From contig JACQZI010000023.1 in the NCBI GenBank assembly GCA_016207825.1, positions 133,169 through 197,168 on the forward strand: a stretch of 64,000 bases of DNA, given 5' to 3'. Below the pieces are notes generated by a model. The model saw only the letters and a list, made by a program, of their open reading frames with translations. It had not been told where the DNA came from and made no database searches. This document shows positions 1-64,000 of this stretch, piece by piece. The translations under genes were made by a program, and so were the position numbers. The first letter of the stretch is position 1. Each line of letters begins with the position of its first letter. The stretch is from Planctomycetota bacterium (GTDB lineage: Bacteria > Planctomycetota > MHYJ01 > JACQXL01 > JACQZI01).

Positions 1-65
1 TCCGCAATTTCCTGCGCGGACTGAATTGCTTCCTGCGATTTAATGGTGAACTTTTCTAATCTCAT
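1..65 (-). CDS. clpB: ClpB disaggregase, N-terminus only (runs off the left edge)
   Basis: Reading leftward from an ATG at 65, the 21 visible codons give MRLEKFTIKSQEAIQSAQEI and an alanine. This is the typical opening of the Clp N-terminal repeat domain of ClpB, the Hsp100 ATPase that works with DnaK to pull apart aggregated proteins in the cytoplasm. Only this tip is visible, so ClpA or ClpC cannot be fully excluded, but the MRxEKFT start is most typical of ClpB. A strong promoter sits directly upstream and would start transcription at or next to the ATG, so the mRNA may be leaderless. Divergent from the B12 cluster. Confidence 0.75.
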   Translation of the reverse strand, partial: MRLEKFTIKSQEAIQSAQEIA

Positions 66-72
66 AGAATGT

Positions 73-100
73 ATTTTACTAAAAACACAGGAATCGTCAA
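73..100 (-). promoter_or_regulatory. Sigma-70 type promoter of clpB
   Basis: On the minus strand TTGACG (95-100) and TAAAAT (73-78) are separated by 16 bp. The expected transcription start falls about 7 bp after the -10 box, at 65-67, on or one base before the clpB start codon. No heat-shock CIRCE element is visible between the promoter and the gene. Confidence 0.7.
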
Positions 101-156
101 GAAAACTTTACAGCCACTGCCACAAAGGCAGAAAAAGCAATATCAAGTATTTAATT

Positions 157-181
157 CTTAGTGTCTTGGTGCCTTCGTGGC
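157..181. repeat. Degenerate 8-bp-period microrepeat
   Basis: Three variants of an 8-mer (CTTAGTGT, CTTGGTGC, CTTCGTGG) follow one another in the gap between clpB and the B12 riboswitch. A CTGCCACAAAGGCAG-like segment lies just to the left. This is one of many microrepeat arrays in the window. No coding potential is credible here. Confidence 0.5.
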
Positions 182-204
182 AAAATATTTTCCTTTATAA
201 TTAT

Positions 205-233
205 TTGACAATTATTTTATTGCGTGGTAAGGT
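205..233 (+). promoter_or_regulatory. Sigma-70 type promoter of the B12 salvage/uptake cluster
   Basis: A perfect TTGACA (205-210) is followed after 17 bp by TAAGGT (228-233). Transcription would begin near 240, just ahead of the riboswitch aptamer, and would run through the leader into cobC. Confidence 0.6.
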
Positions 234-257
234 TTAGCAGTTCTTTTAAAACCTAAA

Positions 258-420
258 GCGGATAACCACCCCGATTAAATATTGGGGCCCCCATATATTT
301 GGGGGGAGGAAGTCTCCGTTAGATTCGGAGCGCTGTCCCGCAACGGTAATGCCCTCGGCTGACGTTCAGGATTTATCCTGAGCCTGTCGAAGGACAAGCC
401 CGGACGACTGGTTATCTCGC
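258..420 (+). promoter_or_regulatory. Cobalamin (B12) riboswitch aptamer
   Basis: The RNA contains the conserved core of the cobalamin riboswitch. There is a GGAAGTC...GATTCGGAG hairpin (306-331), the hallmark GCTGTCCCGCAACGGTAA segment (332-349), and a B12-box-like AAGCCCGGACGACTGG near 395-410. GATAACCA (261-268) pairs with TGGTTATC (409-416) to close the fold. In this class, adenosylcobalamin binding usually switches off downstream B12 transport and synthesis genes, which fits the genes that follow. A foreign-looking repeat (365-394) occupies the variable arm. A clear intrinsic terminator at 536-580 makes transcription attenuation the likely mechanism. Confidence 0.85.
365..394. repeat. 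Dispersed palindromic repeat inserted in the riboswitch variable arm
   Basis: The segment reads TTCAGGATTTATCCTGA followed by GCCTGTCGAAGGA. The first part folds on itself (TCAGGAT/ATCCTGA), and the whole resembles the CCTTCGACAGGCTCAGGA-type intergenic repeat seen in many environmental bacterial genomes. It lies between the conserved core and the B12 box, where this riboswitch class tolerates extra stems. Confidence 0.5.
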
Positions 421-484
421 CCCGTTAGAAGTAGGACGCCATTGGCGTCCGCCCTCGCTTTCGGCGAGTGACCTCTAACGGGGC
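419..484. repeat. Inverted repeat with perfect 10-bp arms in the leader
   Basis: GCCCCGTTAG (419-428) and CTAACGGGGC (475-484) are perfect inverted arms. They enclose two further small hairpins (GGACGCCATTGGCGTCC and CTCGCTTTCGGCGAG). It lies between the aptamer and the terminator, so it is either part of the expression platform or a REP-like insertion. A GCCCCGTT/AACGGGGC hairpin recurs at 39069-39094 at the end of the sigma factor gene. Confidence 0.55.
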
Positions 485-535
485 AAGCTGAGTACCTTCG
501 CGAGAAAAGGGAATATTAAGGAAGTGTCATTTGAG

Positions 536-580
536 ACCTCCTTTGCCTTTCCGTGAAGGTCAGGCAAGGGAGGTTTTTTT
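536..580 (+). terminator. Riboswitch-linked intrinsic terminator
   Basis: ACCTCCTTTGCCT (536-548) pairs with AGGCAAGGGAGGT (562-574) and a run of eight T follows. It lies between the B12 aptamer and cobC, where a cobalamin-dependent attenuator is expected. Confidence 0.8.
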
Positions 581-590
581 ATTGGGGATT

Positions 591-712
591 TTTACAGCAG
601 GATTTAACTGATTAAACTGATTATCCGCCCCTCTACGAGGGACTCCCTATAATCGGGGGTCCCCGAAACAAAGTTGAGCGGGGCTAAATCCGTTTAATCC
701 CGTTGTTAAAAT
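591..712. repeat. Pair of inverted 9-bp-period microrepeat arms around a palindrome
   Basis: The left arm (591-623) has GATTTAACT and GATTAAACT in tandem. The right arm (685-712) is its approximate reverse complement (AAATCCGTT, TAATCCCGTTGTTAAAA). Between them lies a GC-rich palindromic stretch (CCGCCCCTC ... GAGCGGGG). The same arm sequence recurs, again inverted, around the GxxExxY gene at 1347-1375 and 1832-1869. No gene lies in 66-715 other than the leader elements listed. Confidence 0.55.
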
Positions 713-715
713 ACT

Positions 716-1342
716 ATGAGATTGTTACTGATTCGTCACGGAGAGATCGATTTCAACCGCCAGGCGCGTTACTGCGGCATTACCGATGCCCCATTGAATA
801 AGCACGGCATTGCCCAGGCAAGGGACCTCCGGTCATTCTTCAGCAAAGAGAAAGTGGACGCCGTTTATTGCAGTCCGCTTACAAGGACTAAACAGACCGC
901 GCGGATTCTTTTCGGGCGGCGGCGCATCACTCTCGAACCGGCCCTCAAAGAGATTAACTTCGGCAAGATGGAATGCATGTCCGTAAAAGAGGTGAAAGAA
1001 AAGCATCCGGTCTTTTACCGCACCTGGCTCACCAATCTTAACACCGCCAAGGCGCCGGGAGGAGAAAGTGTTAACCAATGCCGAAAGCGCGTCTGGAAAT
1101 TCATCAATTCGCTTATCAGGAACAGGAAAAATGCCCATAAAACCATCGCGCTTGTCATGCACGGCGGCCCGATTAAAATCTGGATAAGCGATATCATGAA
1201 ATGCGGGAAAGACGGATTCTGGATGTTCCATCCGGAGCCGGCTTCGGTTACTACCGTGGAATATGATAAGGGCAGATTCTGCCTTTTAGGGAGGAACTTT
1301 TATTATGCGAAAAACTATCCGGGCTTCGGCTGGAGGCCGTGA
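716..1342 (+). CDS. cobC: Histidine phosphatase, probable alpha-ribazole phosphatase CobC
   Basis: The 208-residue protein opens with MRLLLIRHGE, the RHG phosphohistidine motif of the histidine phosphatase superfamily (catalytic His8). A second conserved histidine lies in VMHGG (His149) and the SPLTRTKQTA segment lies near residue 60. In B12 biosynthesis CobC removes the 5'-phosphate from alpha-ribazole phosphate or from adenosylcobalamin phosphate. The sequence alone only says phosphatase of this superfamily. The role is assigned because it is the first gene after the B12 riboswitch and is followed by cobU, cobT and cobS. The start follows a microrepeat arm without an obvious strong Shine-Dalgarno sequence. 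Confidence 0.8.
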   Translation: MRLLLIRHGEIDFNRQARYCGITDAPLNKHGIAQARDLRSFFSKEKVDAVYCSPLTRTKQTARILFGRRRITLEPALKEINFGKMECMSVKEVKEKHPVFYRTWLTNLNTAKAPGGESVNQCRKRVWKFINSLIRNRKNAHKTIALVMHGGPIKIWISDIMKCGKDGFWMFHPEPASVTTVEYDKGRFCLLGRNFYYAKNYPGFGWRP

Positions 1343-1346
1343 TATA

Positions 1347-1869
1347 TTAAACAACAGGATTAAACTGATAAAACGGAATTGACCAATCTGTTTAATCATA
1401 TCTAATAATAGAAGGATTTTATGCAACACAAAGCGAAAGAGGGTCTTATTTATGAAGAGTTAACACACAAAATCATTGGCGCGGCTATGGAAGTCCACCG
1501 TGAACTCGGACCGGGATTTATCGAGAAAACATACGAAAACGCCCTGATTATAGAATTGAAAGAGCGAGGAATCCCCGCGCAAACACAGAAGAAAATAACG
1601 GTGCACTATAAAAACCATCTTGTCGGTGAGCATCTTATTGATATTCTGGTGGACGAGAAAGTAATCCTGGAACTGAAAGCGGTTGAAGAACCGGGCAAAG
1701 CGCATGAAGCCCAATTAATATCATATTTGAAAGCGGCTAATATTAAAATAGGATTGCTTATAAACTTTTCAAAGGAGTCGCTGGATTGGAAACGGATTAT
1801 GCTGAAGGATAATCTTTCCGTAAAGCATTAATTAAATCAGCTTAATCAGTTAAATCCAGTTGTTAAAAT
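1347..1869. mobile_element. Inverted microrepeat arms enclosing the GxxExxY gene (putative cassette)
   Basis: The left arm (1347-1375, AACAACAGGATTAAACTGAT) and the right arm (1832-1869, AATCAGTTAAATCCAGTTG) are approximate reverse complements, matching at about 20 of 24 aligned positions. Within the right arm the units TTAAATCAG, CTTAATCAG and TTAAATCCA show a 9-bp period. They bracket only the GxxExxY gene, which is foreign to the B12 pathway. Reading this as an inserted unit is inference; there is no transposase. Confidence 0.4.
1421..1831 (+). CDS. GxxExxY family protein (PD-(D/E)XK nuclease-like)
   Basis: A 136-residue protein with the family signature GPGFIEKTYENAL near residues 30-42 and a C-terminal IDILVDEKVILELKAV...AQLISYLKAANIKIGLLINF. 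The LVDE...ELKA pattern is the PD-(D/E)XK-type core annotated as PDDEXK_3. These small proteins are common as scattered orphans in planctomycetes, cyanobacteria and Bacteroidetes, and their function is not established. It sits on the coding strand inside the B12 cluster between cobC and cobU, bracketed by inverted microrepeat arms. It is probably an insertion that the operon tolerates, not a B12 gene. AAGGATTTT precedes the ATG as ribosome-binding site. Confidence 0.85.
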   Translation: MQHKAKEGLIYEELTHKIIGAAMEVHRELGPGFIEKTYENALIIELKERGIPAQTQKKITVHYKNHLVGEHLIDILVDEKVILELKAVEEPGKAHEAQLISYLKAANIKIGLLINFSKESLDWKRIMLKDNLSVKH

Positions 1870-1870
1870 T

Positions 1871-2413
1871 ATGAAAAAAGTAACATTAATACTGGGTGGC
1901 GCCCGTAGCGGGAAAAGCCACCACGCCGTGGAGATGGCCAAGCAAATTAACAAGCGCACAGTATTCCTGGCAACCCTGGAATTCCATGACGCGGAAATGG
2001 ATGAGCGGATAAAACTCCATAGAAAACACCGTCCGGCTGAATGGCAGACCGTCGAGGAAGGCAAATACATAGATAAAATACTTTTTAACCTGAAAGGACT
2101 TTGCGACGTGGTGATAATAGACTGTGTGACCAATCTTGTCTCCAACCTTTTGATAGAATTGGATGATGAGGATAAAGTCGTGGAAGAAATTAAAAGTATC
2201 GTGCAAGTAATGTCCGATATGGATTGCCATATAATACTGGTCTCTAACGAGGTCGGCGAAGGAATCGTGCCGGAAACACCGCTGGGCCGGGAATTCCGCG
2301 ATATCGCCGGCATGGTAAACCAGCTGATTGCCAAGCACGCTGATGAAGTGATTCTTATGTGCGCCGGGATACCCCTGTGCATAAAAGGCGGAAAAAAGAA
2401 TGAGCCTGCTTGA
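1871..2413 (+). CDS. cobU: Adenosylcobinamide kinase / adenosylcobinamide-phosphate guanylyltransferase
   Basis: The protein has 180 residues, full length for CobU. The Walker A motif GGARSGKS is at residues 9-16 and the segment HRKHRPAEW at 50-58 contains the expected guanylylated histidine (His50). CobU phosphorylates adenosylcobinamide and then attaches GMP, giving adenosyl-GDP-cobinamide for CobS. The start follows the right arm of the microrepeat pair. The last 14 bases overlap the cobT start, suggesting translational coupling. No adenosyltransferase (CobA/PduO type) and no CbiB gene is present in the window, so the cluster handles the late, salvage part of the pathway. Confidence 0.93.
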   Translation: MKKVTLILGGARSGKSHHAVEMAKQINKRTVFLATLEFHDAEMDERIKLHRKHRPAEWQTVEEGKYIDKILFNLKGLCDVVIIDCVTNLVSNLLIELDDEDKVVEEIKSIVQVMSDMDCHIILVSNEVGEGIVPETPLGREFRDIAGMVNQLIAKHADEVILMCAGIPLCIKGGKKNEPA

Positions 2414-3485
2414 TACGGCCATAAGCAAAATAGGCGGATTGGATAATGCGGCAATGGCGCGCGCCCGGAAGCGGCTTGATAATTTAACAAAACCGCAAGG
2501 GAGCCTGGGCAGGCTGGAAGAACTCGCCAAACAAATCACTGGAATTACCGGGAAAGAAAACCCGCCGCTTAAAGACAAAGTTATCGTCACCATGGCCGGC
2601 GACCACGGCATAACCGAGGAAAAAGTGAGCGCTTACCCTAAAGAAGTAACGCCCCAGATGGTTTATAATTTCCTCTCCGGCGGCGCGGCAATCAATGTCC
2701 TGGCAAGGCAGGCCGGCGCAAGGGTGGTTGTCGTGGATATGGGGGTTGCTACGAAAATACAAGCTCAACAGTTCAATAGTTCAATGGTTCAAGGGTTAAG
2801 ATTTAAGGATTGTAAAATTGGATTAGGAACAAAGAACTTTGCCAAAGGCGCGGCAATGACCAAAGAAGAAGCGATTCTGTCTATAGAAAAAGGAATCGCT
2901 GTCTTTGAAGAAGAATTCCGCAAAGGGCTTGATATCTTGGGGACAGGTGATATGGGCATTGGGAACACCACCCCGAGCGCCGCGATTATTTCGGTCATCT
3001 CCGGCAAGCCGGTTGATAAGATAGCCGGACGCGGCACAGGACTTAACGATACCGGGCTTTTACATAAAATCGCGGTTATTAAAAAAGGGATAAAGATTAA
3101 CAAGCCCAATCCGCGCGATGCGATTGATGTCCTGGCGAAAGTCGGCGGATTTGAAATCGGCGGGCTTACCGGCGTAATATTGGCCGGGGCGGCGCATCGG
3201 GTTCCGGTTGTTATAGACGGATTTATTTCCACCGCCGCAGCGATGCTTGCGGTTAAATTAGCGCCAAAGTCCAAAGATTTCCTCATCTCCAGCCATTGCT
3301 CGGCGGAAAACGGGCATAAATGCGCACTTGAATACATGGGAATGAGGCCGTTGCTGGATTTAAACATGCGGCTGGGTGAAGGCACGGGCGCGGCGCTGGC
3401 GATGAGCCTGGCCGAAAGCGCTATCAGGATTATGACGGAAATGGCGACATTTGATAGCGCAGGGGTGGCAAAGAAAAACAAGTAG
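2400..3485 (+). CDS. cobT: Nicotinate-nucleotide:dimethylbenzimidazole phosphoribosyltransferase
   Basis: The 361-residue protein matches CobT throughout: KPQGSLGRLEELA near residue 31, AGDHGITEEKVSAYP near 67, GDMGIGNTTP near 182, and the catalytic glutamate in LGEGTGAA (Glu327). It transfers ribose phosphate from nicotinate mononucleotide to the lower-ligand base, making alpha-ribazole phosphate. Residues about 122-134 (QAQQFNSSMVQGL) are encoded by an 8-bp-period microrepeat (2765-2800) and look like an in-frame insertion in a surface stretch. Whether this costs activity cannot be told. It overlaps cobU and is followed by cobS. Confidence 0.95.
   Translation: MSLLDTAISKIGGLDNAAMARARKRLDNLTKPQGSLGRLEELAKQITGITGKENPPLKDKVIVTMAGDHGITEEKVSAYPKEVTPQMVYNFLSGGAAINVLARQAGARVVVVDMGVATKIQAQQFNSSMVQGLRFKDCKIGLGTKNFAKGAAMTKEEAILSIEKGIAVFEEEFRKGLDILGTGDMGIGNTTPSAAIISVISGKPVDKIAGRGTGLNDTGLLHKIAVIKKGIKINKPNPRDAIDVLAKVGGFEIGGLTGVILAGAAHRVPVVIDGFISTAAAMLAVKLAPKSKDFLISSHCSAENGHKCALEYMGMRPLLDLNMRLGEGTGAALAMSLAESAIRIMTEMATFDSAGVAKKNK
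2765..2800. repeat. In-frame 8-bp-period microrepeat inside cobT
   Basis: Units CAGTTCAA, TAGTTCAA, TGGTTCAA and GGGTTAAG follow each other. The reading frame of cobT stays open across them. This is the same type of array as the intergenic one at 7041-7111. Confidence 0.6.
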
Positions 3486-3551
3486 CGCGCAGTGAGTAGT
3501 GAGTAGAGAGGGATAATTCCTCGCTGCTCGTTGCTCGCTACCGGCTACTGG
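3486..3551. repeat. Inverted 7-bp-period microrepeat element between cobT and cobS
   Basis: The left arm reads GTGAGTA, GTGAGTA, GAGAG. The right arm reads GCTGCTC, GTTGCTC, GCTACCG, GCTACTG. The right arm is roughly the reverse complement of the left, around a GGATAATT centre. It fills almost the whole cobT-cobS gap. Confidence 0.6.
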
Positions 3552-3560
3552 ATATAAGAT

Positions 3561-4316
3561 ATGAAATCGTTGCTAATTGCTATACAATTTCTTACCAGAT
3601 TACCGATTCGCATCAAAGAAGTTAAGCCGGAAGACCACGCGCGGTCGATGATGTGGTTCCCTTTGGCTGGAATCTTTATCGGACTGGTTCTGGCATTAAT
3701 CGCTTATGAATCATTCCTGTATAATCTGCCGGGCTCCATTACGGCGGCTTTGATTATCCTGGCAATGGTTATCATTACCGGCGGACTGCATCTGGACGGA
3801 TTAAGCGATACCTGCGACGGATTCTACGCCGGCAAAGACCGGGAAGATATTTTGCGGATTATGCGCGACCCTCATACCGGCGCCATGGGGATTATCGGAA
3901 TCGTCACGGTGCTTTTGCTGAAATACGCTGTCTTAGCAGAACTCGTATCTTCGCTTCCGTTCCGCCCGCTATACATCTCTCTGGCAATTGCGCCCATGAT
4001 AAGCCGGTGGGGAATGGTTATGGCATCAAGCATCTCTCCCGCGGCGCGCGAGGACGGAAAACTCCTGCCTTTTATACAACACCTGCGCGTCAAGCACTGG
4101 CTTATCGCGACCATGCTTACATATATTATCGCTATTGGGCTATTGGGAAACCACGGCTTCGTGCTTTGCATGATCGGATTAGGCGCTGTGGTTATCGGCG
4201 TCATTTATTTCCGGCAGAGAATCGGCGGCGTTACCGGCGATACACTGGGCGCGTTAAATGAAGTTATCGAGTTAATCGTCTTGTTCAGTATTTATATGAT
4301 GTATAGAATATGCTAA
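3561..4316 (+). CDS. cobS: Adenosylcobinamide-GDP ribazoletransferase (cobalamin synthase)
   Basis: A polytopic membrane protein of 251 residues with the CobS signature GGLHLDGLSDTCDGFYAG near residues 74-91 and MRDPHTGAMGIIG near 103-115. These residues bind metal and the GDP-cobinamide substrate. CobS joins adenosyl-GDP-cobinamide with alpha-ribazole (or its phosphate) in the cytoplasmic membrane to form adenosylcobalamin (phosphate). The length is normal for the family. The stop overlaps the start of the btuF-like gene by a few bases, so salvage and import genes are cotranscribed. Confidence 0.94.
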   Translation: MKSLLIAIQFLTRLPIRIKEVKPEDHARSMMWFPLAGIFIGLVLALIAYESFLYNLPGSITAALIILAMVIITGGLHLDGLSDTCDGFYAGKDREDILRIMRDPHTGAMGIIGIVTVLLLKYAVLAELVSSLPFRPLYISLAIAPMISRWGMVMASSISPAAREDGKLLPFIQHLRVKHWLIATMLTYIIAIGLLGNHGFVLCMIGLGAVVIGVIYFRQRIGGVTGDTLGALNEVIELIVLFSIYMMYRIC

Positions 4317-5251
4317 AAGTTTCAAGTTTCAAGTTAGAAGTTGCAAGGACCTTCGTGGTTTTCTGTCTTTACTTGCTCACTGTTAATTGTTCATTGTTAA
4401 TTTGCGTGTCTTGCTCCAGAGAAAAACCCGCTCTGCCGGCAAGCGGACCGACTATCACGGATGCCACGGGAACAGCGGTTCCCTTAAACCCGCCGCCAAC
4501 GCGGATAATATCGCTGGCGCCATCCATCACCCAAAATATCTATACGCTCGGGGCTGGAGATAAATTAATCGGGGTAACCACCTACTGCAAACTGCCCCAA
4601 GGCGAAAACAAGGCGCGAATCGGGAACGTCTGGGAGCAGGATATAGAAAAAGTCCTCCAGCTAAAACCGGATTTAATACTGGCCACCAAGGAAATAAACC
4701 AATCCGAACCCGTCAATAAGCTGAGAAGTTACGGATTGCGCGTATTTGCCTTCCCGGAGGTGAAGACGTGGGAAGACATCAAGAACGAATTCGCCTTAAC
4801 AGGAAAGTTTTTAGGCAAGGAAGAAATAGTCCAACAATTATTAAAGGAATATGAACTAAAACTAAAAAGTATTGAAATACAAAAACTCAGCACTTCTTCT
4901 GAGCAACCCACTGTTTTTATCCAACAATCGGAACAGTTTCATACAGTAGGTAAAGACACTTTTATAGATGCGGCTATTAATTATGCGGGGACATTGAATG
5001 TTGCTTGGAATACCATAGGACGCTGGCCAATGCTTAGCATAGAGGAAATAATAAAACAAGACCCTGATTTAATCCTAATCTCAACCATGGGCGAAGCGAC
5101 CGCGCAGGCGCTGGAAAACTGGAAAAGGTATCCGTCGCTCAAAGCCGTTAAGAATAATAAAATAATCGTGATAGATGCGGATATCTGCTGCCAGGCGACA
5201 CCAGATAGCTTTATTAAACTGGTAGAGATAATTTCGGAAAATATAAAATGA
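4310..5251 (+). CDS. btuF: Periplasmic corrinoid-binding protein, BtuF-like
   Basis: A 313-residue class III substrate-binding protein. An N-terminal hydrophobic export segment (about residues 14-34) is followed by a possible, atypical lipidation cysteine (Cys35). TRIISLAPSITQNIYTLGAGDKLIGVTTYC (near 64-93 in shorter blocks) is the usual BtuF/FepB opening, and EDIEKV-type helices and a DPDLILIS motif follow. It should capture cobalamin or cobinamide for the BtuCD importer encoded next. The first codons and the end of the signal segment are written in 7-bp-period microrepeats (4317-4412), so the native start may have been replaced. The next gene begins 4 bases before the stop. Confidence 0.85.
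   Translation: MLKVSSFKLEVARTFVVFCLYLLTVNCSLLICVSCSREKPALPASGPTITDATGTAVPLNPPPTRIISLAPSITQNIYTLGAGDKLIGVTTYCKLPQGENKARIGNVWEQDIEKVLQLKPDLILATKEINQSEPVNKLRSYGLRVFAFPEVKTWEDIKNEFALTGKFLGKEEIVQQLLKEYELKLKSIEIQKLSTSSEQPTVFIQQSEQFHTVGKDTFIDAAINYAGTLNVAWNTIGRWPMLSIEEIIKQDPDLILISTMGEATAQALENWKRYPSLKAVKNNKIIVIDADICCQATPDSFIKLVEIISENIK
4317..4412. repeat. 7-bp-period microrepeats forming the N-terminus of btuF
   Basis: AAGTTTC, AAGTTTC, AAGTTAG, AAGTTGC occupy 4317-4345. ACTGTTA-, ATTGTTC- and ATTGTTA-type units occupy about 4378-4407, with a CCTTCGTGG word in between. The whole stretch is translated as the export signal of the BtuF-like protein. Confidence 0.55.
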
Positions 5252-6243
5252 ATCGTTTAATATTCTTTGTTTTAATCATTTTAGCAATCCTAAGCTCTGT
5301 TATCGCACTGCGGGTGGGAAGCGGGGCAATAAGCTGGCAGGAATTCTGGCAGGCGCTTTTCAATCCTTCCGAATCGAGCGCCGCGCAGATGATACTATGG
5401 ATGCACCGCCTGCCCAGGATTCTGGCCGCATTATTAATCGGCGCCGGATTATCGGTGAGCGGATGCGTCCTGCAGGGCCTCTTAAGAAATCCCTTGGCTG
5501 AACCTTATACGCTGGGTATTTCCGGAGGCGCGGCGTTAGGAGCAACCGCGGGCATACTCATTATCCCGGGATTCCTTGGTGCGTGGTCGCTTCCCTTTGC
5601 CGCATTTGCCGGCGCGGCTTTGGTCAGCGCCTTGGTTTACATGATTGCCGGACAGCACCGCTTTTCCGTTATCGGGCTCGTTCTGGCAGGCGTAATCCTG
5701 AGCTTTATCTCATCATCACTTGTCCTTTTGATATTCAGCCTGATTAACCCGATAGAAATAAATTCCATTTTATTCTGGCTTATCGGGAATCTTTCTTCGC
5801 TGAGGCCGGAAATGCTTCATGTGATTCCTTTCTTTATCACCATCGGGATTATCCTGCTCTATTTATTCGGGCGGGAGCTGGACGCCATGTCTTTGGGAGA
5901 CGAAAAGGCGTTTCATCTTGGAGTGAATACGATTACGGTCCGTAAGTGGTTGTTTATTATCACCTCACTGGTTGTGGGCGGGTGCATCGCTACGGCCGGG
6001 ATGATTGGTTTTGTCGGGTTAATCATCCCACATCTTATGCGGTTGATAATCGGGCCGAAGCACCGCCCGCTAATCGTAGCAAGCGCCCTGGCCGGAGCCG
6101 CGTTTCTGGTGATTTGCGACACAATAGCCCGGACACTTTTGAGCAGTTACGGACAGGAACTGCCCGTGGGCGTGGTGACAGGCATTATCGGCGGAATGTT
6201 TTTCTTGTTATTCCTGATGAAACGGAAATTGAATTACCAATAA
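5248..6243 (+). CDS. btuC: Corrinoid ABC importer permease, BtuC-like
   Basis: A 331-residue FecCD/BtuC family permease with about ten membrane segments. It carries RLPRILAALLIGAGLSVSG near residues 54-72 and the GLLRNPLAEPYTLGISGGAALGA region near 77-99 (in shorter blocks). The cytoplasmic coupling helix lies near TAGMIGFVGLIIPHLMR (residues about 250-266). Two copies form the translocation channel of a type II importer with the BtuD ATPase. It overlaps the btuF-like gene by 4 bp and lies 6 bp before the ATPase gene, so the three are one translational unit. Confidence 0.9.
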   Translation: MNRLIFFVLIILAILSSVIALRVGSGAISWQEFWQALFNPSESSAAQMILWMHRLPRILAALLIGAGLSVSGCVLQGLLRNPLAEPYTLGISGGAALGATAGILIIPGFLGAWSLPFAAFAGAALVSALVYMIAGQHRFSVIGLVLAGVILSFISSSLVLLIFSLINPIEINSILFWLIGNLSSLRPEMLHVIPFFITIGIILLYLFGRELDAMSLGDEKAFHLGVNTITVRKWLFIITSLVVGGCIATAGMIGFVGLIIPHLMRLIIGPKHRPLIVASALAGAAFLVICDTIARTLLSSYGQELPVGVVTGIIGGMFFLLFLMKRKLNYQ

Positions 6244-6249
6244 TCTAAT

Positions 6250-7038
6250 ATGTTAGAAGTAAATAATTTAACTTCCGGTTATTCCGGCGCGGCCAAAGTG
6301 GTCGAAGATATCACTTTCCGGGTATTGCCGGGCGAGGTGGTCGGGATAATCGGCCCGAACGGAGCCGGGAAAACCACCCTTTTTAGAGCGCTCACCCGCT
6401 TATTAAAACCGTGGGCGGGTGAAATCCGCTATCGCGGAAAGAACATCCAGGAAATCCCGATAAAAGAGCTGGCGCAGTTGATAGCGGTCCTGCCGCAGAA
6501 TCTGCCTTTGGCATTTTCCTTTACGGTAAAGGATTTCGTGCTGATGGGACGCCTGCCCCACATGGGCATGTGGCAGAACTTACGGGAAAGAGACCGCGCA
6601 ATCGCCACGGATATGATGCGCCTGACGGAAATAGAAACTCTCGCCGAACGATATGTCACAGAATTATCAGGCGGTGAATTACAGCGCGTTATGCTCGCCC
6701 AGGCCTTGACGCAGGAACCGGAATTATTGTTGCTGGATGAGCCGACTTCACACCTGGATATCGGGCACCAGGTGGAAATAATGGATATGATTACGCATCT
6801 TAAGGCAGAAAAGAATCTGACTATACTAATGGTTTTGCATGACTTGAACCTGGCCGCCTTGTATTGCGACAGGTTAATACTTTTGAATAACGGCAAAATA
6901 CATTCAAGCGGGACGCCGAGCGAGGTATTAACCTATCAGAATATAGAAGCTGTTTACAAAACGGTCGTGGTGGTAAAGGAAAACCCGATTACCCAACGGC
7001 CGCATGTGCTTTTGATACCGAAGGAGCGGTGGAAATAA
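6250..7038 (+). CDS. btuD: Corrinoid ABC importer ATPase, BtuD-like
   Basis: 262 residues with all ABC ATPase motifs: Walker A GPNGAGKTT (about 35-43), Q-loop VLPQNLP (about 79-85), signature LSGGELQRV (about 139-147), Walker B LLLLDEPTSHLD (about 158-169) and H-loop VLHD (about 195). It energises import through the BtuC-like permease. Iron-siderophore transporters share this architecture, so the corrinoid assignment rests on the riboswitch and on neighbours cobUTS and the BtuB-like receptor. An inverted microrepeat element separates it from the next gene. Confidence 0.9.
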   Translation: MLEVNNLTSGYSGAAKVVEDITFRVLPGEVVGIIGPNGAGKTTLFRALTRLLKPWAGEIRYRGKNIQEIPIKELAQLIAVLPQNLPLAFSFTVKDFVLMGRLPHMGMWQNLRERDRAIATDMMRLTEIETLAERYVTELSGGELQRVMLAQALTQEPELLLLDEPTSHLDIGHQVEIMDMITHLKAEKNLTILMVLHDLNLAALYCDRLILLNNGKIHSSGTPSEVLTYQNIEAVYKTVVVVKENPITQRPHVLLIPKERWK

Positions 7039-7040
7039 CC

Positions 7041-7111
7041 GTTTAAAGGTTTAAGGGTTCAAGAGTTTAAAGGATTATCTTTTGAACCTTTAAACTATTA
7101 AACTTTTGAAC
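7041..7111. repeat. Inverted 8-bp-period microrepeat element between btuD and the DUF71 gene
   Basis: Left arm units GTTTAAAG, GTTTAAGG, GTTCAAGA, GTTTAAAG. Right arm units CTTTTGAA, CCTTTAAA, CTATTAAA, CTTTTGAA. The arms face each other around GATTAT and run right up to the start codon of the next gene, leaving no room for a normal Shine-Dalgarno sequence. Confidence 0.65.
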
Positions 7112-7112
7112 T

Positions 7113-7817
7113 ATGTATATATCATCGTGGAGCGGCGGAAAAGACAGTTGCTTGGCTTGTTATAAAGCAATCCAGTCCGGTTATAGGATTTCGCATCTGG
7201 TAAACTTTATCTCGGCTGAGTTTAAACGGGTCAGCTTCCACGGCACGCCGGCAAAGTTGGTCCAAAGGCAAGCGGATGCTATCGGAATCCCTTTATTGCA
7301 GAAAGAGGCCCATCCCGAAGACTACGAGCCATCTTTTAAGGAAGCGGTTAACCAATTGCGAATGGCGAATGGCGAATGGGGAATTAAAAATTCCGAATCC
7401 CGAATCCCCAATTCCGCACTTGAGGGCATGGTTTTCGGTGATATTTATCTGCAGGAACACCGGCAATGGACAACGCGCGTCTGCAACGAACTCGGCATAC
7501 AAGCAATAGAGATGCTCTGGGGCATGCGTACGGAAGATATACTGGATGAATTCATCGGCCTTGGATTCAAATCGCTTATCATTTCCGCCAAGGCATCGCT
7601 TATTGGCAAGGAATGGGTCGGTAAACTAATCAGCCATGAATTCATAAACTATCTTAAAAATGAAAAGCCCCATGTGGACATCTGCGGGGAAAACGGGGAA
7701 TACCACACGTTCGTATTTGACGGGCCGTTATTCAAGAAACCTGTAAAGGTTGCAAAACAGGAGGTGATAGAAAAAGAAACGCCTTATGGCAAATGGTATT
7801 TTTTGGATATGGAATAA
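7113..7817 (+). CDS. DUF71/COG2102 PP-loop ATPase, predicted B12-salvage subfamily
   Basis: A 234-residue PP-loop protein with SSWSGGKDSC at residues 4-13 (adenylation loop), GTPAKLVQRQADAIGIPL near 44-61, and a C-terminal CGENGEYHTFVFDGP motif typical of DUF71 (diphthine-ammonia ligase-like) proteins. Eukaryal and archaeal members amidate diphthine. A bacterial subgroup clusters with B12 genes and has been predicted to act in B12 salvage, possibly on cobinamide amides. The position between btuD and the BtuB-like receptor supports that subgroup. Residues about 82-102 are encoded by an in-frame inverted microrepeat (7357-7418), an insertion the family does not normally have. Confidence 0.8.
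   Translation: MYISSWSGGKDSCLACYKAIQSGYRISHLVNFISAEFKRVSFHGTPAKLVQRQADAIGIPLLQKEAHPEDYEPSFKEAVNQLRMANGEWGIKNSESRIPNSALEGMVFGDIYLQEHRQWTTRVCNELGIQAIEMLWGMRTEDILDEFIGLGFKSLIISAKASLIGKEWVGKLISHEFINYLKNEKPHVDICGENGEYHTFVFDGPLFKKPVKVAKQEVIEKETPYGKWYFLDME
7357..7418. repeat. In-frame inverted 7-bp-period microrepeat inside the DUF71 gene
   Basis: GCGAATG, GCGAATG, GCGAATG and GGGAATT form the left arm; CCGAATC, CCGAATC, CCCAATT and CCGC the right arm, around AAAA. The arms are reverse-complementary. The frame remains open and adds about 20 residues (RMANGEWGIKNSESRIPNS). Confidence 0.7.
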
Positions 7818-7824
7818 TCAAATC

Positions 7825-7866
7825 TGCCGGCGTCCCGACGTATGTCGGGACTTTGCCCGGCCGGCA
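7825..7866. terminator. Strong hairpin between the DUF71 gene and the receptor gene
   Basis: TGCCGG (7825-7830) pairs with CCGGCA (7861-7866), and inside it GTCCCGAC pairs with GTCGGGAC around GTAT. Only a mixed ATGATTTAGTTTTT follows, so it could be a weak terminator, an mRNA-stabilising hairpin or a REP-like element. A related TCCCAATAC/GTATTGGGA hairpin lies at 21741-21761. Confidence 0.45.
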
Positions 7867-7918
7867 TGATTTAGTTTTTAGATATTAAAACAGAATAGTT
7901 TTAAGAAAGGGATATATC

Positions 7919-9979
7919 ATGAAACGTTTTATAATAATAGGCTTTTCTCTGTGTGCTCTGTGTTTCTGCGGTTTGCCAACCAAGGCTGAAGAAGAGATGG
8001 AAGAAATCGTGGTTACCGCCACGCGCGAGGAAAAACCGCTGAAGGACGCGCCCGGCGCAATCACTCTTATCAAGCAATCGGAAATAGAAGGCAAGAATAC
8101 GCTTGATATTACCAATGCGCTTGCCTATAGCCCGGGCGCTAAGATACTGCGCTACGGCTCGCTCGGCTCGAACGCCACTATTCACCTGAGAGGCTTGTAT
8201 TCACAGCATACGCTGGTCATGGTTGACGACCGAATCATCAACGCGCCATCAAGCGGGGGAGCGGATTTATCGTTTCTCTCCGCGGATAATGTCGAACGGA
8301 TTGAAATCATGCGCGGGGCGGCTTCTTCCCTCTACGGAGGCAACGCCGTTGCCGGGGTGATCAATATCATTACCAAAAACCCATCTGGCCAGCCAAAAAG
8401 CTATCTCAACACATTATACGGCTCTTATGACACGTCCATTACACAGTTTTCGGACAGCCGTTCTTTCGGCGGTTTCGGATACATCTTTAATGGAAACTAT
8501 AAATCATCGCAGGGGCACCGCGACAACAGCGCCTATTACTCAAACGACAGCCATCTCAAAATGAATTATAAATGGGCGGATGAAATGAAGCTGTCGCTTG
8601 ATATCGGCGCAAACGAAGGCAAAAACGATTTGCCCGGCACGCGCCCGGCAAAAGACCCGGCATTAAGAACCGCCTCCCAAAAAACATTCGGCGACAGCAA
8701 GATTTCCACCAGCCGCGATTCAGGGGAAAGCGCGAAATCATACCTAAACCTCGTCTTTAACATAGGGCATTTCAAGGTTAAACAATATGGCAATTACTGG
8801 GATGATATTAATCACCAGGAATGGATTTCCGTGGGCGCGCATTACACCCGGAACAGCAATTACCGCAGCGCTACTTACGGAACGGAAATAATCGCCGACT
8901 TGGATTATTCCTATATTAACCACTGGACCGCCGGCTTGAGCGCAGGCGGGGCGCGTTACAAGATACATGATGACGAGGTTAATTTACAAACCGTAACCCT
9001 TACCGAAAGCAAATGGAACGCACGCAGGGGCAATTACGCCGCATTCGCCCAGAACGAAATAAAACTGGATAACATCCTTTTTACCATAGGCGGACGCTGG
9101 GATAACCCGACTGATTTCGCGACTCAGCTTACGGGCAAAGGCAATATCCTCTGGCACATAAACGAGACCACATCCATGCGCGTTTCCGGAGGCAGTTCTT
9201 ACCGAGCGCCTTCCCTTAACGACCTTAACTGGCCAAAAGACGCATTTTCCGAAGGGAATCCGGAATTGCAGCCGGAAAAAGGCAAGACCTACGAAGCCGG
9301 AATAAAACATGAACTTAAACCAGTCGCATTGGTTACAGAACTGACTATCTTCAGGCAGAATCTTAAAAACATGATCGCTTGGGCACCGACCGGCTCTATG
9401 GGACCCTGGGGTAACAGATGGCATCCTTCAAACCTTAATACCGCGTGGATTACCGGGCTGGAATTGGGGGTAACCTACCGGCAGATAAAAAATATTACGT
9501 TCAACCTGAATTATACTTTTCTGGACGCATATCAGCGAAACAAAGAAGCGCGCCAGTATATCTATGACCCGTTTACCTGGGCGACCCTGGCTGTCATCAG
9601 CAAATCAGAAACCCGCCAACTGGCTTATACGCCTGTCCATAAAACTGATATCGGAATAAACTTTGCCAATCTCGGCGGGGCGGAAAACTTGTTTCTGGAT
9701 ATGGATGTGCAATATATCGCATCCACCTACCAATACTACGGAAATAGCGACCTTGGTTTTCCCGTGGAAACAGCCTGGACAGAAACCAAAAAGCAGGGCG
9801 GTTACTGGCTGGTGAATATGAAGATAAGGAAAAACACCGCGGGCAATTTCGGGTTCTTTATTGGAATGGAAAATATTACCAATAAGGAATATGTTATCCA
9901 GCTGGGCAGTTCGATTAATGACCGCGGCTATCCCATGCCGGGGAGAACGGTATTGGCAGGTGCCGAGTTCAGGTTTTAA
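7919..9979 (+). CDS. btuB: TonB-dependent outer-membrane receptor, BtuB-like
   Basis: A 686-residue protein with a signal peptide (about 1-22), a TonB box-like EEIVVTAT (about 27-34), a plug domain (DAPGAITLI ... LRGLYSQHTLVMVDDRIIN ... IEIMRGAASSLYGGNAVAGVINIIT, about 45-145) and a long beta barrel ending in the typical terminal phenylalanine (AGAEFRF). Such receptors import corrinoids across the outer membrane using TonB-ExbBD, which are not encoded here. The assignment to B12 comes from the riboswitch cluster. The signal peptide coding sequence contains an 8-bp-period microrepeat (CTCTGTGT/GCTCTGTG/TTTCTGCG). A good ribosome site (AAAGGGA) precedes the ATG. Confidence 0.88.
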   Translation: MKRFIIIGFSLCALCFCGLPTKAEEEMEEIVVTATREEKPLKDAPGAITLIKQSEIEGKNTLDITNALAYSPGAKILRYGSLGSNATIHLRGLYSQHTLVMVDDRIINAPSSGGADLSFLSADNVERIEIMRGAASSLYGGNAVAGVINIITKNPSGQPKSYLNTLYGSYDTSITQFSDSRSFGGFGYIFNGNYKSSQGHRDNSAYYSNDSHLKMNYKWADEMKLSLDIGANEGKNDLPGTRPAKDPALRTASQKTFGDSKISTSRDSGESAKSYLNLVFNIGHFKVKQYGNYWDDINHQEWISVGAHYTRNSNYRSATYGTEIIADLDYSYINHWTAGLSAGGARYKIHDDEVNLQTVTLTESKWNARRGNYAAFAQNEIKLDNILFTIGGRWDNPTDFATQLTGKGNILWHINETTSMRVSGGSSYRAPSLNDLNWPKDAFSEGNPELQPEKGKTYEAGIKHELKPVALVTELTIFRQNLKNMIAWAPTGSMGPWGNRWHPSNLNTAWITGLELGVTYRQIKNITFNLNYTFLDAYQRNKEARQYIYDPFTWATLAVISKSETRQLAYTPVHKTDIGINFANLGGAENLFLDMDVQYIASTYQYYGNSDLGFPVETAWTETKKQGGYWLVNMKIRKNTAGNFGFFIGMENITNKEYVIQLGSSINDRGYPMPGRTVLAGAEFRF

Positions 9980-10049
9980 ATATAATCATTTAAGTCAAAT
10001 TATATTTTTATTGCCTTTGTGGATTTTTTGTCTTACAATATACGACGTT

Positions 10050-10997
10050 ATGGCGGAAATGAAATGCACTCGAGAAGCGTGCGGAAGCGCGCTGGTGGAA
10101 TTGGGAAAAATAAACCCCAATGTAGTCGTACTTTCCGCAGACTTGGCCGGCTCAACTAAGACAAGCGATTTCCAAAAAGCCTTCCCGGATCGGTTTTTTA
10201 ATATGGGAATCGCCGAAGCCAATATGATGAATACCGCCGCGGGACTGGCGTTTTCCGGCAAAATTGCCTTTGCCACAACCTTCGCAATATTTGCCACCGG
10301 ACGCCCATGGGAACAAATCAGGAATACGATTGCCTATACCAAAGCCAATGTCAAAATAGTCGCCACACACGGAGGCGTTGCGGTCGGCCCGGACGGCGCT
10401 TCTCATCAGGGAATTGAGGATATCGCTCTCATGCGCGTGATTCCGGGAATGACCGTTATCATTCCCTGCGATGCCGTGGAAACGCCCAAGGCAATATTCG
10501 CCGCCGCCCAGATTAAAGGCCCGGTCTATATCCGTCTTTCCAGGCCGAAACTGGCGGTGATTACAAATCAAACAGATTATTTTAAGGTGGGTGGGACCAA
10601 TATTTTACGCGAGGGAAATGATGTTACAATCATCGCCTGCGGAATAATGGTTGCCAAGGCGCTGGAAGCGGCGGATGCCCTGAAAGCGCAAAACATAAGC
10701 GCCACAGTAGTCAATCTCCACACGATAAAACCGCTTGATAACGACAGTATCATCAGCCTTGCCAAAAAGACCGGAGCCGTTGTCACAGCCGAAGAACATC
10801 TTGTTGCCGGAGGCATGGGAAGCGCTGTCGCGGAATTATTGAGCCGCAACCATCCAGTGCCGATTGAAATGGTCGGGATAAACGACCGGTTCGGGCAATC
10901 CGGCGAATCGGATGAACTGCTTAAATATTATCATCTTACCGCAGAGGATATCGTCGGCGCCGCAAAAAAAGCAATAAGCCGCAAAAGGACCCAATAA
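10050..10997 (+). CDS. Transketolase, C-terminal half (pyrimidine and C domains)
   Basis: About 315 residues from the ATG at 10050, matching the second half of split transketolases: FFNMGIAEANMMNTAAGLA (thiamine-pyrimidine domain with the catalytic glutamate in GIAE), HGGVAVGPDGASHQGIEDIALMR, then a C-terminal domain (THPLDNDSI-like, EEHLVAGGMGSAVAELL). Transketolase moves two-carbon ketol units in the pentose phosphate pathway. The open frame extends upstream into the receptor gene, but similarity begins only at MKCTREACG, so the 10050 start is preferred. The N-terminal half, normally the gene just upstream, is absent from the window. A DXS-like fragment or a related enzyme cannot be excluded. 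Confidence 0.85.
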   Translation: MAEMKCTREACGSALVELGKINPNVVVLSADLAGSTKTSDFQKAFPDRFFNMGIAEANMMNTAAGLAFSGKIAFATTFAIFATGRPWEQIRNTIAYTKANVKIVATHGGVAVGPDGASHQGIEDIALMRVIPGMTVIIPCDAVETPKAIFAAAQIKGPVYIRLSRPKLAVITNQTDYFKVGGTNILREGNDVTIIACGIMVAKALEAADALKAQNISATVVNLHTIKPLDNDSIISLAKKTGAVVTAEEHLVAGGMGSAVAELLSRNHPVPIEMVGINDRFGQSGESDELLKYYHLTAEDIVGAAKKAISRKRTQ

Positions 10998-11026
10998 AAT
11001 CCACTACTAGAGGGAAAAGAAACAAA

Positions 11027-12265
11027 ATGATCATCTCGTTTAAAATCAGCAAGCTTCATATTGTTCTGTTTATCTTCGCCCTAGTGGCGGCGTTTCTGAT
11101 AGCAACTAAAATATCAGGAGGTTCCTCGGACTCCCAAATCGTTGAAAAAGAAGTAAAGAAAATCGTCACGGTTTATGATATCATCAAAAATAATTACGTA
11201 AACGATGTTAAATCTGAAGATATATTCAATAACGCCTTTAAAGGCATGCTTAATAATCTTGATCCCTATAGTGATTATTTTTCCCCGGATGAATACAGAG
11301 AATTCCAGATTTCAATGAAAGGCGAACTTACCGGGGTGGGAATGGAAATCACCATGGAAAATGGGATGCTTAAGGTCATTGCCCCGCTGGAAGACTCGCC
11401 TGCTTTCCGGGCAGGAATACTCGCCGGAGACCATATCCTGGAAATAGACGGGGAATCTACAGAATCTTTCACGCTTTCCGATTGCTTCCGCCGTATCATA
11501 GGGAAAGAAGGAACCGAAGTCACCTTAACACTCCTTCACCAGGGAGAAGACACTCCCCAAAAAATCACCGTTATCAGGGAAAAGATAAAGATAAAAAGCG
11601 TGAAATACGCCCATATAATAAACAAAGAAGAAAATATTGGCTATATCCGCATTACTAATTTCCAGGAAGATACAAGCGAGTCGTTTGCGCAAGAGGTAAA
11701 AAACCTGCGGGAAAAAGGGATAAAGTCCCTCATAATAGATTTGAGATTTAATGGAGGTGGACTGATGATCCCTGCCGTAGAAATATCCAATATGTTTATC
11801 AAGAATGGCATTATCGTTTCCACCAAGGGGCGGGCTGAAGACTCCAAAGAAATCTACAAAGCCGAACCTAAAAACGCTGTTTTTGACGGGGTGCCTTTAG
11901 TTATTCTCATTAACGGATATACCGCCAGCGCTTCAGAAATATTTTCGGGCGCCATCCAGGACCATAAAAAAGGAATACTAGTCGGTTCGCGTACATACGG
12001 CAAAGGACTTGTCCAGACGCTCGTGGAAATCCCCGGAGATAAATCCGCCGTAAAACTTACTATTTCTAAATATTATACTCCTTCCGGCAAATGCCTGCAA
12101 AGGCAAAAAGATAAGAATTACGGATTGGATCCTGATGAATTGGTTGAACTCTCTACCGCGGAGGAGGTGGAATTATTAAAAGCGCGCAGCCGGGGAGACC
12201 AGATTGATATAACACACGATAAGCAACTTGAAAAGGCGATAGAAAAACTAAGCCTGCCTAAATGA
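11027..12265 (+). CDS. S41 family C-terminal processing protease with PDZ domain
   Basis: A 412-residue secreted or membrane-anchored protease. An N-terminal hydrophobic segment (about 9-26) is followed by a PDZ domain (GVGMEITMENGMLKVIAPLEDSPAFRAGI, about 101-129 in shorter blocks) and the tail-specific protease core. The catalytic pair is visible: Ser301 in TASASEIFSGA and Lys326 in TYGKGLVQT, 25 residues apart as in E. coli Prc. Such enzymes degrade or mature periplasmic proteins with exposed C-termini. A ribosome site (GAGGGAAAAG) precedes the ATG. It is convergent with the small minus-strand gene at 12290-12544. Confidence 0.9.
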   Translation: MIISFKISKLHIVLFIFALVAAFLIATKISGGSSDSQIVEKEVKKIVTVYDIIKNNYVNDVKSEDIFNNAFKGMLNNLDPYSDYFSPDEYREFQISMKGELTGVGMEITMENGMLKVIAPLEDSPAFRAGILAGDHILEIDGESTESFTLSDCFRRIIGKEGTEVTLTLLHQGEDTPQKITVIREKIKIKSVKYAHIINKEENIGYIRITNFQEDTSESFAQEVKNLREKGIKSLIIDLRFNGGGLMIPAVEISNMFIKNGIIVSTKGRAEDSKEIYKAEPKNAVFDGVPLVILINGYTASASEIFSGAIQDHKKGILVGSRTYGKGLVQTLVEIPGDKSAVKLTISKYYTPSGKCLQRQKDKNYGLDPDELVELSTAEEVELLKARSRGDQIDITHDKQLEKAIEKLSLPK

Positions 12266-12289
12266 CGGGGACGGCCGACTGGTCAACGC

Positions 12290-12544
12290 TTAAAACTTAT
12301 CTTTAATCTGATCCGCCAGGTTTACCTTATTTTTCTCCTCGTATTCCTGCAGTTTCTCTATCCGCTTGAGGTCATCCTTAATACGATTAACCAGTTTGAA
12401 AATATAAGGTCTGCCTTTTAACCGGTCACCCAGGTCTTTAAGCATCCTTTCCCAGCTGCCGCCATAGAGTTCGTCCCTCAATGTAATAAGCATTTTTTCC
12501 TCCGAAGATAGATTTTCCGCAAAAGATTTATTCTTTCCTGCCAT
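12290..12544 (-). CDS. Small charged protein of unknown function
   Basis: 84 residues, strongly charged and predicted helical (SSEEKMLITLRDELYGGSWE, then RLKGRPYIFKLVNRIKDDLK). I do not recognise a family. It has no signal peptide or membrane segment. It is probably real: it starts with ATG, ends at a clean stop in the gap after the S41 protease, and fills a gap without a better frame. Its upstream region (12545-12690) is AT-rich and shared with the yggS promoter. Confidence 0.55.
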   Translation of the reverse strand: MAGKNKSFAENLSSEEKMLITLRDELYGGSWERMLKDLGDRLKGRPYIFKLVNRIKDDLKRIEKLQEYEEKNKVNLADQIKDKF

Positions 12545-12694
12545 AATCTCTGCTATACTTATATTATCAGCTATATTTCACAAGTAGTTTAGCAAAATTT
12601 TAGTAAAAAAGTAATTTTTAGTCTGCAAGACAGATGATTTCGGCTACCTTTAACCACATATAAAAGCTATCGGGAAACATCTCGCTTTTATTAA

Positions 12695-12723
12695 TTGACT
12701 TTTAGCTTTATCGGAAGTAATAT
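12695..12723 (+). promoter_or_regulatory. Sigma-70 type promoter of yggS
   Basis: TTGACT (12695-12700), a 17-bp spacer and TAATAT (12718-12723). The start would be near 12730, leaving a leader of about 13 bases before the ATG at 12743. This excludes the longer frame that opens at 12695, inside the -35 box. Confidence 0.75.
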
Positions 12724-12742
12724 AATAAGTTTAAAAGCCCAT

Positions 12743-13456
12743 ATGAACGAGCTAATTGTTCCGGAATATTTGACGAATAATCTGGATTGGATAAGGCAGA
12801 AAATCGAGAAATCGGCTCGTAAGGTAAACAGGGATCCTTCGGAAATTAAACTGATAACAGTTACTAAATACGCGGACATTGAAACCATCGGGTATTTACC
12901 AGCACTCGGACTCTTCGATTTAGGGGAAAACAAAGTTCAGGAACTGGTAAAAAAAGCAGAGGCTTTACCGGATTCGGTAACCTGGCATATGATTGGTCAT
13001 ATGCAGACTAATAAAATCAAGAGGGGGTTGCCTTTTTTTAATTACCTGCACTCGCTGGACAGCTTGCATCTGGCAGAGGCGCTGGAAAACGAAGCTAACA
13101 GGATCAATAAGCAACTTAATGTTTTTATCCAGCTTAATATAAGCGGGGAAGAATCGAAATACGGGATAAAACCGGAAGAGCTCTTTAATTTTTACGGGAA
13201 AGCAAAGGATTATTCCCATCTGAAAATTATCGGCTTGATGACCATTGCACCAGAAGCAACTAACCCTGAAGAATCCCGCCCCGTATTCCGAAAACTCCGG
13301 GAATACCTCGACGAATTGAAAACTAAAATGACTGGTCAGGCAAGAAATGATTTCTGCCACCTGTCAATGGGCATGACCCAGGATTATGATGTCGCGATAG
13401 AAGAAGGGGCTACGTTCATCAGAATCGGGACAGCTCTTTTTAAAGAAGCGGCCTAA
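12743..13456 (+). CDS. yggS: YggS/PLPBP family pyridoxal-phosphate homeostasis protein
   Basis: About 237 residues of the PROSC/YggS single-domain alanine racemase fold. It has the PLP-lysine motif LITVTKYADIE (lysine in TK), FDLGENKVQELVKKA, WHMIGHMQTNKIK and the C-terminal LSMGMTQDYDVAIEEGATFIRIGTALF, which binds the phosphate. These proteins keep free PLP in balance and are not racemases. The start at 12743 is chosen because a promoter occupies 12695-12723. The two residues after LSMGM read TQDY where SxDY is usual, a mild change. It probably heads the transcription unit through the kinase gene. Confidence 0.92.
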   Translation: MNELIVPEYLTNNLDWIRQKIEKSARKVNRDPSEIKLITVTKYADIETIGYLPALGLFDLGENKVQELVKKAEALPDSVTWHMIGHMQTNKIKRGLPFFNYLHSLDSLHLAEALENEANRINKQLNVFIQLNISGEESKYGIKPEELFNFYGKAKDYSHLKIIGLMTIAPEATNPEESRPVFRKLREYLDELKTKMTGQARNDFCHLSMGMTQDYDVAIEEGATFIRIGTALFKEAA

Positions 13457-13480
13457 ATAACTTTTATATCTTGTAATATT

Positions 13481-16354
13481 ATGCCTCGTTTAATAGTAGA
13501 AAAAGGCCCTGATAAAGGCAAATCCATCCGCATCAGCGGAAACGACACCATTGTCATTGGACGGGAAACTACCGCTAACCTGCGCTTAAGCGACATCATG
13601 GCTTCGCGCATGCACTTCCGGATAGAATTCCGCGCGGACGGCGGTTATTACCTGATAGATTTGAACAGCATGAACGGCACCTTTGTTAACGGACAGAAAG
13701 TCAAAGAACGCGCACTAAAACTGGGAGACAAGGTACAAATCGGCGAAACTCTTTTCACTTTTATGGGAGATATCGAAGCCCAGAAACAGGGACCCATCGG
13801 TCAGACTATCGGCGGATACACCATCATGGAACGCGTCGGCCGCGGCGGCATGGGCACGGTTTATAAAGCACTCCAGATTTCTTTAAATCGCGTGGTAGCG
13901 TTAAAGCTCCTCTCGGATGAATTGGTAAAGGATAAAACATTCATCAACCTCTTTGTGCAGGAAGCCCGCGCGGCTGCCCAGCTTAACCACCCCAATATCG
14001 TCCAGGTTTACGATGTCGGTTCCGACAAAGAAGTTTACTTTTTCTCCATGGAATATGTGCCGGGTGCCAGTCTGCAGGATATACTTTCCAAACGTAAGAA
14101 ACTACCGCCGGAAGTGGCCGTCGGCATTGTTTTCCAAGCGGCCCAGGGACTGGAATACGCGGAAAAGAAAGGCATCGTCCACCGCGATATCAAACCTGAT
14201 AATCTTATGATGGGGGAAAACGAAATAATTAAAATAGGAGACCTCGGCCTGGCAAAAAGCCTCAAAGCCCCTTTCGCCGAAGAACAGGCAAGCAGCGTTT
14301 TCGGCACTCCCCATTACGTCGCGCCTGAACAGGCAACGGGAAAGCCGGTTGACCACCGGGCGGATATATATTCGCTCGGCTCTACTTTTTACCGCATACT
14401 TACCGGCATAACGCCATATTCCGGGTCTAGCGTCAAAGAAATCATCGCCAAGAAAATCAAGGATGACCCGACCCCCATTAAGCAATTGGAACCCGGCTTA
14501 TCCAGCGAACTCAGCAAAATAATTGATAAAATGATTAAAAGGAATCCAGACGAACGTTTCCAGACTTTTTCCGAAGTCCTGAAAGCGCTGGAAACGATTA
14601 AAAGCGGAGTCATTAGCACACGGGCAACATCCACTCCGGATGACACCTCCAAAAAAGAACCCTCTAAAGAGGAAGGCACGCTGCCGAAAAATCTGATAGA
14701 TAGCATTGTGTTACCGGTGATACTAACCGTACTTTCCGGATTAAGCCTGTTCCTTATAGTCTGGCATCATTATAAAAATATCGGGCCTGGATTTGAGCCT
14801 ACGGTTATTCCCCAGAACGGGTTCCAGCCGGATGAAAAACAGATTATTGCGGAAATTGATAAATTGGACACGGCTTTAAAAGACACCCCTCAAGATGATG
14901 TCGAACTCCTCATGGAGCTTATTACACGCTATGAGAAATTAACAGAAAAATGCCGCAATATAAAATTATCAATTGTGGTCCAGGTAAAACTAGCTGACCT
15001 AGACAAACGTTTTAACCAGATAAGCGAACCGGTTAGGCAAAAATATAAAGAAAAGAAATCATCCGAGCTTTTTACCGCCTTAACGGAAGAGACAAGCCAC
15101 GAACGCCAGCAGATTATTACGCTTGCCAAAACAGGCGACGTCGATTTCTATATAAAAAAATGGATTGAAGGATGGGAAAATTTCAAGCTTAAATATGCCG
15201 GCACAGCTTCGGTTGCCCATGCGGATGAACAAATACGGCAAGCAAACCTGTTTAAAGGGCGCATCGAAAACAGCCGGGAACATTATGAAAAACTTCAGCC
15301 TCAGGTTAAAAACGCGGTTAAAGAGCATCGTTTCAAAGAAGCATATGATATAACGACCGGTTTTATAAATGATGAAAAATATCAGGATACTCTCTATAAC
15401 ATAGTCGCCTCGGAATTGCTCCTTGAGATAAAAAACCGCGGGTTGGATGATTTCCAGGAAACCCGTAACGAAGCGGTAAAACTTATGGCGGAAGAAAAGC
15501 TGGAGGAGGCCAAGAAGTTACTGGAGAAAAAACAGGGGTTTTACGGCGAACCGGAACTAGAACAGATGGTCCGGGATAATTTGGCTGATATAGAACAGAA
15601 AATACAACAACAAAAAAACACGGCATTTCAAAAGCTACTTGGGATCGATGAAGGAATATTCTACCGGACATATCCTGATGTCCTTATGCTGGTCCACGAA
15701 AGCGATTTGTCCAATCCGGATAAACTTCTCAAAGAAGCGGAATCGCTTTTGAATATAATTACTGTTAAAACACCTGATTATAACGAGCGGAAAAAAGATA
15801 TCCTTTATGAACTCACTTGCGAAATCCGAATAATGAACCAGCTGAAACTCAATGCCGCGCAGTTTAAGGGTAAAAAATCCCTCAGAAACCAGAAAATAAG
15901 CGATATCTCCAACAGCGGTATTGTCCTGCAGAACGGGGAACTGGTTCTCTGGCGCAAAATCTCATCTCCGGAACTTTTCGATTTAATCAGCAAAGGATGG
16001 AAACTTTCCAGCAGCGAAACTCTTAAATTAGCAATTCTTTGCCTAAAAAGGGGAGGCATGATAAACGAGGCGAAAACACTCCTGAACACGGCCTTAAAAA
16101 ACAATCAGGACAAAGAAGAAACGGCTGTTATAAATAAATATCTCGGCAAGCTTGAGGAATCCGTTCCGATGAGGGAAAAAGACGCTGATTTTATTTTCCG
16201 CCAAGCAAATGCCCAGTTTAATGACCAAAACTATTTTAGCGCCCTCAAAAGCTATAACCTGATTAAATACCGTTTTGTCGATACCAAGCTATACCGGCAG
16301 GCGGAAAATTTCATCGATAAAAAAATCATCGAAATTGAGGAGCGACTTAAATGA
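13481..16354 (+). CDS. FHA domain - Hanks-type Ser/Thr kinase - membrane segment - coiled-coil protein
   Basis: 957 residues. An FHA phosphothreonine-binding domain (about 1-95; IVIGRETTANLRLSD, SRMHFRI, NGTFVNG) is followed by a complete kinase domain (about 112-375): glycine loop VGRGGMGTVYKA, VALKLL, HRDIKPDNLM, DLGLAK, GTPHYVAPEQA. A single membrane segment lies near 407-425 (VLPVILTVLSGLSLFLIV), then a long helical region to the end. FHA at the N-terminus of a kinase suggests autophosphorylation-dependent self-binding; the C-terminal part may sense or scaffold in the periplasm. The stop overlaps the start of the phosphorylase gene (ATGA). Confidence 0.9.
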   Translation: MPRLIVEKGPDKGKSIRISGNDTIVIGRETTANLRLSDIMASRMHFRIEFRADGGYYLIDLNSMNGTFVNGQKVKERALKLGDKVQIGETLFTFMGDIEAQKQGPIGQTIGGYTIMERVGRGGMGTVYKALQISLNRVVALKLLSDELVKDKTFINLFVQEARAAAQLNHPNIVQVYDVGSDKEVYFFSMEYVPGASLQDILSKRKKLPPEVAVGIVFQAAQGLEYAEKKGIVHRDIKPDNLMMGENEIIKIGDLGLAKSLKAPFAEEQASSVFGTPHYVAPEQATGKPVDHRADIYSLGSTFYRILTGITPYSGSSVKEIIAKKIKDDPTPIKQLEPGLSSELSKIIDKMIKRNPDERFQTFSEVLKALETIKSGVISTRATSTPDDTSKKEPSKEEGTLPKNLIDSIVLPVILTVLSGLSLFLIVWHHYKNIGPGFEPTVIPQNGFQPDEKQIIAEIDKLDTALKDTPQDDVELLMELITRYEKLTEKCRNIKLSIVVQVKLADLDKRFNQISEPVRQKYKEKKSSELFTALTEETSHERQQIITLAKTGDVDFYIKKWIEGWENFKLKYAGTASVAHADEQIRQANLFKGRIENSREHYEKLQPQVKNAVKEHRFKEAYDITTGFINDEKYQDTLYNIVASELLLEIKNRGLDDFQETRNEAVKLMAEEKLEEAKKLLEKKQGFYGEPELEQMVRDNLADIEQKIQQQKNTAFQKLLGIDEGIFYRTYPDVLMLVHESDLSNPDKLLKEAESLLNIITVKTPDYNERKKDILYELTCEIRIMNQLKLNAAQFKGKKSLRNQKISDISNSGIVLQNGELVLWRKISSPELFDLISKGWKLSSSETLKLAILCLKRGGMINEAKTLLNTALKNNQDKEETAVINKYLGKLEESVPMREKDADFIFRQANAQFNDQNYFSALKSYNLIKYRFVDTKLYRQAENFIDKKIIEIEERLK

Positions 16355-17181
16355 CAAAAACGAAACTATCGGCTAAGATTAAAGAGGCGACAAACACCAT
16401 ACGCAAAAAACTGGCCTTTAAACCTGATGTGGGCGTTATCCTCGGCACGGGGCTGGGAAAACTGGCCGAGGAAATTAAAGTAAAGGCGGTATTGCCTTAC
16501 TCCAAAATACCGCATTTTCCTGTTTCCACCGTACTTTCCCACAAAGGCGAGCTGTTGCTGGGCACATTAAACGGAACAAAAGTCATCGCCATGGACGGCC
16601 GGTTTCATTACTACGAAGGCTACTCACTTGAAGATATCACCTTGCCGGTGAGGGTAATAAAAGCGCTTGGGGCAAAAACGCTTATTGTTTCCAGCGCAGT
16701 CGGCGGCTTAAACCCGAAATACCAGCGGGGCGACCTCATTATCATTGAAGACCACATAAATCTCATGGGCGTAAATCCGCTTATTGGACCAAATGACGAC
16801 ACTCTCGGCACCCGCTTCCCGGATATGAGCGAGCCATATAACCGGAAATTCATCGCGCAGGCAGAATCCATTGCCAAAAAACTCGGCATAACCGCGCACC
16901 GTGGGGTTTATGTCGCGCTTACCGGGCCGAACCTAGAAACCCGCGCGGAATACCGCTTCCTGCGTATTATCGGCGCTGATGTGGTCGGCATGTCCACCGT
17001 TCCGGAAGTGATTGTCGGCATCCATGCGGGCTTGAAAATACTGGGCATTTCCGCCGTGACCGATATGTGCATACCGGAAACGCTCCGCCCGGCTAATATA
17101 AAAGAAATCATTAAAATCGCCAACCAAACCGAACCGAAAATGACCGCTTTGGTTAAAGAATTTATCAGAAAAATAAATTAG
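16351..17181 (+). CDS. Purine nucleoside phosphorylase (trimeric PNP/MTAP family)
   Basis: 276 residues of the trimeric nucleoside phosphorylase family. It cleaves purine nucleosides with phosphate to give base and ribose-1-phosphate. Phosphate-loop VILGTGLGKL has Thr where Ser is usual. HFPVSTVLSHKGELL, the GPNLETRAEYRFLR substrate segment and GMSTVPEVIVGIHAGL are clear. The base-contacting position lies in SAVTDMC, with Asp where mammalian 6-oxopurine-specific PNP has Asn; Asp is also found in MTA phosphorylases and several bacterial PNPs. Substrate preference is therefore open. It is coupled to the kinase gene and 10 bp before tldD. Confidence 0.88.
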   Translation: MTKTKLSAKIKEATNTIRKKLAFKPDVGVILGTGLGKLAEEIKVKAVLPYSKIPHFPVSTVLSHKGELLLGTLNGTKVIAMDGRFHYYEGYSLEDITLPVRVIKALGAKTLIVSSAVGGLNPKYQRGDLIIIEDHINLMGVNPLIGPNDDTLGTRFPDMSEPYNRKFIAQAESIAKKLGITAHRGVYVALTGPNLETRAEYRFLRIIGADVVGMSTVPEVIVGIHAGLKILGISAVTDMCIPETLRPANIKEIIKIANQTEPKMTALVKEFIRKIN

Positions 17182-17191
17182 GAGAGGAAAA

Positions 17192-18637
17192 ATGAAAGAA
17201 TTATCGCAGATAACTTTGGACACGGCTCAATCCAAGGGGGCCAGTTACGCGGATATCCGCATTATTAAGCTGGATACGGAAAGTATCGGCGTGCGCAACG
17301 GCCGCATTGTCGCCATGGACCACGACGAATCATACGGATTCGGCGTAAGGGTGCTGGCAAACGGCGCTTGGGGCTTTGCTTCCAGCACGCGTGTCAACCC
17401 TTCAGAGATCAGCCGGATAAGCGCTCTGGCCGTGGAAATCGCTCAGGCAAGCGCCCGCTTAAAAAAAGAAGATATCAAGCTGACCCAGGAACCTGTCTAT
17501 AAGGATAAATGGCAAACCCCATATCTAATAGACCCTTTCAAAGTCCCGATGGATGAAAAACTGGACATCCTTTTTAAAGTAGATGCCATCCTGCGCAAAA
17601 ACCGCAAGATTGCCGTTGCCATAAGCAGTATGGGTTTCCGCAAAGAGCGCCAGTGGCTGGCAACTTCAGAAGGAAGTTTTATCGAGCAATTATTACTGCG
17701 CAGCGGCGCCGGCTATTCCGCCACTGCCGTGGATAAAGGAGAATCCCAGATACGTTCTTACCCGACTTCGTTCGGCGGGCAGTATATGTCACTCGGCTAT
17801 GAATTGATAAACAACCTTAGGCTGGTGGAAAATGCCGCGCGTACCCGCGACGAAGCTGTCGAACTCCTTACAGCTAAACCATGTCCAAGCGGTAAAACGG
17901 ATTTGATTCTCGGCGGGGCACAACTGGGGCTTCAAATACATGAATCCGTCGGACACCCAACAGAACTGGACCGCGTATTCGGAGCTGAGGAAAGTTACGC
18001 CGGCAGGAGTTTCCTCACCCCGGAAAAATATACCGGGCACTTTAAATACGGCTCCCCTATCGTCAACTTGGTAGGCGACGGTACCGTGCCTGGAGGACTG
18101 GCAACAATTGGTTATGATGATGATGCCGTAAAAGCCCAGCGCTGGCATATTGTGGAAAGCGGCATTTTCAAAGGCTACCAGACAAATCGCGAATTCGCCG
18201 GCAAAGTAGGCGATAAAGCAAGCCGCGCCTGCTGCCGCGCGGATGGATTTAATCGAATTCCTATGGTTCGCAACAATAACATCAGCCTTATGCCCGGAGA
18301 TTGGGAATTGGACGATTTAATAGCCGATACCAAAAATGGCCTTTATATGGAAACCAACCGTTCCTGGAGCATCGACCAGATGCGTCTGAATTTCCAGTTC
18401 GGTTGTGAAATCGGCTGGGTAATCAAAAACGGCAAGAAAACCCACATGGTGAAAAACCCGACTTACCAGGGCATTACCCCAGAATTCTGGAGCTCTTGCG
18501 ACGCCATCTGCAATGAAAACCACTGGGTTTTATGGGGCGTGCCCAACTGCGGCAAGGGAGAACCCTCGCAAACCGCGGAAATGTCGCACGGCACCAGCCC
18601 GACCCGTTTCCGTAATGTTACCGTAGGCGTAAAATAA
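17192..18637 (+). CDS. tldD: TldD-type metalloprotease
   Basis: 481 residues of the TldD/PmbA family. The zinc motif HESVGH lies in LGLQIHESVGHPTELDR (about residue 250), followed by the family-typical NLVGDGTVPGGLATIGYDD and ETNRSWSIDQMRLNFQ. TldD acts with TldE (PmbA) to trim peptides such as antibiotic precursors and unfolded proteins. The HExxxH motif marks this as the catalytic TldD partner. No TldE gene is adjacent or in the window. AGGAG lies at a good distance before the ATG. It is followed after 4 bp by holB. Confidence 0.88.
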   Translation: MKELSQITLDTAQSKGASYADIRIIKLDTESIGVRNGRIVAMDHDESYGFGVRVLANGAWGFASSTRVNPSEISRISALAVEIAQASARLKKEDIKLTQEPVYKDKWQTPYLIDPFKVPMDEKLDILFKVDAILRKNRKIAVAISSMGFRKERQWLATSEGSFIEQLLLRSGAGYSATAVDKGESQIRSYPTSFGGQYMSLGYELINNLRLVENAARTRDEAVELLTAKPCPSGKTDLILGGAQLGLQIHESVGHPTELDRVFGAEESYAGRSFLTPEKYTGHFKYGSPIVNLVGDGTVPGGLATIGYDDDAVKAQRWHIVESGIFKGYQTNREFAGKVGDKASRACCRADGFNRIPMVRNNNISLMPGDWELDDLIADTKNGLYMETNRSWSIDQMRLNFQFGCEIGWVIKNGKKTHMVKNPTYQGITPEFWSSCDAICNENHWVLWGVPNCGKGEPSQTAEMSHGTSPTRFRNVTVGVK

Positions 18638-18641
18638 AAAT

Positions 18642-19625
18642 ATGTTTAACAATATTCTCGGCCAAGAACAGCCGAAAGCTCTCTTCGGCGATATCATAAA
18701 AAAACGGAAGCTGGCGCACGCCTATATCTTTTCCGGGCCTGAAGGAGTCGGCAAGTTTCTATTTGCCCAAGAACTGGCAAAGGCACTCCTTTGCGAAAAA
18801 GGCACAGGCTGCGGCAAGTGTCGCTCATGCCTGCGCACAGAGCACAAAAACCACCCTGCTTTAAATATCTTATCCGTTCCTGAGAAAAAGAAAAACATCC
18901 CGATAGAAGCCGTCCGTGAGCTGGAACATGAAATAGCCCTGAAACCGTTTGAAGGCAGATACAAAATTTTTATCATCAACAATGCGGAAACTTTGTCTGA
19001 AGAAGCCACCAACGCCATCCTGAAAACGCTGGAAGAGCCGCCCCCTTATTCATTAATTATCCTGATAAGCTCCAAGCCGGAATCGTTATTGCCGACCATT
19101 CTTTCCCGTTGCCACCTTATTCGTTTTTATCCGTTACCGGAAAGCGCCCTTAAAGGATTGCTTTCCAAATCCATAAAAGGCAAGTTAACCGAAGCAGAGT
19201 TGAAAATCTTGATAGCCCTTTCCGGCGGCTCGGCCGGGCAGGCACTGGAACTTTATGAAAAAGGCTTTATCCCCCACCGGCAGAAACTCATCAGGGGCGC
19301 GCTCCAGCCAAGCTCAGCCCTGACAGAGGACATCATCGGGTTCGCCAAAAGGGAAAAAGAAAACGAGGACATCAGGACAAGCATCATACGCCAGTTGAAA
19401 ATAATATCGCTTGCATTGCGCGATTTGATGCTCTTAAACCTCGGCATCGGCGACGATAAAACAATCTTTAATTACGATAACATCGTCTCCTTAAATAAGG
19501 CGAAGGGGTTATTTCCGCTCCGGCGTGTTTCCAAAGCGATTGAAACAATCATCCAGGCAGAACAATATATCCGGCTTAATATGAATTACAATCTTGTTGT
19601 AACCAATACGGTTATTAATATATAA
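18642..19625 (+). CDS. holB: DNA polymerase III delta-prime clamp-loader subunit
   Basis: 327 residues of the AAA+ clamp-loader family: FNNILGQEQPKALFGDII at the start, HAYIFSGPEGVGKFLFAQEL (degenerate Walker A GPEGVGKF, residue after K not S/T), a zinc-binding GCGKCRSC...H block (about 58-72), and TNAILKTLEEPP plus LSRCHLIRF (SRC motif). The altered P-loop argues for the non-hydrolysing delta-prime rather than the DnaX motor. The PSP1 protein gene follows after 11 bp, an arrangement also known in Gram-positive bacteria (holB-yaaT). Confidence 0.9.
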   Translation: MFNNILGQEQPKALFGDIIKKRKLAHAYIFSGPEGVGKFLFAQELAKALLCEKGTGCGKCRSCLRTEHKNHPALNILSVPEKKKNIPIEAVRELEHEIALKPFEGRYKIFIINNAETLSEEATNAILKTLEEPPPYSLIILISSKPESLLPTILSRCHLIRFYPLPESALKGLLSKSIKGKLTEAELKILIALSGGSAGQALELYEKGFIPHRQKLIRGALQPSSALTEDIIGFAKREKENEDIRTSIIRQLKIISLALRDLMLLNLGIGDDKTIFNYDNIVSLNKAKGLFPLRRVSKAIETIIQAEQYIRLNMNYNLVVTNTVINI

Positions 19626-19636
19626 TAGGGGAAAAT

Positions 19637-20554
19637 ATGTATATTGCAACAGTTCGTTACGGGATAGCGCGTTTAATCGGTGATTTTAAGACTAGTTTAA
19701 GTGATTTACGGCGTGGGGAAACGGTCGTGGTAAAAACCGAGCGCGGGACGGAAATCGGCATTGTTATTTCTTCTGCGGCTCCCACAGAAACTGTGGCACC
19801 AGCCAAAGACACCCAGAAGACGGATGGCGCACCTCTCCCAGCACCGCCTCTGGCGGAAAGTACCGGAGAAGTCTTACGTCGCCTGGCAACAGAAGACCAA
19901 AAAGAACTGGATAACATTTGCCAGATTAAAATTCCCAAGGAAATGGAATACTGCCAGTCGAAAATAAAGGCGCTCAACCTAGCGATTAACCTGATCTGTG
20001 CCGAGCACCTGCTGGGCGGTGAAAAGATAATCTTTTACTTTATCGCGGACGGCAGGATAGATTTCCGGGAACTGGTCAAGGAACTGGCGCGCGAATATAA
20101 AACCCGGATAGAAATGCGCCAGATAGGCGTGCGAGATAAAGCACGCTTCCTGGGTGATTTCGAACACTGCGGACAGGAACTCTGCTGCAAAACCTTCCTT
20201 AAAGGGCTCGAACCGGTCACTATGAAAATGGCCAAGCAGCAGAAAACCATGATGGACCCTTCCAAGATTTCCGGCAGATGCGGTCGCCTGATGTGCTGCC
20301 TGCGTTTTGAGGACGAAACATACACTGAGCTTAAATCCAAACTCCCTAAAAAAGGCAGCCGGGTAAGAACCGCCAAAGAAGTGGGCGATATCATTGATGT
20401 GGATATCTTAAGCCAAAAAATGCTTATCGAACTTGAAGACAGAACCAAGGTTAAAATAAACGCCTCGGATATCATAGAAACAATCCGCGGTCCCATCCTT
20501 AAAGTAAGCGCGGAAAAGGAAGAGGAAGAAGAAACTCCGGAAAAACATTCTTAA
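19637..20554 (+). CDS. PSP1/YaaT domain protein
   Basis: 305 residues with the PSP1 C-terminal domain (about 95-190) and its cysteine pattern: FLGDFEHCGQELCCKTFL and SGRCGRLMCCLRFED (about 175-230). YaaT-type PSP1 proteins bind partners in sporulation, competence and RNase Y complexes in Bacillus; in other phyla the role is unknown. The cysteine set suggests an iron-sulfur or metal site. A proline/alanine-rich insert lies near residues 50-75. The tail is acidic (EKEEEEETPEK). It is cotranscribed with holB, and the ribosome site is AGGGG. Confidence 0.85.
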   Translation: MYIATVRYGIARLIGDFKTSLSDLRRGETVVVKTERGTEIGIVISSAAPTETVAPAKDTQKTDGAPLPAPPLAESTGEVLRRLATEDQKELDNICQIKIPKEMEYCQSKIKALNLAINLICAEHLLGGEKIIFYFIADGRIDFRELVKELAREYKTRIEMRQIGVRDKARFLGDFEHCGQELCCKTFLKGLEPVTMKMAKQQKTMMDPSKISGRCGRLMCCLRFEDETYTELKSKLPKKGSRVRTAKEVGDIIDVDILSQKMLIELEDRTKVKINASDIIETIRGPILKVSAEKEEEEETPEKHS

Positions 20555-20621
20555 TTAAATTATGCTACGCGTTCTTGCTGTTAGGCGTATTCTGTGTGAT
20601 TCCGCGGCAAAACTAATTTAT

Positions 20622-20650
20622 TTGAATTTATATCGGCCTTGTGATAATAT
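20622..20650 (+). promoter_or_regulatory. Sigma-70 type promoter of the SUMF1-like gene
   Basis: TTGAAT (20622-20627), 17-bp spacer, TAATAT (20645-20650). A start near 20657 leaves a 30-base leader with a strong GGGAGGTGG ribosome site before the ATG at 20687. Confidence 0.7.
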
Positions 20651-20686
20651 TTGGATAAATTAATTCCGTAATAAGGGAGGTGGTTT

Positions 20687-21616
20687 ATGTCTCCGAAAAT
20701 ACATTTGTTTATCTGGTTATCCGTAATAATTTTCCTGCTGGGATTTTTTTCCTTCCCCATAGCCGGCTTAATGGGACAGGATGAGACAAAACCTATTGAC
20801 GGAACCGATGGCAGCGAAAATTCCAAGGAAGATGAAATACTTCCGGGAGAGGAAGAAACTTTCCCCAAGCCAAAGATTCTGGAACAGGAAATGGTCCTGG
20901 TAAAAAGCGGGCAGTTCTTAAGAGGTAGTAAACCGGAAGACCAGAACGCTGATATCAACGAACAGCCCCAGTATAAAGTATATTTGAAGGCCTTTTATAT
21001 AGATAAATACGAAGTGACCAACGCCATGTATAAGAAATTTGTAGATGCCAAAAACTATAAACCCCCGCGCCACTGGGTGGACGGCGAAATCCCTTTCGAC
21101 AAGGAAAATTATCCGGTGGTATATGTTTCCTGGGAAGACGCCAAGGCTTATGCCGACTGGGCGGAAAAAAGGCTTCCGACCGAAGCCGAGTGGGAAAAGG
21201 CCGCTCGGGGTGACGAAGGCTTTATCTATCCTTGGGGCAACGATTTCGATAAACTTAAATGCCGTAACGCCCTTTCCAATATACGGGATTTGACCTTTGC
21301 CAATGACTATGAAAACGGCAATAGCCCCTACGGATGCCACAATATGGCAGGCAACGTTTCCGAATGGGTAAGCGACTGGTATGACTGGCGCTATTACCGG
21401 CAGGACCCGCCGCCGGAACGTAACCCACCCGGCCCGGACGAATCGGAAAAGGATTCGCAAGGGAATCCGAAATTCCCTTATAAGGTAGTGCGTGGCGGAA
21501 GCTGGGGAGATTTCTCCGAGGATTTACGGTGCGCCATGCGCAGTTCCTATCCGCCTGACTACACATCATTCAGAATCGGCTTCCGCTGCGCCAAGGATGC
21601 CAAAGAAGGCGAATAA
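20687..21616 (+). CDS. Secreted formylglycine-generating-enzyme (SUMF1/FGE) family protein
   Basis: 309 residues with an N-terminal signal or anchor segment (about 8-28), an acidic linker, and an FGE-sulfatase domain (about 65-305): MVLVKSGQFLRGS, FYIDKYEVTNAMYKKFV, PVVYVSWEDAKAYADWAEKR, RLPTEAEWEKAARG, YPWGN, NMAGNVSEWVSDWY, VVRGGSWGD, GFRCA. Bona fide FGE converts a sulfatase cysteine to formylglycine, but the family also holds many non-enzymatic or carbohydrate-related secreted proteins, abundant in planctomycetes. The paired catalytic cysteines of true FGE are not evident, so a structural or binding role is more likely. Confidence 0.85.
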   Translation: MSPKIHLFIWLSVIIFLLGFFSFPIAGLMGQDETKPIDGTDGSENSKEDEILPGEEETFPKPKILEQEMVLVKSGQFLRGSKPEDQNADINEQPQYKVYLKAFYIDKYEVTNAMYKKFVDAKNYKPPRHWVDGEIPFDKENYPVVYVSWEDAKAYADWAEKRLPTEAEWEKAARGDEGFIYPWGNDFDKLKCRNALSNIRDLTFANDYENGNSPYGCHNMAGNVSEWVSDWYDWRYYRQDPPPERNPPGPDESEKDSQGNPKFPYKVVRGGSWGDFSEDLRCAMRSSYPPDYTSFRIGFRCAKDAKEGE

Positions 21617-22494
21617 AGGAAAGGCGCTGTTCTATTTTAATCAATCTGCAGTCCCCGAAATGAAATGGAGAGGGGGCGACCCATTTCTGAATCGCCCCAA
21701 ACCCTTGGCTTACGCTTGGCTCACTCGGAGCAAAGCGACGTCCCAATACGCAGTATTGGGATGTACCTTACACCTGACTGACTTTTACCTCAAGGAATAA
21801 CTGCGGAACGTCCTTGTAAAAGGGCCTGTTATCCTTGACGAAGTCCAGTTAAGAAGCGCCGCCCGGAGTAAAGCGATTTAGTTTTAGCCCATTCTTTATT
21901 AATGCCAAACATATCTATTATCCGAAGTATCTACTGCGGACAGAATCATATAAACCTAAACCCAATAAACTTTGGAACGGCTAAAAACTTCGCACCCTAC
22001 CGGATAAGTAATCTACCCCCTCCCTACCCGTCCCCCCTGCCATACCCCTATCCGGAGTATTCCGAACCCGGAAAGGGAGTATATGGATTTTCTATCTGGA
22101 GGGAATAAAATAGCCTGAACCACCCGGAGCCGGTATCACCACTCCCTATACCCACCTACCCTACACCTCCCTCCTGACCCCTATCCGGACCGGTCAAAGC
22201 ACTTGGAATAGGGGGTACGACGGGAAAATATAAAAGTAGAGGTTAAGTTCAGGATTGATTTCCGTAAAAGGAAAAGCTGTAAGCCCTAAATTACTTTAGC
22301 GTGATTAGTCTATTTGAATGACAGAATTATCCTAAAAACCATTGCCATTAGTTGATTTTTATGGTAACATCATGCCTGATTAGAACCTGACTTCGGCCAA
22401 TTCTTTTGATATTCTATTCATTTTCCCCTTGTTCAGATGTCCGTCGCATCTACAACCAGTTTAATCCGTGTGTAAACAATACCTATTTTCCGCC
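21617..22494. other. Gene-free stretch of about 880 bp with hairpins and two C-rich tracts
   Basis: No convincing reading frame is present; the 68-codon frame at 21902 is proline-rich only because it crosses the C-rich tract. Visible items are a GGGGCGA...TCGCCCC hairpin near 21673-21695, a TCCCAATAC/GTATTGGGA hairpin (21741-21761) and two C-rich tracts (22016-22048 and 22144-22181), each followed by or ending in ACCCCTATCCGGA. The stretch lies between the SUMF1-like gene and the convergent glmU gene. Confidence 0.6.
22016..22181 (-). repeat. Two G-rich tracts with G-quadruplex pattern on the minus strand
   Basis: On the minus strand 22016-22048 has G runs of 4, 6, 3, 3 and 5 with loops of 7, 2, 2 and 1. 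The run set at 22144-22181 has G3+ blocks separated by loops of 4-7. Both fit the simple G3+N1-7 rule. They lie downstream of glmU in the sense of its transcript. Confidence 0.5.
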
Positions 22495-23787
22495 TCAATG
22501 GCGGGCAAGCTTGCTCTTGCGTTTGGGTTTCTTGCCGCCCAGCGGTTTTGCCGGGATGCCAGCTACGGTAACACCTTGGGGGACGTCATTGCCTTTGGTG
22601 ATAACCGCGCCCGCGCCGGTAACCGCGTCTTTGCCTAATTTTACAGGGGCGACCAAAACAGTCCCGCTTCCGGTAGATGCGCCATCTTCGATAATAGTCT
22701 GGTGCTTGGATTCCCCATCATAATTTGCCGTGATGGTGCCTGCTCCGATATTGACATGGTCACCGATAGTCGTATCGCCGAGATAGCTCAAATGTTTTGC
22801 CTTGGAATGTTCCCCAATTTTAGTCTTTTTGGTCTCCGTGAAATTGCCCACCTCGGCATGGTCTTTTAAAACTGTGCCGGTTCTTAAATGCGAGAACGGA
22901 CCGACCTCACAATTGGCGCCAATTTTCACCCCTCTCCTTATCACGGTAAAGGGAAAGATGACGGTATCCGTCCCGATATTGACATCGGCTTCGATATATG
23001 TCTTGGAAGGATCTATGATAATGACACCCTGATTAATTAATTTTTTCTGGATGCGCTCCTCCATTATCCGGTTTGCCTTGGCAAGCTCCTCGCGGGAATT
23101 TATCCCGAGGCATTCGGTAGCATCCGGCGCGATAAAGACTTCCACGCGCTCGCCTTTTTTCGCCAGAAGCGAAACCATGTCGGTAAGATAATACTCGCCG
23201 TTCTTAGAATTGGGTCTTACTTCTTTAATGGCATCAAACAATTTCTGCGGATTAAAGACATAGATGCCGGAATTTATCTCGTTTATGCGCAGTTGTTCTT
23301 CATCGGCATCTGATGTCTCAATAATAGCCATAAGCTGTCCTGTAGCATTGCGGATAAGCCGTCCATATTGATTCGTGGAATTGACAATACCGCTTAATAC
23401 GGTTACGGCAGTATCTTTATTCGTCTCATGTAACGAAATAAGTTTATTTAATGTTTCCGCGGTGATTAACGGAGCGTCCCCGCAAAGGACGAGCAGCGTG
23501 CCGACGAAACCCTTGAGTAAAGGCGCTGTCAGGGAAATGGCATGGGCAGTCCCCATCTGTTTTTCCTGCAAAACCCATTTCAGATTTTCATTAGCAAAAG
23601 CGTTTTTCACCTTTTCCGCACCGTGCCCGATGATAACGTGGATGGGATTCATATTCGCTTCGCGGGCGCAGGCGATGACATAGGAAAGCAAGGGCTTGCC
23701 GCAAAGGGGATGGAGCACCTTGGGCAGTTCCGAGCCCATACGGACGCCCTTTCCGGCGGCTAAAATCACACATGCGGTTTTGTTCAT
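22495..23787 (-). CDS. glmU: Bifunctional UDP-GlcNAc pyrophosphorylase / GlcN-1-P acetyltransferase
   Basis: 430 residues. The N-terminal uridylyltransferase domain begins ACVILAAGKGVRMGSELPKVLHP and carries LCGDAPLIT and NEINSGIYVF. The C-terminal left-handed beta helix shows hexapeptide repeats (IGTDTVIFPFTVIRRGVKIG, LSYLGDTTIGDHVNIGAGTI, TANYDGESKHQTIIEDGAS). GlmU makes UDP-GlcNAc for peptidoglycan and lipopolysaccharide. It is a little shorter than E. coli GlmU (456), mainly at the C-terminus. It lies downstream of dapF on the same strand across a 114-bp gap with a small palindrome. Confidence 0.93.
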   Translation of the reverse strand: MNKTACVILAAGKGVRMGSELPKVLHPLCGKPLLSYVIACAREANMNPIHVIIGHGAEKVKNAFANENLKWVLQEKQMGTAHAISLTAPLLKGFVGTLLVLCGDAPLITAETLNKLISLHETNKDTAVTVLSGIVNSTNQYGRLIRNATGQLMAIIETSDADEEQLRINEINSGIYVFNPQKLFDAIKEVRPNSKNGEYYLTDMVSLLAKKGERVEVFIAPDATECLGINSREELAKANRIMEERIQKKLINQGVIIIDPSKTYIEADVNIGTDTVIFPFTVIRRGVKIGANCEVGPFSHLRTGTVLKDHAEVGNFTETKKTKIGEHSKAKHLSYLGDTTIGDHVNIGAGTITANYDGESKHQTIIEDGASTGSGTVLVAPVKLGKDAVTGAGAVITKGNDVPQGVTVAGIPAKPLGGKKPKRKSKLARH

Positions 23788-23875
23788 ATGGGATATCTAA
23801 CCACTAAGGAACGGGAAAATCAAGAAAAAGGAATCCGAATGACGCGAGTGCCAACTATAAGGAAAAGTGATTACA

Positions 23876-23901
23876 CACCCCTACCCCTCTCAAGAGGGGA
23901 T
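23876..23901. repeat. Small palindromic repeat after dapF
   Basis: CACACCCCTACCCCTCTC AAG AGGGGA, a hairpin with CCCCTCT/AGAGGGG-type arms. A longer relative with the same CACACCCC..CCCC opening lies inside rsmE at 50159-50224. It could slow transcription between dapF and glmU but has no T-tract on the dapF strand. Confidence 0.5.
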
Positions 23902-24726
23902 TTAGAAAGATACGTTTTTATAGAACAGTTCTTCTGCCGGACCGGTGATATAAAGCGTGCCATCGGGCTTGGATTCAACCAGGAGCTTCCCGCCTTTAAG
24001 ATGGACACTAACTTTACGGGTAAGCCGCTTCTTAAAGATTCCGGCGGCGACAGACGCGGCGGCGCCGGTCCCGCAGGCAGTTGTCTCACCCACCCCGCGC
24101 TCCCAGGTGCGCTGTTTAATGTTGGTTTTGTTTACTATGCGGACGAATTCGACATTGGTGCGCTTGGGAAATATCCGGTGCTTTTCGATAAGCGGCCCAT
24201 AGCGCTCGACCGGGAATTTAACGGTGTCCGGAACGAAGATAACGCAGTGCGGGTTTCCCATGGAGACTTTTACCGCTTTGAACTTCTTATCTAAAATCTC
24301 CAATCTGCAATCTGCAATACTTTCCGGCTTGCCCATCTCCACGCGGATGTTTTTCACCTTGTTATCCTTAATATCCAAATCAAGCGTTTTAATACCGGCA
24401 AGGGTTTCCACTTTGATAGTTTTCTTCCAGGTCAAACCATGTTCGTAGGCGTATTTGCCCAGACACCTGATGCCGTTCCCGCACATTTCTGCTTCTGAAC
24501 CATCCGCGTTGAAGATACGCATCCTGAAATCAGCAGGGGCTAACGAGTGAGCCGGTGAATTAGCGAATTTATGAAGCGGCAGTATTATGATTATTCCGTC
24601 AGCTCCTATGCCGCTTTTCCTATCGCAAAGCTTCTTTATAATAGCAGGCGACAGGTTGAGCCGTGCTTTTGTGCCGTCGAATACGATATACTCGTTGCCG
24701 AGCCCGTGCATTAATGATATCTTCAT
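23902..24726 (-). CDS. dapF: Diaminopimelate epimerase
   Basis: 274 residues. It interconverts LL- and meso-diaminopimelate for lysine and peptidoglycan. Both catalytic cysteines are present, in AEMCGNGIRCLG (about residue 79) and ETTACGTGAAAS (about 216), with the opening MHGLGNEYIVFDGT. Two surface stretches are written in 7-bp-period microrepeats and appear to be in-frame insertions: FANSPAHSLAPA (about 53-64; 24535-24570) and IADCRLEIL (about 136-144; 24297-24320). Transcription starts from a promoter that overlaps the divergent nadA promoter. Confidence 0.93.
   Translation of the reverse strand: MKISLMHGLGNEYIVFDGTKARLNLSPAIIKKLCDRKSGIGADGIIIILPLHKFANSPAHSLAPADFRMRIFNADGSEAEMCGNGIRCLGKYAYEHGLTWKKTIKVETLAGIKTLDLDIKDNKVKNIRVEMGKPESIADCRLEILDKKFKAVKVSMGNPHCVIFVPDTVKFPVERYGPLIEKHRIFPKRTNVEFVRIVNKTNIKQRTWERGVGETTACGTGAAASVAAGIFKKRLTRKVSVHLKGGKLLVESKPDGTLYITGPAEELFYKNVSF
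24297..24320. repeat. In-frame 7-bp-period microrepeat inside dapF (first site)
   Basis: CCAATCT, GCAATCT and GCAATAC in tandem, translated on the minus strand as part of IADCRLEIL. Confidence 0.5.
24535..24570. repeat. In-frame 7-bp-period microrepeat inside dapF (second site)
   Basis: On the minus strand the units ATTCGCT, AATTCAC, CGGCTCA and CTCGTTA follow each other at 7-bp spacing, translated as NSPAHSL. The frame is kept. Confidence 0.5.
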
Positions 24727-24749
24727 AAAAGCCTGATCGAATTATTATA

Positions 24750-24778
24750 TTGAAAAACCTACCAGTTAATGATAAAAT
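24750..24778 (+). promoter_or_regulatory. Sigma-70 type promoter of nadA
   Basis: TTGAAA (24750-24755), 17-bp spacer, TAAAAT (24773-24778). Start near 24785, 28 bases before the nadA ATG. Its -10 box shares two bases with the -10 box of the divergent dapF promoter. Confidence 0.7.
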
Positions 24779-24805
24779 TATATATTCTGGTTGTAATAAA
24801 GGCAA
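24777..24805 (-). promoter_or_regulatory. Sigma-70 type promoter of dapF
   Basis: On the minus strand TTGCCT (24800-24805), 17-bp spacer, perfect TATAAT (24777-24782). Start near 24770, about 44 bases upstream of the dapF ATG. Confidence 0.7.
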
Positions 24806-24812
24806 TTAATTT

Positions 24813-25727
24813 ATGCTGGCAGAAACTTATTTAATCCAAAAGATTAATAAACTTCGCAAGGAACGCAAGGCGGTGATTGTGGCGCATAATTACCAAAAGA
24901 GCGAGGTGCAGGATATCGCCGATTACGTAGGCGATTCGCTGGAGTTGGCACAGATTTCCTCGAGGACAGATGCGAAGGTAATAGTCTTTTGCGGAGTGCA
25001 TTTCATGGCGGAGACTGCTTCCATCATCACGCCGGATAAAACCGTCTTAATCCCTGATGAAAACGCCGGATGTCCCATGGCTAATATGATTACGGCACGG
25101 CAATTAAAGGAGCTTAAGGCACAACATCCTAATGCCGTGGTGGTTACCTATATCAACAGCAGCGCAGCGGTCAAGGCGGAAAGCGATTACTGCTGCACTT
25201 CGTCAAACGCGGTGAAAGTGGTTAAGGCAATCCCCAAAGAAAAACCCATTATATTTATCCCTGACCAGAGCCTGGGAAGCTATACCGCGGCCCAAGCCGG
25301 GCGCAGGCTAATCCTGTGGAACGGATATTGTCCGACGCATCACCGTATTACGGCAAAAGATATAAAGGAACAAAAAGAAAAGCATCCTGATGCCAAGGTA
25401 GTCGTCCATCCGGAATGCCTTCAGGAAGTGATTGACATTGCGGATAAGGTGGCTTCAACCAGCGGGATTCTTAAATATTGCAAGGAAACCGATGCTAAAG
25501 AATTCATTATTGGGACGGAGATAGGTATTATCCACCGCTTAAAAAAGGAAAACCCGAACAAAATATTTATGGCAGCATCAAACTTAGCGGATTGTCCTAA
25601 CATGAAATTGAACACCTTGGAAAAGATCTTGTGGTCGCTGGAAGATATGGTTTACCGGGTAACAGTCGAGCCGGAGACGGCTAAAAAGGCGATGGATTCA
25701 ATCAGGAGGATGCTTGAGATAGGATAA
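24813..25727 (+). CDS. nadA: Quinolinate synthase A
   Basis: 304 residues. It condenses iminoaspartate with dihydroxyacetone phosphate to quinolinate for NAD synthesis, using a [4Fe-4S] cluster. Family blocks are complete: [95 protein letters not shown]. Cysteines in FCGV, GYCP/HPEC and ADCP are candidates for cluster binding. NadB and NadC are not in the window. The next gene starts 5 bp after the stop. Confidence 0.95.
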
Positions 25728-25732
25728 TAATT

Positions 25733-26326
25733 ATGATTCTGGTTATTGATAATTACGATTCTTTTACCTATAACCTGGTTCAAGTGATAGGAACACTCGG
25801 CAAGGATGTACAAGTTTACCGCAATGACGCGATAACGACCAATGAGATAAAATCCAAAAAACCTTCCCACATCATAATTTCGCCCGGGCCCGAGACACCC
25901 AAGGAGGCGGGGATTTCAAACAAGGTAATAAAGAAATTCGCCGGGAAAATACCGATTTTGGGAGTATGCCTGGGCCACCAATGCTTGGTGGCGGTTTTCG
26001 GGGGTAAAATCATCCGTGCGGGGAGATTGATGCATGGCAAGACGTCCAAAGTCTATCACGATGGAAAAACAATCTACAAAAACTTACCGAATCCATTTGC
26101 CGCGGCAAGGTATCATTCCCTTATTGCCGAACCGAAAAGCCTCCCGAATTGCCTTGAAATAACCGCCCGGACAGAAATGACTAAAGGCAATAAACCAGAA
26201 ACGGAAATTATGGGAGTCCGGCACAAGAAAATACCGGCATTGGAAGGGGTGCAGTTCCATCCGGAATCTTTTATGACGCCGGACGGCCTGCTGCTTCTTA
26301 AGAATTTTCTGGGGTTTAAAATATAG
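25733..26326 (+). CDS. Class I glutamine amidotransferase (anthranilate/aminodeoxychorismate synthase subunit II)
   Basis: 197 residues, matching TrpG/Pab[17 protein letters not shown] at the start, [13 protein letters not shown], nucleophile cysteine in [10 protein letters not shown] (about residue 80), GVQFHPES with the catalytic histidine and glutamate. It hydrolyses glutamine and passes ammonia to a chorismate-binding partner (TrpE or PabB), which is not encoded nearby, so tryptophan and folate routes cannot be distinguished; one protein may serve both. It follows nadA by 5 bp and is presumably cotranscribed. Confidence 0.9.
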
Positions 26327-26334
26327 CTGTTCGT

Positions 26335-26363
26335 TTGACTTAAAAGAACTTTGGGATTAGAAT
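26335..26363 (+). promoter_or_regulatory. Sigma-70 type promoter of the protease-TPR gene
   Basis: TTGACT (26335-26340), 17-bp spacer, TAGAAT (26358-26363); start near 26370, 24 bases before the ATG. Confidence 0.65.
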
Positions 26364-26393
26364 CTTTCTTAATATAATAAAAACAGAAAGTAT

Positions 26394-27845
26394 ATGACAA
26401 AAAACCTATTTAAAATAACGGGACTAATAATTATCTGCCTGGTTTTCCCCTTAGAAGCAGTCTTTATTTTTGCCCAGGCATCCAAAACCATTTACGAGAA
26501 AAACAACGATGCCGTGGTAACCATCATTACTTACAATAAAAAGAACAAGCAACTGGCGCAGGGAAGCGGTTTTATAGTAAAAAACGACGGAATTATCATC
26601 ACCAACCAGCATGTAATTGAAGAGGCAAAAACAATCGAGGTAAAAACGACCGGGGGCAAAACCATTGAGGTCGAAAATGTAATTTATGAAGACAGCGAAA
26701 ACGACTTTGCGGTATTAAAAATAGTCGCCAAGAACCTGCCGACCGTGAATTTAGGCGATTCCGACAAGGTTACACCGGGGGAAAACGTCTATGTAATAGG
26801 GAGCCCTCAAGGGTATGAGAACAGCATTTCCAACGGCCTCTTAAGCGCGGTACGTAAATGGAAATCAAAGAAAGTCCTGCAGATAAGCGCGCCGATTTCC
26901 CATGGGAGCAGCGGCGGCCCGGTCTTTAACGAAAACGGCGAGGTTATCGGCATCGCTACGCTTACGCAGGAAAACGCCCAGAACGTTAATTTTGCCATGC
27001 CGATAAACATCATCAAAGACTATATAGATGAAATAAAGCCTGGCGCGCCGGATAAAAATGCCGTTACGAAATCCAAGTATAATAAACAGGCAACGTACTG
27101 GTTCTGGCAGGGGCGCGCCTTGAGTGAAGAGAGAAAAAACGAAGAGGCGATAGAAGCGTATGAAAAAGCCATAGAAATCGAACCCGAATATGCCGAGGCA
27201 TACAACGATATCGGGTTAATTCATGAGGGAAACGGCAATTATAAAAAGGCCGTGCTTTCTTATAAGACGGCGATACGGATTAATCCAGATTACGCCGATG
27301 CTTACAATAACCTCGGCCTTGTATACGGAAAAATGGGAGATTACGAACGGGAAAAGGAAGCTTACATGGAAACATTGCGTATAGTCCCGGATAGTGCGGT
27401 GGTTAATTACAATATCGCTTTCACTTACCGAAAGATGAAAGACTTTAAAAGTTCGCTCAAGCATTACGAAAAAGCGGTCGAGCTTGACCCGAATTATGCG
27501 GATGCATATAACAGCATGGGTTTCACCTATGCGCTTTTGGATGAAAGCGAAAAAGCAATCGGGTGTTATAAAAAAGCCCTTACGATTAACCCGGATTTCG
27601 CCGTGGCATATTATAACCTGGGGATAGAATATGCCATCAAGCGCGAATACGAGAAAGCAATCGAATCGTATAAAGAAGCAATACGGTGCTTACCGGATTA
27701 CGCCGATGCGCGGTACGACCTGGCACTTGCTTACCTTATAACAGGCGAAAAGGAAAAAGCCGCCGAACAACACAAGGCGTTGAAAAAACTGGATGAATCG
27801 CTTGCTGAACAATTGCAAGAGAAATTATATCCGGACAAGAAATAG
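26394..27845 (+). CDS. Secreted trypsin-like serine protease with TPR repeats
   Basis: 483 residues. A signal or anchor segment (about 8-27) is followed by a trypsin-like domain (about 33-205) with the triad visible: His in TNQHVIEEA (about 79), Asp in ENDFAVLKI (about 106) and Ser in SHGSSGGPVF (about 169-173). From about 225 to 475 there are at least six tetratricopeptide repeats (A(I/Y)NxxGxxY...AIESYKxAIxIxPxYA). No PDZ domain, so it is not a standard DegP. TPRs suggest it binds a protein partner in the periplasm. It is convergent with the phosphoesterase gene 14 bp away. Confidence 0.88.
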   Translation: MTKNLFKITGLIIICLVFPLEAVFIFAQASKTIYEKNNDAVVTIITYNKKNKQLAQGSGFIVKNDGIIITNQHVIEEAKTIEVKTTGGKTIEVENVIYEDSENDFAVLKIVAKNLPTVNLGDSDKVTPGENVYVIGSPQGYENSISNGLLSAVRKWKSKKVLQISAPISHGSSGGPVFNENGEVIGIATLTQENAQNVNFAMPINIIKDYIDEIKPGAPDKNAVTKSKYNKQATYWFWQGRALSEERKNEEAIEAYEKAIEIEPEYAEAYNDIGLIHEGNGNYKKAVLSYKTAIRINPDYADAYNNLGLVYGKMGDYEREKEAYMETLRIVPDSAVVNYNIAFTYRKMKDFKSSLKHYEKAVELDPNYADAYNSMGFTYALLDESEKAIGCYKKALTINPDFAVAYYNLGIEYAIKREYEKAIESYKEAIRCLPDYADARYDLALAYLITGEKEKAAEQHKALKKLDESLAEQLQEKLYPDKK

Positions 27846-27858
27846 CCGTGAAATGGAT

Positions 27859-28587
27859 TTACCTACCGTATTTTAATCTTTCTGCCAGTATTTCGGGCAA
27901 ACCCGCTTTTCTTATTTTGGAAACGGCTTTATCCACGTCATAAGGAACACGTTTTATCGCAATAGCCTCGTCCGTATCATCATAAACGGCATAGCAGGCG
28001 TGGGGATTATCATCCCGCGGCTGGCCTACGCTGCCGACATTGACAAAGAATTTACCGGATTTATTTATCTTAAGCAGCGGGTCGGTATTAAAAGAAATGC
28101 TTCCCCTCTGCAAAGAAAAGAAAATAGGAACGTGCGAATGCCCGATGAAACAAACGGGGTTTTCCATGACGTTAAACCCGAGTTGCAAATCATAACTGGT
28201 CTGGATATACTCAAACAATTCAGGCAGATACAGGTTAGAATGCGCTACGGAAATACTATTTAGCGTCTCGACGAGTTTCAACCCGCCCAGGAACTTTTTT
28301 TCCTCTTCGTTCAATTGTTTGGCAGTCCAGCTGATGGCGGATTTCGCAAAATCATTAAAGAAGCCGTTGTTAAGAGTGCCGATGGCCGCATAATCATGGT
28401 TGCCTGCAACGATAATGCAACCCGGGATGGCACGGACTTTTTTAATACATTCATTCGGGTCGGCACCATAGCCGACGATATCCCCCACGCAAATATAGCG
28501 GTCCGGTTTTTCCGCTGCCAGCTTTTCCATCACCGCTTCCAGGGCTTCTAAATTGCCGTGGATATCACTGAAGATAGCATATTTCAT
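27859..28587 (-). CDS. Metallophosphoesterase (calcineurin-like)
   Basis: 242 residues with the five metal-binding blocks of the family: FSDIHGN (about 6-12), GDIVGYGADPNECI (about 39-52), GNHDYA (about 62-67), HSN and GHSHVPIFF near 150. It resembles the YfcE/serine-threonine-phosphatase-like group that acts on small phosphodiesters or phosphoproteins; the substrate cannot be named. It begins 2 bp after the ABC permease gene stop on the same strand. Confidence 0.87.
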   Translation of the reverse strand: MKYAIFSDIHGNLEALEAVMEKLAAEKPDRYICVGDIVGYGADPNECIKKVRAIPGCIIVAGNHDYAAIGTLNNGFFNDFAKSAISWTAKQLNEEEKKFLGGLKLVETLNSISVAHSNLYLPELFEYIQTSYDLQLGFNVMENPVCFIGHSHVPIFFSLQRGSISFNTDPLLKINKSGKFFVNVGSVGQPRDDNPHACYAVYDDTDEAIAIKRVPYDVDKAVSKIRKAGLPEILAERLKYGR

Positions 28588-28589
28588 AA

Positions 28590-29492
28590 TCAGCGTATTT
28601 CCCTTTTGCTAAAAGCCATATTGGCAACCAATAATAACAGGCCGCACCATACAAAGGCATATAGCGTAATCCAAAACAGGTATCCCCAAGAAATGGGTTG
28701 GGGCAAAATCATCCCCGGGGAAATATCCCTTATTGGCGGGTAAAATCTTGAAACCTGCGAGGAAAGGTTAAAATCGGTGAAATTAGGAAGGATAGTATAA
28801 AACATCTGCGCCGGGACAGTCACTAAAAGCGAGCTTTTTTTTACCATGGCAAGATAGATATACGGGGAAATATTCCCGATAATAAAAACCAGGACGATAC
28901 TGCCGGCCATGATAGGCAGCGAAAAGAAAAGGGAAACGGTTACGGCAACGGCGGTAATAACGGCAACCATAAGAAACGAGGCATAAACGCCCTGCAACAG
29001 GATAAGGCCGTTTAATTCAAGGAAACTAAAAACATCTTTCCATATAAAAGAAGGACCTTTTTCCAGGTAATAACCGCTTTCTATGCCGCTGTTGATAAAA
29101 GCGGTTCCTTCTTTAAACCAATAAACAAGCAACAAGACAAGCGCTAGAAAAAACGTGGCAACAAAAACCGCCGTGCTAATGCCGATAAATTTGCCGACTA
29201 TGAATTCCGAACGCCGGAGCGGTTTTGTCAGGGTTAGTAAAACAGTCTGTTTTTCTATATCCGAAGCAATTACAAAATCTGTGCTTAATACCGCCAGGAT
29301 AATGCCGGCAAAGGTGATGGTTGCCAAACCGACTTCCCTGAACATGCTAAGCTCTTGCCCGAAGGAAAACAGGGAAAAAGGGGCGGCAAGGAACAGCAAA
29401 AGCGCGGAGGCGAAAACTATGATGTAATAAATCTGCTGGCGAACCGTTTGCCCGTAGGTTATATTAGAAATAACGTAGAGTCGGCCGAACAT
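28590..29492 (-). CDS. ABC-2 type transporter permease
   Basis: 300 residues with six predicted membrane segments (for example about 22-42, 55-75, 105-126, 160-190, 195-218, 270-292). The cytoplasmic segment SDIEKQTVLLTLTKPLRRSEFIVGKF (about 76-101, in two blocks) is typical of ABC-2 exporter permeases (NatB/CcmB-like). The cognate ATPase is not in the window. Cargo unknown. It is followed immediately by the phosphoesterase gene. Confidence 0.8.
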   Translation of the reverse strand: MFGRLYVISNITYGQTVRQQIYYIIVFASALLLFLAAPFSLFSFGQELSMFREVGLATITFAGIILAVLSTDFVIASDIEKQTVLLTLTKPLRRSEFIVGKFIGISTAVFVATFFLALVLLLVYWFKEGTAFINSGIESGYYLEKGPSFIWKDVFSFLELNGLILLQGVYASFLMVAVITAVAVTVSLFFSLPIMAGSIVLVFIIGNISPYIYLAMVKKSSLLVTVPAQMFYTILPNFTDFNLSSQVSRFYPPIRDISPGMILPQPISWGYLFWITLYAFVWCGLLLLVANMAFSKREIR

Positions 29493-29530
29493 ATTTACGT
29501 ATAACCGGATTGCCCGATGTAAATTATTAA

Positions 29531-29605
29531 CGCCCCGAACGGGATTTGAACCCGTATTGCAGACTTGAAAAGCCTGTGTCCTAAACCAGGTTAGACGATC
29601 GGGGC
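29531..29605 (-). tRNA. tRNA-Glu (UUC)
   Basis: The minus strand folds as a cloverleaf: acceptor GCCCCGA with TCGGGGC-type partner, anticodon stem CAGGC/GTCTG around TTTTCAA (anticodon TTC), T arm ACGGGTTCAAATCCCGT. CCA is not encoded. 75 nt. It lies 10 bp after tRNA-Lys and is probably cotranscribed with it. Confidence 0.93.
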
Positions 29606-29615
29606 ATTTATCAAA

Positions 29616-29688
29616 TGAGGGTGGGCCGATTCGAACGGCCGACCCACGGCTTAAAAAGCCGTTGCTCTACCAGCTGAGCTACACCCCC
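29616..29688 (-). tRNA. tRNA-Lys (UUU)
   Basis: Acceptor GGGGGTG pairs with CACCCTC, D arm GCTCAGCTGGTAGAGC, anticodon stem ACGGC/GCCGT around TTTTTAA (anticodon TTT), T arm with GTTCGAATC. CCA is not encoded. 73 nt. It begins 20 bp after the ribBA stop. Confidence 0.93.
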
Positions 29689-29708
29689 GTTATAATTTTC
29701 CAGAGAGC

Positions 29709-30923
29709 TTATTTCAATAAATGGCCTAACTTATTCTTTTTAGTATCCAAATAATTCTTATTATACGCCGAACACGTTATTTCTATCGGCACGCGTTCGA
29801 CGATTTCCAAGCCATATCCGTTCAAAGCGATTACTTTACGCGGATTATTAGTTAACAGTTTTATTTTCCTTATGCCCAGGTCAACCAGAATCTGCGCGCC
29901 TATTCCGTAATCCCGCAGGTCAGCCGGAAACCCCAGCGCCTCGTTGGCTTCAACCGTATCCATTCCTTTATCTTGAAGAGCATACGCTTTGAGCTTGTTT
30001 TCCAGGCCGATGCCCCTGCCTTCCTGCCTCATATAAAGAACGACCCCTTTCCCTTCTTTGGCAATCATGGCGAGGGCGCTTTGCAATTGGTCGCCGCAAT
30101 CGCACCTGAGCGACCCAAAAATATCTCCGCTCAGGCATTCGGAATGGACCCTGACCAGAACCGGCTCATCATAAACCTTGCCTGGTTCGGTTCCTATTCC
30201 CCCCGCGCACAACGCAATATGCAAATAATCATCTATCTGGGAACGGTAAAGTGAAATATTAAATTCCCCGTATTTAGTGGGCAATTTAGTATCGACTGCC
30301 CTGGTAATCATTTTTTCCGTAGTCCTGCGGTAAGCAATAAGGTCGGCAATGCTTGCCATTTTCAATTTGTGTTTCTTACAGAATTCCTGCAATTGTGGAA
30401 GCCTTGCCATGGTTCCGTCGTCATTCATTATTTCACATATTACTCCGGCCGGTTTCAACCCGGCGAGTTTTGCCATATCCACCGAGCCTTCGGTCTGCCC
30501 GGTCCGCACCATTACCCCTCCTTTTTTAGCCCTTAACGGGAATATATGGCCCGGGCGGGCCAGGTCATCGGGCTTGCAATCATCTTTAATCGCCGTTAAA
30601 ATCGTCCTGGCGCGGTCATGAACCGAAATTCCGGTAGTAACCCCTGTTTTAGCATCTATAGAAATAGTAAACGCCGTTCCGAATTTAGAAGAGTTATCAT
30701 TTACCATGGGCGGCAAATCGAGCGCATCGGCCTTTTCCTCGGTCAAAGCAAGGCAGATCAAGCCGCGCCCGTATTTGGCCATAAAATTAATGGCCTCGGG
30801 CGTGATTTTTTCAGCTGCCATGGTCAGGTCACCTTCGTTTTCCCTATCCTCATCATCGATGAGAACTATCATGCGACCGGCCTTAAGCTCTTCCAAAACT
30901 TCCGGAATCGGTGACAAATTCAT
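29709..30923 (-). CDS. ribBA: Bifunctional 3,4-dihydroxy-2-butanone-4-phosphate synthase / GTP cyclohydrolase II
   Basis: 404 residues. The RibB half (about 1-200) carries [19 protein letters not shown] and [20 protein letters not shown]. The RibA half (about 205-400) has the zinc cysteines in [17 protein letters not shown] and the active-site stretch [19 protein letters not shown]. Both halves therefore look functional and make the two riboflavin precursors. Other rib genes are not here. A strong promoter lies 20 bp upstream of the ATG; the leader is too short for an FMN riboswitch. The tRNA genes follow on the same strand. Confidence 0.95.
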
Positions 30924-30949
30924 ATTTATTCCTTTAACCGAAACTCTTA

Positions 30950-30977
30950 ATTATAAATAGATTTTACGGGAAGTCAA
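30950..30977 (-). promoter_or_regulatory. Sigma-70 type promoter of ribBA
   Basis: Minus-strand TTGACT (30972-30977), 16-bp spacer, TATAAT (30950-30955). Start near 30943; an AAAGGA ribosome site precedes the ATG at 30923. Confidence 0.75.
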
Positions 30978-31007
30978 CATAAATTAGAGTTGTGCTTGCC
31001 GAAGCGG

Positions 31008-31910
31008 CTATTTACCGGTGGCGGCTGTTTTTGCCAATAGCGGAAAGCCCATTTTCTCCCTCATCTCCACATAGCCAGAAGCGCATTTGCGCGCCAGATC
31101 CCTGATACGCGCGATGTATGTAGTGCGCTGTGCCGTGCCGATGGCGCCGCGCGCATCAAGAATATTGAATGTGTGCGAACATTTCAGGACATAATCATAT
31201 GCCGGCAAGACAAGCTGTTTTTCCATCAGGCGCTTCACCTCGCCCGCATACATTTCAAACAGGTCGAAATGCATTTTAATATCGGCTTCTTCAAAATTAT
31301 ATTTGGAAAATTGCACCTCATCTTTATGATGCACCTGACCGTAAGTAATGCCCTTTACCCATTCCAGGTCATAAACGCTGTCTTTTTTCTGGATGAACAT
31401 GGCAATTCGTTCCAACCCATAAGTAAGTTCCAGGGAAATCGGGTTAAGCTCAATATTACCCACTTTTTGGAAATAAGTAAACTGGGTGATTTCCATGCCG
31501 TCAATCCATACTTCCCATCCCAGGCCGCTCGCCCCGAGAGTGGGTGATTCCCAATCATCCTCGACAAAACGTATATCGTGTTTTGTCAAATCAATCCCCA
31601 GATATTTGAGGCTGTCCAGGTAAATATCCTGGGCATCGGCAGGAGCCGGCTTGATGATAGCCTGATATTGGTAATAGTGCTGGAGGCGGTTAGGATTATC
31701 ACCGTAACGGCCGTCGGTCGGCCTGCGTGACGGCTCCACATAAGCCGCTTTCCAGGGCTCGGGCCCCAGTGATTTAAGAAAGGTTGCCGGGTTAAAAGTC
31801 CCCGCGCCTTTTTCCACATCATAAGGCTGGTAAATTACGCAACCGTAATCCGCCCAGTAACGCTCAAGAGCCAGTATGATTTCCTGGAAACTGTATGGTT
31901 TAGACGTCAT
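31008..31910 (-). CDS. glyQ: Glycyl-tRNA synthetase alpha subunit
   Basis: 300 residues. It is the catalytic subunit of the bacterial alpha2beta2 glycyl-tRNA synthetase: [87 protein letters not shown]. The length is standard. The beta subunit gene glyS, normally directly downstream, is not: ribBA follows instead, so glyS must lie elsewhere. A small hypothetical gene ends 3 bp upstream and is probably cotranscribed. Confidence 0.95.
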
Positions 31911-31913
31911 CTG

Positions 31914-32171
31914 TCATTTTTCTTTCCAGCGTTTTAGCCCAAGTTCCTCGCCTATTTCAAAGAATTCCTTTTCAGAAATGGTTTCCATTGTCTTCCCGCA
32001 CTTTTTCAGTTTCTCGTTTATTTTTATGGCGGTTTCCTGCATTTTTTCATGCGTCGGCTTGGACCCTCCCATCAGGATAAAATTCGGACCTTTGGTCATA
32101 CGGATATGCTTATCCTTATGGTCCAACCCCAATCCATATAATAACCCTCTGCCTTTTTTCTTATCTACCAT
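31914..32171 (-). CDS. Small conserved-looking protein of unknown function
   Basis: 85 residues, highly charged: GRGLLYGLGLDHKDKHIRMT, FILMGGSKPTHEKMQE, then a helical tail. I do not recognise a named domain, though the glycine-rich opening followed by a THE helix looks like a conserved planctomycete family. It is soluble, with no signal. It lies 3 bp before glyQ on the same strand, so it is likely translated from the same message. Confidence 0.65.
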   Translation of the reverse strand: MVDKKKGRGLLYGLGLDHKDKHIRMTKGPNFILMGGSKPTHEKMQETAIKINEKLKKCGKTMETISEKEFFEIGEELGLKRWKEK

Positions 32172-32239
32172 AACTTTAATCAGTTTATAATATTATTATG
32201 GAATTGGCAAATAATTAATAGCCGGCTTTTATCGGCGGC

Positions 32240-33592
32240 TTACAGTTTAATTCGTTTCCAGCGCCCTTTAAGGTAAAGAATCCTGAAGGCGATCGACCGG
32301 GCAACCCAATCAATCGGCATGGAAAGCCAGATGCCGACTAAACCCATTTTCAAGATAATCGCGAATAAATATGCAACGGGCAGGCGCACCAGCCAGACCC
32401 CGATAAAAGCGACATAAGCCGTGCTTTTGGTATCGCCCGCCCCGCGCAGGGTTCCCTGGTGAATCATGGCTAATGCAATAAAAGGCTCTTCAATCGCGCC
32501 TATTACCAGGCATAAAGCCGCCAGCTTGACCACCTCGTAGGATTTATCCGCATCCACAAATATGCGCACCAGATAATCCGGTATAAGCACAAACATTAAT
32601 CCCATTGAAGTCATTATGAGCAGGGCAATCTTAAGCGATTCGCGGTAAGCAGATTGGGCCAAATCAATCCGTTTAGCTCCCAGATACTGGCCGACCAGCG
32701 CTCCGCAGGCAATCGAAAAGCCCATCCCGGGCATAAACGAAAGGCTTTCTATGGAAAGGACTATCATGTGGCTGGCAATGGCGATTTCCCCAAAACCCGT
32801 TACCATAGAATAGACAATGAGCATCCCAAACTGCAAGATTGCCGGTTCCAGCATTGCCGGAAAACTGACTTTAAATAAGGTTTTAAAATTCTCCCATTGG
32901 ACTTTAAATAAAGAGGGAACCTTGAGGTTAATTACCCTTCTCTTTGAAAATATCAGGATAATAAACATGACTCCTTCTATGACATCAGCCAGGGCCGTGG
33001 ATAAAGCCGCGCCTTCTATGCCCATCCTGGGAAAACCGAAATTGCCGTAAATCAGGCAATAATTTCCGGCGATATTAAAGAGATTGGCGTAAAGAGAAAT
33101 CAGCATCGGGCTTCTGGTATCGCCGCAGGCGCGCAATATGCTGGCGCCGACCATGAATATATAAGTAAAACCGAAAGCTGAAATGACAATCTTAAAGTAG
33201 CTGACCGCTTCTATCCACAGCTCCGGTTGTATGTTTTTATCAATATACAGGCTGATTAATTGAGGAGCCAAAAGCGCACCAAAGCTGGAGACAACCAAGC
33301 CGATTAGGACAGCGCTCCACAAGGATGTTGCAATTTGCTGGCGTGTTTTTGTTAAGTCTTTATTGGTTGAATTAGCTTCCCCAAAAGCGCGGGCAACCGT
33401 GGCAAGCGTTCCTACGGCAATTGCCATTAAAATCAGACGGATTGCCATAAGAAGCGGGCGGTTTACACCCATTGCCGCCAGAGAGGTCTGGTCATACCTG
33501 CCCAGCATAAAGGTATCCACATACATCATCAGGGTCATCAAAAGATTCTGGATGACCACGGGCCAGGCAAGCTGAAAAACTGTTTTACGCAT
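32240..33592 (-). CDS. MATE family multidrug/Na+ antiporter
   Basis: 450 residues with about twelve membrane segments. It begins FQLAWPVVIQNLLMTLMMYVDT and has LGRYDQTSLAAMGV and the internal-duplication partner GQYLGAKRIDLAQSAYRESLK, the usual marks of the DinF/NorM MATE group. It exports organic cations or drugs by exchange with Na+ or H+. It starts 26 bp after the APC permease stop and may be read through from it. Confidence 0.9.
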   Translation of the reverse strand: MRKTVFQLAWPVVIQNLLMTLMMYVDTFMLGRYDQTSLAAMGVNRPLLMAIRLILMAIAVGTLATVARAFGEANSTNKDLTKTRQQIATSLWSAVLIGLVVSSFGALLAPQLISLYIDKNIQPELWIEAVSYFKIVISAFGFTYIFMVGASILRACGDTRSPMLISLYANLFNIAGNYCLIYGNFGFPRMGIEGAALSTALADVIEGVMFIILIFSKRRVINLKVPSLFKVQWENFKTLFKVSFPAMLEPAILQFGMLIVYSMVTGFGEIAIASHMIVLSIESLSFMPGMGFSIACGALVGQYLGAKRIDLAQSAYRESLKIALLIMTSMGLMFVLIPDYLVRIFVDADKSYEVVKLAALCLVIGAIEEPFIALAMIHQGTLRGAGDTKSTAYVAFIGVWLVRLPVAYLFAIILKMGLVGIWLSMPIDWVARSIAFRILYLKGRWKRIKL

Positions 33593-33618
33593 AGGTTTCG
33601 GGCACAGCCGAAAATATT

Positions 33619-35580
33619 TTAATATACCCTAATCGGCATAACAACAAGCTGTTTTCCCTCAAGGGCAAGCCGGCGGTGAAGGCGAAAAGCCGTATCATTA
33701 TGCAAAAACGAGGTCAGCATATTCTCGTTTTTAAACACCAGCTTATTGACGAAGAAAATCGCCCGCGGGTATTCGTTGTTTAATTTAGTGCATATATCAA
33801 CCAGCGTTTCTATGGTGTCTACCGAAACATCGAAACGGGATTCGGCATAAAAACCGAAATCATTGGCCATTCGGACGTATTTTCCCATTGCCTCCTCGGT
33901 GTTTTTGCGGAGATTTTCCACCTCGCCGATTCCTTTAAACCGGCCGGTATCCAATTCCCCGACGCTTACGAAAATATAACGCTTGAATATCTTCGGAAAG
34001 AGCTTCTCCACGGAAAAGAAAGTATGGACTCCGAACCCGTTAAAACCGCCGGCCAGAATCACCGCGGTCGGCTCATCAGCCGCCAGGTTAACCGGGATAG
34101 CCGCCGGTTTTTCCGGGCGGGGCACATTACCCAGCATATCATCCAGCCGCTTTAAAGCGCGCCGTGTGGCGGAATAGTGCTTTTTTATAATAACCGCCAA
34201 AAAGATAAAGCCCGTGGTAATAACCAGGGTCAGCCAGCCGCCCTCAAAGAACTTAAAACCTATAAGGATAACCAAAACAGTTAAAGTCAGCAAGAATCCA
34301 ACCAGGCTGATTAAGAATTTGCTTTCCCATGCGCCTTTTATCTTGCGCACTTCCAGCCAATGGCGGCACATGCCGAACTGGGAAAGCGTGAATGTTATAA
34401 ACACGTTAATACTGTATAAGACAATCAAAAAGCTGATTTGCCCTTTGGCAATCGCCATGACGCCGATAGCGCTTAATCCCATGAATATAATGCCGTTGGA
34501 AACAGTCAGTCGTTCGCTTAAGTTCGTAAAACGGCGCGGCAGCCAGTAATCCAATGCCATATTAGCCATAACCTGCGGTCCGCCGATAAAACCGGTCTGG
34601 GCGGCGACAAACAAAAGAGCCGCCTCTGAAAACATGGTCAGGATTACAAGCCAGGTCCCGAAGGGGCTGTTCCACGCGGCAACAATGCTTTCAAAGAGGC
34701 TGGCGTTAAGGGTCTTGCCCGGCACGCTGATTACATTAAAAAGCCCGTAAAATACCAGAAGACCGCCGGAAAGCAGCGCCAGGGAAACCGCCATATAAAG
34801 CATCGCGGTTTTTCCCGTATGGACTTTCGGCTCCCGTAAAGTGGGCATGGCATTGCTGACCGCCTCGATTCCGGTAAATGTTCCCGCGCCATGGCTATAC
34901 GATTTCATGATTATCAATATCATTCCCCAAAGGCCTATATCACGGATTGTCTCTCCGGTCCGGACACCTGTCTGGCTGATATAAGAAGGAATATCTGAAC
35001 TTTTCTGGATTAACGCAATCAAAAGAAAAACCAGATGGGTGGCGACAAATATCATGAATATCGGCACAAGAACGGTGATGGATTCTTTTACCCCGCGCAG
35101 GTTTAAAAGAATCAGTAAGCCTACAACCAAAACAGCCGCAATAAACTTATACGCCTGGTATTCCACGGGCAGGAAACTGAAGAACGCGTTTATGCCGCCG
35201 GTAACCGAAACGGCGACAGTCAGGATATAATCTATGACCAGGGCGCTTCCGGCAACCAGTCCGGCCGAAGGATTAATCAGCTTTGTCGCAACAAGATAAC
35301 CGCCGCCGCCGAAAGGGAACAGCTCGATAATCTGGCTGTAAGAAAGCGAGATTACGGCAATGGTTAAAATGGTGGCAACCGCCACATAAATATTGAGGAA
35401 ACTGTTGGCGTTTAAAATGACATAGGCTTCCTCCGGGCCGTAGCACGCGGAGGTAAGCCCGTCCGCGCCCAGGCCCACCCAGGCCAAAAGCGCGATAAGG
35501 GAAATACGGCGGAAGATAGTCGGGTCACACGGATTTTTCGCCTTACCGACCAATAAACGCTTTATATCGCCCCATGTCAT
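33619..35580 (-). CDS. APC superfamily amino acid/K+ permease with C-terminal cytoplasmic domain
   Basis: 653 residues. The N-terminal 460 have about twelve membrane segments with the APC features GADGLTSACYGPEEAY, FPFGGGGYLVATKL and TGIEAVSNAMPTLREP. The remaining 190 form a soluble domain (TAVILAGGFNGFGVHTFFSV..., VDTIETLVDICTKLN) of unknown role. The pattern GPEEAYV and the long soluble tail resemble KimA/YdaO-type transporters more than simple amino acid permeases, so potassium is a plausible substrate. Two promoters can be drawn upstream. It probably forms an operon with the MATE gene. Confidence 0.85.
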   Translation of the reverse strand: MTWGDIKRLLVGKAKNPCDPTIFRRISLIALLAWVGLGADGLTSACYGPEEAYVILNANSFLNIYVAVATILTIAVISLSYSQIIELFPFGGGGYLVATKLINPSAGLVAGSALVIDYILTVAVSVTGGINAFFSFLPVEYQAYKFIAAVLVVGLLILLNLRGVKESITVLVPIFMIFVATHLVFLLIALIQKSSDIPSYISQTGVRTGETIRDIGLWGMILIIMKSYSHGAGTFTGIEAVSNAMPTLREPKVHTGKTAMLYMAVSLALLSGGLLVFYGLFNVISVPGKTLNASLFESIVAAWNSPFGTWLVILTMFSEAALLFVAAQTGFIGGPQVMANMALDYWLPRRFTNLSERLTVSNGIIFMGLSAIGVMAIAKGQISFLIVLYSINVFITFTLSQFGMCRHWLEVRKIKGAWESKFLISLVGFLLTLTVLVILIGFKFFEGGWLTLVITTGFIFLAVIIKKHYSATRRALKRLDDMLGNVPRPEKPAAIPVNLAADEPTAVILAGGFNGFGVHTFFSVEKLFPKIFKRYIFVSVGELDTGRFKGIGEVENLRKNTEEAMGKYVRMANDFGFYAESRFDVSVDTIETLVDICTKLNNEYPRAIFFVNKLVFKNENMLTSFLHNDTAFRLHRRLALEGKQLVVMPIRVY

Positions 35581-35615
35581 AATATTAACCTCTCAAAAAC
35601 ATCTAACCGCTTTAT

Positions 35616-35700
35616 ATTATAAGGAATTAGCGGAGAGGGTGTTCAAAGTTTTGGTGTATATTTAAACTGCTATTATATCCCAAAAAAGGCCGCCCGTCAA
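35616..35700 (-). promoter_or_regulatory. Two sigma-70 type promoters of the APC permease
   Basis: Distal: minus-strand TTGACG (35695-35700), 17 bp, perfect TATAAT (35672-35677), start near 35665. Proximal and weaker: TTGAAC (35641-35646), 19 bp, TATAAT (35616-35621), start near 35609. The distal one leaves a leader of about 85 bases. Confidence 0.65.
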
Positions 35701-35755
35701 TTAAAAGAATATCGGCTGTTTTTGGGCCTGGCACACCCGGCTTAAAGGCAGGATA

Positions 35756-35787
35756 AGAAAAGGGGCCTTAGCCGAAGCCAAGACCCC
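35756..35787 (-). terminator. Intrinsic terminator of the trypsin-like gene
   Basis: On the minus strand GGGGTCTTGGC-TTC-GGCTAAGGCCCC followed by TTTTC, 14 bp after the stop codon at 35801. Confidence 0.75.
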
Positions 35788-35800
35788 TAATCCCACTGGT

Positions 35801-36595
35801 TTAAACCTGCGTTGCCTTAATCCTGAGCTTGAAAATCCCGTCTTCCAGCATGAAATCCACGCATGAATCTCCGCCCGGAATAAAAGACATCAAACCCAAG
35901 GCCGGGTCAATCATCCCCTGCACCAAATTATTGGTGACAGTGTTCTGAGCGCTGATAGACCCCGTGCTGTATTCAGCATTGGATATCAGCATCCCGGCTT
36001 GAATCAGGCGGCCCATCAAGGCAGACCTGAAAGATTGGATGAACTCTTCCCGGCAAATCCGGTAAGGGGCACCGGCAATCAATTGGTCGCCCTGACGCAG
36101 TTTACCCGCTACCGTAGGCTCACCGGTCATCCAGAAACAGGCAATGGCCGCGGCGCCGATTCCGTGGATACGGTCACCGGTGATGCGCAAGGCTTTCTTG
36201 CGCCACGATTCGGCAACCCGTTCCTTGGAGTCATTCACCGCATCCACAAACCTTTTCGCCTTAACCCCGCCGATTTCTTCAAAGACGCGGGTAACCCTTG
36301 TTACCCAGTTCTGGTAAGCGTCCTGGATATTCTTGGCAAAGGTCTTGACTACCGAAGCCTTGACCCGACCCCTTTTAGTCCGATAGGTATCGGACATAAA
36401 GGAAGGCCACTGCTCGGCGGCGGGAGTAGAAAGCTTTTCCTGGTAGCTGGCTTCATCGGGAATTGCCCTTTGAAGGCGGTCTATCAAGAGTTCGGCATTC
36501 TCACCCAGATTTTTCGCCCACTTTTCCGCGATATCTCCGGCAGGCGCGTACGAAGCAGGTATTTCCAGCTTTACATCAAACAGTATGTTTGGCAT
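35801..36595 (-). CDS. Possible separate gene: unknown C-terminal protein with internal start
   Basis: The ATG at 36595, preceded by GGAGGATAG, would yield a 264-residue soluble protein beginning MPNILFDVKLEIP. It contains a helical region (EKWAKNLGENAELLIDRLQR, KNIQDAYQNWVTRVTRVFEE) and a beta-rich end (GGDSCVDFMLEDGIFKLRIK). I recognise no family. It shares its frame and stop with the longer protease frame. It may be made alone, as a fusion, or both. Confidence 0.5.
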   Translation of the reverse strand: MPNILFDVKLEIPASYAPAGDIAEKWAKNLGENAELLIDRLQRAIPDEASYQEKLSTPAAEQWPSFMSDTYRTKRGRVKASVVKTFAKNIQDAYQNWVTRVTRVFEEIGGVKAKRFVDAVNDSKERVAESWRKKALRITGDRIHGIGAAAIACFWMTGEPTVAGKLRQGDQLIAGAPYRICREEFIQSFRSALMGRLIQAGMLISNAEYSTGSISAQNTVTNNLVQGMIDPALGLMSFIPGGDSCVDFMLEDGIFKLRIKATQV

Positions 36596-37681
36596 AAAAC
36601 TATCCTCCGTTTTCCTCGTTAGTTCTGCTCGCCGATACATCTCCTTTCCGTGCATGCTAACGGAAAGACACCTCGATGCGTCTGATTGACGAACAGAAGA
36701 ACTGAGGAACGGAAAAACGTAAGAACTATTTAATGTCCTTTCGTCCTTCGGTTCTTTAGTTCGCTTGCGCGGTCCTTCGGTTCTTTGGTCGAGGAAATCG
36801 TATATTTCCGAGATGGGAACAATTCCCGCCATGGTGGTAATCAATTGGTCTCCATATAATCTTACCCAAACGGCTATTCCAATTAACTCATATTGGTAGG
36901 CATTCCCGTCATTAGACGGGACGGCGCTTCGCTTCGCATATACCGGTCCCCCGGAGTTACCGGGTAAAACCGGAGCTGTTATTTCCCAAGAAAAGCCACC
37001 GATTACACTGATAATACCGGATGAAGGTCTTGGAGATAAACCTAATGAACATCCAACAACATAAACCGGAGCGAATAAGTAAGGAACATAATCCTTCGGA
37101 GCCAGATTTGCAGTTTTAACCGCAAAGTCGCAAAGAACGCTAAGAAGGGCTAAATCCTTAACCGTATCTGTAATAACAACCGTCGCATCTATCTCGGTAT
37201 CCTTTGCGTCTTTGCGGTAAGAAAAGAACGTTACGCTTACTTTAGCATAATTTCCTACTACATGTCCTGCTGTCAGAATCAGTGTATATCCGTGTTCATC
37301 GGTGGTTGCAATGACTACCCCGCTTCCGCATCCGGTCAGTGTTTCAATCATAACCGTTGGACTTAGCATCTCGTCATACTCACGCTGGTAAGGATTATTA
37401 GCCTTGTCCATAGGCCGAATGATGATAACGCCGGAAGGAAGTTCGGCAGGCTTAGTTGACCATGCCGTCAATCCGATTAAGAGAATGCCCGCAATCAGGA
37501 TAATCAATAATCTGATAACCTTTCCCTTGCCCTGAACCTGACCCCGACCAAAGGTATCGGGGGAATGGTTCATGGGTTTCTTGCTCATATCTTCAAGTTT
37601 CTTTTCCACCTTACGCTTGATGATTGTCAGCAGGACTTCCACGGCCACCTTTAATATTCCTTTAAATATTTTCTTAAACAT
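35801..37681 (-). CDS. Membrane-anchored trypsin-like protein fused in frame to an unknown domain
   Basis: The ATG at 37681 is chosen because GGAAGGAGGG precedes it and it overlaps the stop of the upstream gene by 8 bases. A membrane segment (about 55-75) is followed by a trypsin-like domain with His in TAGHVVG, Asp in KDLALLS and Ser in PGNSGGPVY. After about residue 300 comes a repeat-derived linker, then from MPNILFDVKLEIP (ATG at 36595) an unrelated 264-residue region that has its own GGAGG ribosome site. It probably represents two original genes joined by an in-frame repeat. Microrepeats also lie inside the protease domain (37119-37148, 37201-37222). Function unknown. Confidence 0.7.
   Translation of the reverse strand: MFKKIFKGILKVAVEVLLTIIKRKVEKKLEDMSKKPMNHSPDTFGRGQVQGKGKVIRLLIILIAGILLIGLTAWSTKPAELPSGVIIIRPMDKANNPYQREYDEMLSPTVMIETLTGCGSGVVIATTDEHGYTLILTAGHVVGNYAKVSVTFFSYRKDAKDTEIDATVVITDTVKDLALLSVLCDFAVKTANLAPKDYVPYLFAPVYVVGCSLGLSPRPSSGIISVIGGFSWEITAPVLPGNSGGPVYAKRSAVPSNDGNAYQYELIGIAVWVRLYGDQLITTMAGIVPISEIYDFLDQRTEGPRKRTKEPKDERTLNSSYVFPFLSSSVRQSDASRCLSVSMHGKEMYRRAELTRKTEDSFMPNILFDVKLEIPASYAPAGDIAEKWAKNLGENAELLIDRLQRAIPDEASYQEKLSTPAAEQWPSFMSDTYRTKRGRVKASVVKTFAKNIQDAYQNWVTRVTRVFEEIGGVKAKRFVDAVNDSKERVAESWRKKALRITGDRIHGIGAAAIACFWMTGEPTVAGKLRQGDQLIAGAPYRICREEFIQSFRSALMGRLIQAGMLISNAEYSTGSISAQNTVTNNLVQGMIDPALGLMSFIPGGDSCVDFMLEDGIFKLRIKATQV
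36609..36790. repeat. Inverted microrepeat arms between the protease and the downstream domain
   Basis: CGTTTTCCTCGTTAGTTCTG (about 36608-36627) is approximately complementary to GAACAGAAGAACTGAGGAAC (about 36691-36710). A second run with GTCCTTCGGTTCTTTAGTTCG and GTCCTTCGGTTCTTTGGTC words (each under 22 bases) occupies 36743-36790. All of it stays open in the frame of the trypsin-like gene. Confidence 0.6.
37119..37222. repeat. Two in-frame 8-bp-period microrepeats inside the trypsin-like domain
   Basis: ACCGCAAA, GTCGCAAA, GAACGCTA lie at about 37119-37141, and CCTTTGCG, TCTTTGCG, GTAAGAAA at 37201-37222. The two are in opposite orientation and flank the segment encoding KDLALLSVL (with the catalytic Asp). 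The frame is kept. Confidence 0.55.
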
Positions 37682-38114
37682 CTTCGCACCCTCCTTCCTG
37701 CCAGCTTTCGATATAATCAACCCAATCTTCATAGAATTCCTGTTTGAGTTCAGATTCTTCCTGCTCTTCCTGAAGGCTTACCCCGAAGGCGATATCCTGT
37801 CCCGCCAGCTTGCCCCGCTCCACTTCGCTCCGCGGGACGATAGGGAGTCCCTGACCATAGGTCAGGGCGCCCTTTTCCAATAACCGCCGGTCGGCATATG
37901 AAAGGAGCGATTCAAACCCCATCCTTAAAGCAGGCAGTTCCAACCGCTTTCTTTCCGGGTAATACATGAGGTAGCAATACCGGCAATAACCCAAGCCCCT
38001 TGCCGCCCACGAAATAAGCGCCTTGCCTTTAAGCACCGGCTTGTTAACGGCTTTAGGCAGGGGTTTGCCGCATTCTTTGCATCGTATCGCTCCGCAATTT
38101 CTTAAATCTTTCAT
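37674..38114 (-). CDS. Zinc-ribbon-like hypothetical protein
   Basis: 146 residues. CKECG (about 12-16) and CRYCYLMYYPERKRLELP (about 44-61) give a CxxC...CxxC zinc-ribbon pattern; the rest is acidic and helical (EEQEESELKQEFYEDWVDYI). GAAAGGAGAATG precedes the start. It is translationally coupled to the trypsin-like gene, whose ATG lies inside its stop region. No named family is recognised. It is divergent from the sigma factor gene, with a 300-bp gap that carries a microrepeat and a small palindrome. Confidence 0.65.
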   Translation of the reverse strand: MKDLRNCGAIRCKECGKPLPKAVNKPVLKGKALISWAARGLGYCRYCYLMYYPERKRLELPALRMGFESLLSYADRRLLEKGALTYGQGLPIVPRSEVERGKLAGQDIAFGVSLQEEQEESELKQEFYEDWVDYIESWQEGGCEDV

Positions 38115-38130
38115 ATTTCATTCTCCTTTC

Positions 38131-38170
38131 TAATTGGTCATTGTTCATTGGGGCTTGGTCATTCCCAAGC
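38131..38170. repeat. 7-bp-period microrepeat upstream of the zinc-ribbon gene
   Basis: TTGGTCA, TTGTTCA, TTGGGGC, TTGGTCA and TTCCCAA in tandem, ending shortly before the ribosome site of the zinc-ribbon gene. The rest of the gap to 38415 holds the TTTACA-TTTT-TGTAAA palindrome (38284-38299) and no gene. Confidence 0.55.
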
Positions 38171-38416
38171 TCCCCTCTCCATAACCTAACCTGGAAAAAC
38201 CCCAAAAGTTATATGGAAATCTTTTTTTCTATGAAAATAGTTGCAATTTTCCCTTAAGCTACTTTGCTTGGATGCCAAATAAGTTTACATTTTTGTAAAG
38301 TTTCTTTACGCCAGAACAGCCGGAAAGCGCCCGAAAAAACACGATTCTACCGTCGGAAAGCTATAAAATAAAGATGGGCAGATTTTTAATCATCGGTGGA
38401 TTGTTTTAAGACGCCT

Positions 38417-38432
38417 TGGCATGCTATTTGCT
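38417..38432 (+). promoter_or_regulatory. Sigma-54 (RpoN) promoter of the ECF-type sigma gene
   Basis: TGGCAT-GCTAT-TTGCT matches the -24/-12 consensus TGGCAY-N5-TTGCW at every fixed position, with GG and GC 10 bp apart. Transcription would start near 38443, 30 bases before the ATG at 38473, leaving the AAGGA ribosome site (38459-38463) in the leader. The 16-bp palindrome TTTACA-TTTT-TGTAAA (38284-38299), about 150 bp upstream, could be an activator site. An enhancer-binding protein gene is not in the window. Confidence 0.65.
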
Positions 38433-38472
38433 TATGTATCCTTATGTATGGGGAGAAGAAGGACTCGGCGCC

Positions 38473-39078
38473 ATGGAGTGGAATACGCTTTCGGACGAGG
38501 ACCTGATTCGGTTATACCGGCAGGGCGTAACCGAAGCATTGGATATTCTGTTCCATCGCTATCTTGACCCCTTGCGCGGATATCTTTTGAAATACAGCTG
38601 GTTTAAGGACGATTCCTATCTGGATGACTTAATCCAGCAAATCCTGATGATTGCCTTTACGCGCATAAAGGAAAAGGCGTTCGAACCCAAAGGGGATGGT
38701 TCATTCAGGCATTATTTGTATAGGATAGGCACCATTGAGTATAAAAAGCAGGATTGCCTGCGCGCCTCGGAGTTACCCCCGCTCTCGAGGCGTTTCCCAA
38801 ACGTCTCCACGGGTTTTGCCGATGAACGGGTCCCTTCAAGGCCCGTGGAGACACCTAATCATCACGCGCTCCATAAAAAACTAAGCAAGGCCTTTAAGGC
38901 GCTTGCGACCGAAGAGATAAAACTCCTGATTATGGCGAATCTGGGCATCCCGTATGAAAAGATATTGGCCCATCCTCTATTTAGCAAATTTACTCTTGCA
39001 TATTTAAAGCTGAAAATATATAATATCCGGCAAAAGGTGATTAAAATCATCGAGGAGGAAAAGGACGAGCCCCGTTAG
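38473..39078 (+). CDS. ECF-type RNA polymerase sigma factor
   Basis: About 201 residues from the ATG at 38473, chosen for its ribosome site and because the longer frame starts upstream of the sigma-54 promoter. EDLIRLYRQGVTEALDILFHRYLDPLRGYLL is the region 1/2.1 part (shown in its family-typical order), DLIQQILMIAFTRI is region 2.3-2.4, and the C-terminal LATEEIKLLIMANLGIPYEKI and LKLKIYNIRQKVIKII form region 4. Region 4 is divergent, with a long insert before it. It likely directs expression of neighbours such as the trypsin-like and kinase genes. The stop codon lies in a GCCCCGTT/AACGGGGC hairpin. Confidence 0.75.
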   Translation: MEWNTLSDEDLIRLYRQGVTEALDILFHRYLDPLRGYLLKYSWFKDDSYLDDLIQQILMIAFTRIKEKAFEPKGDGSFRHYLYRIGTIEYKKQDCLRASELPPLSRRFPNVSTGFADERVPSRPVETPNHHALHKKLSKAFKALATEEIKLLIMANLGIPYEKILAHPLFSKFTLAYLKLKIYNIRQKVIKIIEEEKDEPR

Positions 39079-39094
39079 AGATAACCAACGGGGC
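39069..39094. repeat. Hairpin spanning the sigma-factor stop codon
   Basis: GCCCCGTT (39069-39076) and AACGGGGC (39087-39094) are perfect arms. No T-tract follows, so it is not a standard terminator. It shares its arm sequence with the hairpin at 419-484. Confidence 0.5.
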
Positions 39095-39131
39095 ATCAAA
39101 AAAGTTCCTAAAAAACGAAAGGACTTAGATT

Positions 39132-39689
39132 ATGGCTACACCTGATAAAAAACGCGACAAAAACTCTGATGGGGTGAAGAAGACATGTAAGAAATACGCG
39201 CGGGCAATCACGGATTACGTCCTGAACCAGCAAACGGATATCCCGAAAGAAGAGCTATTCCAACATCTCAAGGAATGCGCTAAATGCCATAAGGAATTCT
39301 CCGATTGGAAAGACTTCAACGATTTCGTCCGGGTCAAGGAATATCATTCCCGTCCCGAGGTAAAGGAGAAATGGGATAAATTTATAACAGAACTGGTTCA
39401 CAGTGGAGGAGCTCCGGCGAAACCGTCCCAATGCTCCACGGCGGTCATACCGGGTGCGACGGTCGTAGACGTCAAATGGGAAATCGGCAATGCCGCGGGA
39501 GTTATATATAAGCATTTATCCACGGCGGGAATAACCAAACTGAATGACATTCCGGGCAAGACCAGCATCCCGATGGAAACCGCCCTGCAGGCGATTGGCT
39601 GGCTGGCGCGGGAGGAAAAGGTCTGCAAGGAGCGCGTAAAAACGACGAGTTATGTCTATGTCCCCGAACATAAACAGGCGCAGGGGTGA
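39132..39689 (+). CDS. Putative anti-sigma factor: zinc-finger N-terminus with DUF2582-like winged helix
   Basis: 185 residues. KEELFQHLKECAKCHKEFSDW (about 40-60, in shorter blocks) has the HxxxCxxC pattern of ZAS anti-sigma zinc fingers. The C-terminal WEIGNAAGVIYKHLSTAG...IPMETALQAIGWLAREEKV (about 117-165) resembles the DUF2582 winged helix. There is no membrane segment. The position 53 bp downstream of the ECF-type sigma gene fits a soluble anti-sigma factor. Coupling a ZAS to a winged helix is unusual and could allow direct DNA or RNA polymerase contact. AAAGGA precedes the ATG. Confidence 0.65.
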   Translation: MATPDKKRDKNSDGVKKTCKKYARAITDYVLNQQTDIPKEELFQHLKECAKCHKEFSDWKDFNDFVRVKEYHSRPEVKEKWDKFITELVHSGGAPAKPSQCSTAVIPGATVVDVKWEIGNAAGVIYKHLSTAGITKLNDIPGKTSIPMETALQAIGWLAREEKVCKERVKTTSYVYVPEHKQAQG

Positions 39690-39769
39690 GAAGAGAAAAC
39701 AAGAATAAACAAAAGGCGCTTGTCACCGAACGAAAATCAAAATAAAGTAATCGAAGGGAAAAGGTAAAC

Positions 39770-41317
39770 ATGTTTATTACAATAGGTACTGTTATATACG
39801 ATAGTAATAAAGCTGCGTATAACGTTCTTGAATTCATTGGAAAAGGGGCTTTTGGTGATGTTTACAAAATTGAAAAGAATGATGACAAGTCAATATGGGC
39901 TTTGAAAACACTACCAACTACATTTCAAGATAAAAATAACCTAAAAAGCTTAATTCATGAAGGGAATCAAGCCATTAAAATATCCCATCAAAATTTTATA
40001 AAGTATATATTTTTCCACGATGGTTCCCTTTTCCCACAATTACCCCCTTATATAATTATGGAATTCGCAGACCAAGGAACCCTAGAAAATGTAATTATAG
40101 AACAAAAAAGGAAGAATGAATTTATTCCAAATGGTGAGCTGCAAAAATATTTTAACCAGCTAATAAACGGTATGGATGCGGTTAATTTAATTCTCATTCA
40201 TAGAGATATCAAGCCTAACAATATTCTTATTAAGAAGGATTTATTGAAAATATCTGATTTCGGATTATCAAAAATCATTGAAGAAGAAACAAGAACTTCT
40301 ACCTTTAAGGGTATTGGTCATGTTAAATACATGTCTCCAGAAGGATGGAAAAACCAAACAAATACCATTCAGATGGATATTTATTCAATGGGTGTCGTAT
40401 TTTTTGAATTAGCAACATTATGTCATCCTTTGGAAGTTAAACCGAGTGATGGTTTTCAAGAATGGCGTGATGCGCACCTTTATCAGAACCCTAAAAGACC
40501 TAATACAATTAACACAAATTTATCACCTGCGTTTTCTCAAGTGATATTTAAAATGATAGAAAAAAGCGTAAGTAATCGTTTTAAAAGTTGGACTGAAATT
40601 AAAGCGGAGTTAGCAAAAGAAAACCTACCCGTCACTTCCAATACACCTTTAGTAGATGCAATTTTGAATAAGCGATTAGAAAAGGATTCAATGATAAAAG
40701 AAGAACAACTTAAAAAGCAGAAACGACAGAAAGAAATAGAAGACTTTTATAAACTCGTAGAATATCAAATTAAAAAGGATATTTATGAGCCACTTGATAG
40801 TTTTATTAAAGAGCTTAATGAGAGATATACGGGAAGCAATAAGGTTATTCTTCATAATAGGCAGCCAGGTCGTGATTTTAATTGTTTAATTGGGTTGCCT
40901 TCAGGGAACCCCTTGGCCTTGGAAATACGCCCTTTGATTGATGAAGAATTTAACAGAGAAAAAGAAATAGATGATTACGGTCGGACAATACGCGTTAGAC
41001 GATTAGAAAGGCCTTTATGGAAAAATAAAAAGATAATGGCTTGGGGATATTTGAAAAGCAAAGATGGCAAAGGGTTCAATGTAATTTTAGTGGAAAAAGA
41101 CAATGATGCTTATGGAGAATGGGTTATTTTAACAAATACGAATAATGCTCTAGTTAAACCTGAAGCAAGAAGAAATGTGGAGCCATTCCCTTTCGAATTC
41201 CGTGAAATGGAAAAAGAAATTAAATTCGCTAGTGGTAATGTTACACATATATATGTTACTAAAGCAGAACAACTAAAGATTAACCATTTCGTTAATTTTA
41301 TTGAAGAATATATTTAG
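39770..41317 (+). CDS. Hanks-type Ser/Thr kinase with unknown C-terminal domain, AT-rich
   Basis: 515 residues, soluble. The kinase domain (about 18-290) has GKGAFGDVYKI, WALKTL, IHRDIKPNNILI, DFGLSK and GIGHVKYMSPEGWK, so it should be active. A charged helical linker (about 305-340) leads to an unrecognised alpha/beta domain (about 345-515: LIGLPSGNPLALEIRPLID, KKIMAWGYLKSKDGKGFNVI). Base and codon use are clearly more AT-rich than in the sigma and anti-sigma genes, suggesting transfer. It may phosphorylate the adjacent anti-sigma factor or be an independent acquired module. AAGGGAAAAGG precedes the start. Confidence 0.8.
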   Translation: MFITIGTVIYDSNKAAYNVLEFIGKGAFGDVYKIEKNDDKSIWALKTLPTTFQDKNNLKSLIHEGNQAIKISHQNFIKYIFFHDGSLFPQLPPYIIMEFADQGTLENVIIEQKRKNEFIPNGELQKYFNQLINGMDAVNLILIHRDIKPNNILIKKDLLKISDFGLSKIIEEETRTSTFKGIGHVKYMSPEGWKNQTNTIQMDIYSMGVVFFELATLCHPLEVKPSDGFQEWRDAHLYQNPKRPNTINTNLSPAFSQVIFKMIEKSVSNRFKSWTEIKAELAKENLPVTSNTPLVDAILNKRLEKDSMIKEEQLKKQKRQKEIEDFYKLVEYQIKKDIYEPLDSFIKELNERYTGSNKVILHNRQPGRDFNCLIGLPSGNPLALEIRPLIDEEFNREKEIDDYGRTIRVRRLERPLWKNKKIMAWGYLKSKDGKGFNVILVEKDNDAYGEWVILTNTNNALVKPEARRNVEPFPFEFREMEKEIKFASGNVTHIYVTKAEQLKINHFVNFIEEYI

Positions 41318-41535
41318 CTATCACGGACTAAAGCGTGACGCACACCGTTCCAGGAAACTCTTTATTTTTCGAAGCGTAGCGGAGTCCCGACCGACAGCCA
41401 GCAGGTCGTCCCGCGTGATCAAAACGTGACACACACCGCGACTGGAATACCCCGATTCCCCTGCGATTCAAATCCTAATTCCCTTGAATCCCTTTTTCTT
41501 TAATGGGGTATACCGGCTTGCACCATGGAGCATAG

Positions 41536-41788
41536 TAGTTATTAAGATGGGGTCGGGTAGCTTTTAGAATGGGGTCTGGTAGCTCTTACCTATACGTATT
41601 ATAGCTTTTAGGATGGAGTCAGGTAGCCTTTACCTATATGTATTATAGCTTTTAGGGGTGAGTAATATAGCCTTTACCCGTATGTATTATAGCCTTTAGG
41701 ATGGGGTCAAGTAGCTTTTACCTATATGTATTATAGCTTTTAGAGTGGGGTCAGGTAGCTTTTATAATGGAGTCTAGTAGCCTTTAGG
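41536..41788. repeat. 22-bp minisatellite with two alternating unit types
   Basis: Eleven full units and one partial start every 22 bp at 41536, 41558, 41580 and so on to 41778. All begin TAGCYTTTA or a close variant. Type A continues GGATGGGGTCAGG; type B continues CCTATATGTATTA. Order: A A B A B A' B A B A A. There are no spacers, so it is not a CRISPR. The 22-bp step is close to two helical turns. Confidence 0.85.
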
Positions 41789-41856
41789 GGGGTGTATACC
41801 CGCCCCCCCCTCCGCCTAAAACCTCATTTAATTGATTTAGAAATGAATATACCTGC

Positions 41857-41897
41857 CTCGCCGCCTGCCTGTCCGGTAGGCAGGGCAGGCGGGCGAG
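41857..41897. repeat. REP-like inverted repeat
   Basis: CTCGCCGCCTGCCTG (41857-41871) and CAGGCGGGCGAG (41886-41897) face each other around TCCGGTAGGCAGGG, giving a very stable hairpin. It resembles the CCTGCCTACCGGACAGGCAGG-type repeats of environmental genomes. Confidence 0.6.
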
Positions 41898-41952
41898 TTT
41901 TAGCCACCCTTGCGTGACGGGGATGCGTTTTAAGTAAAACGATTAATCCTTA

Positions 41953-43074
41953 TCACTCCTCGCGCTTTTTCCAGTCTTCCCATTTCTCTGAATTACCGGT
42001 ATATTCTATGACGGTTATTTCCCTTGCCCGTTTCTTGATATCTTTATCTTTATCTTCTATTAATTTATCCAATACCTCCGCAACATGTTTTTTTATGGAT
42101 TTATCTTTTAGTTTAACGTAGCGGTCATCAAGCTTTTCTACAAACAACTTGCCTGCTTCTATGGCGGTTAACCGGACTTGTTTATCTTCACTCTGGTCGC
42201 CGGCAATCGTTAACAGCCGTTTTATTATATCGCCGTCTGCATAATTCCCAGCAAGCGTTAGTAATGCCTCAACAAGCCTCTTACGTGCTTTTACATCTTT
42301 ATCATACGGCGATACGCTTAAACTATTTAACACCGTGCCTTTTGAAATAACATAAAGCGAAAGCATTTCCAGGGCATTATTCCTTTCATCTTCATCAGCA
42401 CTAACGATTAAATCCTTGTATTTATTAAAGGTTTCGACGTGTTCTGGGTTTTCTTTTATTACAACGGTTTTATTTGTAAACAACGCCCCAAACCATGCGC
42501 CTTCTATTGGAATTGTTTTTACATCTGCTGGTTTCTCTATTGTCGCATAACTTCTATGTTGTTCCTTCTGCTTACCGGTACAAGCCGCTTCTATCTTTAC
42601 CGAACCGGTTTTTAACGGCACTAATGTCCAGGTATAAGTTATTGTTTGATGAGGCTCTACATAAACAAAAGAATAGTCATAACTATAACCCCACCCTTCC
42701 CGTGTTCTGCTCCACGTCCCACGAGCATCATATTGTTTGCTTTCATTTATTGAATAACCATCACCAAAAAGCGCCGGTTCATAAAATGGCTTATGAGTAG
42801 TATAGGCCTCGGTAAACGCCCTCTTTTTATCGGTCAGGCTGGTCAGTTTTAATTCCGCTTTAATCTCTTCGCCAAGCAGATATTCGTCTTTATCCGTAAC
42901 AAGCTCAAGCCGGAATATTCCGTCGTTGTTTATATCAGTCTTCTTAAAAAGACGATTATGTTCCATTTCCGGCTTGGACTCCTTTTCTTCGGCATAAGAT
43001 AAAAGGAAGGAAGAAAACGTTATTATAGAGAAACAAACAAGGCTTACCGTTGAAATCAGCTTCTTGTATTTCAT
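41953..43074 (-). CDS. Secreted protein with HEAT-like C-terminal helices
   Basis: 373 residues. A signal peptide (about 1-29) precedes a beta domain (about 50-180; RLELVTDKDEYLLGEEIKAE, YTWTLVPLKTGSVKIEA) that resembles intracellular-proteinase-inhibitor or Ig-like folds. From about 210 a helical array reads like HEAT repeats (RKRLVEALLTLAGNYADGDI, VRLTAIEAGKLFVEKL). No enzyme motif is visible. It is the last gene of an AT-rich minus-strand cluster of secreted proteins running from 48024. Function unknown. Confidence 0.65.
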   Translation of the reverse strand: MKYKKLISTVSLVCFSIITFSSFLLSYAEEKESKPEMEHNRLFKKTDINNDGIFRLELVTDKDEYLLGEEIKAELKLTSLTDKKRAFTEAYTTHKPFYEPALFGDGYSINESKQYDARGTWSRTREGWGYSYDYSFVYVEPHQTITYTWTLVPLKTGSVKIEAACTGKQKEQHRSYATIEKPADVKTIPIEGAWFGALFTNKTVVIKENPEHVETFNKYKDLIVSADEDERNNALEMLSLYVISKGTVLNSLSVSPYDKDVKARKRLVEALLTLAGNYADGDIIKRLLTIAGDQSEDKQVRLTAIEAGKLFVEKLDDRYVKLKDKSIKKHVAEVLDKLIEDKDKDIKKRAREITVIEYTGNSEKWEDWKKREE

Positions 43075-43093
43075 AAAACTCTCCTTTCTTGGT

Positions 43094-43820
43094 TTATTTT
43101 TCAGGGAAAGTAATCACTTTATTTGTTACCTCAACCCCGTCGCCCCCTGAAAACTCAATCGTTTTAGATGCAGGAGCAGTATTACCATCCACGGTTTTTG
43201 AAAATTCTACACCAATATTTACTGCAAAGACATTTTTCGCAGGGACTGGTTGCCCATTTCTGGTGAAAGTTGTTTTGTTAAACGCATCCTCTATCTTTTG
43301 CGCCCGTAGAACGTAACGCATATCCTTGGTGAATTCTTCTATAAGTTTTCGAATATCTTCTTCATAAGTTTGAATTGTTTCTGTTTGGGAATTAAAGACT
43401 CGAATATTTTTCATCCCAATGTTTAAGGCTAAATTCCTTAGAAACTCAGCATATTCATTGTCGGTAGCATTTTGGACATTTAGTGTTTTTGTTCCAATTC
43501 CAAACTGGAAAAATATAAAAGAATCATAACCGATTGAAGAAACACTGCCAACCCCATCTTTTTTCATTAAGGGTTCCGGTGAGTAGCCTAAACTTCCTGC
43601 AACTATAAGCTCGGTATCATCATCTTTTGAACCGCTATGGCAATGCCTGATATCAACGACTACACCATGAAGCTTTAAATAGGGAATCCTATATGGCGTA
43701 GGTTGTGCCGGGTTTGCCTTTTGCACTCCTCCCTTATTTCCAGCCTCAAACCCAGCAAATGCGATATCGTTCAGCAATGATACCGCCTAATAAAACTAGT
43801 AACAATGGTTTGTTAATCAT
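43094..43820 (-). pseudogene. Secreted protein gene with a frameshift after the signal peptide
   Basis: An AGAGGAG ribosome site 6 bases before the ATG at 43820 starts MINKPLLLVLLGGIIA, a good signal peptide, but this frame stops after 24 codons. The 227-residue body (LNDIAFAGFEAGNKGG ... VITFPEK, stop at 43094) lies in another frame that has no ribosome site and could only start at TTG (43777). The simplest reading is one gene broken by a single-base indel near 43750-43790, or an assembly error. The body has a DIRHCHSGS segment but no recognised fold. Confidence 0.6.
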
Positions 43821-43831
43821 AACCATCTCCT

Positions 43832-43993
43832 CTATTTTTTAATTCTTATAGACAATGTTTGAATATCAGCTGTCGCTCCTGGAATTAGGTTAGAATCCTG
43901 TGCTTCCACATCAAAAGTAAATGTTCCAGCAGTTGTCGGTATTCCGCTTATTCTACCAGTCATAGAATAACCGATGAAAAATATTCCTCGTTC
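43832..43993 (-). pseudogene. Remnant of an Ig-like (He_PIG) domain protein
   Basis: A short open frame ends at 43832 and reads FIGYSMTGRISGIPTTAG, then TFTFDVEAQDS and a basic tail. RISGIPTTAGTFTF is the signature end of a putative Ig (He_PIG/cadherin-like) repeat of secreted proteins. A stop at 43994 closes it upstream. Only the final ~50 residues remain, so it is the stump of a larger deleted gene. Confidence 0.6.
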
Positions 43994-44001
43994 CTACAAT
44001 T

Positions 44002-44607
44002 TTATTTCTGCTTGATTTCTTGTGCGATACCAGAAAGACATTCTTTAAGTTTCGCCGAAGTGTTTGTATTATTTATCTTGTCTTCTAGAAAGACTACAGA
44101 CAATTTTTTACCTATTGTCTCAACTAATAAATACTTTAAGGCTTCTTTTAAGAAATGTATCCGATGTCGGGTATCTTCACTATAGGTTAGTTTTTCTAAT
44201 TCTGTATAAATTCGTTCGCTAACGGGTTCTAATGATGGCGTCCCTATTTGGGCAAGAGCGTTAAGAGCAAACCGACCTTCTAATATTGTCCTTGGCCTTT
44301 CACGCTCAATTCCAAGATAGCAAAAATCAAAGTTTTTAACAAGTAAAGATAAAGACTCGTTGGCCCGATAAGTAGCCATTAATTTACAAAAGCTCACCTT
44401 GACTTCATCGGTTTCTTTATCCCAATTGGCCTCAAAATACTTCACCAGCTCTGTTATATCAGTTTTATATTTAATCACTTGACCATCCATAAAGTTAATT
44501 TTACCTTCTTTATTCATATCATTAAACCGCTGCTTGTTATCATCACCACTTAAATACAGGACACATCCTATTACCAGTAAAATCATTGTTACTTTTAATT
44601 TTATCAT
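44002..44607 (-). CDS. Secreted protein of unknown function
   Basis: 201 residues. A short signal or anchor segment (about 5-20, MILLVIGCVLYLSG) is followed by a helical domain (TDITELVKYFEANW, FALNALAQIGTPSLEPVSER) that could be HEAT-like. A lipidation site around Cys15 is possible but does not fit a standard lipobox well. AAAGGCGAG precedes the ATG. It belongs to the same AT-rich secreted cluster, 39 bp downstream of the 1125-residue gene. Confidence 0.6.
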   Translation of the reverse strand: MIKLKVTMILLVIGCVLYLSGDDNKQRFNDMNKEGKINFMDGQVIKYKTDITELVKYFEANWDKETDEVKVSFCKLMATYRANESLSLLVKNFDFCYLGIERERPRTILEGRFALNALAQIGTPSLEPVSERIYTELEKLTYSEDTRHRIHFLKEALKYLLVETIGKKLSVVFLEDKINNTNTSAKLKECLSGIAQEIKQK

Positions 44608-44646
44608 ATTCTCGCCTTTCTAATAATTTATTTAATTAAGATTAAA

Positions 44647-47600
44647 TTATTTTAAATCCCAGGTTAAATTAGTATAAGATCCGAATTCTACTTTATTGTC
44701 TTTTCTGATAGAGTTTTCCTGAATCCAATCATCATTTGCTGGGCCTATTTTCTTTCCGCTTCGCACACAATACCACTGATAGACCAGTGAACATCGTATC
44801 TCTGCTCCATTATCATTATAAACAGCGTATTCTTTCATATTTGAGCGAGCTCTAATAATAGTCCCAATGGGTTCGTTGAGGAATCCAATGCCGGGGGCGT
44901 CATAGTCATATATTTCACCCTGCGATTTATCGGATAGTGGGTTATTATCCTGATAGACTCTGGGACTAGTATCGTTACCAGGGGGTATTACAATAGAAAA
45001 ATTTCGAATAAGCCCTGGCCAAGGAATGCTTCCATTATTGGTGTCCTTAAAATATCTAAATGCTCCATCTCTTTGAAGAACCACAGGGAAGTTAAAATCT
45101 GAAGGCTTGACCGTTCCTTTCAGTTCAATCCCCAGTCCATATCTATCCCATCCCTTTCTCCATACGCCTAAATCCTCAAAATAATCATTCGCAATTTTAT
45201 CTCTAGCAGCGTTTTCGGTTACCGGCGAAAGTTTACCAGATGTTTTGCCGGTTATATCCGAAACCCATAAGACGGTAAAGTTTATTTTATCATTAATCCC
45301 TCCTGTGTCTGCCGCTTCCAATGAAATCGTCGCATCTCTCATTGTCGTGCTTTCAGAGAACCCCTCAACCCAAAAATCTTTTGGTAATGCCGCATTTGAA
45401 AATTTATTATTACGACCATTAAATTTAATTTCTGTTCCACCTACAGGAGCTGTGAATATTTTAACTTTATCGTTATTTCTTGTAAGAATCAGATTAACAT
45501 TACCGTTCCATGTGGTTGGGGTTACCCGCTTGATCTCAATTTTTTTCCGAGGTGCATTATTGTTATCAAAGTTCCTAACCACAATACCTCCGATAGATAT
45601 TTCATCTGTATCTAAAATACCGTCAATATCTAAATCTAATTCTAATACTGTAAAATCCTCTTCAAGAACACAAGTAATATCTTCTGTATAGCCACGCACC
45701 CGCACTTTCGCACTAATCGCTGTTTTATTTACGTCAATGCTGGGGCGAACCCCCTTAAGCTGCAGGGTTAAGCCACCCCGAATAAATGTATAAGGTGGTT
45801 GAGTTGTTAATGAGGCATCTTCTTGAGGAATAATTTTTGGTGGTTCGGTTAAGCCCATCATTACCGATGGCACCGGCCCCTGAATATAAATATAACAGGT
45901 CTGTTCTGTATCTACTCCTATCAGGTCATCATTAGGGTCAAATGTATTGGCGAACTTTATTTGCATATCAATTACGGTAAATCGTTCTTCAGTCCAACCA
46001 TACCCAACGGTCGTTAATACCACATCATCATTCTGGTCGCTGGTTGCCGTACCTTTAATTATGACAGTTATTGGCTCGCTCTTATTTTCTCCTTTCGGGA
46101 TGGTTAAGCTGATAATATTTGGTGTTACAGTTGCGCGGCCACCAGACTTACCGGAAACCGGTATTCTCAAAGTAATAGATTCCGTAATCTGTTCTTTAGC
46201 CGTTTCTCCTGTAGCCATTTCTAAAGTAACGGATATTTCTCTTGGATTATCCACTTCAACATACTCAAACTGTTGGATTACTACCCTGGTTTTCGGTTTT
46301 TTTGCATGCATTCGAGAAGTGGATTGATAAGGTGAATCGTTAAAAGCGGCAGGCATTGTTCCATCACTTATCACCTGAATAACGCCATTTTCTAATCCAA
46401 TCGGATAAAAAGTGCCTTTTGAAACACGGCTGAAAGATACCGGTTCGCCAATTGTGGAATCAATATAAGGGCTTCTTATCCAAAGTTTTTCCGTTAGTTC
46501 AACTTGGCCAGTTACAAGATTTATCGTCCCGGAAGAAATCTGCGCCGGGTTATTAGCAAAGTTCATAGTTCCATAATTAATATTGTTTAACGTAAATGCA
46601 GTCCCTGTATAGGCCGTTCTGGTAATTGTAAGCGCAAACACCCCTGGATTGCCGGTTGGTTTTAATTCTATGGAGAGGTCACCTGTTAGGCTCGTAGTAA
46701 TTACCTGCTCACCGGACTGTTGAAGACGAATTTCATTCTGGCAAGGGTATCCATAGAGATATAAATTAATTGCGGCAGTTGGGTTAATTAAAAGTGTTAA
46801 ATAATCTATTAACAAATTAAGAGAATAGCCAAAAGATAAACGTGCTTCAACGGTCATTTCGTTATCCGTTAATTTCTCTAACTTCTTGGAGATAGAATTA
46901 AGCGGGTCAAGCGCTGATTTATAATCATTTATAATAAGATATGATTTTGCTTCATTTAAACGGTCGGAGAATGATTCATAAAGCCCCGGCTTGATAATAC
47001 CAGCTTTAACGTTATTAAGTGTAGTAATAGTTTCGTCTATGGTCGGAATATGGGCAAAGGTTACCGCCGCGGACATATTGGATGGCGCGCTATTACCGGC
47101 CACATTATAAGCTCTGATCCGGTAATAATAAACCGCACCCGGAGAAAGATTCGTATGAGAATACGTGGTTGCGGGGACTTCCGGATTGGATTCAACAACC
47201 GCAATCTGGACAAACGGGTCGTGGCAACTGGTTTTGCTTTCAATTATAAAGCCTTGCTCATTATCCGAATTATCCTGCCATGTAAGATTAATCTGTGATG
47301 AAGATACTGCTGTAGCTACTAAATTACTCGGCGCGGCAGGCGGCTGGATTTGCGGGGCGAAATCCACTACCGCAGGCACTGCCTGCATATTATGCACCGT
47401 CCCGGTAAGGAAATAACCACGATATCCGCCACTGCTATTTGTAACAGTGTAAGCAAATGTAGTCGTGCCGGCCTGTAAAGCCTTCCACGTAATAGTAAAC
47501 GCCAGGCGATTCGGGTCACTGGGAGGAACATCATCCTCGGAAAACCACATCCACGGGTCTACGATTATCCAACCGGTTCCCCTCCTTGATATCCCTGTAG

Positions 47601-48024
47601 AAAATGCCCCGGATGTAACATGGTCCGCTTCCACAATATTCGGGTCAAAGGTTATCTTAAGATACCCCATGCAGAAATACCCAAACAAATCTCCTTCGTC
47701 CCATGTTATAAAATGTTTTATGGTTTTAGTCTGGCCTGCCTCCGAAAAGGTTTCTGTGCCGTTTGAATCCACCTTGACATGTAATGTATTGTGCCCTGTA
47801 AATTGTAGTTGCGTATTGGATGAGTCCAGATTATCCGATGCCTTTGTGATTTCCTCTTTAAGAACGGCTTGAGAAAATCCGGCAAGCTCGTTTGAGGAAG
47901 ATGTTGTTTCATTGCCAGCGGAGGAACCTGACGTGATATCTTCCGCCCTGATTCCCAAACCCAGCAACATCCAACCCAAGAGTATTATAAGACCAGCTTG
48001 TTTCACTTTGCGTGGCATAAGCAA
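44647..48024 (-). CDS. Large secreted protein with cohesin-like and fibronectin type III domains
   Basis: 1125 residues. A signal peptide (about 8-27) is followed by a cohesin-like beta domain (about 55-215; GYLKITFDPNIVEADHVTSG, FTITWKALQAGTTTFAYTV), a clear fibronectin type III domain (about 232-323; PSNLVATAVSSSQINLTWQD, TNLSPGAVYYYRIRAYN), a helical linker (about 328-395, like the FIMAH element of secreted enzymes) and several beta domains to the end. No catalytic motif is visible. It probably acts at the cell surface in adhesion or polymer binding. A strong promoter lies about 100 bp upstream. It heads the secreted-protein cluster. Confidence 0.75.
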   Translation of the reverse strand: MLMPRKVKQAGLIILLGWMLLGLGIRAEDITSGSSAGNETTSSSNELAGFSQAVLKEEITKASDNLDSSNTQLQFTGHNTLHVKVDSNGTETFSEAGQTKTIKHFITWDEGDLFGYFCMGYLKITFDPNIVEADHVTSGAFSTGISRRGTGWIIVDPWMWFSEDDVPPSDPNRLAFTITWKALQAGTTTFAYTVTNSSGGYRGYFLTGTVHNMQAVPAVVDFAPQIQPPAAPSNLVATAVSSSQINLTWQDNSDNEQGFIIESKTSCHDPFVQIAVVESNPEVPATTYSHTNLSPGAVYYYRIRAYNVAGNSAPSNMSAAVTFAHIPTIDETITTLNNVKAGIIKPGLYESFSDRLNEAKSYLIINDYKSALDPLNSISKKLEKLTDNEMTVEARLSFGYSLNLLIDYLTLLINPTAAINLYLYGYPCQNEIRLQQSGEQVITTSLTGDLSIELKPTGNPGVFALTITRTAYTGTAFTLNNINYGTMNFANNPAQISSGTINLVTGQVELTEKLWIRSPYIDSTIGEPVSFSRVSKGTFYPIGLENGVIQVISDGTMPAAFNDSPYQSTSRMHAKKPKTRVVIQQFEYVEVDNPREISVTLEMATGETAKEQITESITLRIPVSGKSGGRATVTPNIISLTIPKGENKSEPITVIIKGTATSDQNDDVVLTTVGYGWTEERFTVIDMQIKFANTFDPNDDLIGVDTEQTCYIYIQGPVPSVMMGLTEPPKIIPQEDASLTTQPPYTFIRGGLTLQLKGVRPSIDVNKTAISAKVRVRGYTEDITCVLEEDFTVLELDLDIDGILDTDEISIGGIVVRNFDNNNAPRKKIEIKRVTPTTWNGNVNLILTRNNDKVKIFTAPVGGTEIKFNGRNNKFSNAALPKDFWVEGFSESTTMRDATISLEAADTGGINDKINFTVLWVSDITGKTSGKLSPVTENAARDKIANDYFEDLGVWRKGWDRYGLGIELKGTVKPSDFNFPVVLQRDGAFRYFKDTNNGSIPWPGLIRNFSIVIPPGNDTSPRVYQDNNPLSDKSQGEIYDYDAPGIGFLNEPIGTIIRARSNMKEYAVYNDNGAEIRCSLVYQWYCVRSGKKIGPANDDWIQENSIRKDNKVEFGSYTNLTWDLK

Positions 48025-48128
48025 CTCCTTTTACATATTATTATATTGTTACAGACCGTTTCCCCTGATTGGTGCTATCCGCAAAGGTGTGTTCTCAATT
48101 AATCAGGAATCAATTATCAATTAATACA

Positions 48129-48157
48129 AGTATAAAATATCATTCTCAAGGTGTCAA
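48129..48157 (-). promoter_or_regulatory. Sigma-70 type promoter of the secreted-protein cluster
   Basis: Minus-strand TTGACA (48152-48157), 17-bp spacer, TATACT (48129-48134); start near 48122, about 98 bases before the ATG at 48024. AAAGGAG precedes the start codon. Confidence 0.75.
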
Positions 48158-48170
48158 GAGATTTTATATC

Positions 48171-49559
48171 CTACACTTGCTCAGGCTCTTTCCTGAAGAC
48201 TATCAGCTGTGCTTTGGAAATGGCCTCTCTTAAAGACCCTATTTTTACCGGGGTTAGTTCAGGAGAATGACTCAATCCCTTGGCATTCTTGATTGGCATC
48301 ATAATTTGCTTAAACCCGAGGCGCTGGGTTTCATTAATGCGCTGGTTTATCTGGTTTACCCCGCGAACCTCCCCGGTCAGGCCAATCTCCCCTACCATCA
48401 CGGTTTCATTGGATATGGGTTTGTTCTTGATAGATGATACTATCGCCAAAGCTATCGCCAAATCCGCCGCCGGTTCGTCTATCTTTACCCCGCCCACGAC
48501 ATTGACAAAGACGTCCTGGTTGGAAAACGACAGTCCGATACGCCGTTCCAATACCGCCAGTATCATCAGGACACGGTTAAAATCCACCCCGCTTACCCGC
48601 CGACTCGGCACGGAATAAAACGACGGCGCAGTCAATGCCTGTATTTCAACCAGAAGCGGCCTGGTTCCGATAATCGTGGGCATAACGACCCTGCCGGCAG
48701 AGGTATCGTCATGGTCTCCGATAAATAGCGCCGATGGATTGGTCACCTCCTGCAGGCCTTCCTTATCCATATCAAAAAGCCCGATTTCGTTGGTAGAGCC
48801 GAAACGATTCTTGACAGCGCGCAGTATTCTAAACGACTGGAACCGGTCGCCTTCAAAATATAATACCGTATCAACCATGTGCTCAAGCGTCCTCGGACCG
48901 GCAAGAGAGCCTTCCTTGGTAACGTGTCCGATAAGGAATAAAGCAATACTCTTACGTTTGGCCAGATACATGAGTTCCAGGGTAGATTCACGCACCTGGG
49001 TAACTGTGCCGGGCGTGCCGGGAAGCTGGGGTTTATATATCATCTGAATAGAATCTATAATCAGGAAATCCGGATTGTATTCTTCGACATAGCCTCCGAT
49101 AACGTCCAGGTTGGTCTCCGAAACCAAGAGAAGATTGTCGGAATTGGTGCCTAACCGCTCGGCGCGGATTTTGGTCTGGTAGATGGATTCCTCGGCGCTT
49201 ACATATAACACCTTTTTGCCGAGTTCGCAGAGCTTGCCGGAGACCTGAAGGATAAGAGTGGATTTGCCGATGCCCGGGTCGCCGCCGATAAGCGTGGCAG
49301 AGCCGGAAACGATGCCGCCGCCCATAATCCTATCCAACTCATTAATGCCGGTAGAGACGCGTTCTTTATCTATGCTTTTTATTCGGCTCACCGGCTGGGG
49401 CTTTTCCCCGGAAAGAATCGGGCGGTCGGTCAGGGCGGTCGGGGTAATGACTTCCTCAATCAGGCTTCCCCAAACGCCGCAATCCGGGCATTTGCCGAGC
49501 CACTTGCCGGTTTCATAACCGCATTGCTGGCAGCGAAAGGCTTTCTTCAACTTCTTCAT
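48171..49559 (-). CDS. radA: DNA repair protein RadA (Sms)
   Basis: 462 residues with all RadA parts: zinc finger RCQQCGYETGKWLGKCPDCG (about 9-28), Walker A GGDPGIGKSTL (about 92-102), the RadA-specific KNRFGSTNEIGLF (about 250-262), and the Lon-like C-terminal domain. RadA is a DnaB-like branch-migration motor in recombination. The length is standard. It follows the four-helix-bundle gene on the same strand across a microrepeat arm (49560-49592). Confidence 0.95.
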   Translation of the reverse strand: MKKLKKAFRCQQCGYETGKWLGKCPDCGVWGSLIEEVITPTALTDRPILSGEKPQPVSRIKSIDKERVSTGINELDRIMGGGIVSGSATLIGGDPGIGKSTLILQVSGKLCELGKKVLYVSAEESIYQTKIRAERLGTNSDNLLLVSETNLDVIGGYVEEYNPDFLIIDSIQMIYKPQLPGTPGTVTQVRESTLELMYLAKRKSIALFLIGHVTKEGSLAGPRTLEHMVDTVLYFEGDRFQSFRILRAVKNRFGSTNEIGLFDMDKEGLQEVTNPSALFIGDHDDTSAGRVVMPTIIGTRPLLVEIQALTAPSFYSVPSRRVSGVDFNRVLMILAVLERRIGLSFSNQDVFVNVVGGVKIDEPAADLAIALAIVSSIKNKPISNETVMVGEIGLTGEVRGVNQINQRINETQRLGFKQIMMPIKNAKGLSHSPELTPVKIGSLREAISKAQLIVFRKEPEQV

Positions 49560-49592
49560 AAGTTACAAGTAAAAATGAGCAATGAACAATTA
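49560..49592. repeat. 7-bp-period microrepeat, left arm around the four-helix-bundle gene
   Basis: AGTTACAAGT, then ATGAGCA, ATGAACA, ATTAAGA at 7-bp spacing. The arm on the other side of the gene (49978-50005) has the reverse-complementary words. Confidence 0.55.
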
Positions 49593-49607
49593 AGAAATAC
49601 AAATAAA

Positions 49608-49982
49608 TTATTTGGCGTTCTTTTTCAGGTTCTGCTTAGAAGTCTTAACACTTTTCCCGAATATTTTCTTAATTTCCAAGGATTCCTGTATTAACTTATC
49701 AATATCCTCCGATTTGTTTAATTCAGAATCCTTTAATAATCTTAACCAAAGATTAGTTTCTTTTGCTTCCTTAAAAGAAATACTTAATTTATAGGTAAAA
49801 TCCTCTTTACTGAACGCAACAGTGGCTTCCTCATAATTCGCCGCGATAGAAGTTGCCGAGCGCAATAATTGGCGGCCAATTTCCTGCGCCGCCATCTCAC
49901 GCGGGAGCTTTCTGACCAATTCAATTACACTCAAAGCAAACTTATAAGTTCTATCCGAAAGGTCGTTTTCAATACTGCTCAT
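49608..49982 (-). CDS. Four-helix-bundle protein (23S rRNA-intervening-sequence family)
   Basis: 124 residues, all helical, with the family pattern YKFALSVIELVRKLPREMAA, QLLRSATSIAANYEEA and FSKEDFTYKLSISFKEAKET. The family was named from genes inside 23S rRNA intervening sequences and includes the Avd accessory protein of diversity-generating retroelements. No reverse transcriptase is present, so this is an orphan member of unknown role, possibly nucleic-acid binding. Its ATG overlaps the rsmE stop (ATGA). It is bracketed by inverted microrepeat arms, like the GxxExxY gene. Confidence 0.88.
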   Translation of the reverse strand: MSSIENDLSDRTYKFALSVIELVRKLPREMAAQEIGRQLLRSATSIAANYEEATVAFSKEDFTYKLSISFKEAKETNLWLRLLKDSELNKSEDIDKLIQESLEIKKIFGKSVKTSKQNLKKNAK

Positions 49983-50005
49983 TGTTCATTGCTAATTGCT
50001 AATTG
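49978..50005. repeat. 7-bp-period microrepeat, right arm around the four-helix-bundle gene
   Basis: CTCATTG, TTCATTG, CTAATTG, CTAATTG in tandem. It encodes the last residues of RsmE (AISNEQ) and the start codon of the four-helix-bundle gene. Confidence 0.6.
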
Positions 50006-50770
50006 ATATTTAAGCATCGCCAGCATCGCCACGGCGGCGGTTTCCACCCTCAATATTCCGCCCACCGGCATCTGGACCGCCTTAAACCCGGCGGCCTTGG
50101 CCTTTTCCACTTCATCAGGCGAGAAATCGCCTTCCGGCCCGATGAGGTATAGTATCTTTACACACCCCCTACCCCCTCCCCGATTAGGTCGGGACTCCGC
50201 TGCCGCTACGCTTATTAGAGGGGAATATGTTATCAAATCATCTCCTTCGGGATAAGCTAAGAGTTTTATATTGTAGTCGTTTATTGTACCAAGTAATTTC
50301 GCAAATGGCAATATTTCCGCGATTTCCATAACGGTGGATTGGGATGATTGCCTGGCGGCCTCCACGGCTATCTTTTTCCAACGCTTAACCTTGTTTTCGC
50401 CGACGTCCCTGACGACACTGCGCCTGGTTTCCATGGGGATAAGCTTATTAAGCCCTAGTTCAGCGCACTTTTCCACCAGCCAGTCCATCCGGTTGCCTTT
50501 GGGAATAGCGACAGCAAGAGAGATATTAGTTGTTGGTTGTTGGTTGTTAGTTGTTGGCTCTTGCGGAATAATTTTTAGCTGTGTATTCTTGCCAAGCACA
50601 CTTATTTGCGCATGATGAATATTGCCGGATTTATCGAAGAGTTCCACCTTATCGCCGATTTTCAGGCGGAGAACCCGGCTAAGATGCAGGGACTGTTCTT
50701 CGTCAAGGGAGACCTCCGCTTCCGCGCCGGTAACGGGCGTATCTATGTAGAATCTATGAAGCCGTTTCAT
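49979..50770 (-). CDS. rsmE: 16S rRNA m3U1498 methyltransferase
   Basis: 263 residues of the SPOUT-class RsmE family: an N-terminal PUA-like part (LHLSRVLRLKIGDKVELFD), AIPKGNRMDWLVEKCAELGL, ETRRSV, WKKIAVEAARQSSQS and the SAM-binding knot LIGPEGDFSPDEVEKA near 205-220. It methylates U1498 in the ribosomal decoding region. Two in-frame additions are repeat-derived: TTNNQQPTTN (about residue 71-80, from 50527-50557) and about 24 residues (PLISVAAAESRPNRGGGRG core) from the palindromic repeat 50159-50224. It is longer than typical because of these. Confidence 0.9.
   Translation of the reverse strand: MKRLHRFYIDTPVTGAEAEVSLDEEQSLHLSRVLRLKIGDKVELFDKSGNIHHAQISVLGKNTQLKIIPQEPTTNNQQPTTNISLAVAIPKGNRMDWLVEKCAELGLNKLIPMETRRSVVRDVGENKVKRWKKIAVEAARQSSQSTVMEIAEILPFAKLLGTINDYNIKLLAYPEGDDLITYSPLISVAAAESRPNRGGGRGCVKILYLIGPEGDFSPDEVEKAKAAGFKAVQMPVGGILRVETAAVAMLAMLKYQLAISNEQ
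50159..50224. repeat. Palindromic repeat inserted in frame in rsmE
   Basis: CACACCCCCTACCCCCTCCC at the left and TATTAGAGGGGAA at the right enclose CGATTAGGTCGGGACTCCGC and a GCTACGC word. It is a longer relative of the hairpin after dapF (23876-23901). It is read through in the rsmE frame just before the SAM-binding motif. Confidence 0.6.
50527..50557. repeat. In-frame 7-bp-period microrepeat inside rsmE
   Basis: TTAGTTG, TTGGTTG, TTGGTTG, TTAGTTG, TTGG in tandem, translated on the minus strand as a T/N/Q-rich loop. Confidence 0.65.
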
Positions 50771-50779
50771 ACAACTAAT

Positions 50780-50860
50780 AAGTTACAATGAACAAGTATC
50801 AATGAGCAAGGAATTTCATCCTTAATTGTTAATTGCTAATTGTTCATTGTCACTTGTAAC
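50780..50860. repeat. Inverted 7-bp-period microrepeat element upstream of rsmE
   Basis: The left arm (50780-50810) carries GTTACAATGAACAAG and CAATGAGCAAGG. The right arm (50818-50860) carries TTAATTG, TTAATTG, CTAATTG, TTCATTG and CACTTGTAAC. The arms are roughly reverse-complementary around GAATTTCAT. Confidence 0.6.
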
Positions 50861-50864
50861 CAAT

Positions 50865-50898
50865 AAAAAACCCCCCGGATTTTTAATATCCGAGGGGC
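50865..50898 (-). terminator. Intrinsic terminator of the porin-like gene
   Basis: On the minus strand CCCCTCGGAT-ATTAAAA-ATCCGGGGGG followed by six T. It lies 35 bp after the stop of the gene at 50933. Confidence 0.85.
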
Positions 50899-50932
50899 TT
50901 TTATCTGTGCAATTAAGCACTTACATACAGGG

Positions 50933-52459
50933 TTAGAATTTTACATTGGCCCCAAACATAAGCAGGGTCATCGAGTCAAAGGTTTCATAAGCGCCTGCAT
51001 TCGTCGGTGTCGGGTTTGTAAAGGCGATTGAATCGAAGAAATCGCCACCGGATAACATTCCCAAACCGAGAACGAAATCGACATTATCAGAATACTTTAA
51101 AGTAGCCTTAATATCGACTTCCATTCCGAGCGCATCGTCTGCGGCTTTCGCCACATCATCACCAGTTAACAGCAAGCCATCCGGACCGGCAGTATTAGTG
51201 AACGGCGGAGTGTCAAGCGTAAACTGGCCGATGAGCATCTTCAGGTTAAGGGGCATCGAGTTCCCGCCTAATTTGAGTGAGGTTTTAATCCCCGCCTCTA
51301 TCTTAATAGCGTTATAATTGCTATCAAGATCCAGACCGTAGAGAGAATCCTCTAAGATCATGGTTGATTGTGAGTTCTCGTAGGAGATAAAGTGATTATT
51401 TTCGGTATATTTTACGGAGGCTGATTTATAGGCATTCGAATCATCACCGCCGCTTACGTTCCACATGGAAAGATCCACGTAGGGCTTTACCGAAACATCG
51501 ACGAAATCATATCTTCCGCCGAGACGATAAGCCGAAGCAACTTGGTCGACATCCGCTACCTGTCCGGCAGCGTTGACACCAATATTGCTAAGAGTGCCGG
51601 TCTGGTTGTAATACTCAAAATAGAGTTCCAGATTAGGCACTGCACCGAAATAATCCACTCCAAACCCGATGGTCATGGCGTTCAATCCGGTATTTAAAGC
51701 TGCCCCACCGTTGGTATCCGGGTTATTCATCTGGGCAATTAATACCTTAAGAACGTTCTTTTCACCGGGTAGTTTGTAGGCGACATTCACCCCGACCAAA
51801 TTATCATTGGCGCGGGCGGCTCCTGTCTGCCTGGTCACCCCATACATGAAGTCGACCTGATAGTTATCGTCCTTCAGCGAGCCGTAATTAAACAGGAACC
51901 CGCTGAATTCAGAAACTCCACGAGCGGTTGCTGCGTTGGCAGCAATCTGGCTATCCATAGGCAGCCAAACGCTGTAGGTCTGCGCTTCGGAAACATCCAT
52001 AAAGAAGGCGCCTTCGCCTTCCCTGAGGGTAAATTTAAGGTCCTGGATTCCATAGCTCATTGTTAGTTTAGGGCTGAAAAATTCACCTACCCTGATGTAA
52101 GCCTGTTCAATGGCAGGAGAAATGTTATCGGCTCCGCCTAAATCCACGTTGGAAGCGGTGCCTGTTGCCGCTGCGCCGGCGTCATTAAGAGCGCTCACGC
52201 GGCGGTTTTCGAACTGAACAATCGCGGTCACTTTCTCTGCCAATTCCCATTTCGTATTAATCGTAATGAGAGGTGTCAAAATCGTGTCGCTGTGTGAAAG
52301 TGCCCCGTTGTGGAAGGTATTGATTTCCTTGCTGCGATAAGCAGTAGGAAGCTCAACATCTCCTGACAGGCTGAAGCTTGCCGGCACATCTGCCAGAGAG
52401 CTGCCCGCCACCAGTCCGACTAACATTATGCTTAAAACAACTAACCCGAGTTTCTTCAT
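50933..52459 (-). CDS. Outer-membrane beta-barrel (porin-like) protein
   Basis: 508 residues. A signal peptide ending ...GSSLADVPA (about 1-24) is followed by alternating-polarity strands characteristic of a large barrel and ends in the C-terminal phenylalanine typical of outer-membrane proteins (MLLMFGANVKF). No coiled-coil or S-layer-homology segment is visible. It is probably a general porin or nutrient channel; substrate unknown. A consensus promoter lies 230 bp upstream, leaving an unusually long leader, and a strong terminator follows. Monocistronic and likely highly expressed. Confidence 0.75.
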   Translation of the reverse strand: MKKLGLVVLSIMLVGLVAGSSLADVPASFSLSGDVELPTAYRSKEINTFHNGALSHSDTILTPLITINTKWELAEKVTAIVQFENRRVSALNDAGAAATGTASNVDLGGADNISPAIEQAYIRVGEFFSPKLTMSYGIQDLKFTLREGEGAFFMDVSEAQTYSVWLPMDSQIAANAATARGVSEFSGFLFNYGSLKDDNYQVDFMYGVTRQTGAARANDNLVGVNVAYKLPGEKNVLKVLIAQMNNPDTNGGAALNTGLNAMTIGFGVDYFGAVPNLELYFEYYNQTGTLSNIGVNAAGQVADVDQVASAYRLGGRYDFVDVSVKPYVDLSMWNVSGGDDSNAYKSASVKYTENNHFISYENSQSTMILEDSLYGLDLDSNYNAIKIEAGIKTSLKLGGNSMPLNLKMLIGQFTLDTPPFTNTAGPDGLLLTGDDVAKAADDALGMEVDIKATLKYSDNVDFVLGLGMLSGGDFFDSIAFTNPTPTNAGAYETFDSMTLLMFGANVKF

Positions 52460-52573
52460 ATTTCCTCCTTTTAAAACAAACTTACTAGGGTGGTCCAGTT
52501 ATCAAGATAAGATTCTGTCACTCTTAGGAAGCGGCAAACCTTAATAATTTCCCATCTTATCTCTTATACTTTC

Positions 52574-52586
52574 TCACCTCCTTTCT
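52574..52586 (-). promoter_or_regulatory. Orphan full-length Shine-Dalgarno sequence in the porin leader
   Basis: The minus strand reads AGAAAGGAGGTGA, complementary to 13 bases of the usual 16S rRNA 3' tail. No start codon follows at a normal distance, and the porin ATG is about 115 bases further on with its own AAAGGAGG. It could be a ribosome standby site or a relic. Confidence 0.5.
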
Positions 52587-52695
52587 TATTTTTATGTCAG
52601 GACCATTTCCCTCAAGACCCTTTAGAAACATTATCTAAATTTTCCAATCTGCCTCATTTAGATACCGCTTCTAAGAGGCCAAGCAAATTCCGACA

Positions 52696-52723
52696 ATTAT
52701 ACTCAAAATTCCCTTCTTGTCAA
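52696..52723 (-). promoter_or_regulatory. Consensus sigma-70 promoter of the porin-like gene
   Basis: Minus-strand TTGACA (52718-52723), 16-bp spacer, TATAAT (52696-52701). Both boxes are perfect. Start near 52689. The remaining gap up to the next gene (52724-52990) holds two GC-rich hairpins near 52867-52915 and the terminator below, no gene. Confidence 0.8.
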
Positions 52724-52935
52724 GAGAAAAATCATTTTTTGGATAAAATTTTTTCCTTAACAGGATACAACCCAAGCCCCGGCCCTTTTAGCCCATTAGG
52801 ATAATATCGGTAAATATGAGGGTAAGGCTTTAGAATAATATTAGGTATACTCAAGAATGAATAACCCCCACCTCCGGTGGGGGCGACTTAACAGTCCCCG
52901 CCCTAAATCGGGCGTGGAATAAAGTCGTAGAGTCG

Positions 52936-52973
52936 AAAAAATAGCCCCCGAACTTTCGTCCGGAGGCTATTTT
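52936..52973 (-). terminator. Intrinsic terminator of the small barrel gene
   Basis: AAAATAGCCCCCGAAC-TTTC-GTCCGGAGGCTATTTT forms a stem with A/T-rich flanks on both sides, 17 bp after the stop at 52991. It would work for either strand. Confidence 0.8.
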
Positions 52974-52990
52974 AGATTAACCGTTGTGGG

Positions 52991-53584
52991 TTAGAACTTC
53001 ATACCTAAAGAAATGGCTACCCACATACCGCCGAGGTCATTGATATTGTCAACATAATCAGTGGCGACGCCATCAGGATCGAAAGATACTGTGGTCAGTA
53101 CTCTGTATCCTAATGTGACGTTCAGGTTAGTCATGATTTTTTCTCCACCTGAAACAACGCCCCATGTAACAAAGACATCAGCCATTGGAGTTGTATCGTT
53201 CATTCTGATAAGGGCCGCGGTATTATCCCAAGCCTGTAAATCAGCCATACCGATATGCAACCCGGCTGTGAATTTGTCGGTCAGCTTGCGAGCCAGTAAC
53301 ATGGCTTCGATGCTGACATCAACATCAACAACTGTAGAAGTAGCACCCGCGTTTTTATCTTCTTCTAAGGAAATAGTTGAGCCCTCTTTGTAGAAGCCGA
53401 TATCGGTTTTCGCATCAACCGGTAAAGCAATAGCTAAAAAGCTACCGCCGCCTGTTTCAGCGTTCTTATCGTTGCACTTGTAATACATCGTGCCCAATTC
53501 GAAACCGAGTGATTCGGCCTTAGCGGATAAAACCATTCCGCTCACGAGAGCCAGTGCTAATACCAACATTGTCAGTTTTTTCAT
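52991..53584 (-). CDS. Small outer-membrane beta-barrel protein
   Basis: 197 residues with a signal peptide (about 1-23, ending SAKA) and alternating beta strands (KTDIGFYKEGSTISLEED, DKFTAGLHIGMADLQAW, NLNVTLGYRVLTTVSF), ending in phenylalanine (WVAISLGMKF). It looks like an eight-stranded barrel of the OmpA/OmpW size class, without a peptidoglycan-binding domain. It has its own consensus promoter and terminator, so it is probably abundant. Role unknown. Confidence 0.7.
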   Translation of the reverse strand: MKKLTMLVLALALVSGMVLSAKAESLGFELGTMYYKCNDKNAETGGGSFLAIALPVDAKTDIGFYKEGSTISLEEDKNAGATSTVVDVDVSIEAMLLARKLTDKFTAGLHIGMADLQAWDNTAALIRMNDTTPMADVFVTWGVVSGGEKIMTNLNVTLGYRVLTTVSFDPDGVATDYVDNINDLGGMWVAISLGMKF

Positions 53585-53654
53585 TATTCTGTCTCACCCC
53601 CTTTCATATTTTAAATACTCTATCTGTTATTTTGTTTCCAAGTTAATTTAGACG

Positions 53655-53682
53655 ATTATACTCATTATTCGCCTTGAGTCAA
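53655..53682 (-). promoter_or_regulatory. Sigma-70 type promoter of the small barrel gene
   Basis: Minus-strand TTGACT (53677-53682), 16-bp spacer, perfect TATAAT (53655-53660); start near 53648, leader about 64 bases with GAAAGGGGGTGA before the ATG. Confidence 0.75.
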
Positions 53683-53753
53683 CTATTTTCTGGTTAATTT
53701 TATTTTTCTCGATTATTTAATTATCGTAAACAAAACCGAATAACTTTAATAAA

Positions 53754-54497
53754 TTATAATTTTTCTTTAATAATTTCCAAATCACCGATGGTGGTAATCT
53801 TCATATTATCGTAACTTCCCGGGACGATCCTCACTTTATAGCCCGCGTTTTCCGCTAAAGAGGCATCATCCGTGATTATATGCTTATCGGCAACGAATGC
53901 CATTTTACTATAGGCCTTTTCGAGGATTCCCCTTTTAAACCCCTGCGGAGTCTGCGCCGCCCAAAGTTCGGCCCTTTTCAGGGTCTTTTCTATCACCCCG
54001 CCCGTTTTAACCAGTTTTATGGTATCTACAACCGGAACAGCCAGGATAGCCGCCCCGAATCTCCTAACCGCCCTTATTAATGTATCTATATCATCTTTAT
54101 TAACCAGGGGGCGGGCAACATCATGAACCAATACGACCTGACTCCGCTCATCCACCGCCTTTAATGCCCTGGCAACCGAATCCCGGCGTTCCTTACCCCC
54201 TTTAACCAGCTTAACTTTGCTCTTCTTTACATATATATTAACGAGTTTCCCGGCTTTTTCCATATCCTGCGGGTTTATGGCAATAATTATCTCTCTTAAA
54301 CGCGGGATGGCGGCAAACTTATTAATAATATGCATAAGGAGCGGCTTGCCTTTTAATATGATAAAGGGCTTACGGACAGACTCCTTCCGTGCCCTTGGCT
54401 GCCTCTTTGCAAATCCGGAGACTTGCATCCTTTTGCCCAAGCCGGCAGCGGGTATTATTACACTAATATCCCTATTGGTTCTCTTGGCTTGTTTCAT
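53754..54497 (-). CDS. ispD: 2-C-methyl-D-erythritol 4-phosphate cytidylyltransferase
   Basis: 247 residues. IspD makes CDP-methylerythritol in the MEP isoprenoid pathway. It has VIIPAAGLGKRM at the start, GKPLLMH, VKGGKERRDSVARAL, VLVHDVARPLV, AAQTPQGF and the C-terminal TDDASLAE. A basic insert (QPRARKESVRK, about 28-38) lies between the nucleotide loop and the KPF motif. It is the last gene of the M50-trpS-scpA-ispD run. Confidence 0.93.
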   Translation of the reverse strand: MKQAKRTNRDISVIIPAAGLGKRMQVSGFAKRQPRARKESVRKPFIILKGKPLLMHIINKFAAIPRLREIIIAINPQDMEKAGKLVNIYVKKSKVKLVKGGKERRDSVARALKAVDERSQVVLVHDVARPLVNKDDIDTLIRAVRRFGAAILAVPVVDTIKLVKTGGVIEKTLKRAELWAAQTPQGFKRGILEKAYSKMAFVADKHIITDDASLAENAGYKVRIVPGSYDNMKITTIGDLEIIKEKL

Positions 54498-54534
54498 CGG
54501 TATTCTTAAAATTACCCTTTAGGAAAAAATCATA

Positions 54535-55440
54535 TTATTCTGGCTGCCCGGTTTGTATTTGGGGGTTATCCGGAATTTCCGGAATGCTTTCCGCCTCTTT
54601 TACCGGTTGAGACGCGCCTTCCGGAACTGCCTCAGGGGTTTCTGCCGGCTTAACGGCATCAGGCTCTTGCGGTTGCGCCGCCTGGGGTGTAATGACTGGA
54701 TTAGCTTCAGGGACAACCGCAGGCACAGACGGGGGCGCCAACTTTATGGTTATTTCCCCGAAATCGCTTTCCTGGTTCAGGGTGATCTTCTGTTCTTTGG
54801 CAAGCTCCAGCGCCGCCAGGAAGTTTTTAAGGGTAATTATCTTGTTCTTGCCATGCTCGGTAAGCACGGAAAAGGTCATTTCTGCCTGGTCTTTGAGGCG
54901 CTCAAGAATAGAAATCATAAACCGTTCCAGCGGAACATCCTCGTAAATAATCGAAAGCGAGGTCTCCAGTGCGGTTTCTTTGGTCAGGCGGTTAAAGGTC
55001 TTAACCAAAGGCCAAAGTTCAATTTCCACCACCGGTTCGGGTTTTTCTTCCGGCGTTTCCTCTTCCTTAATAGAAGGGCGCGGATAAAGCTGTAATTGCT
55101 TCTGGACGAGCCCGGATAAAATCTTTGAAAGATCCTTGTATTTCTTATATTCTATGAGCTTCCTGACCAATTCAAAGCGCGGGTCGTCCTCTTCCGGCTC
55201 TTCCTCGTCGCGCGGCATCAAAGACCGGGCTTTCATTTCTATCAGGGTTGCCGCCACGACCATGAATTCACTCGCCATATTGATATCCAGGTGTTTTATC
55301 ATTTCGAGATATGACATATATTGGTCGGTGATGCGGGATATGGGAATATCGTAGATATTAAGCTCTTCTTCCTTGACCAGGTAAAGCAACAGGTCAAAGG
55401 GCCCGTAGAAGTTTTCCAGTTGGACTTTATAGTCTGTCAT
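54535..55440 (-). CDS. scpA: Segregation and condensation protein A
   Basis: 301 residues. ScpA is the kleisin of the bacterial condensin with Smc and ScpB. It has FYGPFDLLLYLVKEEELNIYDIPI, YLEMIKHLDINMASEFMVVAATLIEMKARSLMP (quoted here only as family blocks at about 9-32 and 48-80) and a C-terminal winged-helix region near 165-225. A proline/glutamate-rich tail of about 60 residues (VPEANPVITPQAAQPQEPDA) is extra. ScpB is not next to it. Confidence 0.9.
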   Translation of the reverse strand: MTDYKVQLENFYGPFDLLLYLVKEEELNIYDIPISRITDQYMSYLEMIKHLDINMASEFMVVAATLIEMKARSLMPRDEEEPEEDDPRFELVRKLIEYKKYKDLSKILSGLVQKQLQLYPRPSIKEEETPEEKPEPVVEIELWPLVKTFNRLTKETALETSLSIIYEDVPLERFMISILERLKDQAEMTFSVLTEHGKNKIITLKNFLAALELAKEQKITLNQESDFGEITIKLAPPSVPAVVPEANPVITPQAAQPQEPDAVKPAETPEAVPEGASQPVKEAESIPEIPDNPQIQTGQPE

Positions 55441-55463
55441 ATTTAAAACCTATAACGAAATAA

Positions 55464-55566
55464 GATTGCTTCCCCCGAATGCTTTCGGGGTCGCAATGAC
55501 AATTTTCCGCGCCTAAAGCGAGTCATTGCGAGTCCTCCGATATCCATCGGGGGACGCGGCAATCCC
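55464..55566. repeat. REP/MITE-like inverted repeat between trpS and scpA
   Basis: GATTGCTTCCCCCGAATGC...GGGGTCGCAATGAC at the left and GTCATTGCGAGTCC...GGCAATCCC at the right are inverted relatives, each with its own internal CCCCCGA/TCGGGG hairpin. The GCAATGAC/GTCATTGC ends are typical of a very widespread intergenic repeat. Confidence 0.7.
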
Positions 55567-55581
55567 GTTTTAATATGAGTT

Positions 55582-56568
55582 CTAAACCAAAGCAACGGCC
55601 TTTTTCACCTCAATCATCGTCTGGAGGGCAATCGCGCCGGCCTTCTCGGCGCCCTGTTTCAGGATTTTATTGACGTAATCCTTGTCTTTTTCTATCTCGC
55701 TGCGTTTTGCCTGAATCGGCTTTAGCCTTTCGACCACGATATTGGCAAGCTCTTTCTTACAGTCGGTGCAGCCGTGTTTGGCGTCCTTACATTCCTGGGC
55801 AAGCAAAGCCGCGCGGTCCGGTGCAAAGACCTTGTAATAATCAAAAAGGTTGCATTCTTCCGGATGGCCCGGGTCGTTGCGCTTAATGCGCTTGGGGTCG
55901 GTGAACATCGTCTGTATCTTTTTGGCAATCCCGTCAACCGGGTCGGAAAGGTTTATCACGTTGCCGTAGCTCTTGCTCATCTTGCGCTTATCTAATCCCA
56001 AAAGGCGCGGAGTCTTGGTCAAGAGTGCTTTCGGCTCCGGGAATATGTTGCATTTAAACAAGTGATGGAAACGGCGGACAATCTCCCGCGCCAGTTCCAG
56101 GTGCGGCAACTGGTCCTCGCCCACCGGCACGGCATTGCCTTTATAGAGCAGGATATCCGCCGCCTGTAAAACCGGATAGCCCAAAAAGGCGTATGTGGTC
56201 AGGTCGCGTGTGGTGATTTCCGTCAACTGCTCTTTATAAGTCGGGCATCGCTCGAGCCATCCCAAGGGCGTGATGCAGGAAAAGACCAACTGCAGCTCCG
56301 CGTGCTGGGGAATATCGGACTGGCGGAAAATCACGCTTTTCTCCGGGTCGATTCCGCAGGCTATCCAATCCGTCACATTATCCATGGAATATTCCGCCAA
56401 GTGCGAAGAATCCTCGTATTCGCTCATCAGGGCGTGCCAATCCGCCACCATATAAAAGCAATCATATTCTGATTGCAGTTTAACCCAGTTCTCCAGGGCG
56501 CCGACCAGGTGTCCCAGGTGGAGTTTGCCTGTCGGCCTCATTCCGGAAAGTATTCGTTGTTTCTCCAT
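55582..56568 (-). CDS. trpS: Tryptophanyl-tRNA synthetase
   Basis: 328 residues of the class Ic synthetase: ILSGMRPTGKLHLGHLVGAL with the HIGH-type LHLGHL (about 15-20), MVADWHAL, GYPVLQAADILLYKG, PVGEDQLPHLELAREI and the KMSKS loop in KRKMSKSYGN (about 195-204). A C-terminal CKDAKHGCTDCK block adds a possible zinc site. The length is typical. It lies 5 bp after the M50 protease gene. No T-box leader is visible. Confidence 0.95.
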   Translation of the reverse strand: MEKQRILSGMRPTGKLHLGHLVGALENWVKLQSEYDCFYMVADWHALMSEYEDSSHLAEYSMDNVTDWIACGIDPEKSVIFRQSDIPQHAELQLVFSCITPLGWLERCPTYKEQLTEITTRDLTTYAFLGYPVLQAADILLYKGNAVPVGEDQLPHLELAREIVRRFHHLFKCNIFPEPKALLTKTPRLLGLDKRKMSKSYGNVINLSDPVDGIAKKIQTMFTDPKRIKRNDPGHPEECNLFDYYKVFAPDRAALLAQECKDAKHGCTDCKKELANIVVERLKPIQAKRSEIEKDKDYVNKILKQGAEKAGAIALQTMIEVKKAVALV

Positions 56569-56573
56569 AATTT

Positions 56574-57218
56574 CTACCTAATAAAGCTTATTAAAAAATA
56601 ATTCAGCTTTGCCATCAATAAATTCAGAAAAGAAAATCCGCCGGTCACAACCAAAACCATAATAATTATGAAGCCAAACGGTTCTATCCTATCCAATGAT
56701 GCTTTCATATCCCACGGAAGAAAATAACGCAGTATCCTCGACCCATCCAGCGGAGGAATAGGAATAATGTTAAACAAAGCCAAAAGGATATTGATGTATA
56801 TAAACAAATAAAACAACGTTATATTGAATTCCAACAAACTATGGTTAAACGTGGTCCTGTTTGCCAGAAAAGCAAACCCTAAAAAGAAACAAAATCCTAT
56901 AATTGCCAGGAGCAAATTGGAAAAAGGGCCGGCTAAACTGCTTAGCATCATGCCTTTTTCCGAATCACGGAAATTATACGGGTTTATCGGCACCGGTTTC
57001 GCGCCCCCGAAAACAAACCCGCTGGTAAAAAACAGAACCACCGGCAATATGATAGTCATAAACGGATCAATGTGTTTTAGGGGGTTAAGTGTTATACGCC
57101 CTTGATAGTAAGCCGTATTATCCCCCAATTTATAAGCGACCCATCCATGGGCACATTCGTGGATAATCGCTGAAAAGCCCAGTATGGTAAACGACAATAC
57201 CAGCCAGATTATATCCAT
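56574..57218 (-). CDS. Site-2-type (M50B) membrane metalloprotease, Rip-like
   Basis: 214 residues with five or six membrane segments. The zinc motif HECAHG (HExxH in IIHECAHGWVAYKLGD, about 19-34) and the second metal ligand in NIIPIPPLDGSRIL (about 163-176) are both present. FxGGAKPVPINPYNFRD is also typical. It lacks a PDZ domain. Members may cleave membrane-bound anti-sigma factors or signal remnants. Its promoter diverges from that of kdsD, and trpS, scpA and ispD follow on the same strand. Confidence 0.9.
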   Translation of the reverse strand: MDIIWLVLSFTILGFSAIIHECAHGWVAYKLGDNTAYYQGRITLNPLKHIDPFMTIILPVVLFFTSGFVFGGAKPVPINPYNFRDSEKGMMLSSLAGPFSNLLLAIIGFCFFLGFAFLANRTTFNHSLLEFNITLFYLFIYINILLALFNIIPIPPLDGSRILRYFLPWDMKASLDRIEPFGFIIIMVLVVTGGFSFLNLLMAKLNYFLISFIR

Positions 57219-57244
57219 TTAACAATCCTCTACACAAAGATTTC

Positions 57245-57273
57245 ATTATATAAACACTCCCTGCCCATTTCAA
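57245..57273 (-). promoter_or_regulatory. Sigma-70 type promoter of the M50-trpS-scpA-ispD run
   Basis: Minus-strand TTGAAA (57268-57273), 17-bp spacer, perfect TATAAT (57245-57250); start near 57238, about 20 bases before the ATG. Confidence 0.75.
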
Positions 57274-57285
57274 ATATAATTTAAC

Positions 57286-57314
57286 TTGCTTTTCCGCCTT
57301 ATTGCTGGTAAAAT
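57286..57314 (+). promoter_or_regulatory. Sigma-70 type promoter of kdsD
   Basis: TTGCTT (57286-57291), 17-bp spacer, TAAAAT (57309-57314). The predicted start near 57321 leaves about 5 bases before the ATG at 57326, so the mRNA would be almost leaderless. It diverges from the promoter at 57245-57273. Confidence 0.65.
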
Positions 57315-57325
57315 GCTCAAGTTAT

Positions 57326-58282
57326 ATGGATATTAAATACGCCAGGAGTATTTTGTTGTCTGAAACAAAGGCAATCCAATCCCTTTCCGGGCGGATAAAT
57401 GCCTCTTTCAAGAAGGCAATCGGGATGCTCCTTTCCTGCAAGGGCAGGGTGGTCGTGACCGGAATGGGCAAGACCGGAATCATCGGGGAAAAGATTTCCG
57501 CGACGCTCGCTTCCACCGGCACACCTTCGCTCTTCCTCCATCCGGCTGAGGCATACCACGGCGACCTGGGCAGGCTCGCCAAAAACGATATCGTCCTTTT
57601 ATTATCCAACAGCGGCGAGACCGAAGAGGTCGTAAAATTGCTGCCCGCGGTAAAGAAAATCGGCGCGGTGGTCATCGCCATGACAGGCTCGGCTAAATCG
57701 ACCATCGGCAAATTGAGCGACGTCGTCCTGGAAACGGGCAAGATAAAGGAAGCCTGCCCCTGGGATATCGTCCCGACGGCATCGACCACTGCCATGCTCG
57801 CCTTAGGCGACGCCCTGGCTTTGACGGTCTTTAAACACCGCAAATTCACCAAGGAACAATTCGCTTTATACCATCCGGGCGGGGAGCTCGGCAGGAGGCT
57901 GCTCAAAGTAAAGGAAGTCATGCGTTCCGGCAAATTCAACCCGGTCATCAAAGAAGACCGCCCGGTAAAAGACGCGCTGGTCATCATCACCCAGAAACGC
58001 GCCGGCGCGGTGAATATCGTAAATAAATCCGGCAAACTCACCGGCATTTTCACGGACGGCGACCTGAGGCGCCATATAGAAAAAAGCCCTGATATACTGA
58101 CACACCCCGTAAAATCCATCATGACGGCAAACCCGTTGACAACTACCGCCAGCTCACTGGCAGTGGAGGCATTACGCATCCTTAAAGAAAAGAAGATAGA
58201 CGAACTGCCCGTGGTTGACGATAAAAAACATCCGGTCGGAATGCTGGATGTCCAGGACTTATTGGATGTAGGATTGGTTTAA
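57326..58282 (+). CDS. kdsD: D-arabinose 5-phosphate isomerase (KdsD/KpsF family)
   Basis: About 318 residues: a SIS domain (about 30-180; GRVVVTGMGKTGIIGEKISA, GDLGRLAKNDIVLLLSNSGE, ACPWDIVPTASTTAMLALGD) followed by two CBS domains (about 200-318). It isomerises ribulose-5-phosphate to arabinose-5-phosphate, the first step to Kdo in lipopolysaccharide. The ATG at 57326 (MDIKYARSILL) is preferred because a promoter covers the upstream frame. The stop overlaps the next start by one base, linking it to an LptC-like protein. Confidence 0.92.
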   Translation: MDIKYARSILLSETKAIQSLSGRINASFKKAIGMLLSCKGRVVVTGMGKTGIIGEKISATLASTGTPSLFLHPAEAYHGDLGRLAKNDIVLLLSNSGETEEVVKLLPAVKKIGAVVIAMTGSAKSTIGKLSDVVLETGKIKEACPWDIVPTASTTAMLALGDALALTVFKHRKFTKEQFALYHPGGELGRRLLKVKEVMRSGKFNPVIKEDRPVKDALVIITQKRAGAVNIVNKSGKLTGIFTDGDLRRHIEKSPDILTHPVKSIMTANPLTTTASSLAVEALRILKEKKIDELPVVDDKKHPVGMLDVQDLLDVGLV

Positions 58283-59625
58283 TGGGAAAATTTATCGCCT
58301 GTTTATTCTTCATTGCCTGCGGGATTATTCCCGCCGTTTATCTTAAGGCGCAGGAAGACGACAACTCACGCGCCCCGGTGGAAAAACAGCAGGTTATCGA
58401 GGGGTGGTCTTATTCACATTACGAAAAAGAAACACTCATCTGGCAGGCTAAAGGAGAAAAAGCCCTCATAAGCAAAAACGAATACCAGTTAAAAACACTG
58501 GTGGTCACTTATTACCTGGGCCTGGAAGAAGGCGTGAGCACCCCGACAGACCGGTATCTGGTCCTCTCGGCAGATGACGGGGTCATTTCCCAAGATAATA
58601 ACACCGCCGTATTCAAAAACAACGTCTGCCTGGAAATGCCTGAGCACGCCCATTCCTACCTGGATAAAGTCTGGAAAATCCGGGCAGCCGAAATCGGGAT
58701 AAAATTAACGGGCGGCAAAGACAAGGCCCCGAAAGAGATATTCGTCTATTCCCCCAAACCGATAACGCTGACCCAAAGCGGCGGAATCACCCTGACGGCA
58801 AACAGTTTTAACGCCGCGATCATCGATAACTCTTTTAACACGGCCGCCTCACCCGGCAAGGGCAAGACCGAATTCAGGAAAGTGGTCTTCACCAAGGCAC
58901 TGCTCATCCGCCTGGCGTCCGCCGAGGCTTCCACAGGAACCAACAAAACACTCGTATTAAAAGCGGATATCATGGAACTGTGCGACCCGGAAAAAAAGGA
59001 AAGCAGCATCGCATTAAAAGGGAAAAAAAGCGTTCTCTTGAACGATTCGCCCCCGCTTTCAAATTCAGCCAGCGCCCCCGGAAATAAAAATATCCAGCAG
59101 GAAGGCGAAAAGACAAAGGTGGTTAATACATCCTCTGTCTGGATTACCTGCGAAGGAGATGCTTTCATCTATCCGTATTTCCATAAGATCGAATTCAGGA
59201 ACAAAGTCCGGGCAATCCAGTCGAGCGTGAAACTGGATATCAATAATACGCCGGCCGAAGAACCTGCCGGAGACACGCTCACGCCCACGGCTGTCTCCAA
59301 AGGGGTATTGACAACGGATTTCCTGACCCTTTTCCTCGACCCGGTGAATAACGAAATTACAAAGGTCCGCGCCGAAGGAAACATCATTCTTACTAACCAG
59401 GAAAATTCCGTCTTGAGTTGTGAAACCCTGGACTGGCTGCCGGAAAAACAACTTATCACCATCAAGTCTAAAAACGAAGTCAAGATATGGTCTAAAAACA
59501 ACTTGATCACCGGGGTAGAGGCGGTCATCCACACGGGAGCGAGCGGCCTGATGTCCAACGGCTCCTGGGGAAAAATAGAGCTCAAAGGCGGAAACCTGTC
59601 CATCCCAAAAGAGAACGGGAAATAA
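58282..59625 (+). CDS. LptC/LptA-like secreted protein (OstA superfamily, tentative)
   Basis: 447 residues with an N-terminal signal or anchor (about 3-22). The body is beta-rich with motifs reminiscent of the LptA/LptC/LptD jellyroll (WQAKGEKALISKNEYQLKTL, GVLTTDFLTLFLDPVNNEI, VRAEGNIILTNQENSVLSCE, ITIKSKNEVKIWSKNNLITG). LptC/LptA carry lipopolysaccharide across the periplasm. Its one-base overlap with kdsD supports an envelope role, but it is more than twice the usual length of LptC and may combine both functions. No close family is certain. Confidence 0.65.
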   Translation: MGKFIACLFFIACGIIPAVYLKAQEDDNSRAPVEKQQVIEGWSYSHYEKETLIWQAKGEKALISKNEYQLKTLVVTYYLGLEEGVSTPTDRYLVLSADDGVISQDNNTAVFKNNVCLEMPEHAHSYLDKVWKIRAAEIGIKLTGGKDKAPKEIFVYSPKPITLTQSGGITLTANSFNAAIIDNSFNTAASPGKGKTEFRKVVFTKALLIRLASAEASTGTNKTLVLKADIMELCDPEKKESSIALKGKKSVLLNDSPPLSNSASAPGNKNIQQEGEKTKVVNTSSVWITCEGDAFIYPYFHKIEFRNKVRAIQSSVKLDINNTPAEEPAGDTLTPTAVSKGVLTTDFLTLFLDPVNNEITKVRAEGNIILTNQENSVLSCETLDWLPEKQLITIKSKNEVKIWSKNNLITGVEAVIHTGASGLMSNGSWGKIELKGGNLSIPKENGK

Positions 59626-59629
59626 GCAG

Positions 59630-60175
59630 ATGACGAGAGACGAAGCGCGTAAATTAATGGAATCAAAAATCACCAATATCAACCTCCGGAAGCATATCCT
59701 GGCGGTCGAGGCAGTCATGAAATTCCTGGCACGGGAACTAAAGGCCGATGAGGAAGAATGGGGAATGGCGGGCCTGTTGCACGACCTCGATTACGAGGAA
59801 ACCAAGAATTCTCCCGAACGGCACGGATTGGTCACTGCGGAATGGCTCACCGGAAAGGGCATAAACGATGCAATCATTAATGCCATCAAGGCGCATGCGG
59901 AGAAAAAGCCGCGCGAGACGCCCATGGAAAAGGCCATCTATTGCGCCGACCCGATAACGGGGTTCCTGGTCGCCTGCGCGCTGATTAAGCCGGAAAAGAA
60001 ACTCTCCGCGGTGGACGCGGATTTCGCCAAGAACCGGATGAAGGAGAAGCGCTTTGCGGCCGGCGCCAACCGGAATGCCATCATGGCGTCTTCCGAACTT
60101 GGCATGGAGCTGGATAAATTCATAAATATCTCGCTGGACGCGATGAAATCAATAAACGCCGAATTAGGATTATAG
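59630..60175 (+). CDS. HD domain hydrolase
   Basis: 181 residues of the HDIG/HD group: KHILAVEAVMKFLARELKAD, metal-binding HD in GLLHDLDYEETKN (about 47-52), HGLVTAEWL and AIKAHAE. Such proteins hydrolyse phosphate esters or nucleotides; the substrate is unknown. It follows the LptC-like gene by 4 bp and precedes a HAD gene by 3 bp, so it is within one operon. A strong ribosome site is lacking. Confidence 0.85.
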   Translation: MTRDEARKLMESKITNINLRKHILAVEAVMKFLARELKADEEEWGMAGLLHDLDYEETKNSPERHGLVTAEWLTGKGINDAIINAIKAHAEKKPRETPMEKAIYCADPITGFLVACALIKPEKKLSAVDADFAKNRMKEKRFAAGANRNAIMASSELGMELDKFINISLDAMKSINAELGL

Positions 60176-60178
60176 CAA

Positions 60179-60901
60179 ATGAATAAAACCAGGCTGATTA
60201 AAATGAAAGGCAAACCTCTTCCGGATACCAAAGGCGTCCTTTTTGACCTGGGCAATACGCTTTATGATAAGATGCAATACCTGGACGCCTCCTTTAAAAA
60301 CGTCGCAAACTATCTCCATAAAAAAAGGTATCTGGATAAAAAGCTGACCCTGGAGCTTCTTTACCGCATCTGGAAAATCAAGACCAGCCACTATGAATTC
60401 CTGTTCAAGGATTTCCTGGAAATCATCGGGGTCTATTCCGCGAAATTACTGGACGACGTTTTACGGATTTACCATTCGACCGATGCCAAAATCAAGCCCT
60501 ATAAAAATGTGCCGTTACTTCTTGCATATTTGAAAAAATATTATAAAATAGGCTTATTAACCGATGGCCATCCGCAGATGCAACGTTTGAAGTTGAAAAC
60601 ATTGGGGTGGGATAAGGCCGGAAAACCGTTCGACGTCATCGTCTATACGGCGGATTACGAAAAGCCATACTTGAAACCCAACCCATTTGTTTACCAACTG
60701 GCCGTGGAAAAGCTGGGCTTAAAACCCAGGGAAACCGTTTACGTCGGCGATAACCCTTATGATGATTTTGCCGGCGCCAGGGAAACCGGGATATTTACCA
60801 TACGGGTCTTACAGGGTGAATTTAAATCGGTCCGGCTGGATAAAAAGCTCGAAGCCGATATGACAATCAATAATATCGGCGAGCTGAAAAACATCTTATA
60901 A
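60179..60901 (+). CDS. HAD superfamily hydrolase
   Basis: 240 residues with motif I VLFDLGNTLYD (about 20-30), an alpha-helical cap, motif II LLTDGHPQMQ, a motif III lysine near KPYLKPNPF and motif IV GDNPYDDFAGARETG. In motif I the position two after the nucleophile is Gly instead of Asp, which occurs in several HAD phosphatase subgroups. It probably dephosphorylates a small metabolite. It is part of the kdsD run; no specific substrate can be named. Confidence 0.87.
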   Translation: MNKTRLIKMKGKPLPDTKGVLFDLGNTLYDKMQYLDASFKNVANYLHKKRYLDKKLTLELLYRIWKIKTSHYEFLFKDFLEIIGVYSAKLLDDVLRIYHSTDAKIKPYKNVPLLLAYLKKYYKIGLLTDGHPQMQRLKLKTLGWDKAGKPFDVIVYTADYEKPYLKPNPFVYQLAVEKLGLKPRETVYVGDNPYDDFAGARETGIFTIRVLQGEFKSVRLDKKLEADMTINNIGELKNIL

Positions 60902-60923
60902 TCGAGAGATAAAAATAAACGAT

Positions 60924-62180
60924 ATGATTCTGCGAGCTAAGTTTTTGATGGTTGACCCCGAAACGCTTATCGAAAACGGCGCGATAAGGGTGGAAGGCGC
61001 TAAAATCACCCAGAGCGGCAAGTTTCCACTCGCGAGCAAACCATCCGGCAACGGGGTCCTCGACCTGGGCGACGCCATGATTATGCCGGGGCTGGTGAAT
61101 CCGCATACCCACCTGGAAGGCCCGGCAACCTACGGCGGCATCCCGCCGATGGGCGAAAAGCGCCTCGTCCCGCCCCAATCATTCACGGACTGGGCGGAAA
61201 AGGTCATCAGCATACGCCTGCGCATGAATTCCGATGATTATAAAAAATCCACTTTGGACGGCTACGATATTTTAATCCAAAACGGGACCACCATGGTCGG
61301 CGACCATACCCACGTCGCGCATACCTGGAGCGTCCATAAAGCGGCAAAAATCAGGCGGGTCGTATTTGAGGAAATCGTGGACCTTAACCCCCTGACTGCT
61401 TTACAGAGCTTTAACGGATTGGCAAAACGCATAAAAAAGGCTCCCTCCAACGGTTTAATCCGGATCGGCGTGGCGCCCCACGCGCCGTATTCCGTATCGG
61501 CGGAGTTATATAAATCGCTCTTCAATTTCGCCCGGAAAAAGAAGCTTCCGTTTTCCACCCATTTAAGCGAGCTTAAGGACGAAAACGAGCTCATGACCAA
61601 AGGCACGGGAAAAATCAGGGCGTACCTGAAAAGAATCGGCCGGGATAACCACTACTGGCGCCATCCGGGAACGACTTCTGTCCAGTATATGGCAAAGCTG
61701 GGGATTCTGAAAGCCCCGGCGTTTTTCGTCCATTGCAATTATCTTTCCAACCGCGATATCAACTCCATTGCCCGGGCAGGCGTCAATGTCGTTTTCTGCC
61801 CGAACAGCCATAATTATTTCGGGCACCGGAACCACCCCTTCAGGAAACTCCTGAAAAAGAAGGTAACCATCGCGCTCGGGACGGACGGGCTGGGGAGCAA
61901 TGCGGATTTAAGCATCCTGAAAGAAATGAAATACATCCAGGATAATTATTCCGGCATGAACACCTCTCAATTATTCCGGATGGGGATAACCAACGGCTTA
62001 AAGACCCTGGGCGCGGATAAGAAGCTGGGGGAATTAAAGCCGGGCTTCCTGGCAGACCTGACCGTCTTCCCCTTAAGGCGCAACATCACCCCGCCGGAAA
62101 GGGTCAAGCAGAACCTGATAGAAACCGCGCCGAAAGCCATCCTGACCATGGTTAATGGCAGGATTATCTACCGGGTGTAA
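60924..62180 (+). CDS. Amidohydrolase family protein (TRZ/ATZ-type deaminase-like)
   Basis: 418 residues of the metal-dependent TIM-barrel family: HTHLEGPATYGG (metal HxH, about 64-75), GDHTHVAHTW, APHAPYSVSAELY, STHLSELKDE, FVHCNYLS and GTDGLGSNADLSILKEM with the catalytic Asp. It resembles SAH/MTA deaminase and aminofutalosine deaminase groups; either fits, and no neighbour decides. It has a short upstream gap of 22 bp after the HAD gene and is the last gene of the kdsD run. Confidence 0.85.
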   Translation: MILRAKFLMVDPETLIENGAIRVEGAKITQSGKFPLASKPSGNGVLDLGDAMIMPGLVNPHTHLEGPATYGGIPPMGEKRLVPPQSFTDWAEKVISIRLRMNSDDYKKSTLDGYDILIQNGTTMVGDHTHVAHTWSVHKAAKIRRVVFEEIVDLNPLTALQSFNGLAKRIKKAPSNGLIRIGVAPHAPYSVSAELYKSLFNFARKKKLPFSTHLSELKDENELMTKGTGKIRAYLKRIGRDNHYWRHPGTTSVQYMAKLGILKAPAFFVHCNYLSNRDINSIARAGVNVVFCPNSHNYFGHRNHPFRKLLKKKVTIALGTDGLGSNADLSILKEMKYIQDNYSGMNTSQLFRMGITNGLKTLGADKKLGELKPGFLADLTVFPLRRNITPPERVKQNLIETAPKAILTMVNGRIIYRV

Positions 62181-62228
62181 TAGCCATATTCATGGTGAGA
62201 CTTTCAGGGCGTTATCCTTCGAGAACGC

Positions 62229-62435
62229 TCAGGGTGTTACCGCCACGACAACCGGATTGCCAAACGGGCCCATCCGTTTCCTGCGGTCAAACCACTGCGC
62301 CTTATAAGCAAGAGTCACTGTCGTCACATTCCCCACATTATGGACATAGGGTGAGTTAGTATCCAGCGCCAGGAAGCGGGCCTCGCCTTTGGCGGTAAGC
62401 AGAACAGGGCAAAGCCGGAAGGTTATGAAATACGC
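62229..62435 (-). pseudogene. C-terminal fragment duplicating the gene at the right edge
   Basis: An open minus-strand frame of about 69 codons ends at 62229 and reads YFITFRLCPVLLTAKGEARF, then the segment FLALDTNSPYVHNVGNVTTV and, at the end, GPFGNPVVVAVTP. A stop closes it upstream and there is no start codon. Its last 47 codons are about 94 percent identical in DNA to the gene end at 63853-64000. No other gene is present in 62181-62483. Confidence 0.7.
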
Positions 62436-62483
62436 TCTTATACCCTCACTTTAAAGAAAACACCGGCGGTAAAGGCGGTTTAG

Positions 62484-63731
62484 TTACTTTTTCAGCGCTT
62501 CGGAAAGTAAGACAATAAACTCTTCCAATCCGGTCGGTTTCCATGCCGGCGAGGTGTTAAAATTAGCATTATCGGTAGAGGTTATAACCTCAATTTCTTT
62601 TCCGGAAGAATCAACCACGCCAATCGCGAAATGTTTATTACGAAGGGTAGCAAAAGCAATATTCGTGCTATCCGGGCTCCAGGACAGCCGAGTACCCATC
62701 GCAATCGCATTATTAGTCAGCTGTTTATAAGTTTTATTATCGGCAACGGACATTACGAAAATATCATACCCCATATTCCCCGATGAGATAAATGCTAACC
62801 GGTTTCCGTCGGAAGCCCAGTCCGAACACTGTCCGTCTAACAACCTGGTTTGGTTCCGGCCATCAAGGCCAATCGTATCTATCTCTAAAACTTGGCTACC
62901 GGCTTGCCTGGTAGTAAATGTAATCTTTTGGCCATCCGGAGTCCAGGACGGGAAATCATCATAACCTCCTGAAGAATTCGTCAATTGCTTCTGGTTATGC
63001 CCATCTTCATCAATCAGGTAAATTTCATACCGTCCATTCCGGTTGGAAGCAAAGGCGATCCGACGGCCATCTGGACTCCAGGTTGGATGAATATTATCAC
63101 GAGATTTAGAGGTTAATTTTACCTGGTTTTTCACCACCCATCCTTCCGGTTCCCAGGCAAAATCCGCTACATAGATATCACGGTCTCCTTCCGGTCCGCC
63201 GCTGAAAGCAATTTTGCTGCCGTCCCAATTGCAGGCCGGATGTTCTTTGGGCAATGCATCTTCGGTAATTTTCCGGCGGTTCTGGCCATCGGCATCCATA
63301 ATAAATATTTGCGGTCCGCTGTTTATATCTACGCAGAGAAGCTGGGGTTGCGCAAGCGCAATAAGACGACGGAGTATCAGTTTCGCACGCATAACGACTT
63401 CCGGGTCGCTATTGCGACGCTCATCTTGGATTATTCGAATGAACTTTCGGATTTCTTCTTTTAATAACGCCAGATTTTGCTCCGTCGCGGCGTTCTTTTC
63501 CATACGGAGAGCTTTTTTAAGTTCGCGATATTGCCGGAATAGGTTTTCTGCATGGTCCAACAAAGCCAACTGGGCCGCTTCGCGTGTTTCCCAATCATTA
63601 TCGCCTAATTGAATGATAAGCGATTGGATTTTATCGTTTTGATTGGTTTCCTTCACGGCATCGCCTGATATTGAATTATGCAGAATAAACGTCGCATAGA
63701 GAACTAAACAAGCCAGTATTATCTTTTTCAT
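62484..63731 (-). CDS. TolB-like secreted protein with WD40-like PD40 repeats
   Basis: 415 residues. A signal peptide (about 1-20) is followed by a helical region (about 28-125; ETREAAQLALLDHAENLFRQ, AVE-rich coiled coil) and a six-bladed propeller (about 128-400) of PD40 repeats: HPACNWDGSKIAFSGG, HPTWSPDGRRIAFASNRNG, FPSWTPDGQKITFTTRQAG, RLSWSPDSTNIAFATLRN. It lacks the TolB N-terminal domain, so it is a relative rather than TolB. It probably binds a periplasmic partner. It lies between the two copies of a duplicated gene end. Confidence 0.82.
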   Translation of the reverse strand: MKKIILACLVLYATFILHNSISGDAVKETNQNDKIQSLIIQLGDNDWETREAAQLALLDHAENLFRQYRELKKALRMEKNAATEQNLALLKEEIRKFIRIIQDERRNSDPEVVMRAKLILRRLIALAQPQLLCVDINSGPQIFIMDADGQNRRKITEDALPKEHPACNWDGSKIAFSGGPEGDRDIYVADFAWEPEGWVVKNQVKLTSKSRDNIHPTWSPDGRRIAFASNRNGRYEIYLIDEDGHNQKQLTNSSGGYDDFPSWTPDGQKITFTTRQAGSQVLEIDTIGLDGRNQTRLLDGQCSDWASDGNRLAFISSGNMGYDIFVMSVADNKTYKQLTNNAIAMGTRLSWSPDSTNIAFATLRNKHFAIGVVDSSGKEIEVITSTDNANFNTSPAWKPTGLEEFIVLLSEALKK

Positions 63732-63852
63732 GCTATTTCCTTTCCCACCACAAAAAAACCGACACTTCCTACGGGCATGCTTGTCCCGATGACAATCGGA
63801 ACGCAGACGGGGAATCCCGTACCGAAGGTATGGGATGATTAATCTTATTTTT

Positions 63853-64000
63853 CTACGGGGTTACCGCCACGACAACCGGATTGCCAAACGGGCCCATCCG
63901 TTTCCTGCGGTCAAACCATTGCGCCTTATAGGCAAGAGTTACCGTTGTCACATTCCCCACATTATGAATATAGGGTGAGTTAGTATCCAGCGCCAGAAAA
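63853..64000 (-). CDS. Unknown protein, C-terminal end only (runs off the right edge)
   Basis: The last 48 codons read FLALDTNSPYIHNVGNVTTV, TLAYKAQWFDRRKRM and GPFGNPVVVAVTP before TAG at 63853. I do not recognise the family. The same end is present as a fragment at 62229-62376, so the gene or its tail has been duplicated. The gap 63732-63852 contains GC-rich palindromic words but no gene. Confidence 0.65.
   Translation of the reverse strand, partial: FLALDTNSPYIHNVGNVTTVTLAYKAQWFDRRKRMGPFGNPVVVAVTP

Follow-up and report, generated by a model that had tools for sequence, protein, structure and literature searches.

The degenerate microrepeats of 7, 8 and 9 bp that recur through the 64,000-nt stretch of planctomycete DNA analysed here (the window) are the terminal arms of cassettes of about 0.45–0.55 kb with mirror-image ends. 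A complete cassette consists of a 5' arm of three to six degenerate 7-, 8- or 9-bp units, one small gene and a 3' arm that carries the same word as the 5' arm in reverse complement. The gene is either of the S23/four-helix-bundle type (PF05635) or of the GxxExxY type (PF13366), and in gene-less cassettes, which appear as hairpins with a tiny centre, the facing arms alone remain. We consider it likely that these cassettes form one family of small mobile elements and that the microrepeats mark their inverted ends, the arms of which would pair as hairpins while the encoded protein aids mobilization. This reading is built on an architecture, a specificity for gene families, a wide phyletic spread, site-specific presence or absence and a joint inheritance of arm word and protein that were observed directly.

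The arrays were counted with a period-aware scan in which at least 16 of 21 positions had to be equal at lag p, with Markov shuffles as the comparison. The window contained nine period-7 arrays (0.2 in shuffles) and four period-8 arrays (0.1 in shuffles), with no period-9 arrays at this threshold. Across 1.63 Mb, or 56% of the genome, we found 67 arrays of period 7 against a background of 3.0, 50 of period 8 against 3.0 and 30 of period 9 against 2.0; the adjacent non-codon periods were close to background (4 vs 3.2 for period 10, 6 vs 2.0 for period 11 and 3 vs 1.2 for period 13). Codon repeats in coding DNA account for part of the period-9 signal, which is therefore the weakest among the three. 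A preliminary description of this DNA had proposed microrepeats of all three periods, to be checked against shuffled sequence; the roughly 20-fold excess bears this out for periods 7 and 8, in the window as in the genome, and less cleanly for period 9. Many arrays of this genome lie inside open reading frames, and period-8 and period-9 versions occur in addition to degenerate tandem heptamers. Facing arms were also more frequent than chance: when the 101 period-7/8 arrays were compared with swapped-partner controls, a complementary arm within 120 bp scored above the 95th percentile for 20 of them, where 5.1 were expected, and above the 99th for 10, where 1.0 was expected.

The four two-arm hairpins previously named in the window are all real, and each has a different counterpart in the sister genome. 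At the cobT-cobS junction (3482–3548), a gene-less 7-mer hairpin with AGTGAGT/CTCGCTG arms corresponds to an 8-mer GTTCATTA hairpin in the sister, and the gene-less 8-mer hairpin (GTTTAAAG) preceding a dph6-like gene (7035–7114) corresponds to a 9-mer GTTACAGGA hairpin. Within the dph6-like gene itself, an in-frame 7-mer hairpin (GCGAATG, 7348–7420) is matched at the same position by a 7-mer AGTAGCG hairpin, and the gene-less 7-mer hairpin upstream of rsmE (50781–50857) by a gene-less 9-mer element (CACAAAGGC/CACAGAGAA). Similar turnover was seen for arrays within genes. An 8-mer array (GTTCAATA) occupies a variable loop of cobT on the forward strand (2759–2801), where the sister has a 7-mer GTTACAA array; a 7-mer GTTGTTGG-like array within rsmE (50519–50564) is replaced in the sister by another insertion with GCGGAAT units; and a BtuF-like gene holds two 7-mer arrays near its N-terminal end (4308–4402) that the sister lacks. 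The period-aware scan further retrieved a 7-mer array (AATCTGC) within dapF (24287–24322) and, together with the facing-arm test, an 8-mer hairpin (GAAGAACN) within a trypsin-like gene (36688–36790).

Two complete cassettes are present in the window, both with gene-enclosing arms about 400 bp apart that had escaped the preliminary description. The GxxExxY cassette (1347–1861, forward strand) has a left 9-mer arm at about 1347–1400, a GxxExxY protein gene at 1421–1831 (forward strand; TIGR04256, PF13366 PDDEXK_3) and a right arm at about 1829–1861. The S23/four-helix-bundle cassette at the radA-rsmE junction (49560–50004, reverse strand) has arms at 49560–49594 and 49973–50004 and its gene at 49608–49982 (reverse strand; TIGR02436, PF05635); the sister carries a gene-less 9-mer element there. 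Direct reading of the sequence also revealed gene-less facing 8/9-mer arms at 113–181 (GCCACTGCCACAAAGGCAG ... TGCCTTCGTGGC), likewise overlooked before, whose word is of the type found in GxxExxY cassettes. Tandem Repeats Finder (TRF) and the sequence together delimit a further gene-less element upstream of a cobC-like gene, in which 9-mer arms (GGATTTAACTGATTAAACTG ... CTAAATCCGTTTAATCCCG) flank a GC-rich palindrome; the earlier account had touched it at position 591 but missed its full extent, 600–702.

Genome-wide, 14 genes scored over the PF05635 cut-off (TIGR02436) and about eight belonged to PF13366, two of them broken. Nearly all of these lie between complementary facing arms, each with its own word. 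In an unbiased scan, eight of nine complementary array pairs 370–530 bp apart enclosed a PF05635- or PF13366-type gene; same-direction pairs at 200–1500 bp numbered only four, and none enclosed either gene family. Insertion sites are gene junctions, often right after a stop codon and right before the following start, together with a few tolerant loops within genes, where the cassettes give in-frame peptide insertions. The four-helix protein has no recognized catalytic site, and a sequence search returned no solved structure for the GxxExxY protein.

Comparison of orthologous junctions, which had been suggested as a check, revealed presence or absence at precise sites. The window's GxxExxY cassette is absent from the sister, which has about 50 bp between the flanking genes; conversely, 11 bp at 13447–13457 of the window, an empty site not noted before, corresponds exactly to a complete four-helix-bundle cassette in the sister (about 535 bp, GTTACAGAA arms). 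Likewise, where a Calothrix plasmid has a cassette, Tolypothrix, Aulosira, Nostoc carneum and Anabaena have a spacer of 3 bp, and a Nostoc plasmid cassette faces 50–52 bp in four other plasmids. Presence or absence alone would be compatible with either gain or loss at these sites. Elsewhere, one Nostoc plasmid junction holds three different inserts, a single 7-bp unit in one arm is the exact difference between two Nostoc plasmids, and gene-less arms stand in one genome where a complete cassette stands in the other. At sites shared by sisters with flanks about 85% identical, each genome may have its own word, its own period and even another cassette family, and part of these word changes could represent independent insertions instead of rewriting.

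Cassettes were found at gene junctions in bacteria of at least a dozen phyla, where arms accompanied 108 of 118 S23-type genes and the period was common to both arms in 68 of 71. The array threshold was passed by 135 of 229 four-helix flanks compared with 9 of 229 controls 600 bp away. The best-matching arm was the cassette's own partner in 45 of 117 four-helix and 12 of 33 GxxExxY cases (1 expected). Protein identity correlated with the trimer profile of the arms (Mantel r = 0.44; 0 of 2000 permutations) and not with distant flanks (r = −0.15), and the arm word is co-inherited with the encoded protein; this would fit recognition of the arms by the protein, short of proving it. A GTT core occurred at least three times in 42 of 89 5' arms, while GxxExxY arms have another core; in relatives the latter are short (two to three units), and several relatives lack any. 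Genomes carry up to 15 copies of the elements (15 in relative G005), and the same anatomy is present in finished plasmids and isolate genomes (loci L207, L210, L259 and L260). A search for S23 genes in phages found none. The alignment-based family scan had a three-protein alignment as its basis; nine proteins of the genome lacked a conserved stretch usable for it.

REP/BIME sequences with their RAYT transposases, and MITEs, combine complete gene-bearing copies with many gene-less hairpins mobilized in trans, and their ends keep one conserved sequence per family. The cassettes share the combination of complete copies and many gene-less hairpins but conserve period and mirror symmetry rather than sequence: gene-less and gene-bearing copies have the same period and word class without a shared word sequence. 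They contain no RAYT-like enzyme, and the few clean sites read had no target-site duplication of the REP/RAYT or MITE kind. The Avd protein of diversity-generating retroelements, a pentameric ring, has a fold homologous to PF05635 (4DWL vs 2GSC; PMC10053308), but the cassettes have neither a reverse transcriptase nor a template/variable repeat. A reverse-transcriptase-driven model was set aside: RVT_1 is missing from this genome (97.6% complete) and from seven of eight relatives, with one gene in G001, which makes such a route unlikely.

Intervening sequences with an S23 ORF are known from the 23S rRNA of Coxiella and Leptospira and are regarded as selfish and possibly mobile; in Coxiella, heptameric GACAGAT repeats precede the ORF (PMC4990558). 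The S23-type cassettes likewise have one ORF of the S23/23S_rRNA_IVP family between inverted repeats. Facing complementary arms are present in their DNA; in the intervening sequences, the terminal inverted repeats form a stem and RNase III excises the element from RNA. Unlike those elements, the cassettes are multicopy, have arms of 7-, 8- or 9-bp units with a word that differs per copy, and include a second gene family and gene-less forms; the copies read lie beside, between or inside protein genes, with none seen in rRNA. Cyanobacterial heptamers (STRRs and TAACTGA) were described as direct repeats, with no link to a gene or to facing cassette arms (PMC4679880). The window shares their degenerate tandem heptamers at gene junctions, a GTT-core unit read on the complementary strand gives TAACTGA, and S23 genes of Nostoc and Calothrix plasmids lie between heptamers of this type. 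An inverted-arm layout had been thought foreign to heptamer repeats, mistakenly, as the P6b stem of the Nostoc and Calothrix trnL intron is built from facing heptanucleotide repeats. These belong to two classes, TDNGATT and NNTGAGT, either of which can take the place of the other at the one fixed site (PMC4476775). The hairpin at 3482–3548 carries an NNTGAGT word. The P6b stem differs in lying within a group I intron and lacking an S23 gene, and is presumably a gene-less relative of the cassettes. These three bodies of knowledge are separate; no paper that unites them, or that links microrepeats to genes of the S23 or GxxExxY type, was found in the open PMC set, which mostly excludes subscription papers and preprints.

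Could the arrays have arisen without mobility? Replication slippage with quasi-palindrome template switching might alone produce 7–9-bp arrays anywhere, with the enclosed genes incidental; among repeats of 5–11 nt, heptamers are the commonest class in many genomes, and their proposed cause is slippage of the polymerase (PMC4679880), as the one-unit difference between the Nostoc plasmids would also suggest. Such an account is improbable, given that two gene families alone fill eight of nine long-range complementary pairs, that whole cassettes including the gene are gained or lost between sisters, and that arm words track the protein across phyla. Chance, codon repeats or assembly artefacts are refuted for periods 7 and 8 by the excess over shuffles and by the same anatomy in finished plasmids and isolate genomes, although codon repeats contribute to period 9; overall their probability is negligible.

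Facing arrays might instead belong to the site, as pre-existing hot spots into which S23 or GxxExxY genes insert. Both sisters do carry arrays at the same junctions with different words and contents, and one Nostoc junction holds three different inserts, yet empty counterparts with spacers of 3, 11 or about 50 bp have no arrays and the arm word follows the protein rather than the distant flanks, leaving this quite unlikely. Hairpins kept for a role in RNA (RNase III processing of transcripts, termination or translational control), and not as mobile ends, would accord with RNase III cleavage of the Coxiella intervening sequence where the heptamers begin, adjoining the S23 ORF (PMC4990558), and with the position of TAACTGA heptamers in Beggiatoaceae, immediately before start codons (PMC4679880). 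However, cobT, dph6, rsmE and dapF have arrays in frame as well, sisters differ in the words and even in whether an array is present, and the linkage with two gene families is left unexplained; we regard an RNA role as the primary explanation as unlikely.

As the generating process, the preliminary description had named two candidates: a mobile element borne on hairpins, or slippage combined with template switching. The mobile-element half is supported by the gene-bearing cassettes, the polymorphic sites in sisters and plasmids and the arms travelling with the protein, while slippage adjusts copy number, as between the Nostoc plasmids that differ by a single unit. For the mobile cassettes, we propose that the arms pair as hairpins while single-stranded, as DNA or RNA, and that the repeated core would be bound by the pentameric four-helix-bundle ring or the GxxExxY nuclease, leading to excision or insertion. 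For most four-helix cassettes the recognized core may be GTTNNNN, as it stands in the 5' arm, and for GxxExxY it may be ACACAGAT/CACNRA-like. Gene-less copies would be served by the protein in trans, both arms would stay alike through slippage and hairpin-directed copying as words drift, and at hot spots one cassette may replace another.

More tentatively, and with somewhat less than even confidence, these cassettes may represent a pan-bacterial class of mobile element without a fixed end sequence, in which a 7–9-bp rhythm, mirror symmetry of the ends and a 3–5-nt core that the cassette's ring protein or nuclease reads are conserved while the ends are continually rewritten. Heptamer repeats of cyanobacteria, Beggiatoaceae, Bacteroidota and Planctomycetota would then arise by the same process, and so would the P6b stems of trnL introns and the intervening sequences of 23S genes. 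Few known transposons, if any, would have ends defined by rhythm instead of sequence, and each protein is predicted to recognize the arm words of its own cassette. One account would thereby cover four things so far treated separately: the heptamer repeats of bacteria, the S23 intervening sequences, two kinds of gene that are very common yet uncharacterized (four-helix-bundle and GxxExxY), and the odd insertions of peptide found in conserved enzymes.

Short-period arrays, called with a lag-match scan (each position compared with the one p further on, at least 16 matches in 21) against order-1 shuffles, proved commoner in the window than in shuffled sequence, as the preliminary description had proposed: nine of period 7 compared with 0.2 expected, and four of period 8 compared with 0.1. 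Across the 1.63 Mb of the genome scanned, periods 7, 8 and 9 yielded 67, 50 and 30 arrays where 2–3 were expected. Periods 10, 11 and 13 were at background or close to it, and periods 14, 16 and 21 were mostly echoes of period-7/8 arrays. Among periods 7 to 9, the last gives the weakest signal, because some of its arrays are codon repeats. Period 22, in strong excess genome-wide (75 vs 3 expected), is a distinct repeat family; 22/44-bp units (TAGCTTTTAGGATGGGGTCAGG) arrayed at window positions 41535-41788 do not belong to the microrepeats. The proposed excess of facing arms also held: with levels set from swapped-partner controls, a complementary arm lay within 120 bp of 20 of 101 period-7/8 arrays above the 95% level (5.1 expected) and of 10 above the 99% level (1.0 expected).

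In several cases across the genome, two arrays about 400 bp apart are complementary to each other and have a gene of ~120-135 aa between them. The enclosed genes encode either a four-helix-bundle protein (23S_rRNA_IVP; PF05635, TIGR02436) or a GxxExxY protein (PF13366 PDDEXK_3, TIGR04256). Conversely, starting from the genes, the flanks of all 14 PF05635 members in this genome and of its PF13366 members were inspected, and facing arms were found around nearly all of them, with a word that differs gene by gene (GTTACAA, CTAAGAGA, GTTAATTA, GTTCATTA, ACGAATAAC, CACAGAGAA and others). A gene-blind scan retrieved 11 complementary array pairs separated by 200-1500 bp, and eight of the nine with a 370-530-bp gap surround a gene of these families. 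The ninth (5566-6107 of L056, another stretch of this genome) has complementary 9-mer arms and an ORF of up to 155 aa belonging to neither, possibly a third cassette family. At ~4250-5213 of stretch L025, a HEAT-repeat-like lipoprotein gene lies between CACAAAGAC and CTTTGTG arms, which suggests that other cargo can ride between arms; the same junction in a sister genome of the same genus (stretch L165) holds a GxxExxY cassette. Microrepeat hairpins also occur within the reading frames of long ORFs, namely a trypsin-like gene (window 35801-37732) and two ORFs of related-looking text (L065 14558-15357 and L077 1161-2023).

A four-helix query against 84,980 species genomes retrieved 80 loci in Bacteroidota, Verrucomicrobiota, Acidobacteriota, Nitrospirota, desulfobacterial and deltaproteobacterial lineages, Planctomycetota (Candidatus Brocadia pituitae, a complete genome, among them), Chloroflexota, Omnitrophota, Gammaproteobacteria and others. 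With loci of this and related genomes pooled in, 108 of 118 four-helix loci were flanked by an arm on one or both sides when the threshold was relaxed to 15 of 21. The 5' arm had period 7 in 60 loci, 8 in 17 and 9 in 11, and both arms shared a period in 68 of 71. At 16/21, 135 of 229 flanks passed, compared with 9 of 229 control flanks 600 bp off. When each 5' arm was matched against the 3' arms, its own partner proved the most complementary at 45 of 117 loci for the four-helix family and at 12 of 33 for GxxExxY (1 expected in each case). Since this anatomy recurs in isolate genomes and finished plasmids, we dismissed an assembly artefact.

The cassettes are polymorphic between genomes. Over aligned parts, the sister genome is ~78-86% identical to the window. 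It lacks the GxxExxY cassette of window 1347-1861, the neighbouring genes lying about 50 bp apart, while the 11 bp at window 13447-13457 correspond to a complete four-helix cassette in the sister. The S23 (four-helix) cassette at 49560-50004, between radA and rsmE, is replaced in the sister by a gene-less 9-mer element, arms alone. Elsewhere, gene-less hairpins or arrays at L036 10189-10254 and L004 11388-11575 correspond to full four-helix (L140) and GxxExxY (L171) cassettes of the sister. Among finished plasmids, a cassette in Calothrix brevissima separates two genes whose spacing is 3 bp in Tolypothrix, Aulosira, Nostoc carneum and Anabaena cylindrica. Another junction, 50-52 bp long in four plasmids, holds a cassette in Nostoc edaphicum and Nostoc sp. 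C052 and different armed inserts in two further plasmids; between the edaphicum and C052 cassettes, the 3' arms are distinguished by precisely one 7-bp unit, direct evidence of slippage.

At no window site alignable to the sister was the word kept: GTTCAATA (8-mer) vs GTTACAA (7-mer) at 2759 in cobT, AGTGAGT vs GTTCATTA at 3482, GTTTAAAG (8-mer) vs GTTACAGGA (9-mer) at 7035 and GCGAATG vs AGTAGCG at 7348, with differing words also at 50519 and 50781. Two more genera of the order have 7-mer arrays in this cobT loop as well, again with different words. Outside the window, a recognisable word was kept between the two genomes at a few sites (for example L083 19093 and L046 10377). Arms might be rewritten in concert through hairpin-directed copying and slippage, or elements might be replaced repeatedly at tolerant hot spots; because cassette families swap at radA-rsmE, replacement is favoured for at least some sites. 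A GC-rich palindrome at window 620-684 (GAGGGACTCCCTAT ... CGGGGG ... GAGCGGGG) is nested in a gene-less 9-mer element, and two gene-less elements of the sister contain others of its kind. These hairpins may be targeted by a second, REP-like mobile palindrome. In the sister, a CCGCCTGACGGCGAGGCAGG palindrome interrupts an otherwise conserved GAATGGC array midway (L299 ~9028-9161). Separately, the cobalamin gene cluster is preceded at window 280-500 by a leader that looks conserved and is probably a cobalamin riboswitch.

Among 108 four-helix cassettes, arm trimer similarity climbs with protein identity (Mantel r = 0.44, 0/2000 permutations), with no such rise in flanks 250-500 bp away (r = -0.15). 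Most four-helix cassettes have GTT repeated in the 5' arm, with three or more copies at the array period in 42 of 89 arms; GxxExxY arms carry ACACAGAT, CACGAA and CACAAAG-like words. The correlation with protein identity would arise from common descent of arm and gene, and equally from recognition of the arm; either requires that the arm move with the gene. The arms are part of the cassette, co-inherited with its gene.

Single-stranded arms would fold as hairpins. By analogy with TRAP, a ring protein that binds spaced triplets, the pentameric four-helix protein could bind a trinucleotide recurring every 7-9 nt. Its PDB relatives 2gsc and 2rld have five chains each. GxxExxY, assigned to PDDEXK_3 by Pfam, could cut branched or hairpin DNA. 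The genome yielded no reverse transcriptase, so a retro-mechanism is unlikely here.

Mobility of S23 ORFs in 23S rRNA intervening sequences has long been suspected, and in Coxiella the S23 ORF follows GACAGAT heptamers located where RNase III cuts (PMC4990558). TAACTGA heptamers have been reported from Beggiatoaceae, cyanobacteria and Bacteroidetes, with no mechanism given (PMC4679880). The inverted-arm layout, initially thought unrecorded for heptamers, has a precedent in the Nostoc trnL intron, with facing heptamer stems whose word classes replace each other (PMC4476775). A search of the open PMC literature found no work linking these three to four-helix/GxxExxY cassettes. The core kind of element, the S23 selfish element, is already known; what our analyses establish is the anatomy of the cassette, its family specificity, its polymorphism and the co-inheritance of arm and gene.

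Follow-up and report, generated by a model that had tools for sequence, protein, structure and literature searches.

The analysed stretch of DNA (hereafter the window; 64,000 nt, positions 133,169–197,168 of the forward strand of contig JACQZI010000023.1) belongs to a Planctomycetota bacterium (GCA_016207825.1) whose genome, here G000, comprises 2.89 Mb in 42 contigs and is 97.6% complete; all positions follow window numbering. Within its cob gene cluster, a GxxExxY gene lies between a cobC-like gene and cobU and is bracketed by two inverted arms, and a gene-less palindromic element with arms of the same family lies on the far side of the cobC-like gene (Table 1). An earlier sequence-only reading had described these as four related arms alternating plus, minus, plus, minus, with the first pair enclosing a palindrome; positions, order and palindrome (RNA/DNA folding z −4.5) were all confirmed. 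The kinship of the arms is visible in repeat pairs D1 (683–712 and 1840–1869, 87% identical), I1 (573–622 and 1835–1884) and I2 (688–710 and 1347–1369, 87% complementary). The local alignment score of the arm pair around the GxxExxY gene was 21, against a 99.9th percentile of 19 for random window pairs at the same spacing, and the gene ranked first by flank-pair score among the 54 open reading frames (ORFs) of the window (mean 10.7, s.d. 2.8). A cobalamin riboswitch at 275–430 scores 28.3 bits, slightly under the Rfam gathering score of 31.5.

Table 1 Features of the cob locus and of other microrepeat elements in the window. G001 is a relative from the same genus as G000.
Feature	Position	Strand	Remarks
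Gene-less arm pair, CACGAAG family	117–183		GCCACAAAGGCAG...TTGGTGCCTTCGTGGC; hairpin z −3.5
Left arm of gene-less palindromic element, same arm family as GxxExxY cassette	591–623	+	Element absent in G001
Right arm of gene-less palindromic element	685–712	−	Hairpin z −4.5; element absent in G001
cobC-like histidine phosphatase gene, left neighbour	716–1342	+	Host gene next to GxxExxY cassette
Left arm of GxxExxY cassette	1347–1375	+	AACAACAGGATTAAACTGATAAAACGG; ~9-nt units; absent at orthologous G001 site
Inverted half-unit just inside left arm	1385–1398	−	Repeat pair I8
GxxExxY gene (PF13366 PDDEXK_3 / TIGR04256)	1421–1831	+	136 aa; intact PD-(D/E)XK active site
Right arm of GxxExxY cassette	1832–1869	−	Inverted copy of left arm; absent in G001
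cobU, right neighbour	1871–2413	+	Host gene next to GxxExxY cassette
Microrepeat in frame inside cobT	2765–2797	+	GTTCAATAGTTCAATGGTTCAAG
Gene-less microrepeat palindrome, other unit family	3481–3548		cobT/cobS gap; hairpin z −5.3
3' arm of PF05635 cassette, inverted	49559–49590 (approximate)	+	L220
PF05635 four-helix-bundle (S23-type) gene, second cassette type	49608–49982	−	L220
5' arm of PF05635 cassette	49981–50012 (approximate)	−	AATTAGCAATTAGCAATGAACAAT

Microrepeats of other unit families occur elsewhere in the window. In the cobT/cobS gap, G001 carries a different palindrome at the position of the G000 element, and inside cobT it has another microrepeat, GTTACAAGTTACAAG, in place of GTTCAATAGTTCAATGGTTCAAG. 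Besides the cobT repeat, microrepeats within ORFs were seen at 7352–7385 and 50524–50557. A simple periodicity scan of the window returned three near-perfect arrays; degenerate arms escape such a scan.

The GxxExxY protein of the window falls well within its family (PF13366, 147 bits against a cut-off of 22; TIGR04256, 151.7 bits against a cut-off of 35), in which E35, D74, E84xK86 and Q98xxxY102 are invariant or nearly so. No sequence match was found in the PDB. The AF2 model (pLDDT 91.7) gave as its best solved fold 4ic1 (SSO0001, a Cas4; Foldseek E 1.3e-4, VIA Z 9.6), ahead of lambda exonuclease, AddAB and RecE. By its residues and modelled fold, the protein is a Cas4/RecB-type PD-(D/E)XK nuclease; its catalytic residues are intact and it is probably active.

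We compared sites between G000 and G001 (~86% nucleotide identity) by reciprocal flank searches, counting a site where the orthologous position was readable on one contig. The cob locus of G001 keeps the order cobC, cobU, cobT, cobS and lacks the 591–712 palindrome as well as the entire GxxExxY cassette, whose gene and two arms are missing together; nor is the cassette present in more distant outgroup cob loci. The sequence-only reading had proposed a non-autonomous cassette in which terminal inverted repeats enclose a nuclease-fold cargo, to be checked in relatives without the gene and at the flanks of other GxxExxY genes of the same genome, where we found inverted arms too, but of different sequence. 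Because the G001 site is empty and flanks elsewhere in G000 are armed, the cassette, its terminal repeats and its nuclease-fold gene stand; 'non-autonomous' and 'cargo' are doubtful, since the arm unit covaries with the nuclease subfamily (below).

Turnover of these cassettes is very fast. None of the 14 cassettes with a readable orthologous site (eight in G000 and six in G001) is shared between the two genomes. Six sites are cleanly empty (cob, L219, L214, L213, L280 and L109), one (L211) retains ~20 nt resembling the outer arm unit in an otherwise empty orthologue, and seven are occupied by another palindrome, half-repeat or cassette. These comparisons show gene and arms gained or lost as one unit, the presence/absence pattern of a mobile genetic element. 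At one of these seven sites, G000 has a gene-less ACGAAT pair opposite a G001 GxxExxY cassette with CACGAAAA arms, possibly through gene loss with the arms retained. A common-substring test revealed no convincing target-site duplication: matches of at least 7 nt were in slight excess (four observed, 1.3 expected), and the best candidate, CATAGAA, lies on both sides of L280, a G001 PF05635 cassette. A plasmid or phage vehicle was rejected: in eight plasmid records matches stayed below 60% identity, and there were no phage matches.

Several individual sites are recorded here in their own right. In the cob locus of G007 (L257 / L284), the position between cobC and cobU that the cassette occupies in G000 contains a lone half-arm, ACCGCAGAGGCGCAGAG. 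The G001 orthologue of the L211 site (L263) retains GTTAACTTGTAACTATAAAAGAGG, near-identical to the outermost right-arm unit in G000 and either a scar or a seed of an arm. At L293 (G000:C16:4229-5230), a lipoprotein-like gene lies between CACAAAG-type arms in a slot that holds a GxxExxY cassette in G001. In G001, the sites of L216 and L221 (L270 and L265) are taken up by two more families of gene-less palindromes, TCATTCTGAACGAAGTGAAGAATCTC and GGATTCCCGCTTTCGCGGGAATGACGG, and window positions 13280–13650 are the orthologous empty site of the L280 cassette.

Arms accompany most GxxExxY genes. All eight such genes in G000 (six intact, two broken) have matched inverted microrepeats near their start and stop codons, in sequences that differ between loci (CACAGAGA, CACAAAGGCACGAAGG, CACAGAAAACACGGAA, ACGAATnnn, GGATTAAAC) and in a single design of a 7-nt core plus a 1–2-nt spacer, about three in a row. 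Across G000 and its relatives, the arm-pair score was at least 15 at 60 of 65 loci (cross-locus mean 11.4), and 38 of 77 named loci from many phyla scored above the 95% point set by 279 control ORFs taken from those loci. A hold-out set of 62 loci, with classification rules frozen beforehand, reached at least 15 at 41. At 91 of 140 loci, the arm's own partner ranked in the top 5%, with 7 expected. When all samples are taken together, roughly two thirds to three quarters of GxxExxY genes are armed, from Planctomycetota to Chloroflexota and Proteobacteria; armless genes form part of the relatives and of the wide and hold-out samples. The cassettes lie between protein genes rather than in 23S rRNA genes, and mostly run co-directionally with both neighbours (51/74 and 17/19). 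They are apparently a very widespread and undescribed kind of mobile gene cassette: nothing relevant on the GxxExxY family or the arm sequences was found in open-licence literature, and an earlier description may exist elsewhere.

The arm sequence is linked to the protein it encloses. Proteins ending in an xGIxR motif have arm cores ending in AG (CACAGAG, CGCAAAG, CACGAAG), and the remaining GxxExxY proteins have cores ending in AT or AA (CACAGAT, ACGAAT, GGATT). The contrast between subfamilies was 54:0 versus 6:34 in the first data set (p = 9e-20), which had itself served to draw up the two sets of classes after inspection, and 23:0 versus 2:14 in the hold-out set under unchanged rules (p = 8e-9), which lessens that concern and does not abolish it. 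One of the two hold-out exceptions (L340) has SF in place of the NF required by the regular expression and in other respects resembles the xGIxR class. The contrast holds within the single genomes G000 (three and three), G002, G011, G012 and G014, and, after control for GC difference, protein similarity tracked arm similarity (partial Mantel r 0.43, p = 0.002). Judged by this covariation, the arm unit was shown to follow the nuclease subfamily, even inside one genome. So tight a relationship suggests that the arms' own enzyme is the nuclease, although joint inheritance could produce it without recognition. L211 and L213 had suggested that local target sequence might be the template for arms; this was set aside, given that across hosts the arms go with the nuclease subfamily.

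Arms also occur dispersed and without genes. The GGATTAAAC motif has 43 occurrences in G000 against four for a reversed-pattern control, and its close pairs are all convergent (plus then minus; eight, with none divergent), as are close arm pairs overall in the places read (17:0). The CACAGA[GT] double unit has a median of 32 occurrences in genomes with several GxxExxY genes (n = 27), against 0 in genomes without (n = 27); at least three matches were found in 25 and 2 genomes, respectively, a difference whose p value (1e-8) is a guide only because the genomes are related. One of those two GxxExxY-less genomes is a 63%-complete relative. Gene-less pairs fold well as RNA. By comparison, 591–712 is a derivative of the GxxExxY cassette that carries its arms but no gene, and such pairs are the putative non-autonomous form of the cassette.

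A second gene family has the same cassette architecture, although its protein is unrelated. PF05635 is the family of the S23-type four-helix-bundle protein encoded in 23S rRNA intervening sequences. All 14 PF05635 genes of G000 (the one in the window and 13 others) lie between inverted microrepeats whose unit differs at almost every locus, and 21 of 23 readable PF05635 genes in relatives have such repeats too; arm and protein similarity are again correlated (partial r 0.25, p = 0.001). At the G001 site of the window cassette there is instead a gene-less CACAGAGA palindrome. One genome, G023, has 25 divergent PF05635 copies, several within long open frames. G-U-type changes are in excess in the S23 arms (84 versus 47, p = 0.0016) and show no such bias in GxxExxY arms (136 versus 145, 95 loci), from which we suggest that S23-type cassettes may be read as RNA and the GxxExxY type as DNA.

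We favour, by a modest degree, a reading in which the gene and its arms form one mobile unit with the nuclease as the arms' cognate enzyme, a REP/RAYT-like system on a different enzyme. The nuclease would recognise the arms, probably when they fold back as single strands between genes, and would cut or resect them; replication and repair would then place copies of the unit at new intergenic positions and clear it from old ones, such cutting presumably driving the spread, and gene-less arm pairs would spread in trans. In function it would thus resemble REP/RAYT, a nuclease of restriction-endonuclease fold replacing the Y1 transposase. Three observations weigh against this reading: some GxxExxY genes are armless, no convincing target-site duplication was found, and S23-type cassettes are alike without encoding a nuclease, so that either their protein would have another part to play or a host enzyme would cut in both types. 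The broadest form of the proposal, in which a pan-bacterial (and archaeal) class of transposase-free cassettes uses a Cas4/RecB-like nuclease to propagate its own arms and gene-less copies, and the S23 type is a parallel non-catalytic branch that gave rise to 23S rRNA intervening sequences, is plausible and we put it forward tentatively.

The G000 genome has no RVT_1 match, and its one Y1_Tnp trace is a broken fragment of 68 positions at another place; with neither a reverse transcriptase nor an intact Y1 transposase, two usual engines are removed, and both retro-mobility and a RAYT mobiliser were rejected. This counts against GxxExxY and S23-type genes being passive passengers, caught between the arms of one general mobiliser acting in trans (host replication or repair, or a transposase) while the nuclease serves an unrelated selfish or addictive role. 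Such a mobiliser would suit the presence of two unrelated protein families, plus a lipoprotein gene at one G000 slot, between arms, and of several unit families of one design; it sits poorly with an arm unit that follows the nuclease subfamily within a genome and with the near absence of CACAGA[GT]-family arms from GxxExxY-less genomes, and we consider it unlikely. We give very little credence to the view that the arms are an ordinary REP/RAYT system, or MITEs derived from some known insertion sequence, two copies of which happen to flank the GxxExxY gene by chance. Gene-less convergent pairs do resemble REPINs or MITEs; yet every GxxExxY gene of G000 is bracketed by arms that differ by locus and track nuclease class, the cassette moves as a unit, and the sole Y1 trace is degraded. 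The GxxExxY cassette itself has terminal inverted repeats and contains no transposase.

It is also conceivable, if improbable, that the cassettes are RNA-level elements of the 23S intervening-sequence kind, whose arms pair in the transcript so that cutting of the stem by RNase III separates the cassette mRNA from the rest of the operon transcript, with selection on the RNA hairpin and rare, incidental movement. Precedent comes from 23S rRNA intervening sequences, long suspected to be selfish or mobile, in which terminal inverted repeats enclose the S23p ORF and RNase III cuts the sequence out (PMC4990558), and co-directionality with both neighbours, the good RNA folding of gene-less pairs and the G-U-type excess of S23 arms point the same way. 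That excess could, however, also stem from strand-biased C-to-T change, the rapid turnover tells against this reading, and GxxExxY arms lack the bias, as expected of DNA-level repeats; on this negative asymmetry test we rejected RNA-stem selection for GxxExxY arms.

GxxExxY and four-helix-bundle genes are annotated in very many genomes without any function. Were they the engines, or the coded part, of matched-arm cassettes, a large share of unexplained intergenic microrepeats would be explained, the REP/RAYT problem would have been solved a second time and independently, and an origin would be offered for 23S rRNA intervening sequences. The arm–nuclease pairing permits specific and cheap tests of binding and cleavage.

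Among known systems, the GxxExxY protein shares the fold and active-site layout of the Cas4, RecB and lambda exonuclease PD-(D/E)XK nucleases, but is far shorter, stands alone and occurs in a setting unrelated to CRISPR or recombination operons. Eukaryotic foldback (FB) elements have terminal inverted repeats of short tandem units with a gene or none between them; the cassettes described here are bacterial and archaeal, span ~0.1–0.6 kb and carry other genes, and we claim no homology. With the 23S rRNA intervening sequences of Coxiella and Leptospira they share a small ORF between terminal inverted repeats and, in part, the S23-type family itself, but they are intergenic in operons, number 14 of the S23 type in G000, have microrepeat arms and, in the GxxExxY type, encode a nuclease. 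In layout the GxxExxY system resembles REP/REPIN repeats and the REP-associated tyrosine transposases (RAYT), where an inverted pair of REPs always encloses the RAYT gene and further REP doublets are dispersed (PMC2817692, PMC3116915): the GxxExxY gene, too, lies between inverted copies of a dispersed palindromic repeat that recurs as intergenic inverted doublets. The gene between the repeats is a PF13366 nuclease and not a Y1 (HUH) transposase, and because the enzyme is unrelated we do not count the system as REP/RAYT; it differs further in its several diverged gene copies per genome, its fast gain and loss, and its arms, which are arrays of 7-nt cores and on reading showed no GT(A/G)G head followed by a near-perfect hairpin as in REPs.
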